Source of the DNA: Rhodospirillales bacterium BBD 1991-14
GTDB lineage: Bacteria; Pseudomonadota; Alphaproteobacteria; Kiloniellales; Kiloniellaceae
DNA: 64,000 nucleotides
Assembly: GCA_001657395.1 (NCBI GenBank)
Contig: LYSY01000001.1
Location: 1 to 64,000 of the forward strand
Direction: 5' to 3'
The first letter of the stretch is position 1. Each line of letters begins with the position of its first letter. Below, piece after piece: positions 1 through 64,000 of this stretch. Below the pieces are notes generated by a model. The model worked only from the letters and a program-made list of their open reading frames with translations, was not told the DNA's origin and did no database searches. A program made the translations under genes and the position numbers.

Positions 1-13
1 CACCCACCCATAA

Positions 14-92
<79 letters not shown>

Positions 93-120
93 AAAGCCTC
101 CTGGTCCGCCAGGAGGCTTT
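93..120 (+). terminator. Rho-independent terminator of tRNA-fMet
   Basis: A perfect 12-bp stem AAAGCCTCCTGG / CCAGGAGGCTTT with a TCCG loop begins two bases after the tRNA CCA end. The A-rich left foot and T-rich right foot make it usable in both directions, so it may also stop the minus-strand AraC-type gene that ends at 176. Confidence 0.9.
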
Positions 121-175
121 AGTGGTTCCTGAGGATGGGGTTTCGAGCCGGGGATCTCCCCACGGGCGGGTGCCT

Positions 176-1954
176 CTACTCAGCGACCTTCACTGCTTTT
201 AGGGACTCGCTCGGAAGCTCTCCGAACTGTTGGCGGTAGAGCTTGGCGAAGTGGCCGACGCTCGTGAAGCCAACGGCACGGGCTATCTCGGCGATTGTAC
301 CGTGTTGGCGAAGCAGAATGAGGTCGCGGGCAACACCTAATCGAATGGAGCGAATGAACGCGGCAGGCGGCAGGCCGCAACCCTCCTTGAGCCGCCGTCC
401 CAGGGTTTTTTCGCTGGTCCCCAGTGCGGCGGCCAATTCCCTGGCACCGAAACCGGATTCGCCCAGGCGCTCGAGAATACACTCAGTGGCGGCCTCCACG
501 AAGCGCTGCTCGGCGGGGGCAGCCAGCTTTCTTCGAGGGTTTCCGATCAGACTGGTTTCCAGTTCTTTGATCCTTGCGGTGCTGACCTTCAACGCCTCTG
601 CGTGCCGGGTTTGCGCCGCGAGCGCATTGCGCCAAAGCGACCGCGCTTCTGCCAGCGCTTCCTGCCTTTGCGTTTGCAACGACTTCATCATGGTTGAAAT
701 GGCAATCATCATGAAGGTGGTTTCGCCCATGATGGCGAGCGAATACCCCCAGGTCAGGGGTCGCAAGACGATCAGGTCGTAGGCGACTGTTGCCCGGGTG
801 ATCTCGATTGGAAAGATGAAGAAATAGACCGCAATTGAGAGCCCGGCGGTCAGGAAGAGCAGGGAGCCGGAGACGTACTTGGCTTGCGGCAGGCCGTCGC
901 GCACCTTCTTCAGGGATATGGCGAGGAGAACCAGCGGCGAGGCGAAGAAAGTGAGATGAAGCGGCATGGACAGGCGCCAGGGGTCCACGACTGCCAGAGC
1001 CGTGGTCAGCATGGCGATGCCGGAAAGAACGGTGAACAAACGCCTTATTGAGGGCCGTTCCGCGTCGATCCTCAGCAGCACACGGCAGTACTGGATGTTC
1101 GCGAAGACACCGAGCCCGGCCATGAACTCCCGGAAGGGCGATAACACCGTGACGGGCAGGGTCACGCCCATAAAGTTGCTGAGCCATCCGTCATAGATAA
1201 AGGAGAAGACGAAAAAGCAGGTCATATAGAGCGCGTAGTACTGATAGAAACGCGCCTCGACATGGCGGAACAGAACGACGCTGATGAGGGCAATTGTCGC
1301 GAGATAGCCCAACATGACCGCCGTCATGACCAGGCTCAGCGTCGTCCAGTCGGAATACAGGTCCGGCGCCATGATTGCCGGGGTAATGCTGGGCGCGAAG
1401 GTTCCTGTAATCCGCAGCAGGAAGGTCTTCTCTGCCTTGGGTCCGATATCCAGCGGAAAGCCGGTTTTGACCGCTGTGTCGGCCCGCTCCGGCAAAGGGA
1501 TTGTTCGGCCGTTCTGCGCTACGGCAACGATGCTGTCCGCCTGCTGCTCAAACAGGGTCACCTCGTCGAAGATGTATTCCATAAAGGTGACGAACCACCG
1601 TCTCTCGCCGTCATGATCGTTGACCACCGTAAACCGGAGCCAGAGCGCCTGGCCGGGCAGCGGAGCACGGAAGATCCGGGCGCAGTGCCCGGGTTCGAAT
1701 GGCTGCGTGGCAACGGCCGCCGGCTCGAGCAGGCCTGTCGGGTCGAGGAAAGAGTCGGCCATCAGCGACCGCATCTGGTCTTCCGGGCGCTGCGACAGGC
1801 TGTTGGCCGCCGCGATCGCGCTGCCGGCCTTCCCGGCGGTCGCTGAAGGGCATACAACGCCGGCATCGTCCGCCTGCGCTGCTGCGCCTCCTGCGACTGT
1901 AAAGAGGAGCGCCAGGAGAAAGAATGCGCTCAGAGACGCGGGAGAGTTAACCAT
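176..1954 (-). CDS. Membrane-bound AraC-family regulator with 7TM-DISM sensor
   Basis: 592 aa. Residues 1-28 form a signal peptide ending in Ala residues. Residues about 50-185 match the pattern of a periplasmic 7TMR-DISM extracellular domain (aromatic-rich beta segments such as WLRF and WFVTF). Residues about 205-425 contain some seven hydrophobic helices, followed by a Gln/Glu/Arg-rich coiled coil (about 425-475). Residues about 485-585 are an AraC-type double helix-turn-helix, including IAEIARAVGF followed by HFAKLYRQQFG. The layout implies that a periplasmic signal is passed to a DNA-binding domain in one polypeptide. It is divergent from the giant RTX-like gene, with 383 bp of repeat-bearing DNA between them, so control of that gene is a reasonable inference. 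The DISM ligand is unknown. Confidence 0.88.
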   Translation of the reverse strand: MVNSPASLSAFFLLALLFTVAGGAAAQADDAGVVCPSATAGKAGSAIAAANSLSQRPEDQMRSLMADSFLDPTGLLEPAAVATQPFEPGHCARIFRAPLPGQALWLRFTVVNDHDGERRWFVTFMEYIFDEVTLFEQQADSIVAVAQNGRTIPLPERADTAVKTGFPLDIGPKAEKTFLLRITGTFAPSITPAIMAPDLYSDWTTLSLVMTAVMLGYLATIALISVVLFRHVEARFYQYYALYMTCFFVFSFIYDGWLSNFMGVTLPVTVLSPFREFMAGLGVFANIQYCRVLLRIDAERPSIRRLFTVLSGIAMLTTALAVVDPWRLSMPLHLTFFASPLVLLAISLKKVRDGLPQAKYVSGSLLFLTAGLSIAVYFFIFPIEITRATVAYDLIVLRPLTWGYSLAIMGETTFMMIAISTMMKSLQTQRQEALAEARSLWRNALAAQTRHAEALKVSTARIKELETSLIGNPRRKLAAPAEQRFVEAATECILERLGESGFGARELAAALGTSEKTLGRRLKEGCGLPPAAFIRSIRLGVARDLILLRQHGTIAEIARAVGFTSVGHFAKLYRQQFGELPSESLKAVKVAE

Positions 1955-2024
1955 TGAATCCGGAGTCTAGTTCAAGGGCCACGGCGCGTAACCTCACATT
2001 CCCGTAATAGGCGAAGACTCATTT

Positions 2025-2208
2025 CGGACAAAGGTGTCCGCAGATCGGTCAAACCACCAATTCCCCATTCAAATCAAGCACAAATCTGTCTCTACTCGCC
2101 TCGGCGGCTGCACGGCACAGGATAGGCTTTGGCGCTGCTTGGGGTGTCTGGGAACACAGGTGTCCGGAAAACCAACGCGCTGGTTTCCAGAAACACAGGT
2201 GTCCCGGG
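2025..2208. promoter_or_regulatory. Putative operator region between the AraC-type gene and the giant gene
   Basis: The 383-bp divergent gap (1955-2337) carries three same-direction copies of the core ACA(A/C)AGGTGTCC, at about 2028-2039, 2154-2165 and 2193-2204. The first copy lies in a perfect inverted repeat, CGGACA-AAGG-TGTCCG (2025-2040). Between copies two and three is a near-perfect palindrome, GGAAAACCA (2166-2174) / TGGTTTCC (2181-2188). This looks like a multi-site operator, but the protein that binds it is not known. The upstream AraC-type protein is the obvious candidate. No convincing -35/-10 pair was picked out. Confidence 0.5.
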
Positions 2209-2337
2209 GCATCTATGAACTCAGATGCTTAAGAAATCGGGTACCGGACATCAGGTACCGGGCAGATGCGGGAGTCTCTCCTTCATGGCCGGCTTTCGCA
2301 TCTGAAAACTGGGTGCGCAAGGGGTGGGAGACAGGCC

Positions 2338-5300
2338 ATGAGGGACGATCTTAGCCGTGGCTATGAGGGTCAGGAAGACACTCCGGCTGAGTTCGCTGGG
2401 GCACCGGACGTCGCCGCGGCGCAGGGCAATGCGGCCCTGGTGGGGCAGGCTGCGGAAGTCTTGGATGTTTCGCGTAGCCCATTCGGAGAGACCGTAGAGA
2501 TCCAAGCTCTCGCCGGCCGGACCTACAACCTGACCTTCCCGCCGGAAGAGGCCCAGGTTCAGGTCGACGGCACCGACTTCATCCTCTCCTTCGATGACGA
2601 CGGCGACGGCACGCCCGACAGCCGGATTGTCTTCCTCGATGTGGTCACGCTGGCCGAGAGCGGCGAAGCGCCGAGCTTCACGGTCGCCGGCATCGAAGTG
2701 GGCGCGGAGGTCTTGATCAATCAGGCCATGGCGCTTGCCGAGAGTGGCGACACCACCCTTGAGACGGCGGCGGGGCAGGGGGCGCAGGGTGGTGGCGCCA
2801 CGGCCTACAACGACGATCTGGGCGCGGCCATCGACCTTCCCACGGCGCAGGTGGAGGTGTTGGGTGGTACCGAACTGGAGTTTGGGCTGCTTGCGGTTGT
2901 CCCCGATGCTATCGAGTTGCCTGTCGGCCCGGAGGTGGATGGCCTGCCGCCACCGCCGCCGCTGCTGATCAACGAGATCGGTCTGTCGGTCGAGATAGCG
3001 ATTCCCGGTTTACTGGGCGCCGATCCTGCCGACCCGGCCGCTGCCGTGGCGGCGCCCCAGGCCTACAACTTCATCGAGGTGATGAACAACGGCAGCGCCA
3101 CGTCTTCGACCGAGGGTCTGGTGGTTGAGCTTCTCAACCCCGCCGGCGACGTCGTTTCCTTTGCTGTACCAGACGGGATCACCATACCCGCCGGCGGTTT
3201 TGCGGTTTTCTATCAGCCGGCCGGTGACGGTCTCGGCGACGGCATTGAGGCCGTGGTGGTGCGGATCTTCGATGCCGACGGCAACGTCGTTGGGGGGCTG
3301 GAGATCCCGGCGCAGGCTTTCTGGGACCTGGGTGTAGACACCACGGAAGCCCTTGCGGTCAACCTGGTGTTCACGAACGGGGAAGGGGTCACCAGCTCCC
3401 TCGATACCTTCGCCGCCAATCTGACCCAGGCGGATCTGGCGGGATTAACCGATCCTGGTTTTGCCGGTGCGCCTGACGGCTTTGGTTCACCCCTGCTGAA
3501 GCTGGACTTCGAGACCTTCAACGGCCGCCTGACCGGCGGCCATCGCATCTTCGCGCGGGTTGACAGCGACGACAGCAACACTCAGGGCGACTGGACCACT
3601 GGCACGGTTCCCACCGACGGGCTTCTCAACGACCTCAACGCGGATGACGAGTCGGCGGCGCTTGATGCCAATGCCGCGGACCCGTTGAACGACGAACTGA
3701 ATCCGGGCCAGGACAACCCGGATCCTCTGGCCGGGCAGAACTTTCTGCAGGCGGTGGATGCCGCGGGCGAAGTGCTCGAGGGCGGCGGTAGCCCGGACTT
3801 CCTGTTGGGGGCCGGGGGTGGCGATTCGCTCTACGGCGGCTCGCAGGCGCTGCGTGACGAGCAGGGCGACAAGGCGGAGAACCAGCTCCAGCAAGTACTC
3901 GATTCCGGTGTGTTGGGCGGCGGGGGTAGCGCCGGCCTCACCCACACGCCCTTGTTTAGCGACCACAACGACTTACTCTTCGGCGATGCCGGCGACGATG
4001 CGCTCTACGGCGGTGCCGGTGGCGATTATCTGATCGGCGGTCAGGGCAGCGATACCCTGGAGGGCGGCACGGGCGACGACGCGCTCTACGGCGACGGCTC
4101 CGAAGAGGTCGGTGGCTTGCCGGACGACGACCCCGATCATGCCGGCGCGGACGTCATTGCCGGCGACGCGCTGAACAACGCGGAGTCCATTCCAGGGTCG
4201 CCTCCTCAAGACGGCGCTGCGGCCATCGCGGTTCTGGGTGGTAACGACACCATCGCCGCCGACAACGGCGATGACGCAGTTTCCGGCGATGCCCTGGCGG
4301 CAGATGCCGAAAGCGCCCGGGCGGTGAGCTATTCCGACAACAGCGTCGTCCGTCCGCTGGATGGTACGGGCGCGGCTGACCGGGGTTTTGCCAACGATGT
4401 TCTCGACGGCGGCGCGGGCAACGATCGGATCGCAGGCGACGCGGCGGCGATCGTTACCGGTGGCGGATCGCCGGCTACAGCGGAGGCGACGGCTCACAAT
4501 CTTGGTTTGCAGGGCGGCGAAAGCGCGGCAGCGACCGGCAGCGATACCATCGACGGTGGGGACGGCGATGACCTGATCGCCGGCGAGGCGCTGGCCGACG
4601 CGGGTACCGGGGGCGATTCCGCTTCGGCGATGGCCTTGAGCGAGAACCGCAGCGACCGTGCGGAGGCCGGGGCCGGCAACGATGTGATCGACGGCGGTGA
4701 CGGCGCGGATACCATTGCCGGCGAAGCCTTGGTCCGGGGCAGCAACGCCACCGCGACGGCCACCAATACGGCCGGTGGCGGCGGTTCGGCGGGCGATGAC
4801 TTCATCGATGCCGGGAGCGGCGACAACCGGGTTTCCGGTGAGGCCACGGTCGATGGCCCGGGTGCCGAGGCCAATGTCGAGAACACGGCAACGGCGGCTG
4901 ACGACAACACGGCCTCCGCGGGCAATGACAACATCGTCACCGGCAACGGCAACGATACGGTCTCCGGCGGCGCCCTGGCAGCGGGTGCAATGGCGCTGGC
5001 CGCCATCATCAACAAGGCGGCGGCCACCCTGGGCATTGCCCGGGCCGGCAATGACGACATCGTAGTCGGCGATGGTGCCGACAGGGCCGCGGGCGACGCC
5101 CTGGCCTCCGGCGCGGGTGCGGTCTCCTCGGCGACCAACGAGGCCACCGCTGGCGGTGTCGACGGCGAAACGGTCAGAGCCGAGGCCGGCAACGACACCA
5201 TCGATGCCGATTTTGGCAGCACCGGCGATGTGCTGGCGGGCGACGCCGCCGGCCTGGGCAGCGACAGCGGCAACGCGACGGCAACCAATACGGCGACGAT

Positions 5301-8300
5301 AGGCGACGGCGCCTACGGTTTCGCCGAGGCCGGCAGCGACGACATCGACGCCGGCGACGGCAACGACACGATCTCCGGCGGCGCGTTGGCGGAAGGTGAC
5401 GGTGCTAAGGCTCAGGCCGACAATACGGCCACGGCCAACGGCGAGGGCAATGAAGCCCGTGCGGATAACGACACCATCACAGCTGGTGACGGGGCCGACA
5501 CGATCGCCGGCGATGCCCTGGCGACCGGCGCCCTGGGCAATGCGGTGGTCAACAACAAGAGCTTCGCTACTGACTATGGCATGGCCGATGCCGGCGATGA
5601 CCTCATCCTCGCCACGGCCGGCTCCACCGGCGACCTGATCGCCGGTGAGGCCCTCAGCCTGGGTGGTGACGCCACGGTGCTGAACTATGGTGAGGCCTCC
5701 GGCTACGGCTCCAACGCCGATGCGGGCAACGACGAGATCGTTGCCTCGGACGGTGACGACACCATTTCCGGTGGCGCCGCGACGACGGCGACCGGCGGCA
5801 ATGCCATGACCACCAACACGGCTCTGGCGACCGAAGACGGCGATGTCGATGCCGGCGGCGACGACATTGAAGGGGCCGGTGGCGACAACCTGGTGGCCGG
5901 TGACGCCCTGGTGAGCAACATCGCCGGCGGTAACGCCACGGCGTTGAACACCGCCACCGCCACCAACCAGGACTCCACCGATTCTGGTTCGGACGACGTA
6001 ACCCTTGGCGGCGGCGACGACACGGTGGCCGGCGATGCCCTGACCAAGGGTGACGGGTCCACCGCCTTGACCGAGAACACGGCAACCGTGGTGGTCGACA
6101 ACGGCGTGGGCAGGGGCGACGCCGATGTTGGTGACGACGACATTTATGGCGGCGATGGTGAGAACATCATCGCCGGCGACTCGGCAGCCCTGGGCGACGA
6201 CGGTCTGGCCAAGGTGGTGAACTTTGCCAGCAAGACCGCGGATTATGGCGACGACGATGCCGACGCCGGCAACGACAGGGTCTGGTCTGGGGACGACAGC
6301 GACACCATCGCCGGCGATGCTCTGGCGACGGGTGCCGGCGGCCTGGCCGAGATTGACAATGGCGCTGTGGCCAGCGGCTACGGCACCAGCAATGCCGGTA
6401 ACGATAGCATCAACGGTGATTACGGCGCCGGCCCCGGCGACTACGGCGACCTGATTGCCGGCGACGGCGCCAGCACCAGCGACGCTGGTGGTGATGCCGC
6501 GGTGACCAACGATGCGGATGCCAGCGACTACGGCAACGCCGCGGCCGGCAGCGACACCATCTTCTCCGGCGACGGCAACGACACCATCTCCGGCGGTGCG
6601 CTGGCGGCGGGTACCGCCCTGGCGGCAGTGGATGCGGCGACGGCGGGGATCGTCAACACGGCGATTGCGACCAACGCAAACGCGGCGGCCTCTGCCGGCG
6701 ACGACTCTATCGAGGCCGGCGACGGCGGCAATCTGGTGGCGGGCGAGGCGCTTGCCACCGGCGCCTACGGTATCGCCGACGCCGAAAACACTGCTACGGC
6801 CACCGGCGGCGCCACGGCCACGGCGGGCGACGACACCATCGGGGCGGAAGACGGCGACGACACCATCTCCGGTGACGCCCTGGCGACCGGCGACGATGGC
6901 GTGGCCATCGCGGCGAACACCGCCTCGGCCGGCGGCACCGCCTTGGCGGGCAGCGATGCTATCGAGGCCGGCGGCGGTGACAACGTGGTGGCCGGCGATG
7001 CGGCGGCGACCGGTGCCGGCGGTACGGTCTCCATCACCAACTCCGCTACCGCGGGTGAGGGTGACGCCCATTCCGGCGACGACTTCATCAGCACCGGTGC
7101 CGGCAATGACATCGTGGCCGGTGAAGGCGGCGCCCAGGGCGATGCGACGGCCAGCAATATGGCCAGCACAACCGGTGCTGAAGGCGCGGCCTATGCTGGC
7201 AACGACACCATCTTTGCCGGCGATGGTAACAACGTGGTCTCCGGCGGTGTGGGCAGCCTGAACGGCAACGCTACGATCACCAACGATGCCGAGGTGTCCG
7301 CTGCTGGTGGCGAAGCCCATGCCGGTAATGACGAAGTGCGGACCGGCACCGGCGACGATGCCATCGCCGGCGATGCCTTGACAGTGGCGGCGGGAACCCT
7401 TGCCCAGACGCGGAACAGTGCCGCTGCCGATGCCTCTGCAGACGGTGCTGCGCGTGCCGGTAACGACGACATCGAGGCTCAGGGCGGCAACGATCTTGTC
7501 GCCGGTGAGTCGCTTGCCTATGGCGACAATGCCACGGCCGATGTGGAAAACGCCGCCAGCCTGAACTTTGACAACGGCGATGACGGATTTACGTTTGCCA
7601 GCGCCGGCAACGACTCCATATATGGCGGCGAAGGGGACGACACCCTCTCCGGTGGCGCTCTGGCGGCCGGCGAGGATGCCACGGCGATCATCAGCAATTC
7701 GGCCACGGCCAACGGCCTGGGTTTCCTCGGGCAAATTTTTGGCCATGCTGTCAGTGCCGGCAGTGACCGTGTCCGTGGTGGTGATGGCAACGACCTCATT
7801 GCCGGTGACGCCCTGGCCAGCAACCGGAACGGGACGGCCACGGCCAACAACATGGCCATGACACTGGCCGGTTTCTCGGTTGCCGGTGCAAATACGGTCG
7901 TGGAAGCAGGCAGTGACGATCTCCGCGGTGGGGATGACAACGATACCATCGCCGGCGATACCATGACCTCCCACGAGGAAGGCGGCGACGCGACGGCCAA
8001 CAACACGGCGGTGGACGCGGGCGGGCCAGACACGGGTGACAATCATGTCGTCCTAGCGGGGGCTGACAATCTGCGCAGTGAGTTCGGCTTCGACCTTCTC
8101 TCCGGCGATGCCCTGGCGGCGGGTGAAGGTGCTGAGGCTCTGGCCAACAACACGGCCACCTCGAACGACTATGGCTTTGCTTCAGCCGGCAGTGACTTCA
8201 TCTCCGGCGGCACCGGCGACGACACCATCTCCGGTGGCGCCCTGGCGAGCGGTGTGGACGGTGTGGCCAAGGCGGTGAACGCTGCGACGGTCAACGGCAG

Positions 8301-11300
8301 TGGTTCTGCCACGGCCGGCGACGACGTCATCTTTGGTGGCAGCGGCAGCGAGCTGATTGCCGGCGAAGCCATGACCCTTGACGAAGGCGGCGATGCCACG
8401 GCTGAGAATACGGCTACGGTGGTCGAAGGGGCCGATGGGCTCGCTTCTGCCGGTAGTGATACAATCGGCGGCGGTAACTCCGACGGGACGCCCTTGAACG
8501 GCCTCAACGGTAACGACACCATCGCCGGTGAAGCCCTCACGAAGGCCGACGGTTCGGTGGCCGAGGCGCAGAACACCGGCGTGGTCGAGGAGAATGCCGG
8601 TGAGGGTGCCGAGGCGCACGCCGGCGACGACCGGATCGTCGCCGACCGCGGCCAGCACTACATCGGCGGTGAGTCCGTGGCCCTGGGCGACGGCGATCCG
8701 GGCGAAGCGGAAGACTTCCTGGCCGTGGCCCGCAATGAGGCGGAGGGCGACCGCGCCTTCGCCGGCAATGATCGGATCACGGTGGGCGACGGCGATGACG
8801 GCGGCCCGGGCATCACCATCGATGGCCTGGATGGCGGCCAGGGCGTGACCTTCTTCGGCTCGGTCATCGCCGGTGAGTCTCTCACCCTCGGCGACGATGC
8901 CGGGGCCCTGGCGGTCAACGCCGCCACTGCCGGCCCGGCAGGTCCTGGCGGTTCCGCCGGCAACGACAACATAACCGCGGGTGGTGGCGGCAACATCATG
9001 GGCGGCGACGCCCTGGCGCAGGGCGATGGGGTGGTCACTGCCACGGCGACCAACACCGCGAACGGGCTGGGCAGCGGCGCCGGTAACGATTCCATCCTGG
9101 CTGGTGAGGGCGGCGACATCATCGCCGGCGACGCGCTGGCGATTAGCGCCAATGGTGACGCCTTCGCCACCGCCACCAACACCCCCGGCGAGGGTGGCCT
9201 GGCCGGCCGCGATATCATCATCGCTGGCGGCGACGACGACACCATTGCCGGCGATGCGCTGGCGATCGGCGCCAACGGTGCTGCGGTGGTGAACGGCGGC
9301 GGTCACGATTTAATCCAGGGCGGCACCGGTAACGACCTGATCGCCGGCGACGTGCTGGCCCTGGGCGGCGCCACGGCGGCACTGAATATCGCCGGCGGCG
9401 ACGACACCATCATCGGCGGCGCCGGTGACGATACGATCTTTGGCGACAGCAGCGACACCGCCGCCGCCATCGGCGGCAACGATGTGCTCGACGGCGGCGA
9501 CGGCAGCGATACGCTCTATGGCGGCGCCGGCAACGACACCGCCACCTATGTCGCCGATGCGGTTTTGCAGGGTACGGGCAACCTCTATGACGGCGGCCTG
9601 GGCCTGGACAAACTGGTGGTCACCTACGCCGTGCTGCCCAACGACACCGCGCTCAACGAGTTGCAGGAGATGGTCGCCCTGCTGGCTTCCTTCAGCGACC
9701 CGGCGGCGGACCGCGATCCGCTCGATTTCGGCGGCGCCTCCTGGGGCAATGCCACCAACGGCTTTGCCGACAACAGCTTCGACCTGGATGGCGACGGCGT
9801 CGACGACATCACCGTGGCCGACTGGGAAGAGGTCGAGATTATCGTCGACGGCGAAGTGATTGTGGATCTCTGCGAACTCGGCGCAGAGCGGATCGAAGGC
9901 GACGACACCGCTGAGAACCTTGATGGCGGCGCCGGCAACGACACCGTCTTTGGCTTCGGCGGCAACGACAGCCTCTACGGTGGTTTCTGCCATGACGATC
10001 TCTACGGCGGCGCGGGGAACGACTTCCTCGACGGCGGGGTCGGCAACGACCTGCTCTATGGAGAGGCCGGCGAGGATACCCTGATCGGCGGCGAGGGCAG
10101 CCAGGACACGCTCTATGGTGGCGAAGACGACGACCTGATCTACGGCGACACCCCCGACGATGCCGACCCGCAGAGCGGCGACGACGACCTGCTCTACGGC
10201 GGCGATGGGGACGACAGCCTCTTTGGCGGCGGCGGTGACGACACGCTCTATGGCGGCGCCGGCGGCGGGATCCCTGGATCTGACCTCCACGTCGGCGGGG
10301 CCGGCAATGACATCATCTACGGCGACGGTGCAGAGTTCCTGTTGATCGCCGGTGAGGATCTTGGGTTCGACATCGGTGTCGTGACGACGAATACGGCCGA
10401 GACCAGCGATGGTTATGCAGCAGCCGGTACCGGCAACGATCTCATTCTTTTCGGTGTCTCCGGTAGTGACAGTTATTTCGTTTCCGGTGGCAGCTTTGCT
10501 CTCGGCCGTGCCACAACACTCGCCAATACTGCGGATGTGAGCGGATTCGGCGGCGAGGCCAAAGCCGGCGACGACACCATTACCGGTCTTGGGGACGGCG
10601 GCTGGATCGCCGGAGATGCCCTGGCTGCTTCGAGCTTCTCGTCCATCGGGGCCTTGGTGACCAACTCGACAGAGGCGACAGCCGGCGTGTTCGGCGACGG
10701 CCGAGCGTCGGCCGGCAACGACCGCCTCGCCCTGCCGTTGAACGCCGAGACAGGTCCCGACGAGTCGCTCATTGCGGGCGACGCCTTGGCTGTGTCAGTT
10801 GATGGTCTAGCAGAGGTTCGGGCCACCGCGGAGAACACTGCCGAGGCAAGCGGAGGTGAAGCAGGTTCCTCTGTTGCACGATCGGGCAACGATGATATTG
10901 GCATTGGCAACGGAGAAGGCTTCGTTGCGGGTGATGCGCTGTCCTTCGGCGCCGGCAGAGGTGAAGCCGGAGCCATCAATACAGCGACCGTTGAGGGTGA
11001 GGGCGCCGCTTCGACGCAGGCCGAAGCCGGCAACGACACCCTGGTCGGCGGCGACGGCGCCAAGGTCTTCGCTGGCGACGCTATGGTTTGGGTGCCTAGC
11101 ACTGCATTCTTCAGTGCGCTTAATACTGCCCTGACCGAGAACACAGCCGATGGAGCCGGCAGCCGGGCCGGCAACGACAGCATCGTTACCGGTGCAGGCG
11201 ACGATCTCATCGCCGGCGATGCCTTGGCCGGCGACGCCCTGGCGGCCGCCGTAGATGACGCCACCGTATCGGCCACGGTGACAAACACCGCCAGTAACGG

Positions 11301-14300
11301 CGGTGTCGCCGGCAGCGATACCATCGATGGGGGTGCGGGGAACGACACCATTTCCGGCGACGCGCTGACGGACGGTCCCGTCGGTTCCGCGGTGGTGAAC
11401 GGCGGCGGCGACGATTCGATCCGCGGCGGGGCGGGCGACGACCTGATTGCCGGCGACGTGCTGGCGCTGGGCGGCACCACGGCGGAACTGAACATCGCCG
11501 GCGGCGACGACACGCTCTATGGTGGGACCGGAAACGATACGATCTACGGCGACAGCAGCGATTCCGACGACAGCATCGGCGGTGACGACTTCATCGACGG
11601 CGGCGATGACAACGATCATCTCTATGGCGGGGCTGGCGATGACACCCTTTATGGCGGCGCTGGGGATGATTTCCTCGACGGCGGCAGCGGCAACGACGCG
11701 CTCTATGGGGGTGGCGGTGCGGACACCCTGATCGGCGATGAGGGCAGCCAGGACACGCTCTATGGCGGCGCCGACGGTGACCTGATCTATGGCGATGCCC
11801 CCGACGATCCCGACCCCACGACCGGCGACGACGATCTGCTCTATGGCGCTGATGGCGACGACACCCTCTACGGCGGCGGCGGCAACGATAGCCTTTATGG
11901 CGGCGAAGGGGCCGATTCCCTCTTTGGCGGCTTCGGGGATGACGCCTTCTACGGCGTGGACGGCGATGACGACGTTGCCGACAGCGGCGGCAACGACACC
12001 ATCTTCAGCGCCTTTGCCACGGTGCTGGGCCCGGGCATCGAAAACCTGGTGCTGACCGGCAATGACGACGTGAACGGTACCGGCAACGACCTGGACAACA
12101 GCCTGACCGGCAACGGCGGCGACAACCTGCTGAGCGGCCAGGACGGCAACGACACCCTGATCGGCGGCGGCGGCGCGGATACCCTCGTCGGCGGCGCGGG
12201 GGATGACTGCTATGTCGTCGACAGCCTCGACGACGTGGTGACCGAAGACCCGGGCGAAGGCACCGACACGGTGAAGGCCTCCGTCACCTATACTCTGGGC
12301 GAGACCCTCGAAAACCTGGAACTGACCGGCGAGGCCGCCATCGACGGCACCGGCAACGATCAGGACAACAGCCTGATCGGCAACGACGCCGACAACGCGC
12401 TCAGCGGCCTGGAAGGCGACGACACGCTGACGGGCGAGGGTGGCGATGACACTCTGGAGGGTGGCACGGGGAACGATTCCCTGGACGGCGGCGCCGATGA
12501 CGACCTGCTGCGCCACGATGTCGCGGCCGGCGACAGCCATGACACGCTCTCCGGCGGCGAGGGCTTCGACACCCTGGCGCTGACTTTCGAGGGCAGGCCT
12601 GAAGGTCTGGCCCTTGCCGAGTTGCAACGCCTGACGGCCTTCGTCGAAGCCAATGCCGCCGGCGGCGGCGATAACGGCGTCTCCGAAAGCTTCGACCTGA
12701 ACGGCGATGGCCTTGCCGATCTCACGGTGCAGGATATCGAGAACCTGACCGTGGTCGTCGGCGGGATCGAAGATCCGCAGGCCGGCGACAACCGGGTGCT
12801 GACCAACATTGCCGACCGCTCGCCCATCGATATCCCCTTCGCGGCCCTGCTGCTGAACGACAGCGAGACCCTAACCATCATCGGCATCGGGGCCGTCACC
12901 GGCGGCACGGCGGAACTGGTCGATACCGACGGCGACAGCCTGCCCGACGCGATACGCTTCATCGCCGACGAGAGCGGCCGAGGTTTCGCCAGCGTCGAAT
13001 ACATCACCTCCGACGGATTCAACGAACGCAGTGCCACCGCGGACATCAGCATTCGTACTGGATCAGAGATCGACGGTTCATCGTCAGATGAGATTATCAT
13101 TGCCGCGGCCGATTCCGGAGAGTTCCATGACGGACTTGGCGGCGACGACTACATCGTCGGTGCGCTCAATATCGCGAATTACCTGCTTGGTCGCGAGGGG
13201 GACGATAGTGTCTATGGCGGGATGGGCGACGACACGCTCGATGGCGGTGAGGACGCGGATCTACTGGACGGCGGTGAGGGGGATGACAGACTGTTCGGTG
13301 ACGACGGCGCAGATACGCTGTACGGCGGTGTCGGCATGGACTTCCTGGACGGCGATGACGATGACGATCTGCTCTATGGCGGCGGTGATAACGACGAACT
13401 GCTGGGGCGGGATGGCAACGACAGCCTGTTCGGTGAAGCCGGCGACGACGACCTGAGCGCAAGCACGGGTGATGACCTGCTTGATGGCGGCGGAGGGAAT
13501 GACAGCCTGTTCGCTGGCGACGGCAACGACACACTCTATGGCGGCCTGGGGGAAGATTTCCTGGATGGCGACGAAAATGAGGATCTGCTTTACGGCGGCG
13601 AAGACGATGACAGGTTGCTCGCGCGCTCGGGCAACGACACGCTCTATGGCGATTCCGGCGACGACTCCCTGAATGGCGGTGACGACAACGATTTGCTCTA
13701 CGGTGGCGACGGTGTGGACACGCTGCGTGGCGGTGACGGCAACGACACGCTGTACGGCGGAACCGGCGGCGAGAACGATAGTATGTCCGGCGGCGCTGGT
13801 GACGATCTCTACTTCGTCGACAATGCTCGAGAACGACTGCTCGAAGTAGCGGGCGACGGTAACGACACGGTGGTCAGTTCAGTGAGCATTGACTTCCTGA
13901 ATATCGACGAAGCCAACCGTCGCCACATCGAGAATCTGGAGTTGGTCGGGGAGGCGATCGAGGGCCGTGGCGGTAATCGAGCCAACAGGATCACCGGCAA
14001 CGACAAGGATAATATCCTCGACGGCAGCGGCGGCAACGACACGCTCTACGGCGGCCTCGGCGATGATACGCTGATCGGCGGTACAAACAATGACACGCTC
14101 TATGGCGGCGAGGGCGAAGATAGCCTCGACGGCAGCAGCGGCAACGATCTTCTTTATGGCGGTCTCGAAAACGACACGCTTATGGGCGGTATCGGCGCCG
14201 ACCTCCTCTACGGCGAAGAGGGGGATGACAGTCTGGACGGCGGCACCTCCAGCGATACGCTTTACGGTGGTGCGGGTGCGGACACGTTGGCGGGCGGAGA

Positions 14301-17300
14301 CGGCAACGACCTTCTCTCCGGCGGCGAGAGCGATGACAGCCTGGACGGCGGTGAGGGTGACGACCTGCTGCAGGGCGGCGATGGCGCCGATACGCTGCTT
14401 GGTGGGGGTGGTAACGACACGCTTTATGGCGGTGAAGGCGATGACTCTCTGGATGGCGGTGCGGATGACGATCTGCTCTATGGCGGCGATGATAACGACG
14501 TACTTCAGGGGCAGGCGGGTAACGATACGCTTTACGGCGGAGATGGCGACGACTCCCTGACCGGCGGTGACGGCGACGATTTGCTTTACGGCGGCGACGG
14601 TAGCGACGGGATAGACGGCGGCCAAGGCAACGACACCCTCTATGGGGGGGGCGGCAACGAATTCGACAATCTGGTTGGCGGCGACGGCGATGATGTTTAC
14701 TTCGTCGATAACGCCGGAGAGCAACTGCTGGAGTCTGCGAACGAAGGCACCGATACGGTGGTCAGCTCGGTCAGTTTTAGCCTCAACAGCGATCCAAATC
14801 GCTTCAACATTGAGAATCTCGAGTTGGTGGGGCAGGCCGATAACGGCATCGGCAATGCCCTGGCCAACAGCATCACCGGCAATGACAGGAACAATACTCT
14901 CAGCGGCGAGGCCGGTGCCGACACGCTCTATGGCGGTGAGGGTGCGGATACGCTGATCGGCGGCGACGACGGCGACCTGTTGTACGGCGACGGCGGCGAC
15001 GACAGTCTGGCCGCCGACGGGGGCGATGACACGCTCTACGGTGGGGCCGACGACGACACCCTCACTGGCGGCTCGGGTGCGAACCTGCTGTACGGCGGAA
15101 TCGGCGACGACGCGTTCTACGGCGTCGACGGTGACGACACGACGGAGGGCGGCGACGGCACCGACACGCTCTATAGCGAAACCACCGCCGTGCTCGGCAA
15201 TGGCATGGAGAACCTGGTGCTGACCGGCGCCGACGATGTCGACGGTACCGGCAACGCCCTGGACAATGTCCTGACCGGTAACAGCGGCGCCAATCTGCTG
15301 CTCGGCCTGGGTGGTGACGATACGCTGACCGGCGGTGATGGCGATGACACGCTGGACGGCGGCGCCGGCAGCGACTCCGTGGATGCGGGTGCGGGCGACG
15401 ACCGGGTTGTCCATGCGGTGGGGGTGCCCGGCACCAACGGGCTGAACAGACTGGATGGCGGCAGCGGAACCGACGTCCTGGCGGTGAGTTTCGACGGTCA
15501 GCCGAACCAAGCGGCAATCGATGAGTTCTTCCGGCTGCAGGCCTTTATTCAGGCCAATGCCGATGCCGGGGGTGACAATGGCGTCGAGGAAGGCTTCGAT
15601 CTGGACGGCGACGGCACTGTCGATACCATCGTCAAGGATTTCGAAGTTCTGGAGGACGTCAGCGATGTTCTCCTGCCCCCGGCGATCCCCGGTAAGCCGG
15701 TACTGAGCAACATCGCGGATGGCTCGCCGATCGTGGTGCCCTTCGCGGCCCTGCTGTCCGGCGGCGCGGCCGCCCTCTCGATCATCGCCGTTTCGAACGC
15801 GGCCGGCGGTACGGTCGAACTGGTCGACACCGACGGAGATAGTGCCTTCGATGCGGTGAGCTTCACCGCCGACACCAACGGCCTGACGACCGGCAGCTTC
15901 ATCTACACCGTCAGCGACGGCCAGGGCGAGGAGAGCCGCTTCGCGGTCGACGTTAGAATCTTAGGGGGTCTTATCGTTCCTGGTCCGGAATCAGATGACA
16001 TCATGATCGCCGCCCCGAACTTCGCGATCATAACCGCCGGTGAAGGCGACGACTACATCGTCGCCGGAGTTGGCGAAAGTTCTCGACTATTTGTGGGTGG
16101 GAGCGGCGACGACACGCTGGTCGGCAGTGACGTCGGCGATCAGATGTATGGCGGCGATGACGACGATCTGCTCTACGGCTTTGAAGGGGAAGATCTTCTC
16201 TATGGGGACGAAGGGGAAGACAGTGTCCGCGGCGGCGAAGGCGGCGACACCCTTTATGGCGGCGCCGGCGTGGATCTGCTGTTCGGTGAGAATGGGGAAG
16301 ACCAGCTCTACGGCGATGCCGATGACGATATCCTCAGCGGCGGCGAGGGGAACGACCTGCTTGACGGCGGCTATGGGGGGGATTTCCTCGCCGGCGGTGC
16401 CGGGGCCGACACCCTGATCGGCGGCAGGGGCGACCCGGGTACGTCCCTTGGCGGCCCGGATACGCTCTTTGGCGGCGCGGAAGGTGACCTGCTCTACGGC
16501 GATCGTGCTGATGATGGACCCCTGTCCATTATCGGTGACAGTGATCTACTATTTGGCGAGGGCGGCGACGATACCCTGATTGGTGGTGGCGGTTCCGACA
16601 CTCTCTATGGCGGCGAAGGCAACGATATCCTCGACGGCGGTACCGGCGCTGACACGCTGATTGGCGGCAGCGGAAACGACCGCTTGATCATTTCCGACGC
16701 CGATACCTTCGTGGAACTCGCCAATGGCGGAAACGACACGATTGTCGTGGACTTCGTTGTCAATCTGAATGATTCAAGCTTCGACCACATCGAAAACGCG
16801 GAATTGCAGAACACACCCTCGGCGCTGACCCTGGAGGGTGACGAGAATGCCAACATCCTGACCGGCAACAGCTTCGGCAACCGGCTTGGCGGGCGCGGTG
16901 GAAACGACACCCTCTACGGCGGCGGTGGAGACGACAGCCTGTTCGGCGATGGCGGCGCCGATGCGCTCTACGGCGGCCAGGGCGATGATCGCCTGATCAT
17001 CGACGAATTCGACAGCGTAACGGAGTTCTCCGGGGAGGGCAACGACACGGTGGTCGCCAGCTTCAGTGTCGATTTGAACAACCCGGACTTCAACAACATC
17101 GAGAACGCGGAACTGCTACAGTCGGCGGGTGCCGGTAGCCTGACAGGTGATGACGGCAACAATAGACTGGTCGGCAATACCTTTGACAACACTCTGTCTG
17201 GCAACGGCGGCAACGATAGTCTCTACGGCGGCGCCGGGAACGATACTTTGGTCGGCGGTGACAACAGCGACACCCTGGATGGCGGCGCCGGGAACGACGC

Positions 17301-18186
17301 CCTCGCCGGTGGCGGCGGCAACGACGCACTCTATGGCGGCGCGGGTGACGATCGCTATAACTACGACGGATCCGACCGCCTCTTCGAACTGGTCGATGAC
17401 GGCAATGACACGATCTTCTCCGATGTAGGGATCGATCTCAACGATACGGCCTTCGACAACATCGAGAACGCCGACTTGACCGAGGCAGCCGGTGGCGCCG
17501 ACCTTCGCGGCGACGCGGGCGACAACCGGCTGGACGGGAACAGTTCCCGGAATTCCCTCCTTGGCGATCAAGGAAACGACACCCTCGATGGCGCCGGCGG
17601 CGACGACACGCTGGATGGCGGTCGCGGCTCGGACACCCTCTTCGGCGGTGCCGGAAACGACCTCATGTATGGCAGTCGTCTCGGCTTTTCAGACGACGAC
17701 GTCCTTTACGGCGGAGTTGGTAATGACACCCTCTATGGCGGGCCGGGCAACGACTTCATCGACGGTGGTGTCGGGAGCGATATCATTCGCGGCGGTGACG
17801 GGAACGACCGCATCGTCTTCGACAGCGAAGACTCCCTTGTCCTAGGTGGCGGTACCAGCGATCGGGATGTTCTGTTGATTGATGGGACCGTGGACTTTAC
17901 GGCGCTGGACAATAACTGGACCAGTCTCGAGGTGCTGGATCTGACCGATGGTGAAGGAAACGACGAAATCACGCTTGATGAGAGCGATGTCGATCGTATG
18001 GGGAGCATATTCGCCGGCAGCCGGTTGGACATCCTCGGCGATGGCGATGGCAGCAGCGGGACATCGGACGCGCTCACTTTGGTCGGGGATTGGAACCAGG
18101 GCAGCACGTCCGGTGGTTTCACGACTTACACGCTCGGCAATGAAACGGTTCGGGTCGACGACGATATCACTGTCAACGTCAGCTAG
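2338..18186 (+). CDS. Giant RTX/hemolysin-type calcium-binding repeat protein (adhesin-like)
   Basis: About 5,282 aa from an ATG with a GGGTGGGAG ribosome-binding stretch 7 nt upstream; an in-frame ATG at 2266 has no such site. The N-terminus has no Sec signal, and a TAAG motif lies at residues 143-146. A lamin-tail-like beta domain follows (about residues 208-385). RTX nonapeptides (GGxGxDxLY) begin near residue 480. Long variant repeats fill residues 636-2354 and 2656-3056. Canonical RTX blocks then alternate with three EF-hand-like segments (DLDGDG), two cadherin-like domains (12796-13053, 15700-15960) and several 'ENLxLTG...GNxxDN' RTX-linker modules. The last 100 residues resemble the C-terminal secretion region of type I substrates. 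Composition is extremely Asp/Gly/Ala rich with very few Cys. A role in adhesion or biofilm matrix is inferred. No hlyB/hlyD/tolC-like genes are in the window. Confidence 0.9.
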   Translation: MRDDLSRGYEGQEDTPAEFAGAPDVAAAQGNAALVGQAAEVLDVSRSPFGETVEIQALAGRTYNLTFPPEEAQVQVDGTDFILSFDDDGDGTPDSRIVFLDVVTLAESGEAPSFTVAGIEVGAEVLINQAMALAESGDTTLETAAGQGAQGGGATAYNDDLGAAIDLPTAQVEVLGGTELEFGLLAVVPDAIELPVGPEVDGLPPPPPLLINEIGLSVEIAIPGLLGADPADPAAAVAAPQAYNFIEVMNNGSATSSTEGLVVELLNPAGDVVSFAVPDGITIPAGGFAVFYQPAGDGLGDGIEAVVVRIFDADGNVVGGLEIPAQAFWDLGVDTTEALAVNLVFTNGEGVTSSLDTFAANLTQADLAGLTDPGFAGAPDGFGSPLLKLDFETFNGRLTGGHRIFARVDSDDSNTQGDWTTGTVPTDGLLNDLNADDESAALDANAADPLNDELNPGQDNPDPLAGQNFLQAVDAAGEVLEGGGSPDFLLGAGGGDSLYGGSQALRDEQGDKAENQLQQVLDSGVLGGGGSAGLTHTPLFSDHNDLLFGDAGDDALYGGAGGDYLIGGQGSDTLEGGTGDDALYGDGSEEVGGLPDDDPDHAGADVIAGDALNNAESIPGSPPQDGAAAIAVLGGNDTIAADNGDDAVSGDALAADAESARAVSYSDNSVVRPLDGTGAADRGFANDVLDGGAGNDRIAGDAAAIVTGGGSPATAEATAHNLGLQGGESAAATGSDTIDGGDGDDLIAGEALADAGTGGDSASAMALSENRSDRAEAGAGNDVIDGGDGADTIAGEALVRGSNATATATNTAGGGGSAGDDFIDAGSGDNRVSGEATVDGPGAEANVENTATAADDNTASAGNDNIVTGNGNDTVSGGALAAGAMALAAIINKAAATLGIARAGNDDIVVGDGADRAAGDALASGAGAVSSATNEATAGGVDGETVRAEAGNDTIDADFGSTGDVLAGDAAGLGSDSGNATATNTATIGDGAYGFAEAGSDDIDAGDGNDTISGGALAEGDGAKAQADNTATANGEGNEARADNDTITAGDGADTIAGDALATGALGNAVVNNKSFATDYGMADAGDDLILATAGSTGDLIAGEALSLGGDATVLNYGEASGYGSNADAGNDEIVASDGDDTISGGAATTATGGNAMTTNTALATEDGDVDAGGDDIEGAGGDNLVAGDALVSNIAGGNATALNTATATNQDSTDSGSDDVTLGGGDDTVAGDALTKGDGSTALTENTATVVVDNGVGRGDADVGDDDIYGGDGENIIAGDSAALGDDGLAKVVNFASKTADYGDDDADAGNDRVWSGDDSDTIAGDALATGAGGLAEIDNGAVASGYGTSNAGNDSINGDYGAGPGDYGDLIAGDGASTSDAGGDAAVTNDADASDYGNAAAGSDTIFSGDGNDTISGGALAAGTALAAVDAATAGIVNTAIATNANAAASAGDDSIEAGDGGNLVAGEALATGAYGIADAENTATATGGATATAGDDTIGAEDGDDTISGDALATGDDGVAIAANTASAGGTALAGSDAIEAGGGDNVVAGDAAATGAGGTVSITNSATAGEGDAHSGDDFISTGAGNDIVAGEGGAQGDATASNMASTTGAEGAAYAGNDTIFAGDGNNVVSGGVGSLNGNATITNDAEVSAAGGEAHAGNDEVRTGTGDDAIAGDALTVAAGTLAQTRNSAAADASADGAARAGNDDIEAQGGNDLVAGESLAYGDNATADVENAASLNFDNGDDGFTFASAGNDSIYGGEGDDTLSGGALAAGEDATAIISNSATANGLGFLGQIFGHAVSAGSDRVRGGDGNDLIAGDALASNRNGTATANNMAMTLAGFSVAGANTVVEAGSDDLRGGDDNDTIAGDTMTSHEEGGDATANNTAVDAGGPDTGDNHVVLAGADNLRSEFGFDLLSGDALAAGEGAEALANNTATSNDYGFASAGSDFISGGTGDDTISGGALASGVDGVAKAVNAATVNGSGSATAGDDVIFGGSGSELIAGEAMTLDEGGDATAENTATVVEGADGLASAGSDTIGGGNSDGTPLNGLNGNDTIAGEALTKADGSVAEAQNTGVVEENAGEGAEAHAGDDRIVADRGQHYIGGESVALGDGDPGEAEDFLAVARNEAEGDRAFAGNDRITVGDGDDGGPGITIDGLDGGQGVTFFGSVIAGESLTLGDDAGALAVNAATAGPAGPGGSAGNDNITAGGGGNIMGGDALAQGDGVVTATATNTANGLGSGAGNDSILAGEGGDIIAGDALAISANGDAFATATNTPGEGGLAGRDIIIAGGDDDTIAGDALAIGANGAAVVNGGGHDLIQGGTGNDLIAGDVLALGGATAALNIAGGDDTIIGGAGDDTIFGDSSDTAAAIGGNDVLDGGDGSDTLYGGAGNDTATYVADAVLQGTGNLYDGGLGLDKLVVTYAVLPNDTALNELQEMVALLASFSDPAADRDPLDFGGASWGNATNGFADNSFDLDGDGVDDITVADWEEVEIIVDGEVIVDLCELGAERIEGDDTAENLDGGAGNDTVFGFGGNDSLYGGFCHDDLYGGAGNDFLDGGVGNDLLYGEAGEDTLIGGEGSQDTLYGGEDDDLIYGDTPDDADPQSGDDDLLYGGDGDDSLFGGGGDDTLYGGAGGGIPGSDLHVGGAGNDIIYGDGAEFLLIAGEDLGFDIGVVTTNTAETSDGYAAAGTGNDLILFGVSGSDSYFVSGGSFALGRATTLANTADVSGFGGEAKAGDDTITGLGDGGWIAGDALAASSFSSIGALVTNSTEATAGVFGDGRASAGNDRLALPLNAETGPDESLIAGDALAVSVDGLAEVRATAENTAEASGGEAGSSVARSGNDDIGIGNGEGFVAGDALSFGAGRGEAGAINTATVEGEGAASTQAEAGNDTLVGGDGAKVFAGDAMVWVPSTAFFSALNTALTENTADGAGSRAGNDSIVTGAGDDLIAGDALAGDALAAAVDDATVSATVTNTASNGGVAGSDTIDGGAGNDTISGDALTDGPVGSAVVNGGGDDSIRGGAGDDLIAGDVLALGGTTAELNIAGGDDTLYGGTGNDTIYGDSSDSDDSIGGDDFIDGGDDNDHLYGGAGDDTLYGGAGDDFLDGGSGNDALYGGGGADTLIGDEGSQDTLYGGADGDLIYGDAPDDPDPTTGDDDLLYGADGDDTLYGGGGNDSLYGGEGADSLFGGFGDDAFYGVDGDDDVADSGGNDTIFSAFATVLGPGIENLVLTGNDDVNGTGNDLDNSLTGNGGDNLLSGQDGNDTLIGGGGADTLVGGAGDDCYVVDSLDDVVTEDPGEGTDTVKASVTYTLGETLENLELTGEAAIDGTGNDQDNSLIGNDADNALSGLEGDDTLTGEGGDDTLEGGTGNDSLDGGADDDLLRHDVAAGDSHDTLSGGEGFDTLALTFEGRPEGLALAELQRLTAFVEANAAGGGDNGVSESFDLNGDGLADLTVQDIENLTVVVGGIEDPQAGDNRVLTNIADRSPIDIPFAALLLNDSETLTIIGIGAVTGGTAELVDTDGDSLPDAIRFIADESGRGFASVEYITSDGFNERSATADISIRTGSEIDGSSSDEIIIAAADSGEFHDGLGGDDYIVGALNIANYLLGREGDDSVYGGMGDDTLDGGEDADLLDGGEGDDRLFGDDGADTLYGGVGMDFLDGDDDDDLLYGGGDNDELLGRDGNDSLFGEAGDDDLSASTGDDLLDGGGGNDSLFAGDGNDTLYGGLGEDFLDGDENEDLLYGGEDDDRLLARSGNDTLYGDSGDDSLNGGDDNDLLYGGDGVDTLRGGDGNDTLYGGTGGENDSMSGGAGDDLYFVDNARERLLEVAGDGNDTVVSSVSIDFLNIDEANRRHIENLELVGEAIEGRGGNRANRITGNDKDNILDGSGGNDTLYGGLGDDTLIGGTNNDTLYGGEGEDSLDGSSGNDLLYGGLENDTLMGGIGADLLYGEEGDDSLDGGTSSDTLYGGAGADTLAGGDGNDLLSGGESDDSLDGGEGDDLLQGGDGADTLLGGGGNDTLYGGEGDDSLDGGADDDLLYGGDDNDVLQGQAGNDTLYGGDGDDSLTGGDGDDLLYGGDGSDGIDGGQGNDTLYGGGGNEFDNLVGGDGDDVYFVDNAGEQLLESANEGTDTVVSSVSFSLNSDPNRFNIENLELVGQADNGIGNALANSITGNDRNNTLSGEAGADTLYGGEGADTLIGGDDGDLLYGDGGDDSLAADGGDDTLYGGADDDTLTGGSGANLLYGGIGDDAFYGVDGDDTTEGGDGTDTLYSETTAVLGNGMENLVLTGADDVDGTGNALDNVLTGNSGANLLLGLGGDDTLTGGDGDDTLDGGAGSDSVDAGAGDDRVVHAVGVPGTNGLNRLDGGSGTDVLAVSFDGQPNQAAIDEFFRLQAFIQANADAGGDNGVEEGFDLDGDGTVDTIVKDFEVLEDVSDVLLPPAIPGKPVLSNIADGSPIVVPFAALLSGGAAALSIIAVSNAAGGTVELVDTDGDSAFDAVSFTADTNGLTTGSFIYTVSDGQGEESRFAVDVRILGGLIVPGPESDDIMIAAPNFAIITAGEGDDYIVAGVGESSRLFVGGSGDDTLVGSDVGDQMYGGDDDDLLYGFEGEDLLYGDEGEDSVRGGEGGDTLYGGAGVDLLFGENGEDQLYGDADDDILSGGEGNDLLDGGYGGDFLAGGAGADTLIGGRGDPGTSLGGPDTLFGGAEGDLLYGDRADDGPLSIIGDSDLLFGEGGDDTLIGGGGSDTLYGGEGNDILDGGTGADTLIGGSGNDRLIISDADTFVELANGGNDTIVVDFVVNLNDSSFDHIENAELQNTPSALTLEGDENANILTGNSFGNRLGGRGGNDTLYGGGGDDSLFGDGGADALYGGQGDDRLIIDEFDSVTEFSGEGNDTVVASFSVDLNNPDFNNIENAELLQSAGAGSLTGDDGNNRLVGNTFDNTLSGNGGNDSLYGGAGNDTLVGGDNSDTLDGGAGNDALAGGGGNDALYGGAGDDRYNYDGSDRLFELVDDGNDTIFSDVGIDLNDTAFDNIENADLTEAAGGADLRGDAGDNRLDGNSSRNSLLGDQGNDTLDGAGGDDTLDGGRGSDTLFGGAGNDLMYGSRLGFSDDDVLYGGVGNDTLYGGPGNDFIDGGVGSDIIRGGDGNDRIVFDSEDSLVLGGGTSDRDVLLIDGTVDFTALDNNWTSLEVLDLTDGEGNDEITLDESDVDRMGSIFAGSRLDILGDGDGSSGTSDALTLVGDWNQGSTSGGFTTYTLGNETVRVDDDITVNVS
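2764..2775 (+). other. Possible LapG-type TAAG cleavage motif in the giant protein
   Basis: The codons acg-gcg-gcg-ggg encode Thr-Ala-Ala-Gly at residues 143-146, just after a compact N-terminal domain and before a Gly/Ala-rich linker. LapA-type adhesins are cut by the periplasmic protease LapG between the two Ala residues of a TAAG-like motif that follows an N-terminal retention module. The preceding domain here is not obviously the LapA module, and lapD/lapG are not in the window, so the assignment rests on motif and position. Confidence 0.35.
4243..9399 (+). repeat. Array 1: about 38 long Ala/Thr/Asn-rich RTX-variant repeats (protein-level)
   Basis: Reading the translation by eye gives about 38 tandem units averaging 45 residues (about 136 bp). 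Each unit starts with an RTX-like pair, G(N/S/D)DxI..GxGxD and then (I/V)(A/S)G(D/E/G)ALA. A 15-35-residue segment follows, rich in Ala, Thr and Asn, with a recurrent N-T-A-T-A core. The unit ends in (A/S)A before the next GND. Spacer lengths vary and the DNA is strongly diverged between units, so this is an old, selected array rather than a recent satellite. It differs from the ordinary 9-residue RTX array that flanks it. Confidence 0.85.
10303..11505 (+). repeat. Array 2: about 9 further long RTX-variant repeats (protein-level)
   Basis: The same unit type as in 4243-9399 returns after a canonical RTX block: G(N/D)D.. followed by IAGDALA-like and N-T-A-containing segments. I count nine units with more irregular spacers. 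Both arrays end in the same closing motif (an AGDVLALGG segment, then LNIAGG), which indicates duplication of a whole module. Confidence 0.8.
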
Positions 18187-18228
18187 GCTGTATTCGGTGA
18201 AACTGTTCGGGTTTCCTGGGGGTGGGGA

Positions 18229-20496
18229 ATGGCCGGTTTGGGGCAGCAGCAGGTGTCGGGCGAGGCGCCCGTAGCGCGGCCGGCGGTTCCGCTGGCCGGT
18301 GTTGCAACTCTGCGTCGGCTGCTGACCAGCCTGACCGCCGGGGTCATCTGCGGCCTGCTGGTGGTGATCTTCTCGATCTCCGATGCGGCGCTGCTGTTCA
18401 ATGGCGAACTCGGCGGCTATGTCGCTGTCGGCATCGGGCTTTGCCTCTTCAGCAGCGCTGTGCTGGCCGCCGTCATCGCCTGCAGTTCCTCCCATCCCGG
18501 CATGATCGGGCTGTCCCAGGAAGTGACCGTGGTCACCCTGGCGGTCATCGCCGCCTCCATGCATACGGCCATGGAGGGCCTCCACAGCGAGCGCGAGATG
18601 CTGGTGACTATTGTGGTGGCGATCGGCCTCGCGACCTCCTTCACCGGGCTCTGCCTGCTGGCTCTCGGGGTGTTTCGCCTGGGTCGCCTGATCCGCTTCA
18701 TTCCCTACCCGGTGATCGGCGGTTTTCTCGCCGGCATGGGCTGGCTGATCGTCCAGGGCGCCTTCGGCGTTATCCTGGGCGAGACGCCGAGCCTGCAGAA
18801 CCTTGCCATCCTGGTGGAGCCGGCCAGCGTCGCGAAGTGGGCGCCGGCCACCCTCTTTGCCTGCGTTCTGGCGGCCATTGCCCGGCGTGACGGCAGTGCG
18901 TTCGACCTGCCCATTGTGATTGCCGCTGCTCTGGCCTTGTTTCACGGCCTGGCCTGGACGCTGGATCTGCCTTTGTCGCAACTACAGGCCCAGGGATGGT
19001 TGTTCGACCTGCCGATGCAGGGGACGGTCTGGCCGCCCTTCACCGGCAACCCGCTGGGCAGCATCGACTGGGCCGTGATCTGGGCGGAGGTGCCGAAGGT
19101 CATGGCGATGGTCTTGGTGACCGCGGCCTCTGTGCTGCTGGCCTCCAGCGGGATCGAGCTGTCCTTGCGCCGCGATATCGATCTGGACCGCGAACTGCGG
19201 GCTGCCGGCCTGGCGAACTTCTTCGCCGGCACCGGCGGCGGCGCGGCAGGCTTTCAAGGTCTCGGGCTCTCCCTGCTCGGCCATAAGCTGGGGGGGGATT
19301 ATCGGCTCGTCGGTCTTGTCGTGACGGCAATCTGTGCGGCAACCCTGTTTTTTGGGTCGTCCCTTTTGGCCTACATGCCGATCCCGCTGTTCGGCGGCCT
19401 TCTGCTCTGGATCGGCCTCTCCCTGCTCTACGACTGGCTGGTCGAGGCCTTCTTCAAGATGCCGCGCCGCGAGTATCTGATCATTCTGCTGATTCTGTTG
19501 GTAATCGCCACCGTGGGCTTTCTCGAGGGGGTCCTAGTCGGGGTGATTTCGGCGGTCGTGCTCTTCACCCTGGATTACAGCCGTGTGGACATCGTGAAGT
19601 ACGCAGCCACCGGCGACGCCTTCCACAGCAGCGTCGAGCGTGGCGAAGAGGACCGCCGGATCCTGGTCGCGCAGGGCCGCCAGATCCTGATCCTGCGGCT
19701 TCAGGGTTTCGTCTTCTTCGGGACCGCCCATCGCCTGCAGAAACTGGTCCGCGCCCGCCTGCAGGGCGCCGGTCAGCCGAAGCTGCGCTTTCTTCTGCTG
19801 GATTGCCGCAGTCTGACGGGGCTCGATTCCTCGGCGGTGCTGAGTTTCATCAAAATCGGCCAGCTTGCCGAACGGTCGGGCGCGACGGTGGTCGCCACCA
19901 ATCTGCCCGCGCGCATCGGTCATCTACTTGCGAATGGCGGCTTCGGGCCCAAGAGTGGACTGCCGCTGCGCAGCTTCGAGGAATTCGATCGGGCCCTGGA
20001 ATGGTGCGAGGAACGTCTTCTGGAGGATGCGGTCGGCGCGCGGCCTCAGGCGCAGGACGACTCTATCGAGGGACTGCTCGGCCGGGCCCTCGGCGGGCCG
20101 CAGGCTGCCGCGGCCATGCTGCCCTACCTGGAAAAGATGGGGGTCGGCCCCAACGCCACACTCATTCACCAGGGCGAGGTCTCGAGCGACCTGTTTCTTG
20201 TTGAGTGTGGGCGGGTGAGTGTCCAGATCGAAACGCCGGAGGGCATTCGGCTGCGCCTCAGAACCATGGGCGAGGGTACCATCGTCGGTGAAATCGCCTT
20301 TTACCTGGATCAGTGCCGCTCCGCCTCGGTGGTCGCCGACACCGACGCGGTCGTCTGGCGCCTCAGCCGGGACGCCCTGGCCCGCATGAAGGCCGACGAC
20401 CCGGACATCGCCTCCGCCTTCCACGAGCATCTCGTACGTCTGCTGGCGACCCGGGTCACCCAGACCACCAACCTGATCCGGTCGCTCGCGGACTGA
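18229..20496 (+). CDS. SulP-family anion transporter with STAS and cyclic-nucleotide-binding domains
   Basis: 755 aa from an ATG preceded by GGGGTGGGGA. Residues about 25-430 form the multi-helix SulP/SLC26 transport domain, predicted to move sulfate, bicarbonate or a similar anion across the inner membrane. Residues about 455-560 are a STAS domain, with LLLDCRSLTGLDSSAVLSF as the characteristic core. Residues about 620-745 resemble a cyclic-nucleotide/CAP effector domain (HQGEVSSDLFLVECGRVSV, GEIAFYLD, then RSASVVADTDAVVW). The gene starts 42 nt after the giant RTX gene with no terminator visible, so co-transcription is possible. The substrate cannot be read from sequence. Whether the effector domain still binds a nucleotide is uncertain, since the phosphate-binding Arg appears in a shifted RSAS context. 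Confidence 0.9.
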   Translation: MAGLGQQQVSGEAPVARPAVPLAGVATLRRLLTSLTAGVICGLLVVIFSISDAALLFNGELGGYVAVGIGLCLFSSAVLAAVIACSSSHPGMIGLSQEVTVVTLAVIAASMHTAMEGLHSEREMLVTIVVAIGLATSFTGLCLLALGVFRLGRLIRFIPYPVIGGFLAGMGWLIVQGAFGVILGETPSLQNLAILVEPASVAKWAPATLFACVLAAIARRDGSAFDLPIVIAAALALFHGLAWTLDLPLSQLQAQGWLFDLPMQGTVWPPFTGNPLGSIDWAVIWAEVPKVMAMVLVTAASVLLASSGIELSLRRDIDLDRELRAAGLANFFAGTGGGAAGFQGLGLSLLGHKLGGDYRLVGLVVTAICAATLFFGSSLLAYMPIPLFGGLLLWIGLSLLYDWLVEAFFKMPRREYLIILLILLVIATVGFLEGVLVGVISAVVLFTLDYSRVDIVKYAATGDAFHSSVERGEEDRRILVAQGRQILILRLQGFVFFGTAHRLQKLVRARLQGAGQPKLRFLLLDCRSLTGLDSSAVLSFIKIGQLAERSGATVVATNLPARIGHLLANGGFGPKSGLPLRSFEEFDRALEWCEERLLEDAVGARPQAQDDSIEGLLGRALGGPQAAAAMLPYLEKMGVGPNATLIHQGEVSSDLFLVECGRVSVQIETPEGIRLRLRTMGEGTIVGEIAFYLDQCRSASVVADTDAVVWRLSRDALARMKADDPDIASAFHEHLVRLLATRVTQTTNLIRSLAD

Positions 20497-20590
20497 TTGG
20501 GAAGCCGCTGAATGGCCGCAGGATTGCCACGACCAAGCCAAAGAGTCCAAGGTTCGAGGCGCAATTTTCTGTGGACTGCTCCGGAAAACG

Positions 20591-20808
20591 CTGAACGCCA
20601 AGACCTGCGCGGAGGCACCGCTGCGGGACAGTAAACGCCTGCACTTTGATGCGCGTTCAGAGCAGGCTGTTGGTCATCATCCGGCAGCTTGAGAGGCTCT
20701 CACTCCGAACCGGTACTCCAGTTAAACTGCTACAGCAATCGAATGTCGGTCTCGGTGGTTGCGGGCCCCCGCAACCCATAAATCTCCCTGGAAACCCAGA
20801 GGGCCGAT
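20591..20808. repeat. Dispersed structured intergenic element, copy E1
   Basis: It lies between convergent genes. An 8-bp stem CTGAACGC (20591-20598) / GCGTTCAG (20653-20660) is followed by the conserved block GCAGGCTGTTGG. A perfect 9-bp hairpin GGTTGCGGG / CCCGCAACC comes next (20757-20776), then a degenerate terminator-like hairpin (about 20784-20803). Long stretches are shared with the copies at 35.2 and 45.0 kb. No credible ORF is present in this 329-bp gap. Confidence 0.75.
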
Positions 20809-20825
20809 CTCTACAGGGTCGAGCG

Positions 20826-21665
20826 TCATTTTGGATCGCCAGGCCGGACCGGCGACAAGGTGTCATAGCCCGCATAGGGGTGAACCGTCACGGTTTTGTC
20901 GGTCAGCAACACCACATCATAGGACGGATGGGCGGCGACGAAGTCCGGCTTACCTGACTGGTGCAGGTCTAGCGCGATATGCTGGCAGGTGCTTTGCGAG
21001 ACGGAGAAGGGGATACCCCACAGACTGCCCGAGACCGGCAAATGCATATGGCCGAACAGCATGTGGCGCACATTGCCTTGACGCGACAAGACGGCCAACA
21101 GCCGTTCCGGCTCCAGCAAGCCGAAGGCGGCGAAGTTGGGCACGTGCAGATGGGTGGGCGGGTGATGCATGGCCACGATGACGGGCCTTCCGTCCGCGCC
21201 CGTCAGTTGCGCAGCCAGCCAATCGAGGCGCCCACCATCCAGGCTGCCATGGACACTGGTCGCATCATGGCTGTCGACCACGACGATGCGGTAGCCGCCG
21301 GCATCGAACGTGGTTTGGACAAAACCGTACTCGTCCAGATGGTCGCAGCCAAACACGCGGACGAAAGCTGCTCTGTTGTCGTGGTTGCCCAGTGTCAGAT
21401 GAACCGGGATTGTCACATCTGCCAACAGCTCTTTCAGGGCCTCATAGGCAGCCACAGTACCGGAATCCGTCAAGTCCCCCGTCAAACAGATCGCGGCCGC
21501 GTCGGGATGTGTCGCCTGGGCGTGGGCAAGCGCACCCGCGAGCCGCGCAGCCGGATCGAGGCCGAACAGCGTCTCGCCTGGCGCCACAAGATGCGGGTCG
21601 GTGAAATGAAGGATCTTCGTCACGATTTCGCAATGCATGAGGGACGGTCCGGTCTTGTTGATCAC
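20826..21665 (-). CDS. Class III metallo-phosphodiesterase (GpdQ/CpdA-like)
   Basis: 279 aa calcineurin-like metallophosphoesterase. All binuclear metal motifs are present in order: TDPHL near the N-terminus, GDLTD, GNHD, MHHPP and GHMH. The protein is close in length and motif spacing to GpdQ glycerophosphodiesterases and CpdA cyclic-nucleotide phosphodiesterases. It is the last gene of the Ugp-like ABC operon, which favours hydrolysis of an imported phosphodiester such as a glycerophosphodiester. No signal peptide is seen, so it should be cytoplasmic. The start is uncertain: the longest frame opens with GTG at 21665, an ATG lies at 21638, and neither has a clear ribosome-binding site. Confidence 0.85.
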   Translation of the reverse strand: MINKTGPSLMHCEIVTKILHFTDPHLVAPGETLFGLDPAARLAGALAHAQATHPDAAAICLTGDLTDSGTVAAYEALKELLADVTIPVHLTLGNHDNRAAFVRVFGCDHLDEYGFVQTTFDAGGYRIVVVDSHDATSVHGSLDGGRLDWLAAQLTGADGRPVIVAMHHPPTHLHVPNFAAFGLLEPERLLAVLSRQGNVRHMLFGHMHLPVSGSLWGIPFSVSQSTCQHIALDLHQSGKPDFVAAHPSYDVVLLTDKTVTVHPYAGYDTLSPVRPGDPK

Positions 21666-21686
21666 GCCGTCGTTTGACAGATTGGT

Positions 21687-22964
21687 CTAGTTCACAAGCA
21701 GAGCGTTGGTTGCCGCGACAAGCTGTTCCAGCCCCTCCTCCGGTGACAGTAACCCGCGCTGAACCTGGTCAATAATCTCGCGTTGTGCGCGCCAGACCTC
21801 CACACCGTTCGGCCCGGGGTAGCCGTACCAAGGACGCGCCTGATCCATCTGGGTCAAGACCGTCGCGTAATTGGGGTTGTCCGCGAAGAAGTCCGTCAGC
21901 GCTTCGCCGGCCTGACGGTTGGTCGGCATGTATCCGGTCACCTGAACGATGTCGGCCTGTGCCTGCGGGCCGGTTACAAACTTCACATACTCCCAGGCCA
22001 GTTGCTGCGTATCGTCGTCTTGCGCCAAAATGGCAACCGCGTTGCCGCCTGTTGGCAAGCCGCCATCATCGGCCGACACCGGAAACGGTGCGGTCCGAAT
22101 GTCGAACCGGCTGCCGACAGCCTCGGTGAAATTGGCAACACCGGACGGAGAAGCGATAAACAGGCCAAGTTTGCCGGCGAAGAATTGTTGTCGGTACGGG
22201 TCCGGCGTCGTGGAGACGTTCATATCGGTTTCCTCGGCCAGCCGGCGCAGAAGACGCAAAGCTTCGAGGCCCGTCTCGTTGTCGAAGCCGGCACCGGTCT
22301 CATCGGAGTTCAGGATATCGCCGCCGAGGCTGAGGATGGTCGCCTGCCAGAACCAGTCGCCTGGGATAGAACTGACCGAAAAGTCCATCCCGTCAATATC
22401 GTCGGCGAGCGCGCCGATGGCCTGGGCCAGTTCAATCACGCCGTCCCAGTCGGTCGGAAAGGCGTCCGCGTCAAAACCCGCCTCTTCGACCAGATCGGCA
22501 TTGAAATAGATCACAGGCGTGGAGGCGTTGAACGGGATCGCGTATTGCGTGCCTTCGACCTGCCCGAGCGCCAGGAGGGCTTCACCGTAGTTGGCGTCCA
22601 CCCAATCCTCGCCTCCGGCGGCCATGAAGGGCTCCAGTGGAACGGCCTGGCCGCGTGGTTCCAGCGTTTCGACCATCGGGCGCAGCACGCTGAAGCCGGC
22701 GAAGTAAACGTCCGGCAGATCGCCGACAATGCCAGCGCGGATAACCGCCAGATGCGCTTCCTGATAGTTCGGCGGCGGCACCCGAAACTCCACCGTGACA
22801 TCGGGATTCGCCGCCATGAAGGCCTCGGCGAGTGGCTCGTGGAACCTTGCATGGCCTGGCCAGGCATGCATGACTTCCAGCGTTGTCTGCGCGCGGGCCT
22901 CGGTGGAGAAGCAGAACGCCACCAAGGCAACAACCGCCAAGGATGCGCGTGATCGGAGCTGCAT
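21687..22964 (-). CDS. ABC importer solute-binding protein (UgpB-like, family 1)
   Basis: 425 aa from an ATG with AGGAGA upstream; a longer reading to 23048 lacks that site and buries the signal peptide. Residues 1-26 are a Sec signal ending ARA. The mature protein has the family 1 sugar-type pattern (LEVMHAWPGHARFHEPLA near the start, a Gly/Pro-rich hinge and a long C-terminal helix). The tail resembles UgpB-type proteins (GYMPTNRQA, then WYGYPGPNG). It should capture the substrate in the periplasm for the two permeases upstream in the operon. A glycerol-3-phosphate-like or phosphodiester substrate is inferred from the adjacent phosphodiesterase. Confidence 0.87.
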   Translation of the reverse strand: MQLRSRASLAVVALVAFCFSTEARAQTTLEVMHAWPGHARFHEPLAEAFMAANPDVTVEFRVPPPNYQEAHLAVIRAGIVGDLPDVYFAGFSVLRPMVETLEPRGQAVPLEPFMAAGGEDWVDANYGEALLALGQVEGTQYAIPFNASTPVIYFNADLVEEAGFDADAFPTDWDGVIELAQAIGALADDIDGMDFSVSSIPGDWFWQATILSLGGDILNSDETGAGFDNETGLEALRLLRRLAEETDMNVSTTPDPYRQQFFAGKLGLFIASPSGVANFTEAVGSRFDIRTAPFPVSADDGGLPTGGNAVAILAQDDDTQQLAWEYVKFVTGPQAQADIVQVTGYMPTNRQAGEALTDFFADNPNYATVLTQMDQARPWYGYPGPNGVEVWRAQREIIDQVQRGLLSPEEGLEQLVAATNALLVN

Positions 22965-23044
22965 CGGTTTCGTCTCCTGTGGTTGAAGTATGCGGCGATG
23001 CCGCGCCAGATACGGATCCGCCTCTCGATTGGCTGCGCGGCTGC

Positions 23045-23875
23045 TCATTTCAGGCCGCTCATCGATACGCCCTGAACAAAACGACGTTGCGCAAACAGAA
23101 AGAGCAGCAGCAGGGGTGCAGTGATCATTGCTGCAGCGGCCATCAGAGGACCGAGACTGTCACCTCCTTCTGCATCGCGAAAGAACAGGATGCCAAGCGT
23201 CGGCGGTGCAAGGTCGAGTGACGAAACGACAATCAGCGGCCAGTAGAGATCGTTCCAGTGGTAGGACACGGAGAAGATCGAAAAGGCAGCCACCGCCGGC
23301 AGCGAGGCTGGCAGGATGAGCCGCCATAGGATTGAGGCCTCCGAAAAGCCGTCAAGCCGCGCCGCCTCGATCACTTCGTCCGGATAGCCGCGCAGGAACT
23401 GACTGAGGAGCAGGATCGCAAAAAACGAAACGACAAAGGGAATGACGAGCGCGAAGTAGCTGTCCAGAAGGCGCAGCTCCGCCAACCCGACAAAGAGCGG
23501 CAGCGCCACCGCCTGAAAGGGTACTGTCAGGCTGACGACGATCAGCACCGTCAAAAAGCCCTTACCACGAAAGCGCAGTTTGGCCAGGGCATAGGCGCAG
23601 GGCAAGGCCGTGGCGATCTGGAAGAACAGGATCGTCCCGCAGACGATGACCCCATTGGCAAGAAATCTCAGTATGGGGGTCTCTGTCAGCGCGCGGGCAT
23701 AGTTTTCCGCTGCCCGCCAGTCGCCCACCCAGAACGTGGACGTCAGATCGAAGGCCTCGCCAGAGGCGCGTGCCGAAGTCAGCACCATCCAGACAAATGG
23801 GAAAACGGAAAACACGACCGCGACCCACAAAAACCCATGGGCGGCCATAGATGAAAGGCGCGGCAGTCCCTTCAT
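23045..23875 (-). CDS. ABC importer inner-membrane permease (UgpE/MalG type)
   Basis: 276 aa with six predicted transmembrane helices. The MalG-type EAA loop reads EAARLDGFSEASILWRLILP at about residues 165-185 and contacts the ATPase. The start overlaps the stop of the preceding permease by four bases, which suggests translational coupling. It pairs with the product of 23872-24816 to form the channel. Confidence 0.92.
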   Translation of the reverse strand: MKGLPRLSSMAAHGFLWVAVVFSVFPFVWMVLTSARASGEAFDLTSTFWVGDWRAAENYARALTETPILRFLANGVIVCGTILFFQIATALPCAYALAKLRFRGKGFLTVLIVVSLTVPFQAVALPLFVGLAELRLLDSYFALVIPFVVSFFAILLLSQFLRGYPDEVIEAARLDGFSEASILWRLILPASLPAVAAFSIFSVSYHWNDLYWPLIVVSSLDLAPPTLGILFFRDAEGGDSLGPLMAAAAMITAPLLLLFLFAQRRFVQGVSMSGLK

Positions 23876-24816
23876 GCCGCCCTCCGGCGCCGGGCGTACC
23901 AGAGCTGAAGCAAGGAGATGGTTCCCACCATGGCTATGAAGATGAGCGCCAGTGTGCTGCCGTAACCAACACGAAAGTAGGCGAACGCTTCGAGGTACAT
24001 CTCATAGAGGATGACCTCGCTGCGTCCGGCCGGGCCACCCTGGGTGAGAACCACCACAAGGTCGAAGACCTGAAAGGCGCGAATCGTGGTCAAGAGAACG
24101 ACGACGAGCGTCGTGGGCCCGAGCAACGGCCAGGTAATGCGGCGAAACTTCTCCCAGCCACAGTCGGCTCCATCTAGCGCCGCAGCTTCGTAGAGGTCCT
24201 TAGGGATGGCCATCAGACCGGCCAGAAAAACGATAAAGCAGAAGCACATATGCTGCCAGACGCCGATCAGCGCCAGCGAGGGCAACACAGCGCCGGGGTC
24301 GGAGAAGAAGTCGATGGTGGGCAGACCGATCGCCGCCATCAGGCCGTTGACCGGTCCGATCCGGCCGTGCAGCACGAAGCTCCACACAATCGCCATCGCC
24401 GCCATGGTCGTCGTCAGCGGCAGGAAGATCATCAGCTCATAGAATCGGCGCGTGCGGGTTCTGGACACGACGAGAAGGGCAAAGAAAAGCCCCATTCCCA
24501 CTGACACCGGCACGACCATGGCGGCAAAAAGCAGAGTGTTGGAAACAGCACGTTGAGCGCCCCGGTCTTGCAGGGCGCTGGCGAAATTGTCTAGTCCCAC
24601 CCAGTTGAAGCTCAACGCGCCGAGTTGATAGTCGGTCAAGCTGAGTGCAAGAACCGCACCGACGGGAGCCAGCGTGGTGATCACCATCAGGATGACGGCC
24701 GGCGCGATGCAGATATGAGCCAGCCGTTCCGACCGCCTGGCCTGCCAGTGTGCGCCGTGTGTGCGGCCGGCCGACATCGTCAGCGGAGCAGGGCCTACCG
24801 CTGGAACCTCACTCAT
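23872..24816 (-). CDS. ABC importer inner-membrane permease (UgpA/MalF type)
   Basis: 314 aa with an N-terminal cytoplasmic stretch and six helices. An EAA-like loop (YEAAALDGADCGWEKFRRITWP) precedes the last helices. It overlaps the ATPase stop by four bases and the next permease start by four bases, so three transporter genes are tightly coupled. It acts as the second half of the channel. Confidence 0.92.
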   Translation of the reverse strand: MSEVPAVGPAPLTMSAGRTHGAHWQARRSERLAHICIAPAVILMVITTLAPVGAVLALSLTDYQLGALSFNWVGLDNFASALQDRGAQRAVSNTLLFAAMVVPVSVGMGLFFALLVVSRTRTRRFYELMIFLPLTTTMAAMAIVWSFVLHGRIGPVNGLMAAIGLPTIDFFSDPGAVLPSLALIGVWQHMCFCFIVFLAGLMAIPKDLYEAAALDGADCGWEKFRRITWPLLGPTTLVVVLLTTIRAFQVFDLVVVLTQGGPAGRSEVILYEMYLEAFAYFRVGYGSTLALIFIAMVGTISLLQLWYARRRRAA

Positions 24817-26012
24817 GAGGTAACCGTCAGGTTTGGGCGTTGCGCGGCTGGAACCGTGCGTAGCGGCAACACCTGGCCCTCAGCGGCAAACACATGAACG
24901 CCGTGGATGCCGGCGTCCAAAAAGAACCGGTCATTCAGGCGGCCCGCCGCCCGCGCGGATTCGAACTCCGCGGCCCGCATTTGGACGGCGACCCGATGGT
25001 TCCTGTCGCCGATACAGCACCACGCCAGCACTTCCGGGCCCAGAAGCTCGGTACGATCAAGCCGGGCCCGGAATCGCAGCGCCGGCTCGCTGTCCGGCTT
25101 GGCTAAGAAAAGAGCCTCCGGGCGAACACCGAGGCTTAATCCACTTTGGTTGGGTAGCGTGATCAGCACGCTGTTTTCAGCAGCCGGAACAAGAAGGCCA
25201 CCGACAGCGTTGCTGCGGGCATCCAACAGGTTGATAGAAGGTTGCCCGATAAATGTCGCCACGTCTCGATGAGCGGGGGACCGGTAGATATCGGCTGGCG
25301 TAGCGTGTTGCAGAATATGACCACCCATCATAAGTGCGATGCGATCCGACATGGTCATCGCTTCAACCTGATCGTGCGTCACGTATAACACCGTGGCGCC
25401 GAGACGCTTGTTTAGCGCCACCAATTCGGAGCGCATGGTAAGGCGCAGCTTGGCGTCGAGGTTGGACAACGGCTCGTCCATCAGCATCAGTCTGGGCTCG
25501 CGCACGATGGCTCGGGCAAGCGCCACTCTTTGCCGTTGCCCGCCGGATAGCTGGCTCGGGCGGCGCGCCAGCAAAGCGGCGATTTCGGTGAGCCGCGCAA
25601 CACTGTGAACGCGCTCTGTAATCGTTGCCTGGATGCCGCGATGACCTGGCCAGTAACGGCCGACCAGCGGCAGCCTCTGGCCTGTTCCCATCAGGCCCAT
25701 GACCAAAGGCATGGCGATGTTCTCGGCCACCGTCATATGCGGATAGAGCGCGTAGGACTGGAAAACCATGGCGATGTCGCGCGCCTTGGGCGGCAAATGG
25801 TCGATGCCCTCGCCGTCAATCGCGACAGTTCCCTCGGTCTGCGCCTCGAGCCCTGCCACGATGCGCAACAAAGTAGACTTGCCGCAGCCCGATGGCCCAA
25901 GGAGGCTGACAAAGGCCCCTCGGCGCACATCGAGATCGACAGCGCGCAGGACGGCGGTGTCGCCAAACGATTTGGAAACAGCCTGCAGGCTGAGTGCAGG
26001 GAAGGTGGTCAT
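24813..26012 (-). CDS. ABC importer ATPase (UgpC/MalK type)
   Basis: About 399 aa. The Walker A motif is GPSGCGKST, the signature LSGGQRQR, and the Walker B region LMLMDEPLSNLDAKLR. The H-loop (YVTHDQVEAM) and a C-terminal TOBE/MalK-like regulatory domain are also present. An extended frame reaches 26063, but the ATG at 26012 has GGAAG eight bases upstream and starts exactly where homologous proteins begin (MTTFPALSLQAVSKSFG). An insert of about 20 residues (LVMGLMGTGQRL...) lies between the Q-loop and the signature, which is unusual for the family. It powers the import system of this operon. Confidence 0.92.
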   Translation of the reverse strand: MTTFPALSLQAVSKSFGDTAVLRAVDLDVRRGAFVSLLGPSGCGKSTLLRIVAGLEAQTEGTVAIDGEGIDHLPPKARDIAMVFQSYALYPHMTVAENIAMPLVMGLMGTGQRLPLVGRYWPGHRGIQATITERVHSVARLTEIAALLARRPSQLSGGQRQRVALARAIVREPRLMLMDEPLSNLDAKLRLTMRSELVALNKRLGATVLYVTHDQVEAMTMSDRIALMMGGHILQHATPADIYRSPAHRDVATFIGQPSINLLDARSNAVGGLLVPAAENSVLITLPNQSGLSLGVRPEALFLAKPDSEPALRFRARLDRTELLGPEVLAWCCIGDRNHRVAVQMRAAEFESARAAGRLNDRFFLDAGIHGVHVFAAEGQVLPLRTVPAAQRPNLTVTS

Positions 26013-26110
26013 GCGATCTTCCGTCGTTCTGTCCACTGTCACCATATTGGAGCTTAATTTCATATTTGTGAAAAGTGGTGAAAAAAACCATATAAACCGA
26101 AACTGCAGCG
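26013..26110 (-). promoter_or_regulatory. AT-rich candidate promoter/operator upstream of the Ugp-like ABC genes
   Basis: This gap is far more AT-rich than its surroundings. On the minus strand it holds two adjacent copies of TTTTCAC. On the plus strand it also holds the inverted repeat TTTCA-TATTTG-TGAAA (26058-26073). RpiR-family proteins bind short inverted repeats of this kind, so autoregulation or operon control by the adjacent RpiR protein is plausible. No start site is proven. Confidence 0.4.
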
Positions 26111-26126
26111 CCGTTGGGTCGTCCGC

Positions 26127-26930
26127 TCACACGGGGCGAAGGCGGTCGGCGAGATACTCCGATAGAAGCGCCATAGAGGGCACCAGGCGCGCTGAGCCAT
26201 CTGCCGGCCAGGGGCCGATCTTGCTGAGGAGGATGCAGTCGTGCGCCGCGGTGGCCAGCGTGCTATCGCCGCGCGTGGTGATCGCGACCGTCCGTGCGCC
26301 GCTGGCCCGCGCCTGATCAATGAAGGCCACCGTTTCCTCGGTCACGCCGCTATAGGAGATGCCAATGGCAAGGCCGCCCTTGTCGAGGGTGCTAGCCAGT
26401 CCTTTAGCGACCAGGCCGGAACGCGGTACATGCGCCGTGATCCCGAGCCAGATGAGCCGGTTGGCTAACAAGTCGGCACAAACCGCAGAGACGCCGATGC
26501 CGAAGACTTCCGTGCGGCGGGCGGCTGCCAGTCTCTTGGCCAATGACGCAACACGGGCCGGGTCGATTAGGTTGACCGTATCGCTTAGTGCGGCTTGAAA
26601 GGCTTGGCCAAGTGTCTCCAGATCGGGATCGAGATGCTTTTCGCCTATGCCTGGCGCCTGCGTCAGGCGCATGGCTTTTTCGCGCTCGATCTCCCGCGCC
26701 AGGGCCAGCTTGAAGTCGCGGAAGCCCTCGAAGCCAAGCAATTTACACAGCCGCATGATCGTTGCTTGGCCGCTATTGGCGTTGCGTCCTAACTCACCGA
26801 TCGACTGGTGAACGACCTTATCGGGGTTTTGTGCGATGTAGAGCGCGACCCGCGACAGGGCTGTGGGCGCCTCGTCCACAGCGCGGTAGATGGCATCGAT
26901 AACACTGTGCTGCACGGCCTTGGCGGTCAT
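26127..26930 (-). CDS. MurR/RpiR-family transcriptional regulator
   Basis: 267 aa from the ATG at 26930, which has GGGAG seven bases upstream; a longer frame to 26987 has no such site. Residues about 10-85 form the RpiR helix-turn-helix (SIGELGRNANSGQATIMRLCKLLGFEGFRDFK). Residues about 115-255 form a SIS sugar-phosphate-binding domain, including GISYSGVTEETV. Members sense phosphosugars. It precedes the Ugp-like transporter in the same direction, so it probably responds to a phosphorylated product of the imported compound. The 241 bp upstream (26931-27171) hold no recognisable gene. Confidence 0.9.
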   Translation of the reverse strand: MTAKAVQHSVIDAIYRAVDEAPTALSRVALYIAQNPDKVVHQSIGELGRNANSGQATIMRLCKLLGFEGFRDFKLALAREIEREKAMRLTQAPGIGEKHLDPDLETLGQAFQAALSDTVNLIDPARVASLAKRLAAARRTEVFGIGVSAVCADLLANRLIWLGITAHVPRSGLVAKGLASTLDKGGLAIGISYSGVTEETVAFIDQARASGARTVAITTRGDSTLATAAHDCILLSKIGPWPADGSARLVPSMALLSEYLADRLRPV

Positions 26931-27171
26931 GCCTGGTCTCCCGACGTGTGAAGACGCGACACTATCAGCCGCCGCCGCCGCCGTCATGGTTGCAGGTTGG
27001 CCAGACGGCTATCCTCGTGACAATACCCGATGGCGTGTCGCAGAAGTTGGGGACACCGGGGCGTTGGCGGTCAGTCGTAGGATAGGCCGGCAGCGGCGGG
27101 TGGCGTATCAGGCGAACCCCCAGACTGCGCCTTGCATACCTTCTTTGCCGATCTCCGACGTTTTTCCCCGC

Positions 27172-28641
27172 TCAGATGCGGCCTCCTGCCTGGAGATATC
27201 TGGCTCGCCCGCTCGTGACGACCTGCAGAGACTGGTGGTAGTTTCCATTGGAAACCTCGTAGACTTGCCGATGAGACTCTGCCGCGGGTTCAGAAAGGGC
27301 CTGGCCGATCATCTCGGTGCCGGCTTCGACTCCAAGGATCGCCAAAACCGTTGGGGCGATGTCGATGATCCCGGCCGCCCGGCCATCCTCCACGCCGGCA
27401 GTAAAGCCCGGCCCCTGTACAATGAGTGTATGGCAGAGTTCGGCACGGCTGAGGCCGCCGTGCATGGTCCTGCGCGGTGGTGTACGCCCGCCGATGGAAG
27501 GCCCTACTCCGGTCAGGCCGACCGCCGTCAGATCGTCGCGGACCATTGTTGTGAACAGCAACTCGGCCTGGCGCGGATGGGCTGTGCCCGCGATTTCCAG
27601 GGAGAGCGTGCCGGGGATCATTCCCTCGGCGGAGCCATTCTCGCCGTTGGAGAAAAGGCCGCCGATGTAGTCCTGTTCCTGGAGCCAGGCTGCCACCGCT
27701 TTCAGGCGGCCCGGGTCATCATCGCGGACCGAGATGGCACCGTAGGTCCAGCCGGTGACGGCCAGGGGATCCTTGCCGAGATCGCCATGGATCATGTGGC
27801 GGCAGGCATGCCCGTGTCCGGACAGAAGATCGTAAAGCTCGATCTCCTCAGAAACCGTGGCATGGCCATGATCGGACGTGAGAACCAGGGTATAGGCGTC
27901 CCGGTCCGGCTGTGCGTCGAGCCAATCGAGCACGCGCCCGACCGCGGCGTCGGCCGCGGTGAGAGCCGCATCGCTGTCTTCGGAGGCGAAGCCGCGGAAA
28001 TGCCAGGTTTTGTCCGGTTCATTGAGCCAGAGCACCGCCAAGCGCGGGCGGATCTGGTCCAGCACGTGGTCAACGAAAACCCTGGCGGCGTAGTGCGTCG
28101 ACGCGACGTCGGGGATCGTCCGCTCGGGCAGTGGGCCGAAACGTTCCACGACCTCTACCAGTTCCGGTGGCTGTTGCGCTTCGCCCGCAGCGGAAAGGGC
28201 GCAGACCCAATGGTCCTGCTCGGCCGCGCGGGGGACGAGCAGATGTGCCGAGGCAGCTCCGCCGGCGTGCACCATGGCCATGCTCAACCCCGCATCGGCC
28301 AGGCGGTCCGCGAAGGTTTCGACACAGACGAGGGGCGTTTTGGATCTTTCCTCGAAAGCTCGGATCGTGGCCATGCTGTCGAAGTCGATGACCCGTTCCC
28401 GGTTGGCTTCCGGCACATAGAAGGCATTGCCGACCACCCCGTGGCGCGCGGGTGTTGCGCCGGTTGAGAGCGAAGCGGTGGCCGTCCGTGTCATCGAGGG
28501 AAAAACCGTCCGCGCGTTGGAAAAGAGGCAGCCGCGCTCTCTGAGGGCTTGGAGGCCGGGCGTGCGCTGCGGATCGATGCTGTCGGGTCTCAGCCCGTCG
28601 AGGATCAAAAGGACAACCCGGGATTCCGGTTCAGTCGACAT
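27172..28641 (-). CDS. Alkaline-phosphatase-superfamily phosphodiesterase (NPP-type)
   Basis: 489 aa with an ATG preceded by GAAGGA. The N-terminal LLILDGLRPDSID provides the first metal Asp. The TVFPSMTRTATASLSTG segment supplies the nucleophile Thr/Ser of type I phosphodiesterase/nucleotide pyrophosphatases. Later segments, LTSDHGHATV and HGGLSRAELCHTL, carry the remaining Asp/His metal ligands. There is no signal peptide, so hydrolysis is likely cytoplasmic. It is the distal gene after a Dpp/Opp-type importer, in the same direction, 58 bp from the last permease. It could be a phosphodiesterase, phosphonoacetate-hydrolase-like enzyme or sulfatase relative; the substrate is not determinable here. 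Confidence 0.82.
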   Translation of the reverse strand: MSTEPESRVVLLILDGLRPDSIDPQRTPGLQALRERGCLFSNARTVFPSMTRTATASLSTGATPARHGVVGNAFYVPEANRERVIDFDSMATIRAFEERSKTPLVCVETFADRLADAGLSMAMVHAGGAASAHLLVPRAAEQDHWVCALSAAGEAQQPPELVEVVERFGPLPERTIPDVASTHYAARVFVDHVLDQIRPRLAVLWLNEPDKTWHFRGFASEDSDAALTAADAAVGRVLDWLDAQPDRDAYTLVLTSDHGHATVSEEIELYDLLSGHGHACRHMIHGDLGKDPLAVTGWTYGAISVRDDDPGRLKAVAAWLQEQDYIGGLFSNGENGSAEGMIPGTLSLEIAGTAHPRQAELLFTTMVRDDLTAVGLTGVGPSIGGRTPPRRTMHGGLSRAELCHTLIVQGPGFTAGVEDGRAAGIIDIAPTVLAILGVEAGTEMIGQALSEPAAESHRQVYEVSNGNYHQSLQVVTSGRARYLQAGGRI

Positions 28642-28699
28642 GGTCGGTTTTCCTTCGTCTAGTGAGCAGGCAGTGGTGGAGTCGCCAAAGATATGATCT

Positions 28700-29584
28700 T
28701 CATGAAAGCGTGGGGTCGAGATGGTCCCGCAGCCAGTCGCCGACCAGCGAGATCGACAGCGTCGTCAGCACAATGACGATCGATGGCAAGAGCAGGATCC
28801 ACGGCGCGGACTGCAGATAGCTGCGCCCGTAGCCCACCATGTTGCCCAGGCTGGTCTCCGGTGGCTGGATGCCGATGCCGAGAAAGGAGAGCGCGCTTTC
28901 CAGCAGGATGACGCCAGGGACATTCAGGGTCATGGCCACGATAATCGTTGCCGCGATGTTGGGCAGTATGTGCCGGAAGTAGATCCGCCACGGGGAGGCG
29001 CCGATATCGCGGACCGCCTTGGCGTAGCCTTGTTCCGTTGCCGAGATCGCCAGGCCCCGGGCGATCCGGGTAACGGTCTCCCAGCCATTGAACCCAAGCA
29101 GCACAACAAAAAGCGCCAGCGAGTTACCGAAGAACGCCAGCACTGCGATCGCGATGATCATAAACGGCATTGCGAGCTGCGCATCCACAAGGATGAGAAT
29201 GATCTCCTCGGTCAATCCCCGGAAGTAGGCTGCGGCAAAGCCCAGGAGCACCCCGATCGATGTCGAGATCAGCGTGGCGATGACTGCGATGACAATGGAA
29301 ATGCGGATCGAGATGAGGAGGCGGGAGAGCAGGTCGCGCCCGAGCTCGTCGGTGCCCAGTGGATGATCCCAGGTGCCGCCGAAGAACACCGGCGGCTGCA
29401 GGCGGGCCAGAACGTCGGCGCGCATGTAGTCGTAGGGCGCGAGCAATGGCGCGCTCAGCGCCAGAAAGAGCATGGCGCCGATCCACGCCAGCGCGGCGAG
29501 CATCGAGGGCGGAAAGGCCTCGAAGAACGCAGCCCGGCTGTCCTTGAGTTCGATCCGGCTGCCGCTTGTCTCGGAACTCGCCAT
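28700..29584 (-). CDS. ABC peptide-type permease (DppC/OppC family)
   Basis: 294 aa from the ATG at 29584. A longer open frame exists upstream but runs through the dppB-like gene in another frame. It has an N-terminal OppC-type segment and the DppC core HPLGTDELGRDLLSRLL. The binding-protein-dependent transport domain contains the EAA loop region (GASPWRIYFRHILPN), and the C-terminus is conserved (SLVGDWLRDHLDP). It lies 2 nt downstream of the partner permease. Confidence 0.92.
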   Translation of the reverse strand: MASSETSGSRIELKDSRAAFFEAFPPSMLAALAWIGAMLFLALSAPLLAPYDYMRADVLARLQPPVFFGGTWDHPLGTDELGRDLLSRLLISIRISIVIAVIATLISTSIGVLLGFAAAYFRGLTEEIILILVDAQLAMPFMIIAIAVLAFFGNSLALFVVLLGFNGWETVTRIARGLAISATEQGYAKAVRDIGASPWRIYFRHILPNIAATIIVAMTLNVPGVILLESALSFLGIGIQPPETSLGNMVGYGRSYLQSAPWILLLPSIVIVLTTLSISLVGDWLRDHLDPTLS

Positions 29585-29586
29585 GC

Positions 29587-30522
29587 TCAACCTCCTTCCT
29601 CGCGCCCCCGCTTCAAGCGCGGATCGATGAAGCCGTAGAGCACGTCGACGGCCAGGTTCGCGGCCACCATGGAGAACCCGATCAGCAGCAAGATCACCTG
29701 TACGACCGCCAGGTCGCGTCCGTTGACCGCGTTGACGAGGAGCGAGCCCACGCCGGGCCAGGAGAAGACGGTTTCCACCACCACGGCGCCCGCGACCAGG
29801 GAGCCGATCATGAAACCGATCACCGTGACGATGGGAATTGCTGCGTTGGGGAAGACATGCTCGGAGACGACGCGGTGCCAGAGCACGCCCTTGGCAGAAG
29901 CTGTCCGGACATAGGGTTGGCCCATGACCTCGATCATGGCGGAGCGGGTGTAGCGGGCGATCACCGCCGCACCGCTCAAGCCGAGGGTGAGGACCGGAAG
30001 TATATAGTGAGCCAGGGTCGAGGATCCGCCGGAAGGCAAAAGGCGGAACTGCACGGCAAAGAGCAGCGCCAGGACAAGGCCGAGGACGAAATTGGGGACC
30101 GTGAAGCCAAAGACTGAGACGCCCATGATCAGCCGGTCGACGAGGGTGTTGCGGTATAGTGCGGCGAGAACGCCGGCGGCCAGGCCCAGCAGCAGTTTGA
30201 CGAAAAGCGCCGGCACCATGATCGCCAGGGTCATGGGGATGCGGTCCAGCACGGCCTCGGTGGCTGGTCGGCTCTCGCGGATCGAATTGCCGAGATCTCC
30301 GCGGGCGACGTTCTGAACATAGCGGGCATACTGAATCCAGATCGGCTGGTCGAGGCCCCAGGCCTTGCGGAAGGCCTCGACGACCTCCGGCGGCGTGTCG
30401 TTGGGGTCGAAGAAACGTTCCGCCGGGTCGCCGGAAAGCCGCAGAACGACAAAAGCGAAGGTGACGATCAGGGTCACGGTGATCAATGCGCGGCCGAGGC
30501 GGGCGAGGATCCAGAAGATCAT
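29587..30522 (-). CDS. ABC peptide-type permease (DppB/OppB family)
   Basis: 311 aa. The ATG at 30522 sits 5 nt after the stop of the upstream ATPase and gives the usual DppB N-terminus (one helix, then a periplasmic loop with GLDQPIWIQYARY and GDLGNSI). Six helices and the DppB signature (VRTASAKGVLWHRVVSEHVFPNA) are present. The extension to 30612 lies inside the upstream gene and is not needed. Confidence 0.92.
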   Translation of the reverse strand: MIFWILARLGRALITVTLIVTFAFVVLRLSGDPAERFFDPNDTPPEVVEAFRKAWGLDQPIWIQYARYVQNVARGDLGNSIRESRPATEAVLDRIPMTLAIMVPALFVKLLLGLAAGVLAALYRNTLVDRLIMGVSVFGFTVPNFVLGLVLALLFAVQFRLLPSGGSSTLAHYILPVLTLGLSGAAVIARYTRSAMIEVMGQPYVRTASAKGVLWHRVVSEHVFPNAAIPIVTVIGFMIGSLVAGAVVVETVFSWPGVGSLLVNAVNGRDLAVVQVILLLIGFSMVAANLAVDVLYGFIDPRLKRGREEGG

Positions 30523-30527
30523 TGCGC

Positions 30528-31505
30528 TTACTGCCCCCAAGGCGGGTGAACGAGGTGGCAGGCAACGCTGCGCGCTCCTTTGGGCAGGAGCGTCGGGCGC
30601 AGGGTCTTGCATTCGGCCCGGGCTGCGGGACAGCGCTTGTGGAACGCGCAGCCGGCAGGAACATCGGCAGGATTTGGCGGATCCCCTTCGAGCAGGATGC
30701 GCTTGCGACCGCGGTGCCGGGGGTCCGGTATGGCCGAAACCAGCGCCTGGGTGTAGGGATGGGCGGGCCTATGGAAGACATCTTCCGGCGCGCCGGTCTC
30801 AACGATGCGCCCCAGGTACATGACCGCTACGCGGTCGGCGACCTGTCGCACCACCTTCAGGTCATGGCTGATGAAGAGTGATGTGAAGCCGGTCTTCCGC
30901 CGAAGATTCTGGAAGAGGTTCAGAACCTGCGCCTGCACGCTGACATCGAGCGCCGAGACGGGCTCGTCACAGACCAAAAGCGCGGGTTCGAGAACCAGGG
31001 CCCGGGCGATAACCACGCGCTGGCGTTGGCCGCCGGAAAGCTCGTGCGGATAGCGCTCCGCCATCGTGCGGGACAGGCCCACATGCTCCAACGCTTCGTC
31101 AACCCGGGCTGCGCGTTGTGCAGGGCTGAGGTTGTCCGCATGAACGACGAGCGGCTCCTCGATCTGGTGCCTGGCGGTAAGGCGCCGGTCCAGGGCGCTG
31201 AGCGGATCCTGGTAAATCATCTGGATACGGCGGCGCATCCGGCGCCAATCTGCGTCAATCCGCGCCGAGACTGGGTGTCCGCCAAAACGGACTTTCCCGG
31301 CCGAGGGGGGAATGAGGCCGAGAACCAGCCTCGCTGTTGTCGACTTTCCGCAGCCCGATTCACCCACAAGGCCCAGGATCTGCCCGGCGGGGACAGTGAA
31401 GCTGACATCGTCGACGGCCCGCAGTGTGGCGCTGCGTCCCCAGAGTCCGCGCCTGGGGAGGCGGAACTCGCGGGTCAAGCCCTCTACCACAAGGTCGCCG
31501 CTCAC
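30528..31505 (-). CDS. ABC peptide-type ATPase (DppF/OppF family)
   Basis: About 325 aa from a GTG at 31505 that overlaps the previous stop as GTGA and has GGGAGG seven bases upstream; an ATG at 31520 is less well placed. Walker A is GESGCGKST, the signature LSGGQRQR, Walker B LLVCDEPVSALD. The C-terminal oligopeptide domain has the Cys pattern typical of the family (CAFHKRCPAARAECK), which can hold an iron-sulfur cluster in OppD/DppF proteins. It works with the DppD-type ATPase encoded just upstream. Confidence 0.92.
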   Translation of the reverse strand: MSGDLVVEGLTREFRLPRRGLWGRSATLRAVDDVSFTVPAGQILGLVGESGCGKSTTARLVLGLIPPSAGKVRFGGHPVSARIDADWRRMRRRIQMIYQDPLSALDRRLTARHQIEEPLVVHADNLSPAQRAARVDEALEHVGLSRTMAERYPHELSGGQRQRVVIARALVLEPALLVCDEPVSALDVSVQAQVLNLFQNLRRKTGFTSLFISHDLKVVRQVADRVAVMYLGRIVETGAPEDVFHRPAHPYTQALVSAIPDPRHRGRKRILLEGDPPNPADVPAGCAFHKRCPAARAECKTLRPTLLPKGARSVACHLVHPPWGQ

Positions 31506-32497
31506 TCGGCTACCTCCCAACGTGCTTGAGCCGCCCTTATGCAGGCGACCGACTGTCCGGGGCCGAGCGATGCCAGCGGTGGGACGGCTTGCTCACACGC
31601 GGCGGTGGCCAGCGTGCAACGCGGTGCAAATGTGCATCCCTGCGGCAGCTGACCCGGCTGCGGCACGCTGCCGGGTATGGCTTTGAGCGGCTTGCGGGGT
31701 CCGTGCAGCGACGGCAAGGCGTCGATCAGTCCGCGTGTATAGGGATGCGCCGGGCGTTCGAAGATGTCGGTGACTGATGCGCTCTCCACTGCGCGGCCGC
31801 AGTACATGACCATAACCCGCTCAGCGATCTCTGAGACGACACCCAAGTCATGAGAAATCAGGACGAGCGCCATCCCTTCCTCGGCCCTGATCTCGGCTAT
31901 CAGATCCAGGATCTGCGCCTGGATCGTGACGTCGAGCGCGGTGGTGGGTTCGTCGGCAATGAGCACGTCGGGTTCGCCCGCGAGGGCCATGGCGATCATG
32001 ACACGCTGGTTCATGCCGCCGGAGAGTTCGTGAGGATATTCATTGAGGCGCCGGCCGGCGTTTCCAATTCCGACACGGTCCAGCAGACGCCGCATTTCGG
32101 CTTGCGCGGAAGATCCCTCCAAGCCGCGGTGACGCTTCAGCGCCTCACCGATTTGCCGGCCGATGGAATGGACCGGGTTGAGCGCGCTAGAAGGATCCTG
32201 GAAAATCATCGCAATGCGCCCGCCACGAATGCGCGAGAGGATGCCTTCGGCGCTGCCCAGCAGTTCGTCGCGACCGAAGCGGACAGAACCAGCAACTCTT
32301 GCGCGCCGGCCGAGAAGGCCAAGGGCCGCCAGCCAGGTTATGGACTTTCCGCAGCCGCTCTCGCCGACGATCCCAAGGGCTTCATTGGCCGAAAGCGCGA
32401 TGTCGAGGCCATGCAGTGCGCGCGTCAAGCTGCGCCCGTCATCGAAGTCGACGGTGAGGTTGGAAATCTCCAGGATTGCTTCGGACATGGGCGGCAC
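31502..32497 (-). CDS. ABC peptide-type ATPase (DppD/OppD family)
   Basis: 331 aa from a GTG at 32497, or 328 aa from the ATG at 32488; neither has a clear ribosome-binding site. Walker A is GESGCGKS followed by Ile instead of Thr, Walker B is [12 protein letters not shown], and the C-terminal Cys motif is [14 protein letters not shown]. The signature reads LSGGMNQR, with Met-Asn where Gln-Arg is usual, a small deviation also seen in some DppD proteins. The downstream ATPase overlaps its stop codon. Confidence 0.9.
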
Positions 32498-32519
32498 AGG
32501 GCGCCGTTTCCGGCGCCCT
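32498..32519 (-). terminator. Intercistronic hairpin after the solute-binding protein gene
   Basis: A perfect 8-bp inverted repeat AGGGCGCC-GTTTCC-GGCGCCCT lies between the binding-protein stop and the ATPase start. It has no T-run. Such hairpins commonly stabilise or partly terminate binding-protein mRNA so that less of the transporter than of the binding protein is made. Confidence 0.6.
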
Positions 32520-32530
32520 GCCTTGCCTTC

Positions 32531-34165
32531 TCAGTCGGCCAGCTTGGCGAATTGACCGGGACCAAAGGGCATCGCGAAGATGCTGGAAGGCTGCCACTCG
32601 ATCTTGTCGCTTTTGCCGAAGATGATGGCGTTCTGGTGAAGCACCAGCATCGCCGGATCTTCCACCAGAATGATGTCCATCATGCGCTTCATCGCAGTTC
32701 TGATCTCGGAAGCTTCGGTGGACTCGTTCAGGGTGCCGCACAGCTTATCGAACTCGTCATTCTGCCAGCGACCGCCATCGGGGTTGTTGTTGAGATTGTA
32801 GGCGCCGCCCGGGCAATTGGATGCCATGATGGCGATGGGGTGGGCGTAGTGCGCCGTATTCGACAGCATGTTCATGTGCCGCTGCGGTGTTTTGCGGTGC
32901 GCGCCGTCCTTGATCTCGTAGTTGATGTTGAACCCGATATCCTGCATGGTCTGCAGCACATACTGTCCGACGGTCAGTTCGTTCGGATAGTAATCGTTGA
33001 AGGAGTAGAAGTTGATTGGCTCGCCACCGTATCCGGCTTCGGCGAGCAGGGTTTTCGCGCGCTCCGGATCGAACTTCGGAGACTCATAGCCTTCGACGAA
33101 CATCTCACCGAAAGTCGGCATCTGAAAGCCCGGCGCTTCCTTGGTCTGTCCGGACCAGAGCACCTTCACGATGGTCTCGTAGTCGATCGAGTGGGCGAGG
33201 GCCTGGCGGACTTTCAGGTTCTGCAGCGGGCTCTCGTTGGCGACATCGAAAGCGATCATCCGGACGTTGACGACGGGGCCGCCCACGGCCGCGAAGCCTT
33301 CCGCCTCCCGCACCAGCCTCACCTGATCCGGATTGACGTCGGAGACAATGTCGTATTCTCCCGAAAGCAGACCGTTCACGCGGCTGGCGCTTTCCGGTAC
33401 AACCCTGAAGGTCAGGCTCTCGATCGGCGGGTGGCCGCGGTAGTACTCGTCATGGGCGACGAGGACGATCTCGTTACCCGGATCAAAGCGCTCCACCTTG
33501 TAGGGGCCGGCACCTACCGGATTGCCGACATAGTCGTTCCAGTCTGCGGCTTCGTAGAAGGCACGTTTGGACGAGATGTTGGCGTAGTTCAGGCGGGCCA
33601 GCCGCCGCTCCGTCGCCAGGTTCTCGTTTTTCAGGATGAAACGGACGGTCATGTCGTCCACCTTTTCCACTCGTTCGAGTGATGGCAGTGCATCGCTGCG
33701 CCGTGCGGCAACGACAGCCGGCGGCACGATGCCAGTCGTGCCGTCGGCGCGGGTGTAGGTGGATTGCCCGGCCTCGCGCGCTGCGGTCTGTTCCGGAAGA
33801 AGGCCAAAGCGCTCGTCCGAGAAGGTGAAGACCACGTCGTCTGCTGTCATCACGTCGCCGTTGTGGAAGACCACGCCTTCGCGAAGCTTGAACTCGATGA
33901 CGGTCGGCGTCGCATAACGCCACTCGGTTGCCAGTCCCGGCATCAGCGGCAGGTCGGGGTCGGTCAGATCGAGTGCGATGAGCTGCTCCCAGATGGAATT
34001 GAGGAACTTGCGGCCGGCCGTTCCGTTGTTCTCGATGGAGTCCAGAGAGTGCGTCTGAGATCCCATGCTTTGAAGTGCAACCGCAATATCCGGTCTTTCC
34101 TGGGCGCTGACGGACGAAACACTTACAAGCAGGACTGTAGCGACTGAAAGTGTGTGACGAATCAT
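32531..34165 (-). CDS. ABC importer solute-binding protein (DppA/OppA, family 5)
   Basis: 544 aa from the ATG at 34165, which has GAGG upstream; the frame open to 34264 is an artefact. The Sec signal spans residues 1-22 and ends VSA-QE. Family 5 landmarks follow: LREGVVFHNGDVMTADDVVFTF, VGAGPYKVERFDPGNEI and LKVRQALAHSID. It captures a peptide or peptide-like ligand in the periplasm. Since it sits between a DeoR regulator and an NPP-type phosphodiesterase, the ligand may not be a simple peptide (inference). Confidence 0.9.
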   Translation of the reverse strand: MIRHTLSVATVLLVSVSSVSAQERPDIAVALQSMGSQTHSLDSIENNGTAGRKFLNSIWEQLIALDLTDPDLPLMPGLATEWRYATPTVIEFKLREGVVFHNGDVMTADDVVFTFSDERFGLLPEQTAAREAGQSTYTRADGTTGIVPPAVVAARRSDALPSLERVEKVDDMTVRFILKNENLATERRLARLNYANISSKRAFYEAADWNDYVGNPVGAGPYKVERFDPGNEIVLVAHDEYYRGHPPIESLTFRVVPESASRVNGLLSGEYDIVSDVNPDQVRLVREAEGFAAVGGPVVNVRMIAFDVANESPLQNLKVRQALAHSIDYETIVKVLWSGQTKEAPGFQMPTFGEMFVEGYESPKFDPERAKTLLAEAGYGGEPINFYSFNDYYPNELTVGQYVLQTMQDIGFNINYEIKDGAHRKTPQRHMNMLSNTAHYAHPIAIMASNCPGGAYNLNNNPDGGRWQNDEFDKLCGTLNESTEASEIRTAMKRMMDIILVEDPAMLVLHQNAIIFGKSDKIEWQPSSIFAMPFGPGQFAKLAD

Positions 34166-34270
34166 GAGCTGTTTTCCTCGCGATGATTGCTGCTTCAAAG
34201 AACCGAAAGAGTAGTGGGGCAGGGTTGCGTCACTTCTCCGGCACGGTCCGCGTAGCTGTTCCATGTTGTC

Positions 34271-35089
34271 TCACCTGGCTTGACGGTCTTGCGCGAAGGG
34301 CGTTCGTTTCCGTCCCGGGTGCTTTTCAGGCCAGAGAGTTTCGACCTGTTCTTCCTGGAACCGGCGCAGGTAGTGAGTGTCCGGCGCTTGATCGGTAATC
34401 ACAGTCCCCAGGTCACTGAGGGGCAGCGTTCGGAAGGTTGCCGGGCGTCCGAACTTTTCAGCCGTGGCAAGGAATATGCAACGTCTGCTGCGCTCTCTCA
34501 GCTTGCGCTTGAGATGGAAATTGTGCTCCGTTGAATCGACCGTACCGAAGTCATCGGTAAGACCGAAGGCTCCGATGATGGAGAGATCAAAATCCCTGCA
34601 ATCGATGGCCGCCAGAACCGACGGTCCAGTGATGATGCCGTCGTCATAGCTGTAGCGCCCGCCGGCAACCGTAACGTCATGGCGGCCGGGCGCACCCAGA
34701 ACCTCTGCGATTTTCGGCATATGGGTCATAACGCTGACACACGGACCAACCGCCAGTTCGCGTGCCACGGCAAGGCAGGTGCTTCCGCTGGACAGGTAGA
34801 TGCACTGGTCTTTTGATACAAAGCGGGTCACGAGGCGCGCGATTGCCCGCTTGCCGGCGGCGCCTTGAGCCTCGCGCTCCTCCAGTGGAGGAATGTCCTG
34901 GCCGACCGGTATCGCGCCGCCGAAGACGCGCTTGACGCTGCCATCCTTCTCCAAAACCTTCAGGTCGCGGCGAACTGTCTCGGTCGTGACACCGAAACGT
35001 TCGGCAAGTTCTGCGACACTTAGATCGCGGCCGGCATTGATCCATGACGAGATCTGGCGGTGTCGCGTGGCGGCGGGTGTTGTGGCCAT
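34271..35089 (-). CDS. DeoR-family transcriptional regulator
   Basis: 272 aa. An N-terminal DeoR helix-turn-helix (LSVAELAERFGVTTETVRRDLKVLEKDGSVKRVFGG) is followed by a DeoRC sensor domain with the phosphosugar-binding pattern (YLSSGSTCLAVARELA, then DLSIIGAFGLTDDFG). Members respond to phosphorylated sugars. It is 105 bp upstream of the binding-protein gene in the same direction and is probably the local repressor of the Dpp-type importer and the phosphodiesterase. Confidence 0.9.
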   Translation of the reverse strand: MATTPAATRHRQISSWINAGRDLSVAELAERFGVTTETVRRDLKVLEKDGSVKRVFGGAIPVGQDIPPLEEREAQGAAGKRAIARLVTRFVSKDQCIYLSSGSTCLAVARELAVGPCVSVMTHMPKIAEVLGAPGRHDVTVAGGRYSYDDGIITGPSVLAAIDCRDFDLSIIGAFGLTDDFGTVDSTEHNFHLKRKLRERSRRCIFLATAEKFGRPATFRTLPLSDLGTVITDQAPDTHYLRRFQEEQVETLWPEKHPGRKRTPFAQDRQAR

Positions 35090-35139
35090 GGCTCGGTCCC
35101 GAGATGCGTGTTACCTCGCAGATCGTTGCGGACAGGCAT

Positions 35140-35185
35140 GACAGTGATGTTGCAATATGTTGTAGATTTTGTTTTTTGTGGGTTT
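35140..35185 (-). promoter_or_regulatory. AT-rich candidate promoter of the deoR-led operon
   Basis: An unusually A/T-rich stretch upstream of the DeoR start, with a partial repeat TGTTGCAATATGTTGTA followed by a T-run on the plus strand. On the minus strand this gives A-rich DNA suitable for a promoter and for DeoR binding. Exact -35/-10 elements cannot be assigned. Confidence 0.35.
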
Positions 35186-35202
35186 CACTGCCCGAGAAAC
35201 TG

Positions 35203-35600
35203 TCGAATGCCAAGACCAGCACGAATGCGTCGCTGCTGCGAAATCGCAGCCCGCACTTTGATGCGCATTCGGAGCAGGCTGTTGGCCATCACCCGGCAGC
35301 TTGAGAAGTGTTTTCTGAACCGGTGCTCCAACTAAACAGCTACAGCAATCGAGTGTCGGTCTCCGTGGTTGCGGGCCCCCGCAACCAAACGCAAAGAAGC
35401 CGCCCCAAGGGCGGCTTTCTTGCGTTTCGGGCTGAAGGGTCAGTATCTGAGCCTACGCCCATGACGGCTAGAGCCGCGAGCAAAGCGAGCGCGAATAACT
35501 TGAAGGCTGAGACCGTATAGAAAAAGCTTCAGTGGAGCCTTTCTAGGTCGAAGGGCGAGCACGGCCGAACAGCCCGCGCGCAGACTGCGCAAGGGTCCAA
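35203..35600. repeat. Dispersed structured intergenic element, copy E2 (longest)
   Basis: It begins with the stem TCGAATGC (35203-35210) / GCATTCGG (35265-35272). An internal hairpin GCTGCG-AAAT-CGCAGC (35235-35250) follows, then GCAGGCTGTTGG and the 10-bp hairpin TGGTTGCGGG / CCCGCAACCA (35366-35387). A terminator comes next (35387-35427), and a tail carries further hairpins up to a GCGCAG/CTGCGC stem near 35580. Parts match E1, E3 and E4. The rest of the gap to 35745 shows no credible gene. Confidence 0.75.
35387..35427. terminator. Bidirectional-looking terminator inside element E2
   Basis: A 19-nt arm AAACGCAAAGAAGCCGCCC pairs, with a two-base irregularity, to GGGCGGCTTTCTTGCGTTT around a CAA loop. 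The G/C core and A/T feet fit a Rho-independent terminator readable on both strands. A near copy is at 45.15 kb. Confidence 0.75.
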
Positions 35601-35745
35601 TCCTACCTTCCGAAGCCCTGGCGTAGGGGGATCCTGACAACGAAACCAATCCAGCACAGCCCCGGCCCAACGCGGGGCCTCCGTGCGCCGAGGAAAAGGC
35701 CAAATGGGCCGCCAAGTCACCGCTGATCTCGCCTGCCGGTGAGAC

Positions 35746-37062
35746 TCAATCGTGTCCCTTCGCTATCGGCGCAGCGGCGATATCACGCATTGCGGCCAGG
35801 AACTGCGCTACCTCGTGTTCGGTGTTGTAGTGGCACATCGACACTCTGATGCAGGAGGCAAGGCCCAGGGGGCGCAGGATGTTGCCGGAATAGTGGTCGG
35901 CCTTGCGCGTGTGCACGCGGATGCCGCTCTCGCGCAGGCGCGTCACAACATCCTCTGAGGTCTCTCCGTCGACAACCATCGAGACAAGGCCTTCGCGGCG
36001 TGGATTGTCGACGCCGCCGATGATCTGAACGCGCGGCATGTCGGCCAGTCCTTTAAGATTGCCGGTGCCGAAGAGCATCGCGTCGGTCAGCCGCTTCTCA
36101 TGGCGATGAATCGCTTCCCCGGCAGCCCGGATACGCGCCCGCGGGTCGGCGGAAGCGGTAAAATGTCCACCCAGCCATTCGAAATAGCGCACGACCTCCG
36201 CAAACGTCGCATAAGCGCCTGTGTCTCTCGTGCCAAGCTCCCAGGGCGCGTTGGGGGCGTCCAGCAAGTGATCGTGGGGCAGGGCGGCGAGCCTGTCCGA
36301 TGTCCAGGCCAAACCGTAGCCGTGGCGCGAGAACACTTTGTAAGGAGAGATTACATAGCCGTCGATGCCGTAGCTGTCGATGTCGAGCCGCCCGTGGGCG
36401 GCGTGCTGGATACCGTCGACGATGATGAAGCAATCCGGTGCCACGGCCCGGATTGCGCCGGCTATCGCGGCAACGTCCACCGACATCCCCGTGACCGGAG
36501 AGGTTTGAAGAATCGTTGCAACGCGCGTGTCCTCGGTCAGATGCGGCAGATAAGCCTCCGGATCAACGGAGCCGCTGTCCGGGTCGTGGGCGGCGACGAA
36601 GTAGTTCTTCCCGGTTTGGTGGCTCCAGCGGTCGCAGGCACTGCGTGTGGCCGGATGTTCCAGCGAGCTGCCGACAACCCGGCCGCCCCCCCGGCTGCCG
36701 AGGCAGGCGGCGCTGATCAGCCGGAACAGCAGTTCTGTTCCGCTTTCGCCCACGAAGATCTGACCTTTGGGTGCGTTAAAGAAGATCCGGGTGTCGCGCT
36801 TGGCGTCTTCAATCACGGACTGAAGCGCGTGGGATGCCGGGTTGTCCCGCCCCTGATTGTCGGGAATGGCGGCCATCTCGGCGGACTTCGTGACCACGGC
36901 ATTCAGGGTAAGCGCGCCACCGGCGTTTTCGAAGAACACGCGTGGGCCGTCAAACGGGCAGCGGTCCACATGGGCAAAGCGGTTGCGAATCTCTTCGATC
37001 AGGCCTGGTTCGATTTCCACGGTCTTTCCATCTTCCTGTGCCGCGGTCACGGCATTTTCCAA
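35746..37062 (-). CDS. Class V aminotransferase / cysteine-desulfurase-like PLP enzyme
   Basis: 438 aa fold-type I PLP protein. The Schiff-base Lys lies in SPYKVFSRHGYG, the PLP-binding Asp in FIIVDGIQHAAHG, and the N-terminal FFENAGGALTLN is a class V landmark. The active-site Cys loop of true cysteine desulfurases is not evident. It ends the CoA-transferase/crotonase/thioesterase operon, overlapping the thioesterase gene by 16 bp. It may be a lyase or aminotransferase acting on an amino-acid-like intermediate of that pathway; the exact reaction is unknown. Confidence 0.82.
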   Translation of the reverse strand: MENAVTAAQEDGKTVEIEPGLIEEIRNRFAHVDRCPFDGPRVFFENAGGALTLNAVVTKSAEMAAIPDNQGRDNPASHALQSVIEDAKRDTRIFFNAPKGQIFVGESGTELLFRLISAACLGSRGGGRVVGSSLEHPATRSACDRWSHQTGKNYFVAAHDPDSGSVDPEAYLPHLTEDTRVATILQTSPVTGMSVDVAAIAGAIRAVAPDCFIIVDGIQHAAHGRLDIDSYGIDGYVISPYKVFSRHGYGLAWTSDRLAALPHDHLLDAPNAPWELGTRDTGAYATFAEVVRYFEWLGGHFTASADPRARIRAAGEAIHRHEKRLTDAMLFGTGNLKGLADMPRVQIIGGVDNPRREGLVSMVVDGETSEDVVTRLRESGIRVHTRKADHYSGNILRPLGLASCIRVSMCHYNTEHEVAQFLAAMRDIAAAPIAKGHD

Positions 37063-37508
37063 GTGGCAGTTGCCAGCGCGGCCAGTTTACCGTCCTCGCT
37101 CCAAAGACGGCTTTCCATGAAGGAGATGCTGCGCCCACGGCGGGTGAAGCGGCCTTCGCAGGTCGCCTGACCGACAGGCACCGGGCGCATGAATTGAATC
37201 TTCAGCTCGATCGTAGCCCCGGCGCCGGCCACTTTCTTGACGAGATGGCCCATCGAGATATCCATCGCGCTGGCCATCGCACCGCCGTGCAGACTGCCCT
37301 GCGGGTTCATTACCAATTCACTGACCGGGAAGGTCACGCGGCAGACCTCCTTTTCCGCATCTGCTGCTTCCTCCGGCAGGTATTCGAATGACAGGCCCAG
37401 ATAGCGCGCCAGAAAAAAGGTTTCGAAATCCTGGCTGTGTTCGGCCAGCGCGGTTTCGAAATGGGCGCGCGCTGCGTCGGCGTCGATGCGCCGGGATCTG
37501 GCATCCAT
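37047..37508 (-). CDS. PaaI-type hot-dog acyl-CoA thioesterase
   Basis: 153 aa. The hot-dog fold signature is visible: NPQGSLHGGAMASAMDISMGHL, with the conserved His-Gly-Gly-Ala, then IELKIQFMRPVPVGQATCEG. It should hydrolyse acyl-CoA thioesters in the cytoplasm. Its stop lies within the start of the PLP gene and its start abuts the crotonase stop, so it is tightly embedded in a CoA-linked catabolic operon. Confidence 0.85.
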   Translation of the reverse strand: MDARSRRIDADAARAHFETALAEHSQDFETFFLARYLGLSFEYLPEEAADAEKEVCRVTFPVSELVMNPQGSLHGGAMASAMDISMGHLVKKVAGAGATIELKIQFMRPVPVGQATCEGRFTRRGRSISFMESRLWSEDGKLAALATATWKMP

Positions 37509-38293
37509 CAGGAACCCACGAACTCAGGCTTGCGCTTTTCCATGAAAGCGCGGCGCCCCTCAATGTAGTCGGCACTTTTGAAGCACTCCTTCACCCGTTG
37601 CTCGCAGGCGGCAAGGTCGCGGGCGCTCTCGTCCTTCAGCGTCTCGCCGACGATGAACTTCACCGAGGCTACGGTCATCGGCGCATTTGCGGCGATCATC
37701 GTTGCGGTGTCCTCGGCGGCCTGTTTCACTGCGCCGTCCGGCACGATCCGGTTGACGAGGCCCATGACGCGGGCTTCCTGGGCGTCGAAGCGACGGGCGG
37801 TGAAGAAGATCTCCTTGGCGAAGGCAGGCCCCACGACATTGACCAGACGGTTGATCCCGGCAAAGCCGTAGCCGAGGCCAAGCTTCGCTGCCGGAATGGC
37901 GAACTGCGAGCCTTCGCCGCAGATCCGAAGATCGCAGCACAAGGCCAGGGCCACACCGCCGCCGACGCAGAACCCGTCAATCTGGGCGATTGTCGGTTTC
38001 GGGAATGCCTCGACCGCATCGTAGACCCGCTTTGTCGTCGTGTTGTAGTGGGCCACGGCCTCTTCACCGGCGCGCTCGTTTTCGAACTTTGAGATGTCGG
38101 CGCCTGAGACGAAGGCTTTGCCGCCCGCCCCAGAGAGAATCAGAATGCGTACCGCGGGGTCCCTGGCATAGTCTTTCAACGCCTTTTCGAAGGCTTCCCA
38201 CATCTCCAGTGAAACCGCGTTGCGTTTCTCGGGTTGATTGAAGACGATCCGTGCGATCTCGCCGCTGCGTTCCGTGAGTATCCTGTCGGTCAT
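37508..38293 (-). CDS. Enoyl-CoA hydratase/isomerase (crotonase) family protein
   Basis: 261 aa crotonase fold. The first oxyanion-hole segment reads GGKAFVSGADISKF, and the second GFCVGGGVALALCCDLRI. Compared with the rat hydratase, the Glu at the PE-x-x-LG position is Ala here (IPAAKLGLGYG), while the second catalytic Glu appears kept (AFAKEIFFTARRF). Hydratase activity in the classical two-Glu manner is therefore doubtful; it may be an isomerase or another crotonase. It lies between the CoA-transferase and thioesterase genes. Confidence 0.85.
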   Translation of the reverse strand: MTDRILTERSGEIARIVFNQPEKRNAVSLEMWEAFEKALKDYARDPAVRILILSGAGGKAFVSGADISKFENERAGEEAVAHYNTTTKRVYDAVEAFPKPTIAQIDGFCVGGGVALALCCDLRICGEGSQFAIPAAKLGLGYGFAGINRLVNVVGPAFAKEIFFTARRFDAQEARVMGLVNRIVPDGAVKQAAEDTATMIAANAPMTVASVKFIVGETLKDESARDLAACEQRVKECFKSADYIEGRRAFMEKRKPEFVGS

Positions 38294-38308
38294 GACCGTA
38301 TGCCCCGC

Positions 38309-39583
38309 CTAAGTTGCGCCATCGCGTTTCATGTCCTCGATGTCATCCTTGGTATAGCCGAGTTCGGCAAGAATTTCGTTGCTGTGCTGGCCGGCCGTTG
38401 GCGGCGGCGCCACGATTCTGCTCGGCGTCCGGCTCATAATGATCGGTTGGCCGATCAGCTGCGTGTCGCCGCGCTCGTGACTGGTGACCGGCTGGGCGAG
38501 GCCCAGATGGTGGACCTGAGGGTCCGCGAACACCTGGCTGATGTCGTTGATCTCACCCGCCGGAACGCCTGCGGCGTTCATGATCTCCACCCAGGCGGCC
38601 GTGGACTTTGACTCTGTGATCGCTTCGATCTCGGCGCCCAGCGCGTCGCGGTTTTCAGACCGCGCGGCTGCGGTCTTAAAGCGTGCATCGGCGGTCCAAT
38701 CCTCACGGCCCAGCGCTTTCGCGAAGCGTTTCCAGATCTCCTCGCCAGCGACCGCGAGGTTCATATGGCCGTTACTGGTGCGGAACACACCCGTGGGGAT
38801 CGAAGTCGGGTGATTGTTGCCGGCCTGTTTCGGCACATCTTTGTCGACAAGATAACGCGCGCCCTGAAAATCCAGCATGAAGACCTGCGCTTGCAGCAGG
38901 GAGGTCTGGACCCACTGCCCGCGCTGAGACACCGCGCGTTCGAGGAGGGCAAGCAAAATTCCCTGCGCAGCCAGAAGCCCGGCACAGAGATCGGCGATCG
39001 GGATGCCGACCCGCATCGGCCCTTCCCCGGGTTTTCCGGTAATCGACATCAGCCCTCCCATGCCCTGGGCTATCTGGTCGAAGCCGGGGCGTTCGGCATA
39101 GGGGCCGTCCTGACCAAATCCGGAAATCGAAGCGTAGATCAAGCCGGGGTTGCTTGCGGCAAGCGTTTCGTAGTCGATGCCCAGGCGTTTTTTGACACCG
39201 GGCCGGAAATTCTCGACCACCACATCGGCGGTATCGGCAAGGCGCCGGAATGCTGCGAGGCCGGCGGGCGACTTCAGATTCAATGTCAGGCTACGCTTGT
39301 TCCGGTGGAGGTTTTGGAAGTCGGGGCCGCTGCGTGGGCCACCCAGCTGCGCGCCATCCGCCGGTGTCTCGATTTTGATGACGTCGGCACCCCAATCGGC
39401 GAGCTGACGCACACAGGTCGGCCCTGAACGCACGCGCGTGAGATCGAGAACCCGAGTGTTCTGGAGTGCCGCGCTGGCGGGCGGAGGCCGCGATGAGGTC
39501 CGGGATGGCTTCTGCGCTGTTTCCTTCTCAGCCTCCCTCCCTGTGCCGTTTTCCGCCTGGTTCGGGGCCGTTGGGTTGGTCAT
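38309..39583 (-). CDS. CaiB/BaiF-family (class III) CoA-transferase
   Basis: 424 aa. The family core is clear: NTRVLDLTRVRSGPTCVRQLADWGADVIKIE, RNKRSLTLNLKSPAG, the FENFRPG-like VVENFRPGV, and the catalytic Asp in VGIPIADLCAGL. It moves CoA between organic acids, activating the substrate that the divergent transporter probably imports. An N-terminal extension of about 40 low-complexity residues precedes the domain; the start may lie inside it. It is the first gene of a minus-strand operon, divergent from the GntR regulator. Confidence 0.9.
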   Translation of the reverse strand: MTNPTAPNQAENGTGREAEKETAQKPSRTSSRPPPASAALQNTRVLDLTRVRSGPTCVRQLADWGADVIKIETPADGAQLGGPRSGPDFQNLHRNKRSLTLNLKSPAGLAAFRRLADTADVVVENFRPGVKKRLGIDYETLAASNPGLIYASISGFGQDGPYAERPGFDQIAQGMGGLMSITGKPGEGPMRVGIPIADLCAGLLAAQGILLALLERAVSQRGQWVQTSLLQAQVFMLDFQGARYLVDKDVPKQAGNNHPTSIPTGVFRTSNGHMNLAVAGEEIWKRFAKALGREDWTADARFKTAAARSENRDALGAEIEAITESKSTAAWVEIMNAAGVPAGEINDISQVFADPQVHHLGLAQPVTSHERGDTQLIGQPIIMSRTPSRIVAPPPTAGQHSNEILAELGYTKDDIEDMKRDGAT

Positions 39584-39633
39584 CGGCGTTCTCCGGCCGT
39601 GGATTGAACTTCCCTATTTAATAGGCAGTGGCA

Positions 39634-39672
39634 TTAATGTTGACAATACAAATGTTAAATGTTGACAAAATT
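39634..39672. promoter_or_regulatory. Candidate GntR/FCD operator in a divergent promoter
   Basis: The AT-rich gap between the CoA-transferase and gntR genes holds two perfect direct repeats ATGTTGACAA (39638-39647 and 39660-39669) with centres 22 bp apart, about two helical turns, and a partial third copy ATGTTAAA between them. TTGACA also looks like a -35 hexamer. Binding by the adjacent FCD-type regulator is inferred. Confidence 0.5.
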
Positions 39673-39698
39673 GAGCAAGCCGCGTTCACTGGGACGTC

Positions 39699-40427
39699 AT
39701 GACATCGGCTCTTAGAACCATTGGCGCACGCCGTGAGACGCTTGCCGGCGAAGTGCGCTCCGAGATCGAGCGCTGGATTCTTTCCGGCGAGATCGAGCCC
39801 GGCCAGAAGCTCAATGAAGTCGCATTGGCGAATGTGATGGGAGTGAGCCGCGGCACGGTGCGGGAGGCAATTCGCTCGCTCGCGGACTCAGGGCTTATTG
39901 TCCTTGTGGCCAACCGAGGCGCCTTTGTGCATCAGCTCACGGTGGACGACATCCGAAATCTCTACGACCTGCGGGGTGCGATCTTTGCCATGGGTTGCGC
40001 AGCGGTGGCGCGGCGGATGGCGAGCGAGCGGGACGAAGTGCTGATCGCGGCGCTGCAGAAGAACCTCGAGGACATGCGTGAAGCCTATCGCCAGGACGAT
40101 CGCCCGGCGTACTACGATCTGAACATCGCCTTTCACGACATGATCCTTGCGGGCGCGCAGAATCCGAAGGCGAAGAGCGCCTACGACGGGCTGGTCAAGG
40201 AGATGCACCTTTTTCGCCGCCGCGGGCTGTCCGTGGCGCCGAACATTGCTCAGTCGATAAACGAACATGCCGCCATCGTGAATGCCATTGCGGCAGGTGA
40301 CCCAGGTGAGGCGCGCGATGCCGCGACACATCACGTCGAGTCAGGTCTCGCGCGCTTCTTGAAGACGCTTTCTGATGGTGCCGCGGCGGAAGGGCACCCC
40401 GAAGGCGATCATGCGAGGTCGAGCTAG
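39699..40427 (+). CDS. GntR-family (FCD) transcriptional regulator
   Basis: 242 aa. The N-terminal winged helix-turn-helix is SGEIEPGQKLNEVALANVMGVSRGTVREAIRSLADSGLIV. The C-terminal helical FCD domain carries the metal/acid-binding Asp and His residues (DLRGAIFAMG, FHDMIL, then the INEHAAIVNAI region). FadR-type members sense organic acids. Its position between the CoA-transferase operon and tctCBA marks it as their likely joint regulator. Confidence 0.93.
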   Translation: MTSALRTIGARRETLAGEVRSEIERWILSGEIEPGQKLNEVALANVMGVSRGTVREAIRSLADSGLIVLVANRGAFVHQLTVDDIRNLYDLRGAIFAMGCAAVARRMASERDEVLIAALQKNLEDMREAYRQDDRPAYYDLNIAFHDMILAGAQNPKAKSAYDGLVKEMHLFRRRGLSVAPNIAQSINEHAAIVNAIAAGDPGEARDAATHHVESGLARFLKTLSDGAAAEGHPEGDHARSS

Positions 40428-40440
40428 AACAACAACGAAG

Positions 40441-40457
40441 GCACGGCCATGCCGTGC
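40441..40457 (+). promoter_or_regulatory. Perfect hairpin between gntR and tctC
   Basis: GCACGGC-CAT-GCCGTGC is a perfect 7-bp inverted repeat with a 3-nt loop, in the 84-bp gap 12 nt after the gntR stop. There is no T-run after it, so it is more likely an mRNA stability element or operator than a full terminator. The tctC ribosome-binding site (GGGAGG) follows about 45 nt later. Confidence 0.45.
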
Positions 40458-40511
40458 GGATGAAGAAAAGGCTCACATACAAGGGCCTGTCGTTCACCAA
40501 GGGAGGAAGAC

Positions 40512-41507
40512 ATGAAAGACTTATCCAACCCCACGCGCCGTGGTTTCCTTGGCCTTGCGGCGGCAGCCGGCGGCGCTGCTGTGGGTGCATCCTTGCCGCA
40601 CGCGGTATTCGCTCAGGAGGCGTTTCCCAGCAAGACACTGAACGTGGTCACCCATGCCGGACCCGGCGGTGGAACTGATATCACGACAAGGATGATGATG
40701 TTGCGCGGGCGCCGCGTCTTCGGCCAAGACATGGTTGTCGTCAGCAAGCGTGGTGGCAGCGGCGCAGCGGCGCTGATGTACGCAAACGGGCAGCCGCGCG
40801 ACGGCTATACCTTTCTGACCATTACCCAGAGTCACATCTTCCAGATCATTCAGAAGAAGGTGCCCCTGACCATCGACCAACTCGTCGGTATCGCGCGTGC
40901 GACCGACGACCCGACGGTGATTGCCGTTCCCACGAACAGCCCCGTCAATTCGCTGCAGGATGTGATCCGTGCCTCCGCCGAGGCAGACGGCGGGTTGAAG
41001 TGGGGCACCACCTTTGCAGGTGGAGCTGACCATGTCGGTATCCATAACTTCTGCAAGAAAGCCGAAGACATTCCTTACACCATTGTGCCGTTCCAGGGCG
41101 GTGGCGACATCGTCACCAGCCTGGTGGGTGGTAATGTCGATATTGCGATCCTCAACTATGCCGAAGGGGAAAGCCAGTTTGCTGCGGGTGATCTCAAACC
41201 GGTTGTTGCATTGTCCGCAGAGCGTATTTCCGGCATCCCAGACGTTCCAACGGCGGTCGAGCAGGGGATCGAAGCCTATGCTTCCACCGTGCGCGGGTTC
41301 GCTGCGCTGTCGGGCGTGCCTGAAGATCGGATGAAGACCCTCCAGGACGGCCTCGTCACCGCCATGAGCCACTCGGCCTATCAAAGCTACCTTGAAAGTG
41401 GTGGCATGACCTCGGCTTCGGTTGTCGGCATGGACGGGTGGAACGCACACATCGAGCGTATTTTTGTTGAGAGCGAGACGGCTCTTAAGGAACTCGGCCT
41501 CATCTGA
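40512..41507 (+). CDS. tctC: Tripartite tricarboxylate transporter solute-binding protein (TctC/Bug)
   Basis: 331 aa with GGGAGG upstream. A twin-arginine signal (TRRGFLGLAAAAGG) ends near AVFAQ, so the folded protein is exported to the periplasm. The Bug fold follows, with HAGPGGGTDITTRMM as the ligand-binding loop and FQGGGDIVTSLVGGNVDIA as the second-domain motif. It binds a carboxylate ligand for TctAB. The ligand is not deducible from sequence; the CoA-transferase and enolase-type neighbours suggest an organic acid that is later activated with CoA. Confidence 0.93.
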   Translation: MKDLSNPTRRGFLGLAAAAGGAAVGASLPHAVFAQEAFPSKTLNVVTHAGPGGGTDITTRMMMLRGRRVFGQDMVVVSKRGGSGAAALMYANGQPRDGYTFLTITQSHIFQIIQKKVPLTIDQLVGIARATDDPTVIAVPTNSPVNSLQDVIRASAEADGGLKWGTTFAGGADHVGIHNFCKKAEDIPYTIVPFQGGGDIVTSLVGGNVDIAILNYAEGESQFAAGDLKPVVALSAERISGIPDVPTAVEQGIEAYASTVRGFAALSGVPEDRMKTLQDGLVTAMSHSAYQSYLESGGMTSASVVGMDGWNAHIERIFVESETALKELGLI

Positions 41508-42013
41508 TGAGCGCGGAAACCAGGAGCGGGCGGCCGGCGGAAGCGGGCCGCCTGCCGCGCGACTTTCTTGTCGGCGTCGTGCTGTTGGCATTCTGCGCGG
41601 TCACCTACTGGGTGTCACTCGGGATCGCGGAAGCGCCCGCGGCCCTTGCGCAGAACGTGCAGCCCGCAACCTTTCCGAGGTTGATTCTGGCGATCATCGC
41701 AGTGCTGACGGTATTGATGATGGCTTTGGGATTCGGGCAAACCGAGCCGGCCCGGCGCACACCGAAGCTCGTCGTGCTGATGACGGGTGCTCTCATGATC
41801 GCTTTCGTCATTGCATTCGGCGCGCTCGGGTCCTTGGCGGCCATGATTGTGTTTTGCCTGGTGATGCCAATCGTCTGGGGAGAAAAGCTGTCGCCGAAGC
41901 TCATCGCTTATGCGCTGGCCTTTCCATTGGCGGTGTATCTGATCTTCGATGTCGGGCTTGGCGTCTACTTCCCGCCAGGTGTCATCGAAAACCTCATCGA
42001 CTCAGTAATCTGA
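41507..42013 (+). CDS. tctB: Tripartite tricarboxylate transporter small membrane protein (TctB)
   Basis: 168 aa with four predicted helices. Its ATG overlaps the tctC stop (TGATG), implying translational coupling. The protein is poorly conserved by nature and recognised by topology and position between tctC and tctA. It helps form the membrane complex. Confidence 0.88.
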   Translation: MSAETRSGRPAEAGRLPRDFLVGVVLLAFCAVTYWVSLGIAEAPAALAQNVQPATFPRLILAIIAVLTVLMMALGFGQTEPARRTPKLVVLMTGALMIAFVIAFGALGSLAAMIVFCLVMPIVWGEKLSPKLIAYALAFPLAVYLIFDVGLGVYFPPGVIENLIDSVI

Positions 42014-42062
42014 AGCGTAGTGCCGATCAAAAGGCGCTGACAGAGCAAGGACGAGAACACGG

Positions 42063-43556
42063 ATGGAGGCTTTTTTTATAGCTCTATCGGCATTTTCCGA
42101 TCCCTATCTCCTGGGCATCGTCGTCCTTGGAACTCTTGGCGGTGTCCTGGTGGGGGCGATGCCGGGCCTGAGCTCGACCATGGCGACCGCCCTACTGCTG
42201 CCCTTCACGCTCACCATGGAGCCGATCCCGGCGATTGCCCTGCTGTCGGCGCTTTACTGTGCGGGGACCTTCGGGGGGTCGATCACCGCGATCCTGGTGA
42301 ATGCACCGGGTGCGCCGCCGGCGGCTGCCACGGCCTTCGACGGTTACCCGCTCGCGCAGAAAGGCTTTGCCGGAAAGGCTCTGGGCCTGGCTGCGGTCTC
42401 AAGTGTGATTGGCGGCATCTTCTCGGTCATCGTGCTGATTGTTGCTGCGCCGCTTCTGTCGCGGGTCGCCTACAACTTCGGTCCGCCGGAGTACTTCGCG
42501 CTGGCGGTGTTCGGCTTGTCGATGCTGGCCACGATCAGTGGCGAAAGTGCGCTCAAAAACCTTATCGGCGGCGCCATCGGCGTTCTGATTGCAACGGTCG
42601 GGATGGATTTTACCACCGGGATTGAGCGTTTCACCTTCGGTAACTGGGAGTTGTCGGAGGGTATCCACTTCATCCCGGTGATGATTGGTCTCTTTGCCGG
42701 AGCGGAGTTCATCAAGCAAGCCGGAAAGCTGGATCAAAAGCGCTTCCGTGTGCCCTTGAACGCCGTAAAGCTGCCCACGCGCCAGGACATCAAAGCCTGT
42801 CTGGGCACTATCGCGCGGTCTTGCGGCATCGGCTCGTTCATTGGGCTACTGCCCGCCGAAGGCGGCACGGTGGCGGCAATGATGGGTTACAACGAGGCCA
42901 AGCGCTTCGCCAAGGACAAGTCGCAATTCGGCAAGGGCGATCCGCGGGGAATCGCGGGTCCCGAGGCGGCCAACAACGCCGCAACCGGTGCGGCGATGGT
43001 GCCTACGCTGGCGTTGGGTATCCCTGGCAGCGCCACGACGGCGATCATTCTTGGCGCGCTCCTGGTGCATGGACTGCGCCCGGGCCCGCATCTCTTCACC
43101 GAACAGCCAACGCTGCTTTACTCGATCTTCCTGGCGATGCTGATCGCCAATTTTGCCTTTGCCACCTTCGGCTTCATCGGCGCCAAGATCTTTGCGCGCA
43201 TCACGTTGATTCCGACCGAGTACCTTTGGCCCGCGGTGTTCATCCTGGCCTGCGTCGGCTCATATGCGCTTGAACAGGCTATGCTGGACATCTGGGTCAT
43301 GATCACTGCCGGAGTTCTCGGTTTCGTCATGCAGCGTTTCGGGTTTTCGGCGGCGCCGATCATCATGGGGCTGATTCTCGGCAAGCTTGTCGAAGGCACG
43401 CTCAAGCAGTCGTTGATCATCTTCGACCATTCGTGGTTTGGTTTTCTCGAGCGGCCGATTGTATTGGTCTTCCTGTCCTTGACCTTGCTTTCCATGTCTT
43501 TGCCGTTGATCAGTGAGATGCGTGCCCGTCGGCGGCGGGCGGCGCGGGAAGGCTGA
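42063..43556 (+). CDS. tctA: Tripartite tricarboxylate transporter large permease (TctA)
   Basis: 497 aa with about twelve helices. Family motifs are GTLGGVLVGAMPGLSSTMATALLLPFTL near the N-terminus and GIAGPEAANNAATGAAMVPTLALGIPGSATTAIILGALLVHGLRPGP in the middle. It is the main sodium- or proton-coupled channel of the carboxylate importer. It is followed by the enolase-superfamily gene with a 1-nt overlap. Confidence 0.95.
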   Translation: MEAFFIALSAFSDPYLLGIVVLGTLGGVLVGAMPGLSSTMATALLLPFTLTMEPIPAIALLSALYCAGTFGGSITAILVNAPGAPPAAATAFDGYPLAQKGFAGKALGLAAVSSVIGGIFSVIVLIVAAPLLSRVAYNFGPPEYFALAVFGLSMLATISGESALKNLIGGAIGVLIATVGMDFTTGIERFTFGNWELSEGIHFIPVMIGLFAGAEFIKQAGKLDQKRFRVPLNAVKLPTRQDIKACLGTIARSCGIGSFIGLLPAEGGTVAAMMGYNEAKRFAKDKSQFGKGDPRGIAGPEAANNAATGAAMVPTLALGIPGSATTAIILGALLVHGLRPGPHLFTEQPTLLYSIFLAMLIANFAFATFGFIGAKIFARITLIPTEYLWPAVFILACVGSYALEQAMLDIWVMITAGVLGFVMQRFGFSAAPIIMGLILGKLVEGTLKQSLIIFDHSWFGFLERPIVLVFLSLTLLSMSLPLISEMRARRRRAAREG

Positions 43557-44656
43557 TGCCGGGCATTGCGGCTGTCGAGGCCAGAGTCCACAAGCCATCC
43601 GCCGCAGCCGACGACCCCGCGCCTTACGCGGGCGCTGATAGCTTTGTCTTCGTGCGGTTGCGATTGCGGCTCTCGGACGGGCGCGAAGGCGAGGGCTACA
43701 CCGGCAGGTTTCTGGCGGCCGAAGTCGCACACTTCCTAAACGGATCGGTGGCAGAGGCGCTGGTCGGATGTGATCCCCTGGCCGAACCGGATCTCTTGTC
43801 AGTCCTTGTACGGCGCTTTAATCCACGGCAGATGACCGGGGTCGTTGTATCGGCTTTCTCCGCGCTCGATGTTGCGTTGCACGATCTGCGCGCCAAGTCG
43901 GCGGGCGTCTCCCTTGCAGCACTGCTCGGGGGGCGTCGGCCGGCTGCACCGGTACACGTGACCTGCGGGTTTCCAGCGCTCGGTACCGGTGCGCTGGCTG
44001 CCGCCTGTTCGAAAGAGATAGAGGGGGGTGCCGCCGGCGTGAAGGTGCTCGTGGCCGCCAGGGGGCGCAGTGTCGCAGAAGATGCGGAGAGGGTGCGCGC
44101 GGTGCGGGCGGCAATTGGCGAGCGGGCCGACCTGATTGTCGATGCCAATTGCGGCTACGATCTTGACGCTGCGCGGAGCTTTCAGCGGCAGACGGCGGAT
44201 CTGGTCCTGGCCTGGTTCGAAGAACCGGTGCATGGCAATGACCCGGGCGACCTGGCAGCGCTGGCGGCGGACCGGATCCATCCGATCGGGGCGGGGCAGA
44301 TGGAGCAGTCGCGGGAACGGTTTCGTCAGCTAGAAGCCGCCGGAGTCTCGGTCTTGCAGCCGAACGCGGTGTTTGCGGGGGGGATCGGGGCCGCGATCAC
44401 GGTCGCTCAGCAAGCCCGGGGAAACGGCAGGACGGTGAGCCCGGCCGGTGGCTGGGATATCGTGAACATCCATTGGATGTGCGGCGCCGTTGATCAGGGA
44501 CCGGTGGAGTTGCATCGTGCGCAAGACCGCATCACGAGGCTGATAAGGGGCTCCGCGTCGTCGCTGCCGATCGCCGACGGCTGTCTTGCTCCGCCGAGCG
44601 GGGCGGGGTTGTGCCTTCTGCCGGATGAAGCTGCGCTTGCGGCCTGTGCCCTGTGA
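43556..44656 (+). CDS. Mandelate racemase/enolase-superfamily protein with atypical active site
   Basis: 366 aa. Overall order fits the superfamily: an N-terminal capping domain, then a barrel with metal ligands in LIVDANCGYD (Asp) and AWFEEPVHG (Glu). The usual third ligand, in an A-G-E context, appears as IGAGQMEQ with Gln instead of Glu. The K-x-K motif is reduced to VKVLV. The His/Asp dyad regions read LQPNAVFAGG and TVSPAGGWD without the His. It may be a divergent dehydratase or racemase, or inactive. The 1-nt overlap with tctA indicates that it acts on the imported acid. Confidence 0.78.
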   Translation: MPGIAAVEARVHKPSAAADDPAPYAGADSFVFVRLRLRLSDGREGEGYTGRFLAAEVAHFLNGSVAEALVGCDPLAEPDLLSVLVRRFNPRQMTGVVVSAFSALDVALHDLRAKSAGVSLAALLGGRRPAAPVHVTCGFPALGTGALAAACSKEIEGGAAGVKVLVAARGRSVAEDAERVRAVRAAIGERADLIVDANCGYDLDAARSFQRQTADLVLAWFEEPVHGNDPGDLAALAADRIHPIGAGQMEQSRERFRQLEAAGVSVLQPNAVFAGGIGAAITVAQQARGNGRTVSPAGGWDIVNIHWMCGAVDQGPVELHRAQDRITRLIRGSASSLPIADGCLAPPSGAGLCLLPDEAALAACAL

Positions 44657-45033
44657 GAACGCGATCGTAGCGGCGGCGTGTCTTTGACGATACCGGTACG
44701 GAGGGGTTGCCGCAGGCGCGCCGAACCTGCATCTTCGGCACGCTGGCTTTGGCCCACAGTTTGGTCCAGTTCGATCATGGGAGCTGGGCTTCTTGCCGGC
44801 GATCATGTTCTTTGGCGCGGTTTTCATATCGTCCATTTCCAGGCCGTTAAGTCTGGTCCCGATCCGGTTGAGGTCGGCGCTGTGGATGCTGATCGAAGGG
44901 ATCCCGTTTATTGCCTCCTTCGGGAGCCTGACCGGATTGGTGCAGCAGGGGGTTCGGCGCGAACGGGAAGCCCGTCTCGCTAGGCTCTCTGGAACCTTCG
45001 GGCTACCGTGAGAGGTTCGACACCGCGCCTTCC
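44657..45033. other. Gap with no convincing gene, possibly decayed coding DNA
   Basis: Short open frames exist on both strands, for example a 72-codon plus-strand frame at 44793-45011 rich in hydrophobic residues, but none has a credible start signal, a family match or a neighbour that would explain it. It may be the remnant of a lost gene downstream of the enolase-superfamily gene. Element E3 begins at its right edge. Confidence 0.4.
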
Positions 45034-45345
45034 GCAGGCTGTTGGTCATTATCCAGCAGCTTAAGGGACTCTCTCCCAGAATCGGCACCCCAACTAAACT
45101 GCTACAGCAATCGAATGCCGGTCTCGGTGGTCGCGGGTCTCCGCAACCAAACGCAAAGAAGCCACCCAAAGGGCGGCTTTCTTGCGTTTTGGGCTCCAGG
45201 GTCAGGCTCTGAGCCCGCGACTTCCGACGGGTTGCGAGACCTCGCTCATACCATGAAGGCTGAGAGCGTGAAGAACGCGCTCCGGGCGAGCGCCTCTAGC
45301 TCGAAGGGCGAGCTGCGGCGAACTGCCGGAGCGCAGTCTGCCGGA
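45034..45345. repeat. Dispersed structured intergenic element, copy E3
   Basis: It starts at the conserved GCAGGCTGTTGGTCAT block, lacking the 5' stem of E1/E2. It has the TGGTCGCGG / CCGCAACCA hairpin with one mismatch (45128-45149) and a terminator close to that of E2. The tail matches E2 in blocks (GGGTCAG, CTGAGCC, ATGAAGGCTGAGA, TCGAAGGGCGAGC). Tail hairpins include GCGCTC/GAGCGC and AGCTCG-AAGGG-CGAGCT. It lies between convergent genes. Confidence 0.75.
45147..45192. terminator. Terminator inside element E3
   Basis: CCAAACGCAAAGAAGCC pairs with GGCTTTCTTGCGTTTTGG around a CACCCAAAGGGC core with one A-C mismatch. It lies between the convergent plus-strand enolase-superfamily and minus-strand asparaginase genes and can serve both. 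Confidence 0.7.
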
Positions 45346-45367
45346 AGCTTCCTGATGCCGGAAGGGA

Positions 45368-46399
45368 CTAGGCCCTGCGAAGGGCCATTCCGCGGGGCGG
45401 TTCTGTCTCGAAAGTCGCCGGTTCGATATGTCCCACTTGTTCGTGGCGGCTGTTGGTGACGGCGGGACGCGCGAAGTCGCCAAGAGCCGCGACCTCGGCA
45501 TCGCCGATCAGGTTGAGCTGACGCAGAATGGCAATCAGGGCGGGGACGCGGGCGCGCGCGTTGCCGTCGGCGACCTTAAGGGCGATGGCCAGCCCGTCCT
45601 GCGGCAGGAAGGTGAGAAGAAAGGCTTCGGCTCCGCCCTTGAAAACAACGCGGCGGTCGGTCGCCTCGGCCACTGCCACCATGGCATGTTCGGACCCGGA
45701 GGTATACTCCGGGTGCCGGCCCATGGCGTCCATCAGGCGCGCCATGGCGGCCGCTCGTTTCGCAGGGGCCCGTCCGGCCGCGAACCTGGCCCCCAAGCGG
45801 GCAGCGTCGCCAAGGCTGAGGGCGGGCGAGGGCAGGGTGCAGCCGTCGCTGCCCAGGGGCATGCCGGCAGGAGCGCCGAGATCGGCGAGGACTTCGAAGA
45901 AGTGTTGCTGCGCCGGGTGATCCGCCAACGCATAGTTCTCGATGCCGTAGCCGCAGTGGTGGCAGAGAGTCAGAAAGCCGGTATGTTTGCCCGAGCAGTT
46001 GTGGTGCAGAGACGTGGCCTCTTCGCCGGCACGAAGCATGCGCCGTTGGGTTTCGAGATGCTTGGGGTACTCCGGACCGCAGGCCAGATCGCTGACTTCG
46101 CAGCCGATTGCGTTCAGCCAGCTGGCCGCGAGCTCTGTGTGATGCGACTCGCCGCGGTGGGATGCGCAGGCAAGGGCCAGGTGCTTTGAGGACAGCGCAT
46201 GGGCGTCGGCAGCGCCACTCTCGACAAGAGGCAGGGCCTGGAAGGGTTTCATGGAAGACCGCGGGTAGGTGATCAGGTTCGGATCCCCCCACCCGGCAAT
46301 CACCTCACCCGCCGCATTGGCCACCACGGCGACACCCAGATGCCGGCTTTCGATGACATCGCCGCGCCAGACCTGCGCGAGTTCCTCGAGCTGTTCCAA
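45368..46399 (-). CDS. L-asparaginase II family protein (Rhizobium etli class 3 type)
   Basis: 343 aa. The start appears to be TTG at 46399 with GGAAAG upstream. Class 3 asparaginase motifs are present: YPRSSMKPFQALPLVESG (catalytic Ser-Lys region), HHNCSGKHTGFL (Cys/Lys of the metal and active site) and the conserved late Cys in GSDGCTLPSPALS. The family hydrolyses asparagine to aspartate and ammonia in the cytoplasm. It is divergent from the neighbouring PLP gene and shares a 125-bp gap with it. Confidence 0.9.
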   Translation of the reverse strand: MEQLEELAQVWRGDVIESRHLGVAVVANAAGEVIAGWGDPNLITYPRSSMKPFQALPLVESGAADAHALSSKHLALACASHRGESHHTELAASWLNAIGCEVSDLACGPEYPKHLETQRRMLRAGEEATSLHHNCSGKHTGFLTLCHHCGYGIENYALADHPAQQHFFEVLADLGAPAGMPLGSDGCTLPSPALSLGDAARLGARFAAGRAPAKRAAAMARLMDAMGRHPEYTSGSEHAMVAVAEATDRRVVFKGGAEAFLLTFLPQDGLAIALKVADGNARARVPALIAILRQLNLIGDAEVAALGDFARPAVTNSRHEQVGHIEPATFETEPPRGMALRRA

Positions 46400-46524
46400 A
46401 GGTACTTTCCTTTCCTTTGAAGCGTCACGGTAGTCAGATGCTCAGGCGAGGGCGAGGAGAGATATCGCCTCGGGTTATGCCCAAAAAGCATAGTCCCTCT
46501 CTTCCCCTGGCCTGAGATGCGGCT

Positions 46525-47739
46525 ATGCTCGGGCGCATGGATACGGAAATCGCATCCCAAGATCTTTCCCGGCTGTGGCGCACCCGCTTTCCTGCCGCTG
46601 AGCGCCAAGTCTATTTGAACGTCGGCTCTCGCGGCATCATCTCCGATGCGGCGAAGCAGGCCGCAGACCGCATGATCGAAGGGCACTGGTTGTCCGACAT
46701 GCCGAAGTCCGAGCGCAAGCCGATGTTGGAGGGCTGCCGGACAAAGTTCGCCAGATTGGTGAAGGCGGCCGGTGAGGCGGAGGTAGCGGTGTTGAAGAAC
46801 GTGAGCGAGGGTTTGAACTCCATCGCCACGGCGTTGACCTGGGAGCCGGGTGACAACGTTGTGTTGACACCGGAACTGGAGCACAGCAACAACATCTATC
46901 TCTGGCGCGCCCTGCACCAGCGGGGCGTCGAGTTGCGCGCGATCCCCCATCGCGACGGCCACATCGATGCGGCTCGGATGGCCGAGGCGATCGACGGCAG
47001 AACCCGGCTGGTTACCGCCTCGTCGGTCAGCTTCACCCCAGGTCACCGCACCGACCTGCGCACCATCGGGGAGGCGGCACGGTCGAAGCGGGCCTTTTTT
47101 CTGATCGACGGCGTACAAAGCTGCGGCGTTCTGGATATCGATGTCGAAGACGTCCGCGCCGACGGCCTTGCGACCTCGACGTCAAAGGGCCTTTTGGGGC
47201 TTATGGGACTGGGGTTCCTCTATGTGCGTTCGGGTTGGCTCGACCGTCTGCGCCCCGCCTTTGTTGCCCGTCACTCGGTTGCCCATAGCGGCCACGAGAG
47301 TGAATTCGAGGGTATGGACTTCGCCTATGCTGCCGATGCGAAGCGCTTTGAGATCGGCAACTACAATTGGACCGGTATCGCTGTTGCCGATGCCGCCCTC
47401 GGCGAGCTGCTGGAAGCGGGCACCCCGGCCATCGAAGCCCACAGCCTCGCTCTGGCCGACCGCCTGCGCGAAGGGTTTCTTGCGTTGGGTTTCAAGGTCG
47501 CTCTGGCCGACGACCCTGCGCGCCGCTCGCACCTGGTCACGGTCGGCGACATGGGGCTCGGCGACACCTATACCACGGGCAATGAGGTCCTGAACCGCGT
47601 GGCCCGCGCCCTGGAGGCGGAGGGCGTGCGTTTCTCAATCCGCCGCGGGATGCTGCGGTTCGGTTTTCATTTTTACAACAACGAGGCCGATGTCGAGCGG
47701 GTGCTGGCGGTCGCCGGGTCTTGCATGAAGGCAGTCTAG
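46525..47739 (+). CDS. Class V aminotransferase-family PLP enzyme
   Basis: 404 aa; an ATG at 46537 is an equally possible start. The PLP Lys is in STSKGLLGLMGLGFLYV, and the PLP Asp and its partner lie in FFLIDGVQSCG. The N-terminal YLNVGSRGIISDAAKQA is typical of the isopenicillin-N-epimerase/cysteine-desulfurase-like branch. It is followed directly by the D-threonine-aldolase-like gene whose GTG start abuts its stop, so the two probably act on the same amino acid. Confidence 0.85.
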   Translation: MLGRMDTEIASQDLSRLWRTRFPAAERQVYLNVGSRGIISDAAKQAADRMIEGHWLSDMPKSERKPMLEGCRTKFARLVKAAGEAEVAVLKNVSEGLNSIATALTWEPGDNVVLTPELEHSNNIYLWRALHQRGVELRAIPHRDGHIDAARMAEAIDGRTRLVTASSVSFTPGHRTDLRTIGEAARSKRAFFLIDGVQSCGVLDIDVEDVRADGLATSTSKGLLGLMGLGFLYVRSGWLDRLRPAFVARHSVAHSGHESEFEGMDFAYAADAKRFEIGNYNWTGIAVADAALGELLEAGTPAIEAHSLALADRLREGFLALGFKVALADDPARRSHLVTVGDMGLGDTYTTGNEVLNRVARALEAEGVRFSIRRGMLRFGFHFYNNEADVERVLAVAGSCMKAV

Positions 47740-48831
47740 GTGTTCGACGGCTTTGAGACGCCCTGTCTGATCCTGGACACGGTGCGCCTGCGCCGCAATG
47801 CGGCACGAATGCTGCAGCATTGCGATGCCCAGGGGGTGCTTCTGCGCCCGCATCTCAAAACCTCGAAGTCCGTTGATGTCGCGAAGATCGCAACCGGTGG
47901 ACGCATGTCCAGCGTGACCGTGTCGACTCTGGTCGAAGCCGCGCATTTTGCCCGCGCCGGCTTTGATGACCTGCTTTATGCCGTGGGCATCACGCCAAAC
48001 AAGTTCGACCATGTCGACGGAATCATGGCTGCAACCGGGAAGGCGGTGACGCTTTGCCTGGACTCGCCCGAGATGGCGCGGGCTCTGGCGGCAAGCGATC
48101 TGACGGCCCCGGTCCTGATCGAAGTCGATTGCGGAGAACACCGCGGGGGCCTGTCAGCCGACTCGGACGCCCTGATCGAGATCGGACGGATCCTGGGTTC
48201 GCAGTTGCTGGGTGTCCTGAGCCATGCCGGCCATTCCTATGCGACGGACAGAGTGGCCGAGGTAAAGCGCGTTGCAGCGGCCGAGGTCGATGCGGCAACG
48301 ATGGCGGCCGGGCGCCTCCGCGAGGCCGGCATGGCTGTCGAGGTCGTCAGCATCGGATCGACGCCAACGGTTCTTCATGCTGGCAGCCTGGAGGGCATTA
48401 CCGAGGTGCGGGCGGGCATCTATCTGTTCTACGACCTCTCGCAGTTCGGCAGAAACATCTGCAGCCTGGAGGACATTGCCCTGTCGGTGCTGAGTACGGT
48501 GATCGGACACAACCGGGCCGCCGGTGTTATGACAATCGATGCCGGTGCCCTGGCAATGTCCAAGGACATCGGCGCCAACACGTTTTTGCCCAATGCCGCT
48601 TACGGCTGGATCTGTAAGACGGAGACGATGAAACCCACCGGCCTGGCGGTCACCGCGGTTCATCAGGAACATGGCACCGTCGCGGTAGATGACCCGGTCT
48701 GGTACGAGCGCCTGCCCATCGGCTCCACCGTGCGGGTTCTGCCCGGCCATGCCTGCCTGACTGCCGCCGGCGGATACGGCGCCTACCATACCACCTGCGG
48801 CGCGGTTTGGCCGCGCGTCGACGGTTGGTAA
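47740..48831 (+). CDS. D-threonine aldolase / D-serine dehydratase-like PLP enzyme
   Basis: 363 aa from a GTG immediately after the previous stop. An alanine-racemase-type N-terminal barrel carries the PLP Lys in LRPHLKTSKSVDVAKI. A C-terminal D-serine-dehydratase-like domain provides a His/Cys metal site (VLPGHACLTAAGG). The family cleaves D-3-hydroxy-amino acids or deaminates D-serine using a divalent metal. It overlaps in function with the PLP enzyme upstream and converges on the peptide-importer operon. Confidence 0.87.
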   Translation: MFDGFETPCLILDTVRLRRNAARMLQHCDAQGVLLRPHLKTSKSVDVAKIATGGRMSSVTVSTLVEAAHFARAGFDDLLYAVGITPNKFDHVDGIMAATGKAVTLCLDSPEMARALAASDLTAPVLIEVDCGEHRGGLSADSDALIEIGRILGSQLLGVLSHAGHSYATDRVAEVKRVAAAEVDAATMAAGRLREAGMAVEVVSIGSTPTVLHAGSLEGITEVRAGIYLFYDLSQFGRNICSLEDIALSVLSTVIGHNRAAGVMTIDAGALAMSKDIGANTFLPNAAYGWICKTETMKPTGLAVTAVHQEHGTVAVDDPVWYERLPIGSTVRVLPGHACLTAAGGYGAYHTTCGAVWPRVDGW

Positions 48832-48842
48832 GGGCGGATCCC

Positions 48843-50459
48843 TCAGCGCAGCATCTCCAGACTCGGAACCGAAGCCAGCAAGCGTCTGGTATAGGCCTGC
48901 TGCGGATCGGCAAAAAGCCGGTCGGTGCGGGCTTCTTCGACGATTCTGCCCTTGTGCATGACAACGACGCGGTCAGCCATCTGCTCGACGATCGCAAGGT
49001 CATGCGTGATGAGGACGAGGGTCAGGTTCAGCTCCACCCGCAGCTCGGCAAGGAGACTGAGAATCTGGGCTTGAATAGAGACGTCGAGGGCGCTCGTCGG
49101 TTCGTCGCAGATGACGATCTCCGGGCGTAGAATGAGGGCGCGGGCGATCGCGACGCGCTGGCGCTGACCACCCGACATCTGGTTCGGATAGGCGTGGGTG
49201 AAGCGGGCCGTCAGGCCGGTCTGCTCCATGACACGGCGGACCATCTCCTGCCGTTCCCGCCGCGATCCGATGCCGTGGATGTCCAGCGGCCGCCGGATGA
49301 TCTGGCTGACCGACATACGCGGGTTGAGCGATCCGTAGGGATCCTGAAAGATCGGCTGGACGATCTGGGCGCGCTTGACCTGGAGCACTGCGGCCACGTC
49401 CACGCCATCGAGCGTGATGCGTCCGCGGTCCGGTGCTTCCAGGCCCAGGATAAGGCGCGAGAGGGTCGATTTGCCTGAGCCGCTTTCGCCGACCACCGCG
49501 AGCGTCTCGCCCTTGCCGACCGTCAGGGAGACGTCCTGCACGGCCTCGATCCGGCGCTTGGACCCGAAGAGGCCGCGCTTGACGTGGTAGGTCCGCGAGA
49601 CATCTTCGACCGAGATCACCGGCTCACGCTCCTGCGTGGCGACGCTGCGCCCGCTCCCGCGCGGGATGCTGTCGATCAGCTTCCTGGTATAGGGGTGCTG
49701 GGGGGCACTGACGACCTGACGGGTCGGGCCCTGCTCGACCACTTCGCCCTTCAGCATGACGAGAACGCGGTTGGTGAAGTTGGCGACCACGCCGAAATCG
49801 TGGCTGATCAGGATGATGGCGATTCCCAAGCGCTGCTGCAGGTCCTTCAGCAGATCGAGGATTTGCTTTTGGATCGTCACGTCCAGGGCCGTCGTGGGTT
49901 CGTCGGCGATCAGTATGTCCGGCTCGTTCATCAAGGCCATGGCGATCATGATGCGCTGGCGCTGGCCGCCGGAGAACTGATGGGGATACTGGTTGAACCG
50001 CTCCTCGGCATCAGGCAGACCGACCGCGTTCATGAGTTCCAGCGCCCGCGCCTTTGCCGTGCGCGATGCGCCGCCATGCAGTGTCATCATCTCGCAGAGC
50101 TGCCGGCCGACGGGATAGACCGGATTGAGCGAGGTCATCGGCTCCTGAAAGATCATGCCCGCCCTTTGCCCGCGGATGTCGGTCGCCAGCATCTTCTCGG
50201 AGACGGTCAGGAGATTGTGACCGCAGAGCTCCAGGCGCTCGGCGCTGCGCTCGGCCGCCGAAGGGAGCAAGCCCATCAGGGCATGGGCCGTCATCGACTT
50301 GCCCGAACCGCTCTCGCCGACAATGCCCAGGGTCTCTCCCTTCTTGAGGGCGAAGGAGACGCCCTTGACGGCTGTGAGTGCGCCGCCGGGAATCGGCAGG
50401 GTAACGGTGAGGCCCTCGACCTCCACGGTGGTCGGCAGTGCCTTGCGGTGCTCCATCAA
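48843..50459 (-). CDS. Fused double ABC ATPase for peptide import (DppD-DppF/GsiA type)
   Basis: 538 aa with two complete ATPase domains. The first has GESGSGKS, FSGGQRQR and [12 protein letters not shown]; the second has GESGSGKST, MSGGQRQR and VICDEPTSALD. The first ends in a short oligopeptide-type region (HPYTRKLIDSIP). Both H-loops are present (LISHDFGVV, LITHDLAIV). A single fused protein replaces the two ATPases seen in the other peptide importer at 30.5-32.5 kb. It overlaps the start of the permease gene by four bases in the operon. Confidence 0.93.
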   Translation of the reverse strand: MMEHRKALPTTVEVEGLTVTLPIPGGALTAVKGVSFALKKGETLGIVGESGSGKSMTAHALMGLLPSAAERSAERLELCGHNLLTVSEKMLATDIRGQRAGMIFQEPMTSLNPVYPVGRQLCEMMTLHGGASRTAKARALELMNAVGLPDAEERFNQYPHQFSGGQRQRIMIAMALMNEPDILIADEPTTALDVTIQKQILDLLKDLQQRLGIAIILISHDFGVVANFTNRVLVMLKGEVVEQGPTRQVVSAPQHPYTRKLIDSIPRGSGRSVATQEREPVISVEDVSRTYHVKRGLFGSKRRIEAVQDVSLTVGKGETLAVVGESGSGKSTLSRLILGLEAPDRGRITLDGVDVAAVLQVKRAQIVQPIFQDPYGSLNPRMSVSQIIRRPLDIHGIGSRRERQEMVRRVMEQTGLTARFTHAYPNQMSGGQRQRVAIARALILRPEIVICDEPTSALDVSIQAQILSLLAELRVELNLTLVLITHDLAIVEQMADRVVVMHKGRIVEEARTDRLFADPQQAYTRRLLASVPSLEMLR

Positions 50460-51346
50460 TGGCGGGCCTCCGGCGCCGCCACGTCCCTCAGGCCGTCGCC
50501 CATGAGGTTGATGGCGATAACCAGCAGGAACAGGGCGATGCCGGGGATCGTCACCAGCCAGGGCTGGAAGAACATCGCGTCCTTGCCCTCGGCGATCATC
50601 AACCCCCAGGACGGAGTGGGTGCCGGAATACCAACGCCGAGAAAGCTGAGGGCCGCTTCCGCCAGGATGGCGCTGCCGACCTCGTAGGTGAAGATCACAA
50701 GGATATGGCTGGAAAGGTTGGGCAGTACGTCCCGCCAGACGATGGAAAGCGTGTCGGCGCCAAGCGCCTTGGAAGCGGTGACGAACTCAAGCTGGCGGAT
50801 GCGCTGCGTCGCCGCCCGGGTCACCACAAGATAGAGGTTCCAGTGGAGAAAGCCGATCACGCAGATGACCACGGTGACCGAGGGGCCGATAAGGAACACC
50901 AGAGCCATGGCGAGGAGCAGCGAGGGCAGGGCAAGCTGGCAGGAAAGCACGAAGCTGACCACCTGATCCACCCGCCCGCCCAGGAATCCTGCAGCGACGC
51001 CCAGGGCCACGCCGATCACGCAGCCGATCGCGGCAGCGGAGAAACCCACGATCACCGAGATCTGAGCGCCGTAGAGGAGCCGGCTGAGGTAATCGCGGCC
51101 AAGATGGTCGGTGCCCAGGGGATGCTCCCAGCTGCCCCCGGCCCAGACCGGATAGGCGAGGCGGTTGCCCAGGTTCTGCTCCGTATAGTCGAAGGGGGCC
51201 AGGAAGGGCGCCAGCAGTGCCATGGCGCCGACCACGGCGATGATCGCGGCACCGAAGATGAAGCCGCGGTGATGAACGGCGCGGCGAAGGGCGGCACGCG
51301 CCGGGTGCTCGCCGGCAAGCTCCAGGTCTGTATCGACGACCGCCAT
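50456..51346 (-). CDS. ABC peptide-type permease (DppC/GsiD family)
   Basis: 296 aa from the ATG at 51346, which overlaps the stop of the partner permease as TGATG; longer open frame upstream is out-of-frame read-through of that gene. The OppC N-terminal segment, HPLGTDHLGRDYLSRLLYG and the EAA region (GADTLSIVWRDVLPN) are present, with six helices. The C-terminus INLMGDGLRDVAAPE is typical. Confidence 0.93.
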   Translation of the reverse strand: MAVVDTDLELAGEHPARAALRRAVHHRGFIFGAAIIAVVGAMALLAPFLAPFDYTEQNLGNRLAYPVWAGGSWEHPLGTDHLGRDYLSRLLYGAQISVIVGFSAAAIGCVIGVALGVAAGFLGGRVDQVVSFVLSCQLALPSLLLAMALVFLIGPSVTVVICVIGFLHWNLYLVVTRAATQRIRQLEFVTASKALGADTLSIVWRDVLPNLSSHILVIFTYEVGSAILAEAALSFLGVGIPAPTPSWGLMIAEGKDAMFFQPWLVTIPGIALFLLVIAINLMGDGLRDVAAPEARH

Positions 51347-52263
51347 CAGGCCAGCCTTATCCGCGGGTCGAGCCAGGCGTTCAGAAGATCCGCCAGGAAG
51401 GTGAGCATCACGAAGGTGAGCGCAAAGATGAAAACCAACATCTGCACGGTCGGGATGTCGCCGCCGATGATGCTCTCGATCGCGAGGCGGCCCAGGCCAT
51501 TGATGGCAAAAACACTTTCGGTCACGAGCGATCCGCCGAGCTTGGCCCCAAGCTGGACCGCAAGCACGCCGACCACCGGCAGCAGAGCGTTGCGCAGGGC
51601 GTGGCGCCAGAGCAGCCTCAAGCCCCGGTAGCCCTTGGCGCGCGCGGTGCGGATGTAGTCGGACTCCATGACCTCCAACAGGCCGGTGCGGGTGAGGCGC
51701 ATCACCGAAGGCACGGAGGACAGGCCCAGCACGAAGGCGGGCAGGACGAAGTGCCACCACGTATCGGCGCCGGAAACCGGAAAAATCGGAAAGGTGACCG
51801 CCAGAAGCATGATTGCCATGAGGCCGAGCCAGAAGTTCGGAATGGCCTGTGCCGCTACGGCCAAGCTCAGGGCCACCCGGTCGACCAAGGTGTTGGGATT
51901 GAGGGCGGCCGCGATGCCGAGCGGAATGGCGACGAAGATGGTTACCAGGATGGCCGAGCCCGCGAGCGCAAGAGTGACGGGAAAGTGACGAACGACGAGG
52001 TCGAGCACCGGGGTGCGCCAGTACAGGCTCTCGCCGAAGTCGCCGCGGGCGACGCCGCCCAGCCAATCGAAGTACTGGATGTGGATCGGCCGGTCGAAAC
52101 CCAACTGCTTGCGGATCAGTTCCACCTGGGCGATGTCGGCTTCGTCGCCGGCGATGGCGCTGGCCGGGTCAGTGGCGTAGTTCAGAAGCAGAAAGGTAAC
52201 GAGGCTTACGGCAAAAGCGACGAGCAACGCCAGCCCGCCGCGTTTGAGAGCATAGATCAGCAT
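51346..52263 (-). CDS. ABC peptide-type permease (DppB/GsiC family)
   Basis: 305 aa with six helices. DppB features are RKQLGFDRPIHIQYFDWLGGVARGDFGESLYW in the N-terminal periplasmic region and IRTARAKGYRGLRLLWRHALRNALLPVV in the EAA loop. It lies 70 bp downstream of the binding-protein gene. Confidence 0.93.
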   Translation of the reverse strand: MLIYALKRGGLALLVAFAVSLVTFLLLNYATDPASAIAGDEADIAQVELIRKQLGFDRPIHIQYFDWLGGVARGDFGESLYWRTPVLDLVVRHFPVTLALAGSAILVTIFVAIPLGIAAALNPNTLVDRVALSLAVAAQAIPNFWLGLMAIMLLAVTFPIFPVSGADTWWHFVLPAFVLGLSSVPSVMRLTRTGLLEVMESDYIRTARAKGYRGLRLLWRHALRNALLPVVGVLAVQLGAKLGGSLVTESVFAINGLGRLAIESIIGGDIPTVQMLVFIFALTFVMLTFLADLLNAWLDPRIRLA

Positions 52264-52333
52264 GTCTTACCGCCGCGTCCCCGGCGACCCCCTGCCATCC
52301 GGCCGAGGGTCGCCCGTGCGACTCTGCAAGCGG

Positions 52334-53860
52334 TCACTCTTTCCACTTCGCCATGAAGAGACGGGGCATGCCGTCTTCGGGCTGCACATAGACCAGGTCG
52401 TTCGACATCATGAAGTTCTGCGTGTACTTCTGCACCGGTACCCAGTAGGCCTGCTCGGCGATGTGCCTGACTGCCTGGTGAAAGCGTTTCTCGCGCTCTG
52501 CCGCATCGTAGGTCGCATTCGCGCTGGCCACGAGGTCGCTCAGCTTCTGGTCGCCGGTGTAAACACGTGCCACGTCCAGGATGAAACGGTCCGGCATGAT
52601 GGCGCCGGCATCGGGGATGGAGAAAGACCCGGAGGAGCCGTAGAATGCCGTCAGCTCACCTGCGTTGCGCGGCTTGGAGACGGACTTCACGTAACGCAGG
52701 CTCGCGTTGATGCCAACCGCCTGCCAGTAGTTGATGATGGCCTCCTGGATCGGCCGGTCGCGGGCTGCCCAGTACTCCAGATCGAAGCCGTCGGGATAGC
52801 CGGCCTCGGCCAGAAGAGCCTTGGCCTTTTCCGGGTTGTACTCGTAGGTCTTCACGTCCTCTGTGCAGCCGAACTGAACAGGCTGACAGGCCGTCCAGAG
52901 CGGCGCTGCGGTGCCGCCGGTGATGTTGGTGACGATCTCCTCGCGATTGATGGCGTAGTTCATCGCCTGGCGAACCCGCAGATCCCTGGTCGGCGTATCG
53001 GGATCGGAGCGGCCCGAGGCATCGAGGGCGACGTAGCCAACCCGCATCGAGGGCCCGGCGACGAACTGGGCGCGGCCTGTGCGTCCGACGTTCTCCGCGA
53101 TGTCGGTCGGCACATTGAAGGTCCACTGTACGCCGCCGGACATCACCTCGGCCGCCTGGGTGGAGAAGTCCGGAATCATGCGGATGACGATCTTGCCGAT
53201 GGAGGCCATTGCCTTGGGGCTGTCGCTGCGATAGCCGTCATAGAGCTCCAACTCGACCCGCTGGCCAGGCTGAAAACCGACGACGCGATAGGGACCAGTG
53301 CCGTTCACCTGGTTCTGCTGCGCATTGGGCGTCGTGACGCCCTCAACTTCATAGGAGCCCGCCTTGCGCAGTTTCGAATAGTAGCTCAGATCGTAGAGCA
53401 CCATAGCGTAGGGCTGCTTCATCGTGAAGCGGACGGTGTGGTCGTCGACGGCCTCAATGCTTTCAAGCCAGCGCCCGATTCGGGTGGCGTAGCGTGTTTC
53501 CCCGGCCTCGCTGACAATGTGGTTGAACGAATAGACGACGTCGGCGGCGGTCAGTTGCGAACCGTCGTGGAAGGTCACGTCCTGGCGCAGGTTTACCACC
53601 AGTGTCGTTTCGTCCGTAAACTCGTGGCTCTGTGCGACCAGCGGGACCGCCTGCTGAGTTTCCGGATCGACATAGTAGAGAGCGTCGTCGACGAGGAGGC
53701 CCAGAATGTCATTCTCCCGGATCGTCGAGTAAAGCCCGTCGGTCGTCTTCACTTCGCGCGGAAAGGCCGCGACCAGTGTGTCCTTTGCTTTCTGGGCCTG
53801 TGCCGGTGTGACCGTTGCAGCCAAAACCGCCGCGGCCAGAAGCGTCTGTCTCAAAAACAT
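52334..53860 (-). CDS. ABC importer solute-binding protein (DppA/GsiB, family 5)
   Basis: 508 aa with a Sec signal (residues 1-22, ending AQAQ) and GGGAGA upstream of the ATG. Family 5 landmarks are LRQDVTFHDGSQLTAADVVYSFNHI, VNGTGPYRVVGFQPGQ and DLRVRQAMNYAINREEIV. It is the first gene of the operon, divergent from the LysR regulator. Glutathione, peptide or amino-acid-conjugate uptake are all possible. The asparaginase and D-amino-acid enzyme nearby favour an amino-acid-containing ligand. Confidence 0.9.
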   Translation of the reverse strand: MFLRQTLLAAAVLAATVTPAQAQKAKDTLVAAFPREVKTTDGLYSTIRENDILGLLVDDALYYVDPETQQAVPLVAQSHEFTDETTLVVNLRQDVTFHDGSQLTAADVVYSFNHIVSEAGETRYATRIGRWLESIEAVDDHTVRFTMKQPYAMVLYDLSYYSKLRKAGSYEVEGVTTPNAQQNQVNGTGPYRVVGFQPGQRVELELYDGYRSDSPKAMASIGKIVIRMIPDFSTQAAEVMSGGVQWTFNVPTDIAENVGRTGRAQFVAGPSMRVGYVALDASGRSDPDTPTRDLRVRQAMNYAINREEIVTNITGGTAAPLWTACQPVQFGCTEDVKTYEYNPEKAKALLAEAGYPDGFDLEYWAARDRPIQEAIINYWQAVGINASLRYVKSVSKPRNAGELTAFYGSSGSFSIPDAGAIMPDRFILDVARVYTGDQKLSDLVASANATYDAAEREKRFHQAVRHIAEQAYWVPVQKYTQNFMMSNDLVYVQPEDGMPRLFMAKWKE

Positions 53861-53966
53861 GTGACCAGCGTCTCCCTGTTTGCCTGTCCCTGTATTGATT
53901 TGTTGACCATCGCTTAAGTGGCTTTCTTGCAGGCGCCCGAGTCCAATACCTTTGCGGTGCAGAGTT

Positions 53967-53981
53967 ATGCCGATACGGCAT
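53967..53981. promoter_or_regulatory. Perfect T-N11-A palindrome, likely LysR-type operator
   Basis: ATGCCG-ATA-CGGCAT is a perfect 15-bp inverted repeat with the T-N11-A spacing of LysR boxes. It lies in the 314-bp divergent gap, 107 bp upstream of the binding-protein start and 194 bp before the lysR start. The rest of the gap shows no gene; a short AT-rich stretch (TATCAATCGGATATAC, about 54000-54015) may hold a promoter. Confidence 0.6.
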
Positions 53982-54174
53982 GGCCCGGTTTACGTTGTTT
54001 ATCAATCGGATATACTGGTCGTGCTGGCGCTTTCCGATACTCGGGAGGGCAGCGGCGATGATCGAGGTGATGGGGTAACGCGGCGATGGGGCGTGCGGCA
54101 CCACAGCTTTTTTTGAATTTGATCCGGATTGCGGTCCTTGGTTGGCCGGCCGCTTCCCCAGTTGCCGTCCAGTC

Positions 54175-55116
54175 ATGGAGTTGAAGTGGCTTGAGGACTT
54201 TGTTGCCCTCGCACGGACTGGCAGCTTCAGCCGGGCCGCCGACGAGCGGAACGTGACGCAGCCGGCTTACTCCCGGCGTATCCGGGCCTTGGAACATTGG
54301 TTGGGCGTAACACTGTTCGACCGCTCTTCGTTTCCGGTCTTGATGACCCGGGCCGGCGAGGAGTTTCTGCCGCGCGCGCAGGCGATGATTGCCGACATCA
54401 ACCTTTCGAGGCAAGACCTGCGCCTCATGCACGCGCGCAGCCAGACAGCCGTTCGCATCGTGACGCTTCACACCCTAGCGCTCAGTCTGCTGCCGAGGCT
54501 TGCGGCACGCTTCGCGCGCCTCAATCCCGAGGCATCGATCTCCGTCATTCCTTCCATCCAGGACATTGCCGCCTATTTCGATTCCCTCCAGACAGGCCTT
54601 TCGGACGTCGTTCTCACCTATGAGAGTGACTTGGTCAGCTTGGATACGGCGGCCATCAACCAACTGGCTATCCTGCCGATCGGGCGGGACCGGATGATAC
54701 CCGTTGCTTCGCCATCCCTCGCTGCGGCTCTGAAGGATGACTGGCTTGATCAGGCGGAAGCACCGGTACCGGTTCTCGCCTACACCAGTTTCTCCTTCTC
54801 CGAAAAGATCGTCGCTCCGGTCTTGGCGCGGCACGCGAACCGCCTGCGCACCGTCTTCGAGAGCCCCCTGAGTGAGAGTCTGCGGCGGGTTGCGCTGCAA
54901 GGTGCCGGGGTCGCTTGGTTGCCGGCAGAGCTGATTGCCAGCGATCTTTCGGCAGGAGCTTTGGTACGTCTTCCGGGCGACCATCTTGCCCCGGAGATCG
55001 CGATCACGGCCTATCGTCTAAAGGCTCCTCGCGAAGCAATGGTCGAGGCGCTGTGGAAGCTGTTGGAGGACCGAGCAGCGCACATTGAGCCAGTGGAGCC
55101 GAGCCAAGCGCCATAA
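54175..55116 (+). CDS. LysR-family transcriptional regulator
   Basis: 313 aa from the ATG at 54175, which gives the canonical LysR start (MELKWLEDFVALARTGSFSRAADERNVTQPAYSRRIRALEHWLGV); an upstream TTG is not needed. A LysR substrate-binding domain follows. It is divergent from the peptide-importer operon and probably controls it, with the T-N11-A palindrome between them as binding site. Confidence 0.93.
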   Translation: MELKWLEDFVALARTGSFSRAADERNVTQPAYSRRIRALEHWLGVTLFDRSSFPVLMTRAGEEFLPRAQAMIADINLSRQDLRLMHARSQTAVRIVTLHTLALSLLPRLAARFARLNPEASISVIPSIQDIAAYFDSLQTGLSDVVLTYESDLVSLDTAAINQLAILPIGRDRMIPVASPSLAAALKDDWLDQAEAPVPVLAYTSFSFSEKIVAPVLARHANRLRTVFESPLSESLRRVALQGAGVAWLPAELIASDLSAGALVRLPGDHLAPEIAITAYRLKAPREAMVEALWKLLEDRAAHIEPVEPSQAP

Positions 55117-55326
55117 AGCCGCCTCCATCCTCACTTTTTCGAACTCCATGAGACTGGAGTTTGCCCTCTCCGCCAACTCAATTGGGATTAGCGGAGCAAA
55201 GCGCGAAAGCCACCGAGTTTCAGGCGCTGATATGGATTGAGGCGCATCGCGGGCGATGAAAAACCCAATTCCATGGCGCACGCTACCTTGTAGCGGAAGG
55301 GGCTACCAGCACCCGGAGGCTATAGG

Positions 55327-55490
55327 TCAGGCTGTCACAGAAAGCGATTGTTGGTTTCGGTGGTTGCAGGCTCCTGCAACCAACTAAGCCCCCTGGAAAT
55401 CCCAGGGGGCTTAGTTGGTTTCCGGAGATAGGATTGAGCACGGCAGACAGGCCGCGCGCAGCCTGCTCTGCGCAGGGTCCAATCCAGAAC
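55327..55490. repeat. Dispersed structured intergenic element, copy E4 (short)
   Basis: It holds the hairpin TGGTTGCAGG / CCTGCAACCA (55362-55383), a G-to-A and C-to-T paired change relative to E2. It also has the terminator at 55381-55419 and a tail sharing GAGCACGGC, the GCGCAG/CTGCGC stem and GGGTCCAATCC with E2. The 5' half of E1/E2 is missing or unrecognisable. The remaining gap to 55571, and 55117-55326, show no credible gene. Confidence 0.7.
55381..55419. terminator. Strong bidirectional terminator inside element E4
   Basis: A perfect 17-bp stem CCAACTAAGCCCCCTGG / CCAGGGGGCTTAGTTGG with an AAATC loop. It separates the convergent lysR and arsR-type genes. It resembles the terminator behind tRNA-fMet in layout and in its downstream bases. 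Confidence 0.85.
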
Positions 55491-55571
55491 CGGCAAGCAA
55501 TCCCAGTTTACGCCAAGTCTGTTCAACATCCGGGCTTCCAGAGGTCGACCGGCCTCGGCTGCTTGCCAGCC

Positions 55572-55907
55572 CTAGTCGCCCTGCGGCTTGCAGAACATGT
55601 TGTAGAGCAGCGTTACAAGCTCGCGCGCCTCTTCGCTTGCCAGCGAGTAGTAGATGGTCTTTCCGTCACGCCGGGTGGAAACCAGTCTGTCGGCTCTCAG
55701 ACGTGCGAGCTGCTGGGAGACGCTGGGTTGCCGCAGCTCAAGCAGGATCTCCAGGTCGCGGACCGACTTTTCGCCGTCCACCAGCATGCAGAGGATCAAA
55801 AGGCGGTTTTCGTGGGCAATGGCCTTCAGAAAATCGCTCGCATGCCGGGCATTGGCCATCATGTCCTCCATGGGCCCGGCATCTGGGAGATTCTTGGCAA
55901 CCGCCAT
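55572..55907 (-). CDS. ArsR-family persulfide-type sensor (SqrR/BigR-like)
   Basis: 111 aa winged-helix repressor (VRDLEILLELRQPSVSQQLARLRADRLVSTRRDGKTIYYSL). Two Cys residues sit where SqrR and BigR carry their redox pair: one in RLLILCMLVDGEKSV and one near the end in LLYNMFCKPQ. In those proteins a tetrasulfide or disulfide link between the Cys pair releases DNA and turns on sulfide/sulfur oxidation genes. The adjacent sox genes fit this exactly. It is transcribed in the same direction as soxS, 59 bp downstream. Confidence 0.88.
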   Translation of the reverse strand: MAVAKNLPDAGPMEDMMANARHASDFLKAIAHENRLLILCMLVDGEKSVRDLEILLELRQPSVSQQLARLRADRLVSTRRDGKTIYYSLASEEARELVTLLYNMFCKPQGD

Positions 55908-55966
55908 CGCTGTACCCTTGTCTGTGGCATCACGACAACCAGCCTTTGAAATAGCGCTGCTGACCT

Positions 55967-56362
55967 TTACTGTCCACTCCCGCCTGCCGCCTGTGGTGCG
56001 GCAATTAGTTCCAGTCTCTCGATCAGCTCACCCAGCAGGCCCCAAAAGAAATCCTCGCCCGGATAGCCCAGAATGCGGCCGATCTCCCGGCCGTCGTCGA
56101 TCAGGACGAAGGTCGGCGTGTAGTAAACCGGCTCCAGTTCCGGGAGGTCGGCGGGCCAGGGCGCATGCAGGTCGACACGCCTCAGCGGCGCCCGCCTTCC
56201 CTCTGCCGTCTTGGGATAGATGGCCGCAATGTCGCGGTTCCAGGCCGCGCACCAGGGACAACCGGCTTCTTCGAACATGACCAATTCGGCAGCCGCAACT
56301 GAAGCCGGAAAGGTCTGTGCCGCCAGCCAGACCACCATTCCCAAAAGGAGGCCGCGCATCAT
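55967..56362 (-). CDS. soxS: Periplasmic thioredoxin-like protein SoxS
   Basis: 131 aa. The Sec signal spans residues 1-25 (ends AAAELV). The CxxC redox site is EEAGCPWCAAW, and the thioredoxin cis-Pro is in YYTPTFVLIDDG. SoxS proteins keep the SoxY carrier reduced and active in the periplasm using electrons from SoxV. It is divergent from soxV/ccdA, with a palindrome-bearing gap of 75 bp between them. The start may be the first or second Met of the MM pair. Confidence 0.88.
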   Translation of the reverse strand: MMRGLLLGMVVWLAAQTFPASVAAAELVMFEEAGCPWCAAWNRDIAAIYPKTAEGRRAPLRRVDLHAPWPADLPELEPVYYTPTFVLIDDGREIGRILGYPGEDFFWGLLGELIERLELIAAPQAAGGSGQ

Positions 56363-56393
56363 TTTGTAGCCCTACCCATGATTTTACATATAT

Positions 56394-56408
56394 CATAATT
56401 CGAATATG
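56394..56408. promoter_or_regulatory. AT-rich near-palindrome in the soxS-soxV divergent promoter
   Basis: CATA-ATTCGAA-TATG with an inner TTCGAA palindrome lies in the very AT-rich gap between the divergent soxS and soxV starts. It may overlap both promoters and is a candidate site for the SqrR/BigR-like repressor. Confidence 0.45.
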
Positions 56409-56437
56409 AAAGCCAGGAGACCAGGGGAGAGGGCTGG

Positions 56438-57172
56438 ATGGGGTTTGATGTCAGCCTGGGCGGTGCTTTTGTCGCGGGGCTGCTGTCCTTCTTGTCGCCC
56501 TGCGTGTTGCCGCTGGTGCCGCCCTACCTTTGCTTCGTCGGCGGCATGACCATGGAGGAGATGGCGGAGCGCGGGGATGCTTCTGCAGGAAGGCGCGTCT
56601 TCGTGGCGGCGCTTGCCTTTGTGCTGGGTTTCATGACCGTCTTTGTCGCGCTGGGGGCCAGCGCCAGCACACTGGGACAGGTGGTTGCCGATCATCTGAC
56701 AGTGCTCAGCTACCTGGCCGGCGCCCTGATCATCGTCATGGGACTGCATTTTCTGGGTGTAATCCGCATTCCCTTTCTCTATCGCGAAGCCAGGTTCCAT
56801 CCGGCGGCCCGTCCGGCGGGGCTGCTGGGCGCCTATGTCATCGGGCTTGCTTTCGCCTTCGGCTGGACCCCCTGTGTCGGGCCGGTGCTGGCGGCCATAC
56901 TGTTCATCGCCGGCAGCGAAGATACGGCAGCCCGGGGGGCTGGCCTGCTGGCTTCCTATGGTCTTGGCATTGGGGTTCCCTTTTTGCTCGCTGCGCTCTT
57001 CGCCGGGCCCTTCATGCACTTTGCGGCCCGCTTCCGGCGTCACATCGGCAAGGTCGAGAAGGCTATGGGCGGACTGCTGGTGGCAACGGGGCTGCTCTTC
57101 ATCACCGGGTCGATGAGCACGCTCTCCTATTGGCTTCTTGAAGCCTTCCCGGGTCTTGGAACCATTGGATAG
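56438..57172 (+). CDS. soxV: CcdA/DsbD-family thiol transporter SoxV
   Basis: 244 aa with six helices and GGGGAGAGGG upstream. The two intramembrane Cys sites are FLSPCVLPLVPPY in the first helix and FGWTPCVGPVL in the fourth. It passes reducing power from cytoplasmic thioredoxin to periplasmic SoxS. A role in cytochrome c maturation cannot be excluded, but the sox context favours SoxV. Confidence 0.9.
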   Translation: MGFDVSLGGAFVAGLLSFLSPCVLPLVPPYLCFVGGMTMEEMAERGDASAGRRVFVAALAFVLGFMTVFVALGASASTLGQVVADHLTVLSYLAGALIIVMGLHFLGVIRIPFLYREARFHPAARPAGLLGAYVIGLAFAFGWTPCVGPVLAAILFIAGSEDTAARGAGLLASYGLGIGVPFLLAALFAGPFMHFAARFRRHIGKVEKAMGGLLVATGLLFITGSMSTLSYWLLEAFPGLGTIG

Positions 57173-57192
57173 CGAGGGGTTGGAGATTTCGT

Positions 57193-57212
57193 ATTCACAT
57201 ATTGCAATATGT
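57193..57212. promoter_or_regulatory. Perfect 16-bp palindrome upstream of soxX
   Basis: ACATATTGCAATATGT (57197-57212) is a perfect inverted repeat in the 147-bp AT-rich gap before soxX. With the preceding ATTC it nearly fits an ATTC-N8-GAAT pattern (CAAT in place of GAAT) that I recall for SqrR. It is the best candidate operator for sulfur-responsive control of the sox genes. No transcript start is known. Confidence 0.5.
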
Positions 57213-57319
57213 CTTGATTTGATCGCAACGACCCTCCATTATCGATGCGAGGGAAGCGGCGCCACCAAGAAAGCAATCAAAGCAAAGGCGCCGGTTAAGC
57301 CACGCGAAAGCGGGAGGAA

Positions 57320-57805
57320 ATGGTGGTCCGTAAATCTGCAGCCGGACTCTGTCTGGCGTTTGCACTCGGCGGCCTGACTGTCGGCGGCCTGACTGCGGGC
57401 GCAGTTGCCGCGACTGTCGAGCCACAGGACGTGGTCTTCGTCGAAGCCGCTGTAGAGGCGTCGCTCAGCGGTTCGCCCGGCAATCCGGCCGAAGGCGCGA
57501 AGTGGTTTAAGAACCGCAAGCTGGGGAACTGCCTGGCCTGTCACGGCAACAGGGATCTCGCCAGCGAACCCTTCCACGGTGACATCGGGCCGCCGCTTGA
57601 TGGGGTTGCTGATCGCTACTCGGAAGCGGAACTGCGGGCCATTCTCGTCAATGCCAAAGAGGTGTTCGGGCCTGAGACCATCATGCCCGGGTTCTACCAT
57701 CTGGTGGAAGGACAGCGTGTCCACAAGGATTTCCAGGGCAAGCCGGTGATGTCGGCCCAGCAGGTCGAAGACGTGATCGCCTACCTGAAGACGCTGAAGG
57801 AGTAG
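57320..57805 (+). CDS. soxX: Sulfur-oxidation cytochrome c subunit SoxX
   Basis: 161 aa. A Sec signal (about 30 residues, ends VAA) is followed by a single heme site CLACH in GNCLACHGNRDL and a distal Met ligand in ETIMPGFYH. It forms the SoxXA heterodimer that attaches thiosulfate to the SoxY cysteine. The first codon ATG lies only two bases after GGAGG; the second codon GTG at 57323 is better spaced and could be the true start. First gene of soxXYZABCD. Confidence 0.93.
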   Translation: MVVRKSAAGLCLAFALGGLTVGGLTAGAVAATVEPQDVVFVEAAVEASLSGSPGNPAEGAKWFKNRKLGNCLACHGNRDLASEPFHGDIGPPLDGVADRYSEAELRAILVNAKEVFGPETIMPGFYHLVEGQRVHKDFQGKPVMSAQQVEDVIAYLKTLKE

Positions 57806-57864
57806 CGCGCTCCGATGCGGCTGCGAAGCCCCGGGGTGCCCCGAGATTGAAAGGAGAGACCACG

Positions 57865-58311
57865 ATGGAGATGACGCGCCGCAACGCCTTGGCGTTCGGA
57901 GCCGGACTCGCGGCGATCGCGATCACGCCCCTGCCGGTGCTGGCGGCTGATACGGCGATGGACGATGTGAAGAGCTTCACTGGCGGGAATGAGGCTGCGG
58001 AAAGCGGCCGGATCACCCTGTCGATGCCGGAAATCGCGGAGAACGGCAACACCGTTCCGCTGTCGGTTGCCATCGACAGTCCGATGACCGCCGACGACTA
58101 CGTGAAGCGGGTCCTGATCGTCGCCGATGCCAACCCTCGTCCGGGCGTGGCGACCTTCCACTTCTCGCCGAAGAGCGGCGTTGCCGAGGCTTCGACCCGC
58201 ATGCGCCTTGCCAGGACGCAGAACGTGATTGCCGTCGCGGAGATGTCGGACGGCTCGTTCCACATGGCAAAGGCGACAGTCAAAGTGACGATCGGCGGCT
58301 GCGGCGGCTGA
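57865..58311 (+). CDS. soxY: Thiosulfate-oxidation carrier protein SoxY
   Basis: 148 aa from the ATG at 57865 with AAGGAGAG upstream; a TTG at 57847 only extends the frame. The twin-arginine-like signal is MEMTRRNALAFGAG. The C-terminal swinging arm GGCGG is intact, its Cys being the covalent substrate carrier. It pairs with SoxZ in the periplasm. Confidence 0.95.
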   Translation: MEMTRRNALAFGAGLAAIAITPLPVLAADTAMDDVKSFTGGNEAAESGRITLSMPEIAENGNTVPLSVAIDSPMTADDYVKRVLIVADANPRPGVATFHFSPKSGVAEASTRMRLARTQNVIAVAEMSDGSFHMAKATVKVTIGGCGG

Positions 58312-58335
58312 TCACCAAGAGAGGAGAATCCGTCG

Positions 58336-58662
58336 ATGGCAAAGGCAAAGCCGCGGGTGAAGGCGCCGAAGCAGGCCGACAAGGGGGAGATCATCACGAT
58401 CAAGACGCTGATCTCTCACAAAATGGAGTCCGGTCAGCGCAAGGACAAGCAAGGCAATCTGATTCCGCGCCAGATCATCAATCACTTCACGGCCAAGTTC
58501 AACGGTGAGCCGGTCTTCGAAGTGGATATCGAACCGGCGATCTCGGCGAACCCGTATCTGCAGTTCAATATGCGGGCGGATGAGTCCGGCGAGTTCGAGT
58601 TTGTCTGGGAGGATGACGACGGTTCGGTCTACACGAAGACGCAGAAGCTCGACGTTTCTTGA
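58336..58662 (+). CDS. soxZ: Thiosulfate-oxidation carrier partner SoxZ
   Basis: 108 aa immunoglobulin-like beta protein without its own signal, exported bound to SoxY. Landmarks are KTLISHKMESGQRKDKQGN and IPRQIINHFTAKFNGEPVF, with W/DDDGSVYTK near the C-terminus. It follows soxY after 24 bp with AGAGGAGA upstream. Confidence 0.95.
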   Translation: MAKAKPRVKAPKQADKGEIITIKTLISHKMESGQRKDKQGNLIPRQIINHFTAKFNGEPVFEVDIEPAISANPYLQFNMRADESGEFEFVWEDDDGSVYTKTQKLDVS

Positions 58663-58745
58663 TCAATGAGTCCGGCAACGCGGCAGGGCATGGCCATGCC
58701 CCACCGCGTCGAAGAAATCCGGCAAGGTATCTGGGAGGGAAACCG

Positions 58746-59585
58746 ATGATGACGACGACGAAGATGAAGGTCGCGCTGATGAGCGCCGCGGCGGCCTGTC
58801 TGACGGTGAGCGGATATGCCCTCGCCCTCCCGGAGGGTGTCGACAAGGTCAAGGTGACCGCCGTCGCCAAGGATCATCCGCTGGATGAGATCTACTCGGG
58901 CTGGCACTTCCGAACGCCTGAAACCCAGGCCTTGCAGGCGGACGACTTCGAAAACCCCGGATTCCTTTGGGTCGAGCAGGGCGAGGAGCTTTGGGAGACC
59001 GTTGACGGCAGTGCAGGCAAGTCCTGCGCGTCCTGTCACGGAGACGCCACTGAGTCGATGGCAGGCGTGGGGGCGTCCATGCCGAAGTGGAACGAAGCCC
59101 TGGCGAAGCCGGTGAACCTGGAACAGCAGATCAATCAGTGCCGCAGCGAGCGCATGGGCGCCGAGTCCTGGAAGTGGGAGTCCACGGAGCTCTTGTCGAT
59201 GAGCACCTTTGTCCGCAACCAGTCGCGGGGCATGCCTGTGGAGGTTCAGATCGACGGGCCCATGAAGTCCTGGTTCGAGAAGGGGCAGGAGCTCTATCAC
59301 ACGCGGGTCGGCCAGTTGGACCTTGCCTGCGTGAACTGCCACCAGAACTACTACGGACAGAACATCCGCGCCGACCGTCTGAGCCAGGGACAGTCCAACG
59401 GATTTCCGACCTATCGGCTGAAGTGGCAGAAGATCGGCTCCCTGCACCGGCGGTTCCGAGGATGCATGAGCCAGGTTCGCGCCGAACCCTACAAGTACGG
59501 GTCCGATGAGTTCGTGGCGCTTGAGCTTTACGTCAACTGGCGCGGGCAGGGGCTCCCCGTGGAGACGCCGGCAGTTCGGCAATAA
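58746..59585 (+). CDS. soxA: Diheme cytochrome SoxA (L-cysteine S-thiosulfotransferase subunit)
   Basis: 279 aa from the ATG at 58746 with GGGAGGG upstream; a longer frame to 58659 lacks a site. A Sec signal is followed by two heme motifs, CASCH and CVNCH. The catalytic Cys lies in FRGCMSQVRAEPY, which becomes a cysteine persulfide heme ligand in SoxA. With SoxX it couples thiosulfate to SoxY and passes two electrons on. Confidence 0.95.
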   Translation: MMTTTKMKVALMSAAAACLTVSGYALALPEGVDKVKVTAVAKDHPLDEIYSGWHFRTPETQALQADDFENPGFLWVEQGEELWETVDGSAGKSCASCHGDATESMAGVGASMPKWNEALAKPVNLEQQINQCRSERMGAESWKWESTELLSMSTFVRNQSRGMPVEVQIDGPMKSWFEKGQELYHTRVGQLDLACVNCHQNYYGQNIRADRLSQGQSNGFPTYRLKWQKIGSLHRRFRGCMSQVRAEPYKYGSDEFVALELYVNWRGQGLPVETPAVRQ

Positions 59586-59599
59586 CAAAAGCCTTTGGT

Positions 59600-59622
59600 C
59601 TGCCGCGGCCCGGCCTCGGCAG
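59600..59622 (+). promoter_or_regulatory. GC-rich hairpin between soxA and soxB
   Basis: CTGCCG / CGGCAG flank an inner GGCC-containing palindrome, 15 nt after the soxA stop in a 124-bp gap. There is no T-run, so it probably affects mRNA processing or partial attenuation. Confidence 0.4.
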
Positions 59623-59709
59623 CCACCCTTGGAGGAGTGAAAACCCGGCTGGCCGCGCGGAGGTATCCGCCGCCGGAACCAGTTGCCTTGACTTGGTAGG
59701 AGCTCAAAC

Positions 59710-61398
59710 GTGCTTTCCCGAAGGGATTTCTTGCAGATCGCGCTTGCCACCGGCGCCTTTTCCGCAGCCGGCAGGGCCGGAGCAGGATGGGCTGCGGGAA
59801 CGGCGCTTACCCAATCGGATCTCCTGGCGTTCGAGCCCCTGGGCAACGTTACGCTTTTGCACATCACCGACATCCATGCCCAGTTGGTGCCGCTCTATTT
59901 CCGCGAGCCTTCCATCAACATCGGTGTCGGCGAGGTGAGCGGGTTGCCGCCCCATGTCACCGGCAAGGCTTTTCTCGAGCGCTATGGCCTGGAAGCGGGT
60001 GGGGCCGATGCCTATGCCCTGAGTGATGTGGGCTTTGAAGAACTGGCACGGGAGTATGGCCGTGTCGGCGGGGTCGACCGCCTGGCCACCATGATCAAAG
60101 CGGTCCGCGCCGAGCGGCCGGACAACACTCTGTTCCTGGACGGCGGCGACACCTGGCAGGGGTCTTACACTTCCTTCCAAAGCCAGGGGGCGGACATGGT
60201 GCGGGTCATGAACGCCCTGGGCACCGACGCCATGACCGCCCACTGGGAGTTCACCTACGGGGCAGAGCGGGTGACGGAATTGCTGGAGACGCTTGCCTTT
60301 CCGTTCCTTGCCAACAACGTGCGTGACACCGATTGGGAGGAGCCCGTCTTCGACGGCATCGCTTACTTTGAACGCGGTGGCGTGAAGGTGGGTGTCATCG
60401 GGCAAGCCTTCCCCTACACGCCGGTCGCCAATCCCCGCTATATGATTCCGAGCTGGTCCTTCGGCATCCGGGAAGAGGCGGTGCAGGCTCAGGTTGAGGA
60501 GGCCCGCGCCGCGGGCGCCGAGCTGGTGGTCTTGCTGTCCCACAACGGCTTCGACGTCGACCGCAAGCTGGCCGGCCGCGTGCAGGGCATCGACGTCATC
60601 CTGACCGGCCACACCCACGATGCTCTGCCGGAGGTCGTGACGGTCGGCAAGACGCTGCTGGTGGCCAGCGGTTCCCATGGCAAGTTCCTCTCGCGCCTCG
60701 ATCTCGATGTCCGCGACGGTGCCGTCAGGGGCTATCGCTACAAGCTGATGCCGGTGTTCTCGGACGTTGTGACGCCCGATGCTGAGATGGCCGCTCTCGT
60801 GGAAGAGATCCGCGCGCCCCACAAGCCCGAACTGGAGCGCGTGCTGGGCAAGACGGACTCGTTGCTCTACCGCCGTGGCAACTTCAACGGCACTTTCGAC
60901 GATCTGATCTGCCAGGCGCTGCTGCAGGAGCGAGAGGCGGAGATCGCGCTCTCACCGGGGTTCCGCTGGGGCGCAACCCTGCTGCCGGGTCAGGACATCA
61001 CGGTAGAGGACGTCCACAACGTCACCTCGATCACCTACCCGGCGGCCTACCGCACGGAGATGACGGGCGCCTTCCTGAAGACGGTTCTGGAGGATGTGGC
61101 CGACAATCTCTTCAATCCGGACCCCTACTACCAGCAGGGCGGCGACATGGTCCGGGTGGGAGGGCTTGGCTACACCATCGATCCCGCCGCGGCAGCCGGC
61201 GAGAGGATCTCCGATATGACCTTCCTTGCGACGGGCAAGCCGATCGAGGCGGGCAGGACCTACATGGTGGCCGGCTGGGCCAGCGTGAACGAGGGAACGG
61301 AAGGGCCGCCGATCTGGGATGTCGTCGCGGACTATCTGCAGCGCCAGGGCACCGTGAACCTGGTCCCGAATGCCTCCGTCAAGGTGGCCGGGTTATGA
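59710..61398 (+). CDS. soxB: Thiosulfohydrolase SoxB
   Basis: 562 aa from a GTG with GGAG upstream, starting with a twin-arginine signal (SRRDFLQIALATGAF). Metallophosphoesterase-type di-Mn motifs are in order: ITDIHAQLVP, DGGDTWQGS, ANNVRD, LSHNGFD and TGHTHDALPE. The C-terminal nucleotidase-like domain contains the loop that accepts the SoxY arm. It releases sulfate from thiosulfonate-loaded SoxY in the periplasm. Confidence 0.96.
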   Translation: MLSRRDFLQIALATGAFSAAGRAGAGWAAGTALTQSDLLAFEPLGNVTLLHITDIHAQLVPLYFREPSINIGVGEVSGLPPHVTGKAFLERYGLEAGGADAYALSDVGFEELAREYGRVGGVDRLATMIKAVRAERPDNTLFLDGGDTWQGSYTSFQSQGADMVRVMNALGTDAMTAHWEFTYGAERVTELLETLAFPFLANNVRDTDWEEPVFDGIAYFERGGVKVGVIGQAFPYTPVANPRYMIPSWSFGIREEAVQAQVEEARAAGAELVVLLSHNGFDVDRKLAGRVQGIDVILTGHTHDALPEVVTVGKTLLVASGSHGKFLSRLDLDVRDGAVRGYRYKLMPVFSDVVTPDAEMAALVEEIRAPHKPELERVLGKTDSLLYRRGNFNGTFDDLICQALLQEREAEIALSPGFRWGATLLPGQDITVEDVHNVTSITYPAAYRTEMTGAFLKTVLEDVADNLFNPDPYYQQGGDMVRVGGLGYTIDPAAAAGERISDMTFLATGKPIEAGRTYMVAGWASVNEGTEGPPIWDVVADYLQRQGTVNLVPNASVKVAGL

Positions 61399-61466
61399 GG
61401 AAGGCAGGTTTCAGAGGCGTGGAAGAAGGCGCAACGAAGCCAGTACCCGGCAGGAGGGTAATCGAG

Positions 61467-62735
61467 ATGACCGAGTCCAATGGGCCGCCGGCAACGACCC
61501 GGCGTCGTTTCCTGACAGGTTCGCTGGTGGCCGGTGGCGCGATGGTGGCAGGAGGCCGGGCCGAGGCAGCGGGTGATCCGGCCATTCTCGAAGTCAAACC
61601 CTGGGCGCAGATCCTCGGTGAGGGCGTTGACGCGCGGCCCTACGGCACGCCCTCGCAGTTCGAGAACCACGTTGTGCGGCGCAACGTCCCCTGGCTGACC
61701 GCCGACCCCATCAGCTCGGTCAACTTCACGCCGCTGCATGAGCTGGACGGCATCATCACGCCCAACGGCCTCTGTTTCGAGCGCCACCATGCGGGGATTG
61801 CCGAGATCGAACCAACGCAGTACCGGCTCATGATCAACGGGCTCGTGGAAAAGCCGATCGTCTTCACGCTGGAGGATCTGAAACGCTTCCCGCGGGAGAA
61901 CCACCTCTACTTCCTCGAGTGCGCCGCCAACTCGGGCATGGAGTGGCGGGGCGCCCAGCTCAATGGCTGCCAGTTCACCCACGGCATGGTCCACAACGTC
62001 ATGTACACCGGCGTGCGGCTGCGTCACCTGCTGGAGCGGGCCGGCGTCAGGACCAACGGCAAGTGGATCCTTGCCGAAGGCGCCGACGCCTCGGCCATGA
62101 CCCGCTCCATCCCCTTGGAGAAGGCCCTCGACGACTGTCTGGTCGCGTTCAAGATGAACGGCGAGGCGCTGCGTCCTGAACAGGGCTATCCCGTGCGCCT
62201 CGTCGTGCCCGGCTGGGAGGGCAACATGTGGGTCAAGTGGCTGCGCCGCATCGAGGTGGGCGACGAGCCCTGGCATCACCGCGAGGAGACATCCAAGTAC
62301 ACCGACCTGCTTGCCGACGGCCGCGCCCGGCGCTTTACCTGGGTGATGGACGCCAAGTCCGTGATCACAAACCCCAGCCCGCAGGCGCCGATCACCCACG
62401 GCCGCGGTCACACGGTGATCACCGGTCTCGCCTGGTCCGGACGGGGTACGGTCCCGCGGGTCGACGTCACACTGGATGGCGGCAAGAACTGGCGCCAGGC
62501 ACGCATGGACGGGCCGAGCCTGCCGATGTCGCTGCATCGCTTCTACTTCGAGTTCGACTGGGACGGCCGTCCGCTGCTGCTGCAGAGCCGCGCGCACGAT
62601 TCGACCGGCTATGTCCAGCCAACCAAGAATGAGCTGCGCCAGGTACGTGGCGAGAACTCGATCTACCACAACAACGGAATTCAGACCTGGTATGTGAACG
62701 AGAAAGGGGCGGCCGAAAATGTCGAGGTTTCCTAG
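61467..62735 (+). CDS. soxC: Sulfane dehydrogenase molybdoprotein SoxC
   Basis: 422 aa from the ATG at 61467 with AGGAGGGT upstream. A frame from 61395 would precede the twin-arginine signal (TTRRRFLTGSLVAGG) by an implausible 24 residues. Sulfite-oxidase fold: the molybdenum ligand Cys is in LECAANSGMEW, and the dimerisation domain follows. With SoxD it oxidises the SoxY-bound sulfane sulfur, so complete oxidation of thiosulfate to sulfate without sulfur globules is expected. Its end overlaps soxD by 17 nt. Confidence 0.95.
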   Translation: MTESNGPPATTRRRFLTGSLVAGGAMVAGGRAEAAGDPAILEVKPWAQILGEGVDARPYGTPSQFENHVVRRNVPWLTADPISSVNFTPLHELDGIITPNGLCFERHHAGIAEIEPTQYRLMINGLVEKPIVFTLEDLKRFPRENHLYFLECAANSGMEWRGAQLNGCQFTHGMVHNVMYTGVRLRHLLERAGVRTNGKWILAEGADASAMTRSIPLEKALDDCLVAFKMNGEALRPEQGYPVRLVVPGWEGNMWVKWLRRIEVGDEPWHHREETSKYTDLLADGRARRFTWVMDAKSVITNPSPQAPITHGRGHTVITGLAWSGRGTVPRVDVTLDGGKNWRQARMDGPSLPMSLHRFYFEFDWDGRPLLLQSRAHDSTGYVQPTKNELRQVRGENSIYHNNGIQTWYVNEKGAAENVEVS

Positions 62736-63774
62736 GCTCCTGCTGGCGCCCGCTCTGGCCCTCGTGCTCGCTCAGGGCGCTGTTGCCGCGCCTCTCGATC
62801 TTGGCCGGGAGGCGACGCCGGAAGAGGTTGCGGCCTGGGACATCGACATCCGCCCCGATGGTCTCGGCCTCCCTGCCGGCGCCGGCTCCGTCGCGGAAGG
62901 GGAAGAGGTCTTCTTCGAGAAATGCGCCGTCTGCCACGGCGATTTCGGTGAGGGCGTGGGCCGCTGGCCGGTCCTGGCTGGTGGTCAGGAGACGCTGGAC
63001 AGCGATGACCCGGTGAAGACCATCGGCTCGTACTGGCCGTATCTCTCGACGGTCTGGGACTACGTCCATCGCGCCATGCCGTTCGGCGAGGCGCAGTCCC
63101 TCAGCGATGAGGAGGTCTATGCGATAACCGCCTACCTGCTCTATGTGAACGATGTCGTCGAAGACGAGGACTTCGTGCTTTCGCAGGAGAACTTTGCGCA
63201 GATGCGACTGCCCAACGAGGGCGGCTTCTTCATGGACGACCGTGAAGAGAGTCCGGTTTTCGCAAGATCGGCGGTCTGCATGTCCGACTGCAAGGAGGCG
63301 GTCGAGATCACCATGCGTGCCCGTATCCTGGACGTGACGCCGGAGGAGGACGAGGCCGGCGTCGAGGAAAGCGGGGAGGGCGCGGCTGCGGAACTGGCCG
63401 CTGCCCCTGCAGAGGCTGCAGCCGTTGTCCCGGCTCCATCGCCGGCACTGGACCCTATACTTGTCGCCAGCGGCGAGAAGGTGTTCCGCAAGTGCAAGGC
63501 CTGCCATCAGGTCGGCGAGGGGGCAAAGAACCGCGTCGGCCCGATTCTCACCGGGATCGTCGGTAAACCGGCGGCCAGTGTGGAGGGTTTCCGCTACTCC
63601 AAGCCGATGATGCAGGCCGGGGAAGACGGACTGATCTGGGATCACGAGAGCCTGGGGGCCTTTCTGGCCAACCCCAAGGGCTACATGCCCAAGACCAGGA
63701 TGTCCTTTGCCGGTCTGAGGAAGCAGGAAGAGATCGATGCCGTGATCGCCTATCTCACGAGCGCCGCGGAGTGA
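62719..63774 (+). CDS. soxD: Sulfane dehydrogenase diheme cytochrome SoxD
   Basis: 351 aa with a Sec signal (ends VAA). Heme 1 is CAVCH, and heme 2 CKACH lies in a C-terminal class I cytochrome domain. An Ala/Glu/Pro-rich linker (about residues 205-250) joins the domains. The second domain is strikingly similar to the next gene. SoxD takes electrons from SoxC. Confidence 0.94.
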   Translation: MSRFPRLLLAPALALVLAQGAVAAPLDLGREATPEEVAAWDIDIRPDGLGLPAGAGSVAEGEEVFFEKCAVCHGDFGEGVGRWPVLAGGQETLDSDDPVKTIGSYWPYLSTVWDYVHRAMPFGEAQSLSDEEVYAITAYLLYVNDVVEDEDFVLSQENFAQMRLPNEGGFFMDDREESPVFARSAVCMSDCKEAVEITMRARILDVTPEEDEAGVEESGEGAAAELAAAPAEAAAVVPAPSPALDPILVASGEKVFRKCKACHQVGEGAKNRVGPILTGIVGKPAASVEGFRYSKPMMQAGEDGLIWDHESLGAFLANPKGYMPKTRMSFAGLRKQEEIDAVIAYLTSAAE

Positions 63775-63777
63775 GCC

Positions 63778-64000
63778 ATGCGGGTCGGCCCGATACTCGT
63801 GGTTCTTTTGTGGGTCGGGGCGACACCGGCCTCCGCCCAGGTCGTCGGCGATGCCGAGCGCGGGGCCAAGGTCTTTCGCAAATGCGCTGCCTGCCACCAG
63901 GTGGGCGAGGGCGCGAAGAACCGTGTCGGGCCGCACCTTAACGGTGTCTTCGGGCGCAAGGCGGGTGCCCTCGAAGCCTTCCGCTACTCCGACCATATGC
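63778..64000 (+). CDS. c-type cytochrome, cut by the window end (possible electron acceptor)
   Basis: The first 74 codons are visible. ATG three bases after the soxD stop, a Sec signal ending ASAQ, then one heme site CAACH in VFRKCAACHQVGEGAKNR. It resembles a cytochrome c2/c550 and could accept electrons from SoxXA or SoxCD. The segment around the heme is almost identical to the C-terminal SoxD domain, pointing to duplication or gene conversion. The remainder lies beyond the window. Confidence 0.88.
   Translation, partial: MRVGPILVVLLWVGATPASAQVVGDAERGAKVFRKCAACHQVGEGAKNRVGPHLNGVFGRKAGALEAFRYSDHM

Follow-up and report, generated by a model that had tools for sequence, protein, structure and literature searches.

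Candidate recombination scars of serine-recombinase islands behind an initiator tRNA gene in Rhodospirillales bacterium BBD 1991-14

Layout of the window and its gene modules

The window analyzed here, meaning the whole stretch of 64,000 nucleotides, comprises the first 64 kb of contig C1 of Rhodospirillales bacterium BBD 1991-14, referred to below as the host. The contig begins at window position 1, at an intact tRNA-fMet gene that is followed by a terminator-like hairpin (Table 1). Because C1 starts at the tRNA itself, a preceding rRNA operon is presumed from relatives, where the same tRNA closes the operon (5S followed by tRNA-fMet in genome G004; 23S, 5S and tRNA-fMet in G025). The window tRNA thus presumably closes an operon of this kind and serves as attB for the array described below.

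Four intergenic gaps, E1 to E4 (20591-20808, 35203-35600, 45034-45345 and 55327-55490), all lie downstream of this tRNA on the same strand. The first-pass annotation had described them as sharing blocks in the same order, and a search with the E2 gap and blastn agree on this. In the host genome, the E2 query gave 11 matches at E <= 0.01, E2 itself included, with four on C1, six on C7 (all on the minus strand) and one on C16; E3 and E1 were matched at E 5e-54 and 4e-43, respectively. Eight matches are additional to E1-E3 (six on C7, one on C16 and one far along C1) and more copies occur in relatives, so that the family extends beyond the four copies first described. E4 is too weak for this search and was recovered by a more sensitive blastn of parts, which matched the joint at E 3e-6 and the tail end at E 5e-4.

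The gaps differ in composition. E1 consists of a head, a joint and a degenerate hairpin, without a tail, while E2 contains a head, a joint, a terminator-like hairpin and a tail. E3 has a partial head, a joint, a hairpin and a tail, and E4 a joint, a hairpin and a remnant holding the last ~50 nt of the tail. As initially observed, three of the four gaps separate convergent genes: SulP (+) and metallophosphatase (-) at E1, MR_MLE (+) and asparaginase (-) at E3, and LysR (+) and ArsR (-) at E4. E2 lies between DeoR and aminotransferase genes, both on the minus strand, and is not convergent. At the gathering threshold, Rfam matched nothing in the gaps, the tRNA being its only match in the window, and thus gave no known family for them; when E values up to 5 were admitted, the region 20400-55600 gave nine sub-threshold rows, four of them overlapping the E4 hairpin.

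Table 1. Positions of the tRNA gene, gap components and gene modules in the window
Feature	Position	Strand	Basis
Intact tRNA-fMet (CAT)	14..90	+	ARAGORN and Rfam
Terminator-like hairpin 3' of tRNA	92..127	+	inverted repeat I20; terminator call by eye
E1 head, element-side (P) end, holds 8-bp stem	20591..20756	+	blastn
E1 joint GGTTGCGGGCCCCCGCAACC	20757..20776	+	pattern match, conservation profile
Module E1-E2: metallophosphatase, ABC transporter with solute-binding protein, RpiR, phosphodiesterase, peptide-type ABC transporter, DeoR	20826..35089	-	Pfam
E2 head (P end)	35203..35366	+	blastn
E2 joint	35367..35386	+	pattern match, conservation profile
E2 terminator-like hairpin	35387..35428	+	sequence, by eye
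E2 tail core, then degenerate tRNA-fMet T-arm	35491..35594	+	model R1, E 1e-22 (E2 in training set)
Module E2-E3: aminotransferase V, enoyl-CoA hydratase, CoA-transferase III, GntR/FCD, TctCBA, MR_MLE	35746..44656	.	Pfam
E3 head, without first block of E1/E2	45034..45128	+	blastn
E3 joint, diverged: GGTCGCGGGTCTCCGCAACC	45129..45148	+	sequence, conservation profile
E3 tail core	45244..45347	+	model R1, E 3e-19 (E3 in training set)
Module E3-E4: L-asparaginase II, aminotransferase V, D-serine dehydratase-like, peptide-type ABC transporter, LysR	45368..55116	.	Pfam
E4 joint GGTTGCAGGCTCCTGCAACC	55362..55381	+	pattern match, conservation profile
E4 terminator-like hairpin	55382..55420	+	inverted repeat I14
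E4 tail remnant	55433..55482	+	alignment; blastn 79% over 48 nt

Every interval from E1 to E4 carries a transport or catabolic gene set together with its own regulator, according to a Pfam scan of 38 window ORFs, which are a minority of the 208 mechanical ORFs and do not include the one of 5306 aa. Beyond E4, genes for a molybdopterin oxidoreductase, cytochromes, a DsbD-type protein and ArsR presumably represent a possible sulfur-oxidation cluster. One ABC ATPase of the window gave a TniB match below the cut-off.

The E2-E3 module has a counterpart in relative G002, where a block 86% identical at the DNA level to window positions 35777-44657 is found in a different context. This block ends near the edge genes of the module and adjoins a transposase-like gene (assigned by eye); a scar of the E1-E4 kind was not seen in the 305 bases preceding the block or in the 1.5 kb that follow. 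Partial matches to the module DNA were obtained in 15 of 23 genomes; the whole is present in G002 only, and the others are pieces of 66-74% identity. Among the best 80 loci listed, from which very near genomes were possibly omitted, the best matches of the CoA-transferase belong to Rhodobacterales and Salinarimonas, and several retain the surrounding gene order. The G002 block and these matches with conserved gene order thus argue that the module is a transferable unit, which may have entered via the tRNA-fMet site. No window genes were found near tRNA-fMet in the loci of relatives that were compared, the repeat-rich 5306-aa ORF being left out of this search, which besides host-genome copies returned low-identity transporter and regulator matches.

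The joint and its counterparts in relatives

Common to the gaps is a core in which ~40 nt of element DNA (…CGAATGTCGGTYTCGGTGGTTGCGGG) is joined to the last ~12 nt of the initiator tRNA (CCCCCGCAACCA). The joint forms a palindrome, GGTTGCGGG-CC-CCCGCAACC, whose right half is the tRNA-fMet acceptor end and whose left half (...TGTCGGTTTCGGTGGTTGCGGG) is near-identical to the 3' ends of some large serine recombinase (LSR) genes (GTGTCGGTTTCAGTGGTTGCGGGG in G042, G002 and G006). Each boundary, in E1-E4 and in the other joints alike, carries the 3' end of an RNA gene in the form of CCCCCGCAACCA, in some cases with one or two changes. We aligned 20 joints from eight genomes, namely 19 of the 20 pattern matches (one was left out) and the more diverged E3. 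Conservation amounts to 0.5-1.6 bits per position in the 40 nt before the joint, 1.8 in the 20-nt palindrome and 0.2-0.4 beyond; it ends at the tRNA end, and the ~40-nt element half-site directly precedes the repeat. With up to three mismatches, the joint pattern occurs at 20 places in eight of the 61 genomes of the order, including six in the host. The reversed pattern, used as a control, had no match in the same 61 genomes, nor did the bare palindrome, again with up to three mismatches, in 1.3 Mb of unrelated loci. What the four gaps all share is a recombination-type joint.

LSR genes were found in 12 of the 61 genomes, 14 in total. In nine, the acceptor end occurs in exact inverted form (TGGTTGCGGGG) between -56 and +235 nt relative to the matched 3' end, and two end at another tRNA (at locus L116, one with a CAT anticodon as read by eye). 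The remaining three had no tRNA end at the 3' end, although the contig of one stops after 25 nt. In G042 and G036, the LSR frame (C-terminus ...SVVAGAGFEPATFRL) runs antisense through an intact tRNA-fMet gene. A serine recombinase adjoins attL in G036, G042 and G006; there is none in the window, and a fragment alone is present on host contig C7.

Stretches of 18-24 kb with an LSR gene or its fragment at one end and a joint at the other were found in three relatives and on host C7. In G036, on one contig, the tRNA-fMet/LSR boundary at ~3,450,854 and the joint at ~3,430,792 (CTCGGTGGTTGCGTG followed directly by CCCCCGCAACCA and a hairpin) are 20 kb apart. In G006 (contig C53), a decayed tRNA end meets the LSR gene at 189.2k and the joint is at 165.6k, while in G002 (C24) the LSR end is at 6.5k and the joint at 27.3k. 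On host C7, nucleotides 50-77 of tRNA-fMet (87.5k) are accompanied by an LSR fragment (87.0-87.2k), whose 58 residues are 79% identical to the G002 LSR, and by a joint at 68.9k. More C7 joints at 61.2k (with another half-site), 35.9k and 3.6k suggest a second array. The gene at C7:2542-3600 resembles the gene beyond a G002 joint (55%), as does its neighbor (52%), and has homologs in 53 of 61 genomes. Among 30 loci of this gene, a joint was found beside that of the host alone; at two others, a match with one mismatch lies within other sequence and looks fortuitous.

On this evidence we consider it probable that the four gaps are attR-type recombination joints, or scars, of LSR islands accreted behind tRNA-fMet.

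Folded parts of the gaps and the tail

The first-pass annotation had taken compensatory changes in a stem of E1 and E2 as a sign of a selected RNA or DNA structure. This stem is located in the heads, where E1 is 81% identical to E2 over 178 nt and 86% identical to E3 over 104 nt. Its arms read CTGAACGC/GCGTTCAG in E1 and TCGAATGC/GCATTCGG in E2. Two of the eight pairs have indeed changed on both sides, in a comparison of two sequences only (T-A to C-G at pair 2 and C-G to T-A at pair 6), and pair 1 changed from C-G to T.G. Among the E2 matches listed for the host genome and 40 relatives, from a search that scored a restricted set of candidates in each genome, the stem block occurs in E1 and E2 only. 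E1 folds somewhat better than its shuffles (z -2.26), 3 of 200 of which did as well. Coming from two sequences, this covariation is suggestive only and is the weakest evidence for a selected structure. The joint palindrome, considered as a selected stem, was rejected, as it has no covariation and 282 of 500 shuffles were as good. The claim of a selected structure is thus not supported for the joint, while the tail covaries beyond both shuffled and slid controls. The mosaic family is real and has more copies than first counted, but what unites the four gaps is the joint, and the family as a whole is not an unexplained RNA.

The tail block lies behind tRNA-fMet in G002, G004 and G010, corresponding to three of 25 distinct downstream sequences, and three more of the 25 (G015, G007 and the window itself) have tails that look degraded by eye. 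In G004, an inverted tRNA-fMet 3' end at the start and a direct copy at the end of the tail form an outer stem. The alignment used for the covariation analysis (A2) comprises 15 hand-chosen and trimmed copies; partial or near-duplicate copies were left out (E4, C16, other G004 and G010 copies, G011, G013 and one from G007). Its structure was taken from one row (G004), which favors the observed over slid versions. Across three helices, 88.9% of cells are paired compared with 77.5±1.3 after shuffling (0 of 500 shuffles as good). Double changes were seen at 10 pairs (5.0±1.3 shuffled, 0 of 500) and in 28 cells (8.8±2.3 shuffled, 0 of 500; slid structures reached at most 7), and further pair types numbered 18 against 14.6 (14 of 500 shuffles). 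Eight of the 10 double-change pairs belong to helix 2, which RNAalifold recovered without a given structure; helices 1 and 3 were not recovered. This covariation is strong but not final, because the structure comes from one of 15 rows and relatedness inflates shuffle tests.

A covariance model of the tail (R1) found 24 tails in 11 of the 61 genomes, belonging to two families of the order and including five in the host; 15 of the 24 were training sequences, and the E-values are rough. An acceptor end is located upstream in 12 of the 19 tails with 170 nt available (background 6 of 4000), a T-arm downstream in 10 of 24 (background 0 of 4000) and a CCA end downstream in 11 of 24; in total, 20 of the 24 tails are flanked by such an end on one or both sides.

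The covarying helices, the occurrence of tails in two families and the outer stem of G004 all favor a reading of the gaps as a self-spreading structured non-coding RNA or folded-DNA element that merely prefers tRNA-fMet ends. We regard this as unlikely, since E1 is devoid of a tail, the E4 tail is truncated, and the part common to the four gaps is the joint, a palindrome without covariation. With so many tails adjoining a tRNA-fMet-like end, the element does not look freely mobile, and a simple RNA is disfavored by the E2 tail, which folds no better than shuffles (z -0.70), whereas the G004 copy does (z -5.43). A further idea, doubtful in our view, is that the tail represents a non-autonomous miniature element of ~170-220 nt with a selected fold of its own, in which inverted and direct tRNA-fMet 3' ends enclose covarying hairpins. 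Whether as folded DNA or as RNA, it might be a site that marks the DNA behind rRNA operons for repeated insertion of islands or promotes such insertion, which would make the array a slow, large-cassette 'integron' for catabolic modules.

Accretion at tRNA-fMet, alternatives and known systems

If the gaps are scars of LSR islands, the integration site of these islands would be the 3' end of the tRNA-fMet gene that follows an rRNA operon. The attP of the element would be palindrome-like and, judging from its two halves, may be a palindrome of two arms, an arrangement that fits serine-integrase sites. The LSR-side arm, P', would bring a new CCCCCGCAACCA, so that the tRNA would be rebuilt at attL with the LSR gene ending antisense to it. 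Arm P would mark the opposite end of the island, where it would abut the displaced acceptor end and former terminator of the tRNA (attR). Several such rounds would produce the order tRNA-fMet - module - E1 - module - E2 - module - E3 - module - E4. The LSR genes of the window would have been lost, or the islands moved by an LSR from elsewhere, and the array is therefore probably fixed. The tail past the terminator in E2 and E3 would be an older resident of the tRNA-fMet flank, situated between inverted and direct tRNA 3' ends, and recombination at tRNA-fMet would thus explain the mosaicism of the gaps. The joints and their half-sites are observed, as are the LSR-tRNA overlaps and two-ended islands of relatives; from them we infer the recombination itself, the order of events and the loss of LSR genes.

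Several results count against integration of such islands in the window. In E2-E4, the joint is followed by a terminator and a whole or partial tail, where the arm of an earlier island would be expected. The heads of E1-E3, apart from their last ~55 nt, had no match in the relatives' loci compared. No recombinase or transposase family scored above the cut-off in the 38 scanned window ORFs, and the host genome had no PF07508 (LSR) match. In G002, no tRNA can be recognized next to the LSR end, and one attempt to locate an empty site via a flanking gene found none. The GC profile is uniform (0.59-0.69), so a foreign origin of the modules is not visible there.

The same tRNA-fMet is also used by islands with Arm-DNA-bind_3 tyrosine integrases, which we take to be P4-type. 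In G004 and on host C16, such integrases adjoin a partial tRNA-fMet (nt 33-77), and G004 has a 10-kb island between 215-bp repeats that are 99.5% identical and include the tail. The host has seven tyrosine integrases, two of which start within ~0.7 kb of a partial tRNA-fMet (C16 and C7), with a third adjoining the one on C7. Among the three of the seven that were scanned, the best scores against integron-named profiles were 33.8 of 265 bits (TIGR02249) and 88.5 of 220 bits (NF040815). tRNA-fMet is thus an integration hotspot, in line with the accretion of islands behind it. E1-E4 might also be read as scars of tyrosine-integrase islands. We find this improbable and prefer the serine recombinase, because the P4-type islands cross over near the anticodon loop and leave 45 nt of tRNA at the joint, whereas E1-E4 retain the last ~12 nt behind an LSR-type half-site. 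Highly improbable is a derivation of the gaps from decayed rRNA operon ends (5S, tRNA-fMet, terminator) of lost or duplicated operons, which looked plausible by eye given the acceptor end, the terminator and the tRNA-fMet at the window start, but is contradicted by local alignments to 5S, the 5S region and a whole rRNA operon at shuffle level (z -0.9 to 1.9) and largely refuted by the element half-site, a conserved, LSR-gene-end-like sequence before the joint; a 5S model at E up to 10 gave nothing among the candidates scored (150 of 275) in the host assembly.

Returning to accreted LSR islands, we compared the array with known systems. REP/BIME and other stem-loop repeats are, in the portions of the literature available to us, likewise mosaic, palindromic, intergenic and often found between convergent genes. 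They form many dispersed copies per genome, often over 100, whereas the family described here is of low copy number (11 E2 matches, 6 joint matches and 5 tails in the host), combines a tRNA end with an integrase-type half-site and is tied to an integration hotspot, and was rejected as a member of this class.

The closest precedent, the same kind of thing, is provided by the ssrA islands of Dehalococcoides. As described in PMC3146451, metabolic islands lie there in tandem behind a single RNA gene, and each is delimited by a short repeat of its 3' end that is preceded by a conserved element motif; a serine recombinase adjoins attL, and 15 islands are without an integration module. Tandem islands at an RNA gene, 3'-end repeats and an element motif are shared features, while a recombinase at attL is seen here in relatives and not in the window. 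In contrast, tRNA-fMet behind rRNA operons replaces ssrA as the likely target here, the LSR gene overlaps the tRNA at its end, the half-site and tRNA end form a palindrome, and catabolic/transport cargo is combined with an extra folded tail. The array may also be compared with cis-mobilizable elements (CIMEs) and accretion, as these terms are used in PMC3146451, in that att-like joints bound the window modules with no recombinase among the scanned ORFs. It differs in that attR-like joints are present while the attL sites of the window modules are not recognizable. In S. meliloti, phage-related sequences at tRNA genes with tyrosine integrases, one of them also serine-recombinase-like, are described in the accessible part of PMC11476347. 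A search confined to the open-licence literature found no paper joining tRNA-fMet, a genomic island, an integrase and an rRNA operon, and none mentioning the LSR tail peptides.

The analysis isolates the tail as a part with real covariation and no known role, and it names an LSR group whose target is likely tRNA-fMet and for which an attP/attB pair can be predicted. The scars themselves would be a readable record, each marking one gain of a catabolic module at the end of an rRNA operon.

Host assembly and the tRNA-fMet region

With the 5S model (E up to 10; 150 of 275 candidates scored), no 5S rRNA match was found in the assembly of the host genome; therefore, the rRNA operons may be missing from it at contig ends. 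A short distance downstream of tRNA-fMet, the window contains a reading frame of 5306 residues, composed of numerous glycine/aspartate-rich repeats that by eye appear RTX-like.

Coordinates of features at tRNA-fMet and at joints
Feature	Location	Position	Strand
Repeat-rich reading frame	window	2266-18186	+
Arm-DNA-bind_3 integrase locus	host, C16	L029:5949-11884	
Tyrosine recombinase pair	host, C7	L028:8244-11135	
Genes between tRNA-fMet and LSR gene	G002, C24	L079:577-6412	
CRISPR-like repeats	G002, C2	L054, about 1380-1500	

Tyrosine integrases at partial tRNA-fMet copies

On host contig C16, an integrase with an Arm-DNA-bind_3 domain adjoins tRNA-fMet nt 33-77, with a TraD-like coupling protein nearby; this locus is possibly an integrative conjugative element. 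The tRNA-fMet fragment on contig C7 is adjoined by two neighbouring tyrosine recombinases (49% mutual identity).

Large serine recombinase loci and repeats in relatives

The genes between tRNA-fMet and a large serine recombinase (LSR) gene of G002 encode a pPIWI-associated nuclease, an OLD-type TOPRIM ATPase and a UvrD-like helicase, and include what we take to be a Gabija-like pair. Immediately 5' of a joint (element half-site plus tRNA-fMet end), G002 contains repeats that are CRISPR-like by appearance only (L054, and at the same place in L231). The LSR genes at L113 and L116, both members of the same group, have 3' ends antisense to a tRNA other than tRNA-fMet, with a CAT anticodon by eye in L116, as if the target had switched within the group. 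In G004, direct repeats of 215 bp (L074/L075; 99.5% identical) bound a 10-kb island and take in the tRNA end, the hairpin and the tail, the folded, covarying block beyond it; the tail is therefore present at both ends of this island.
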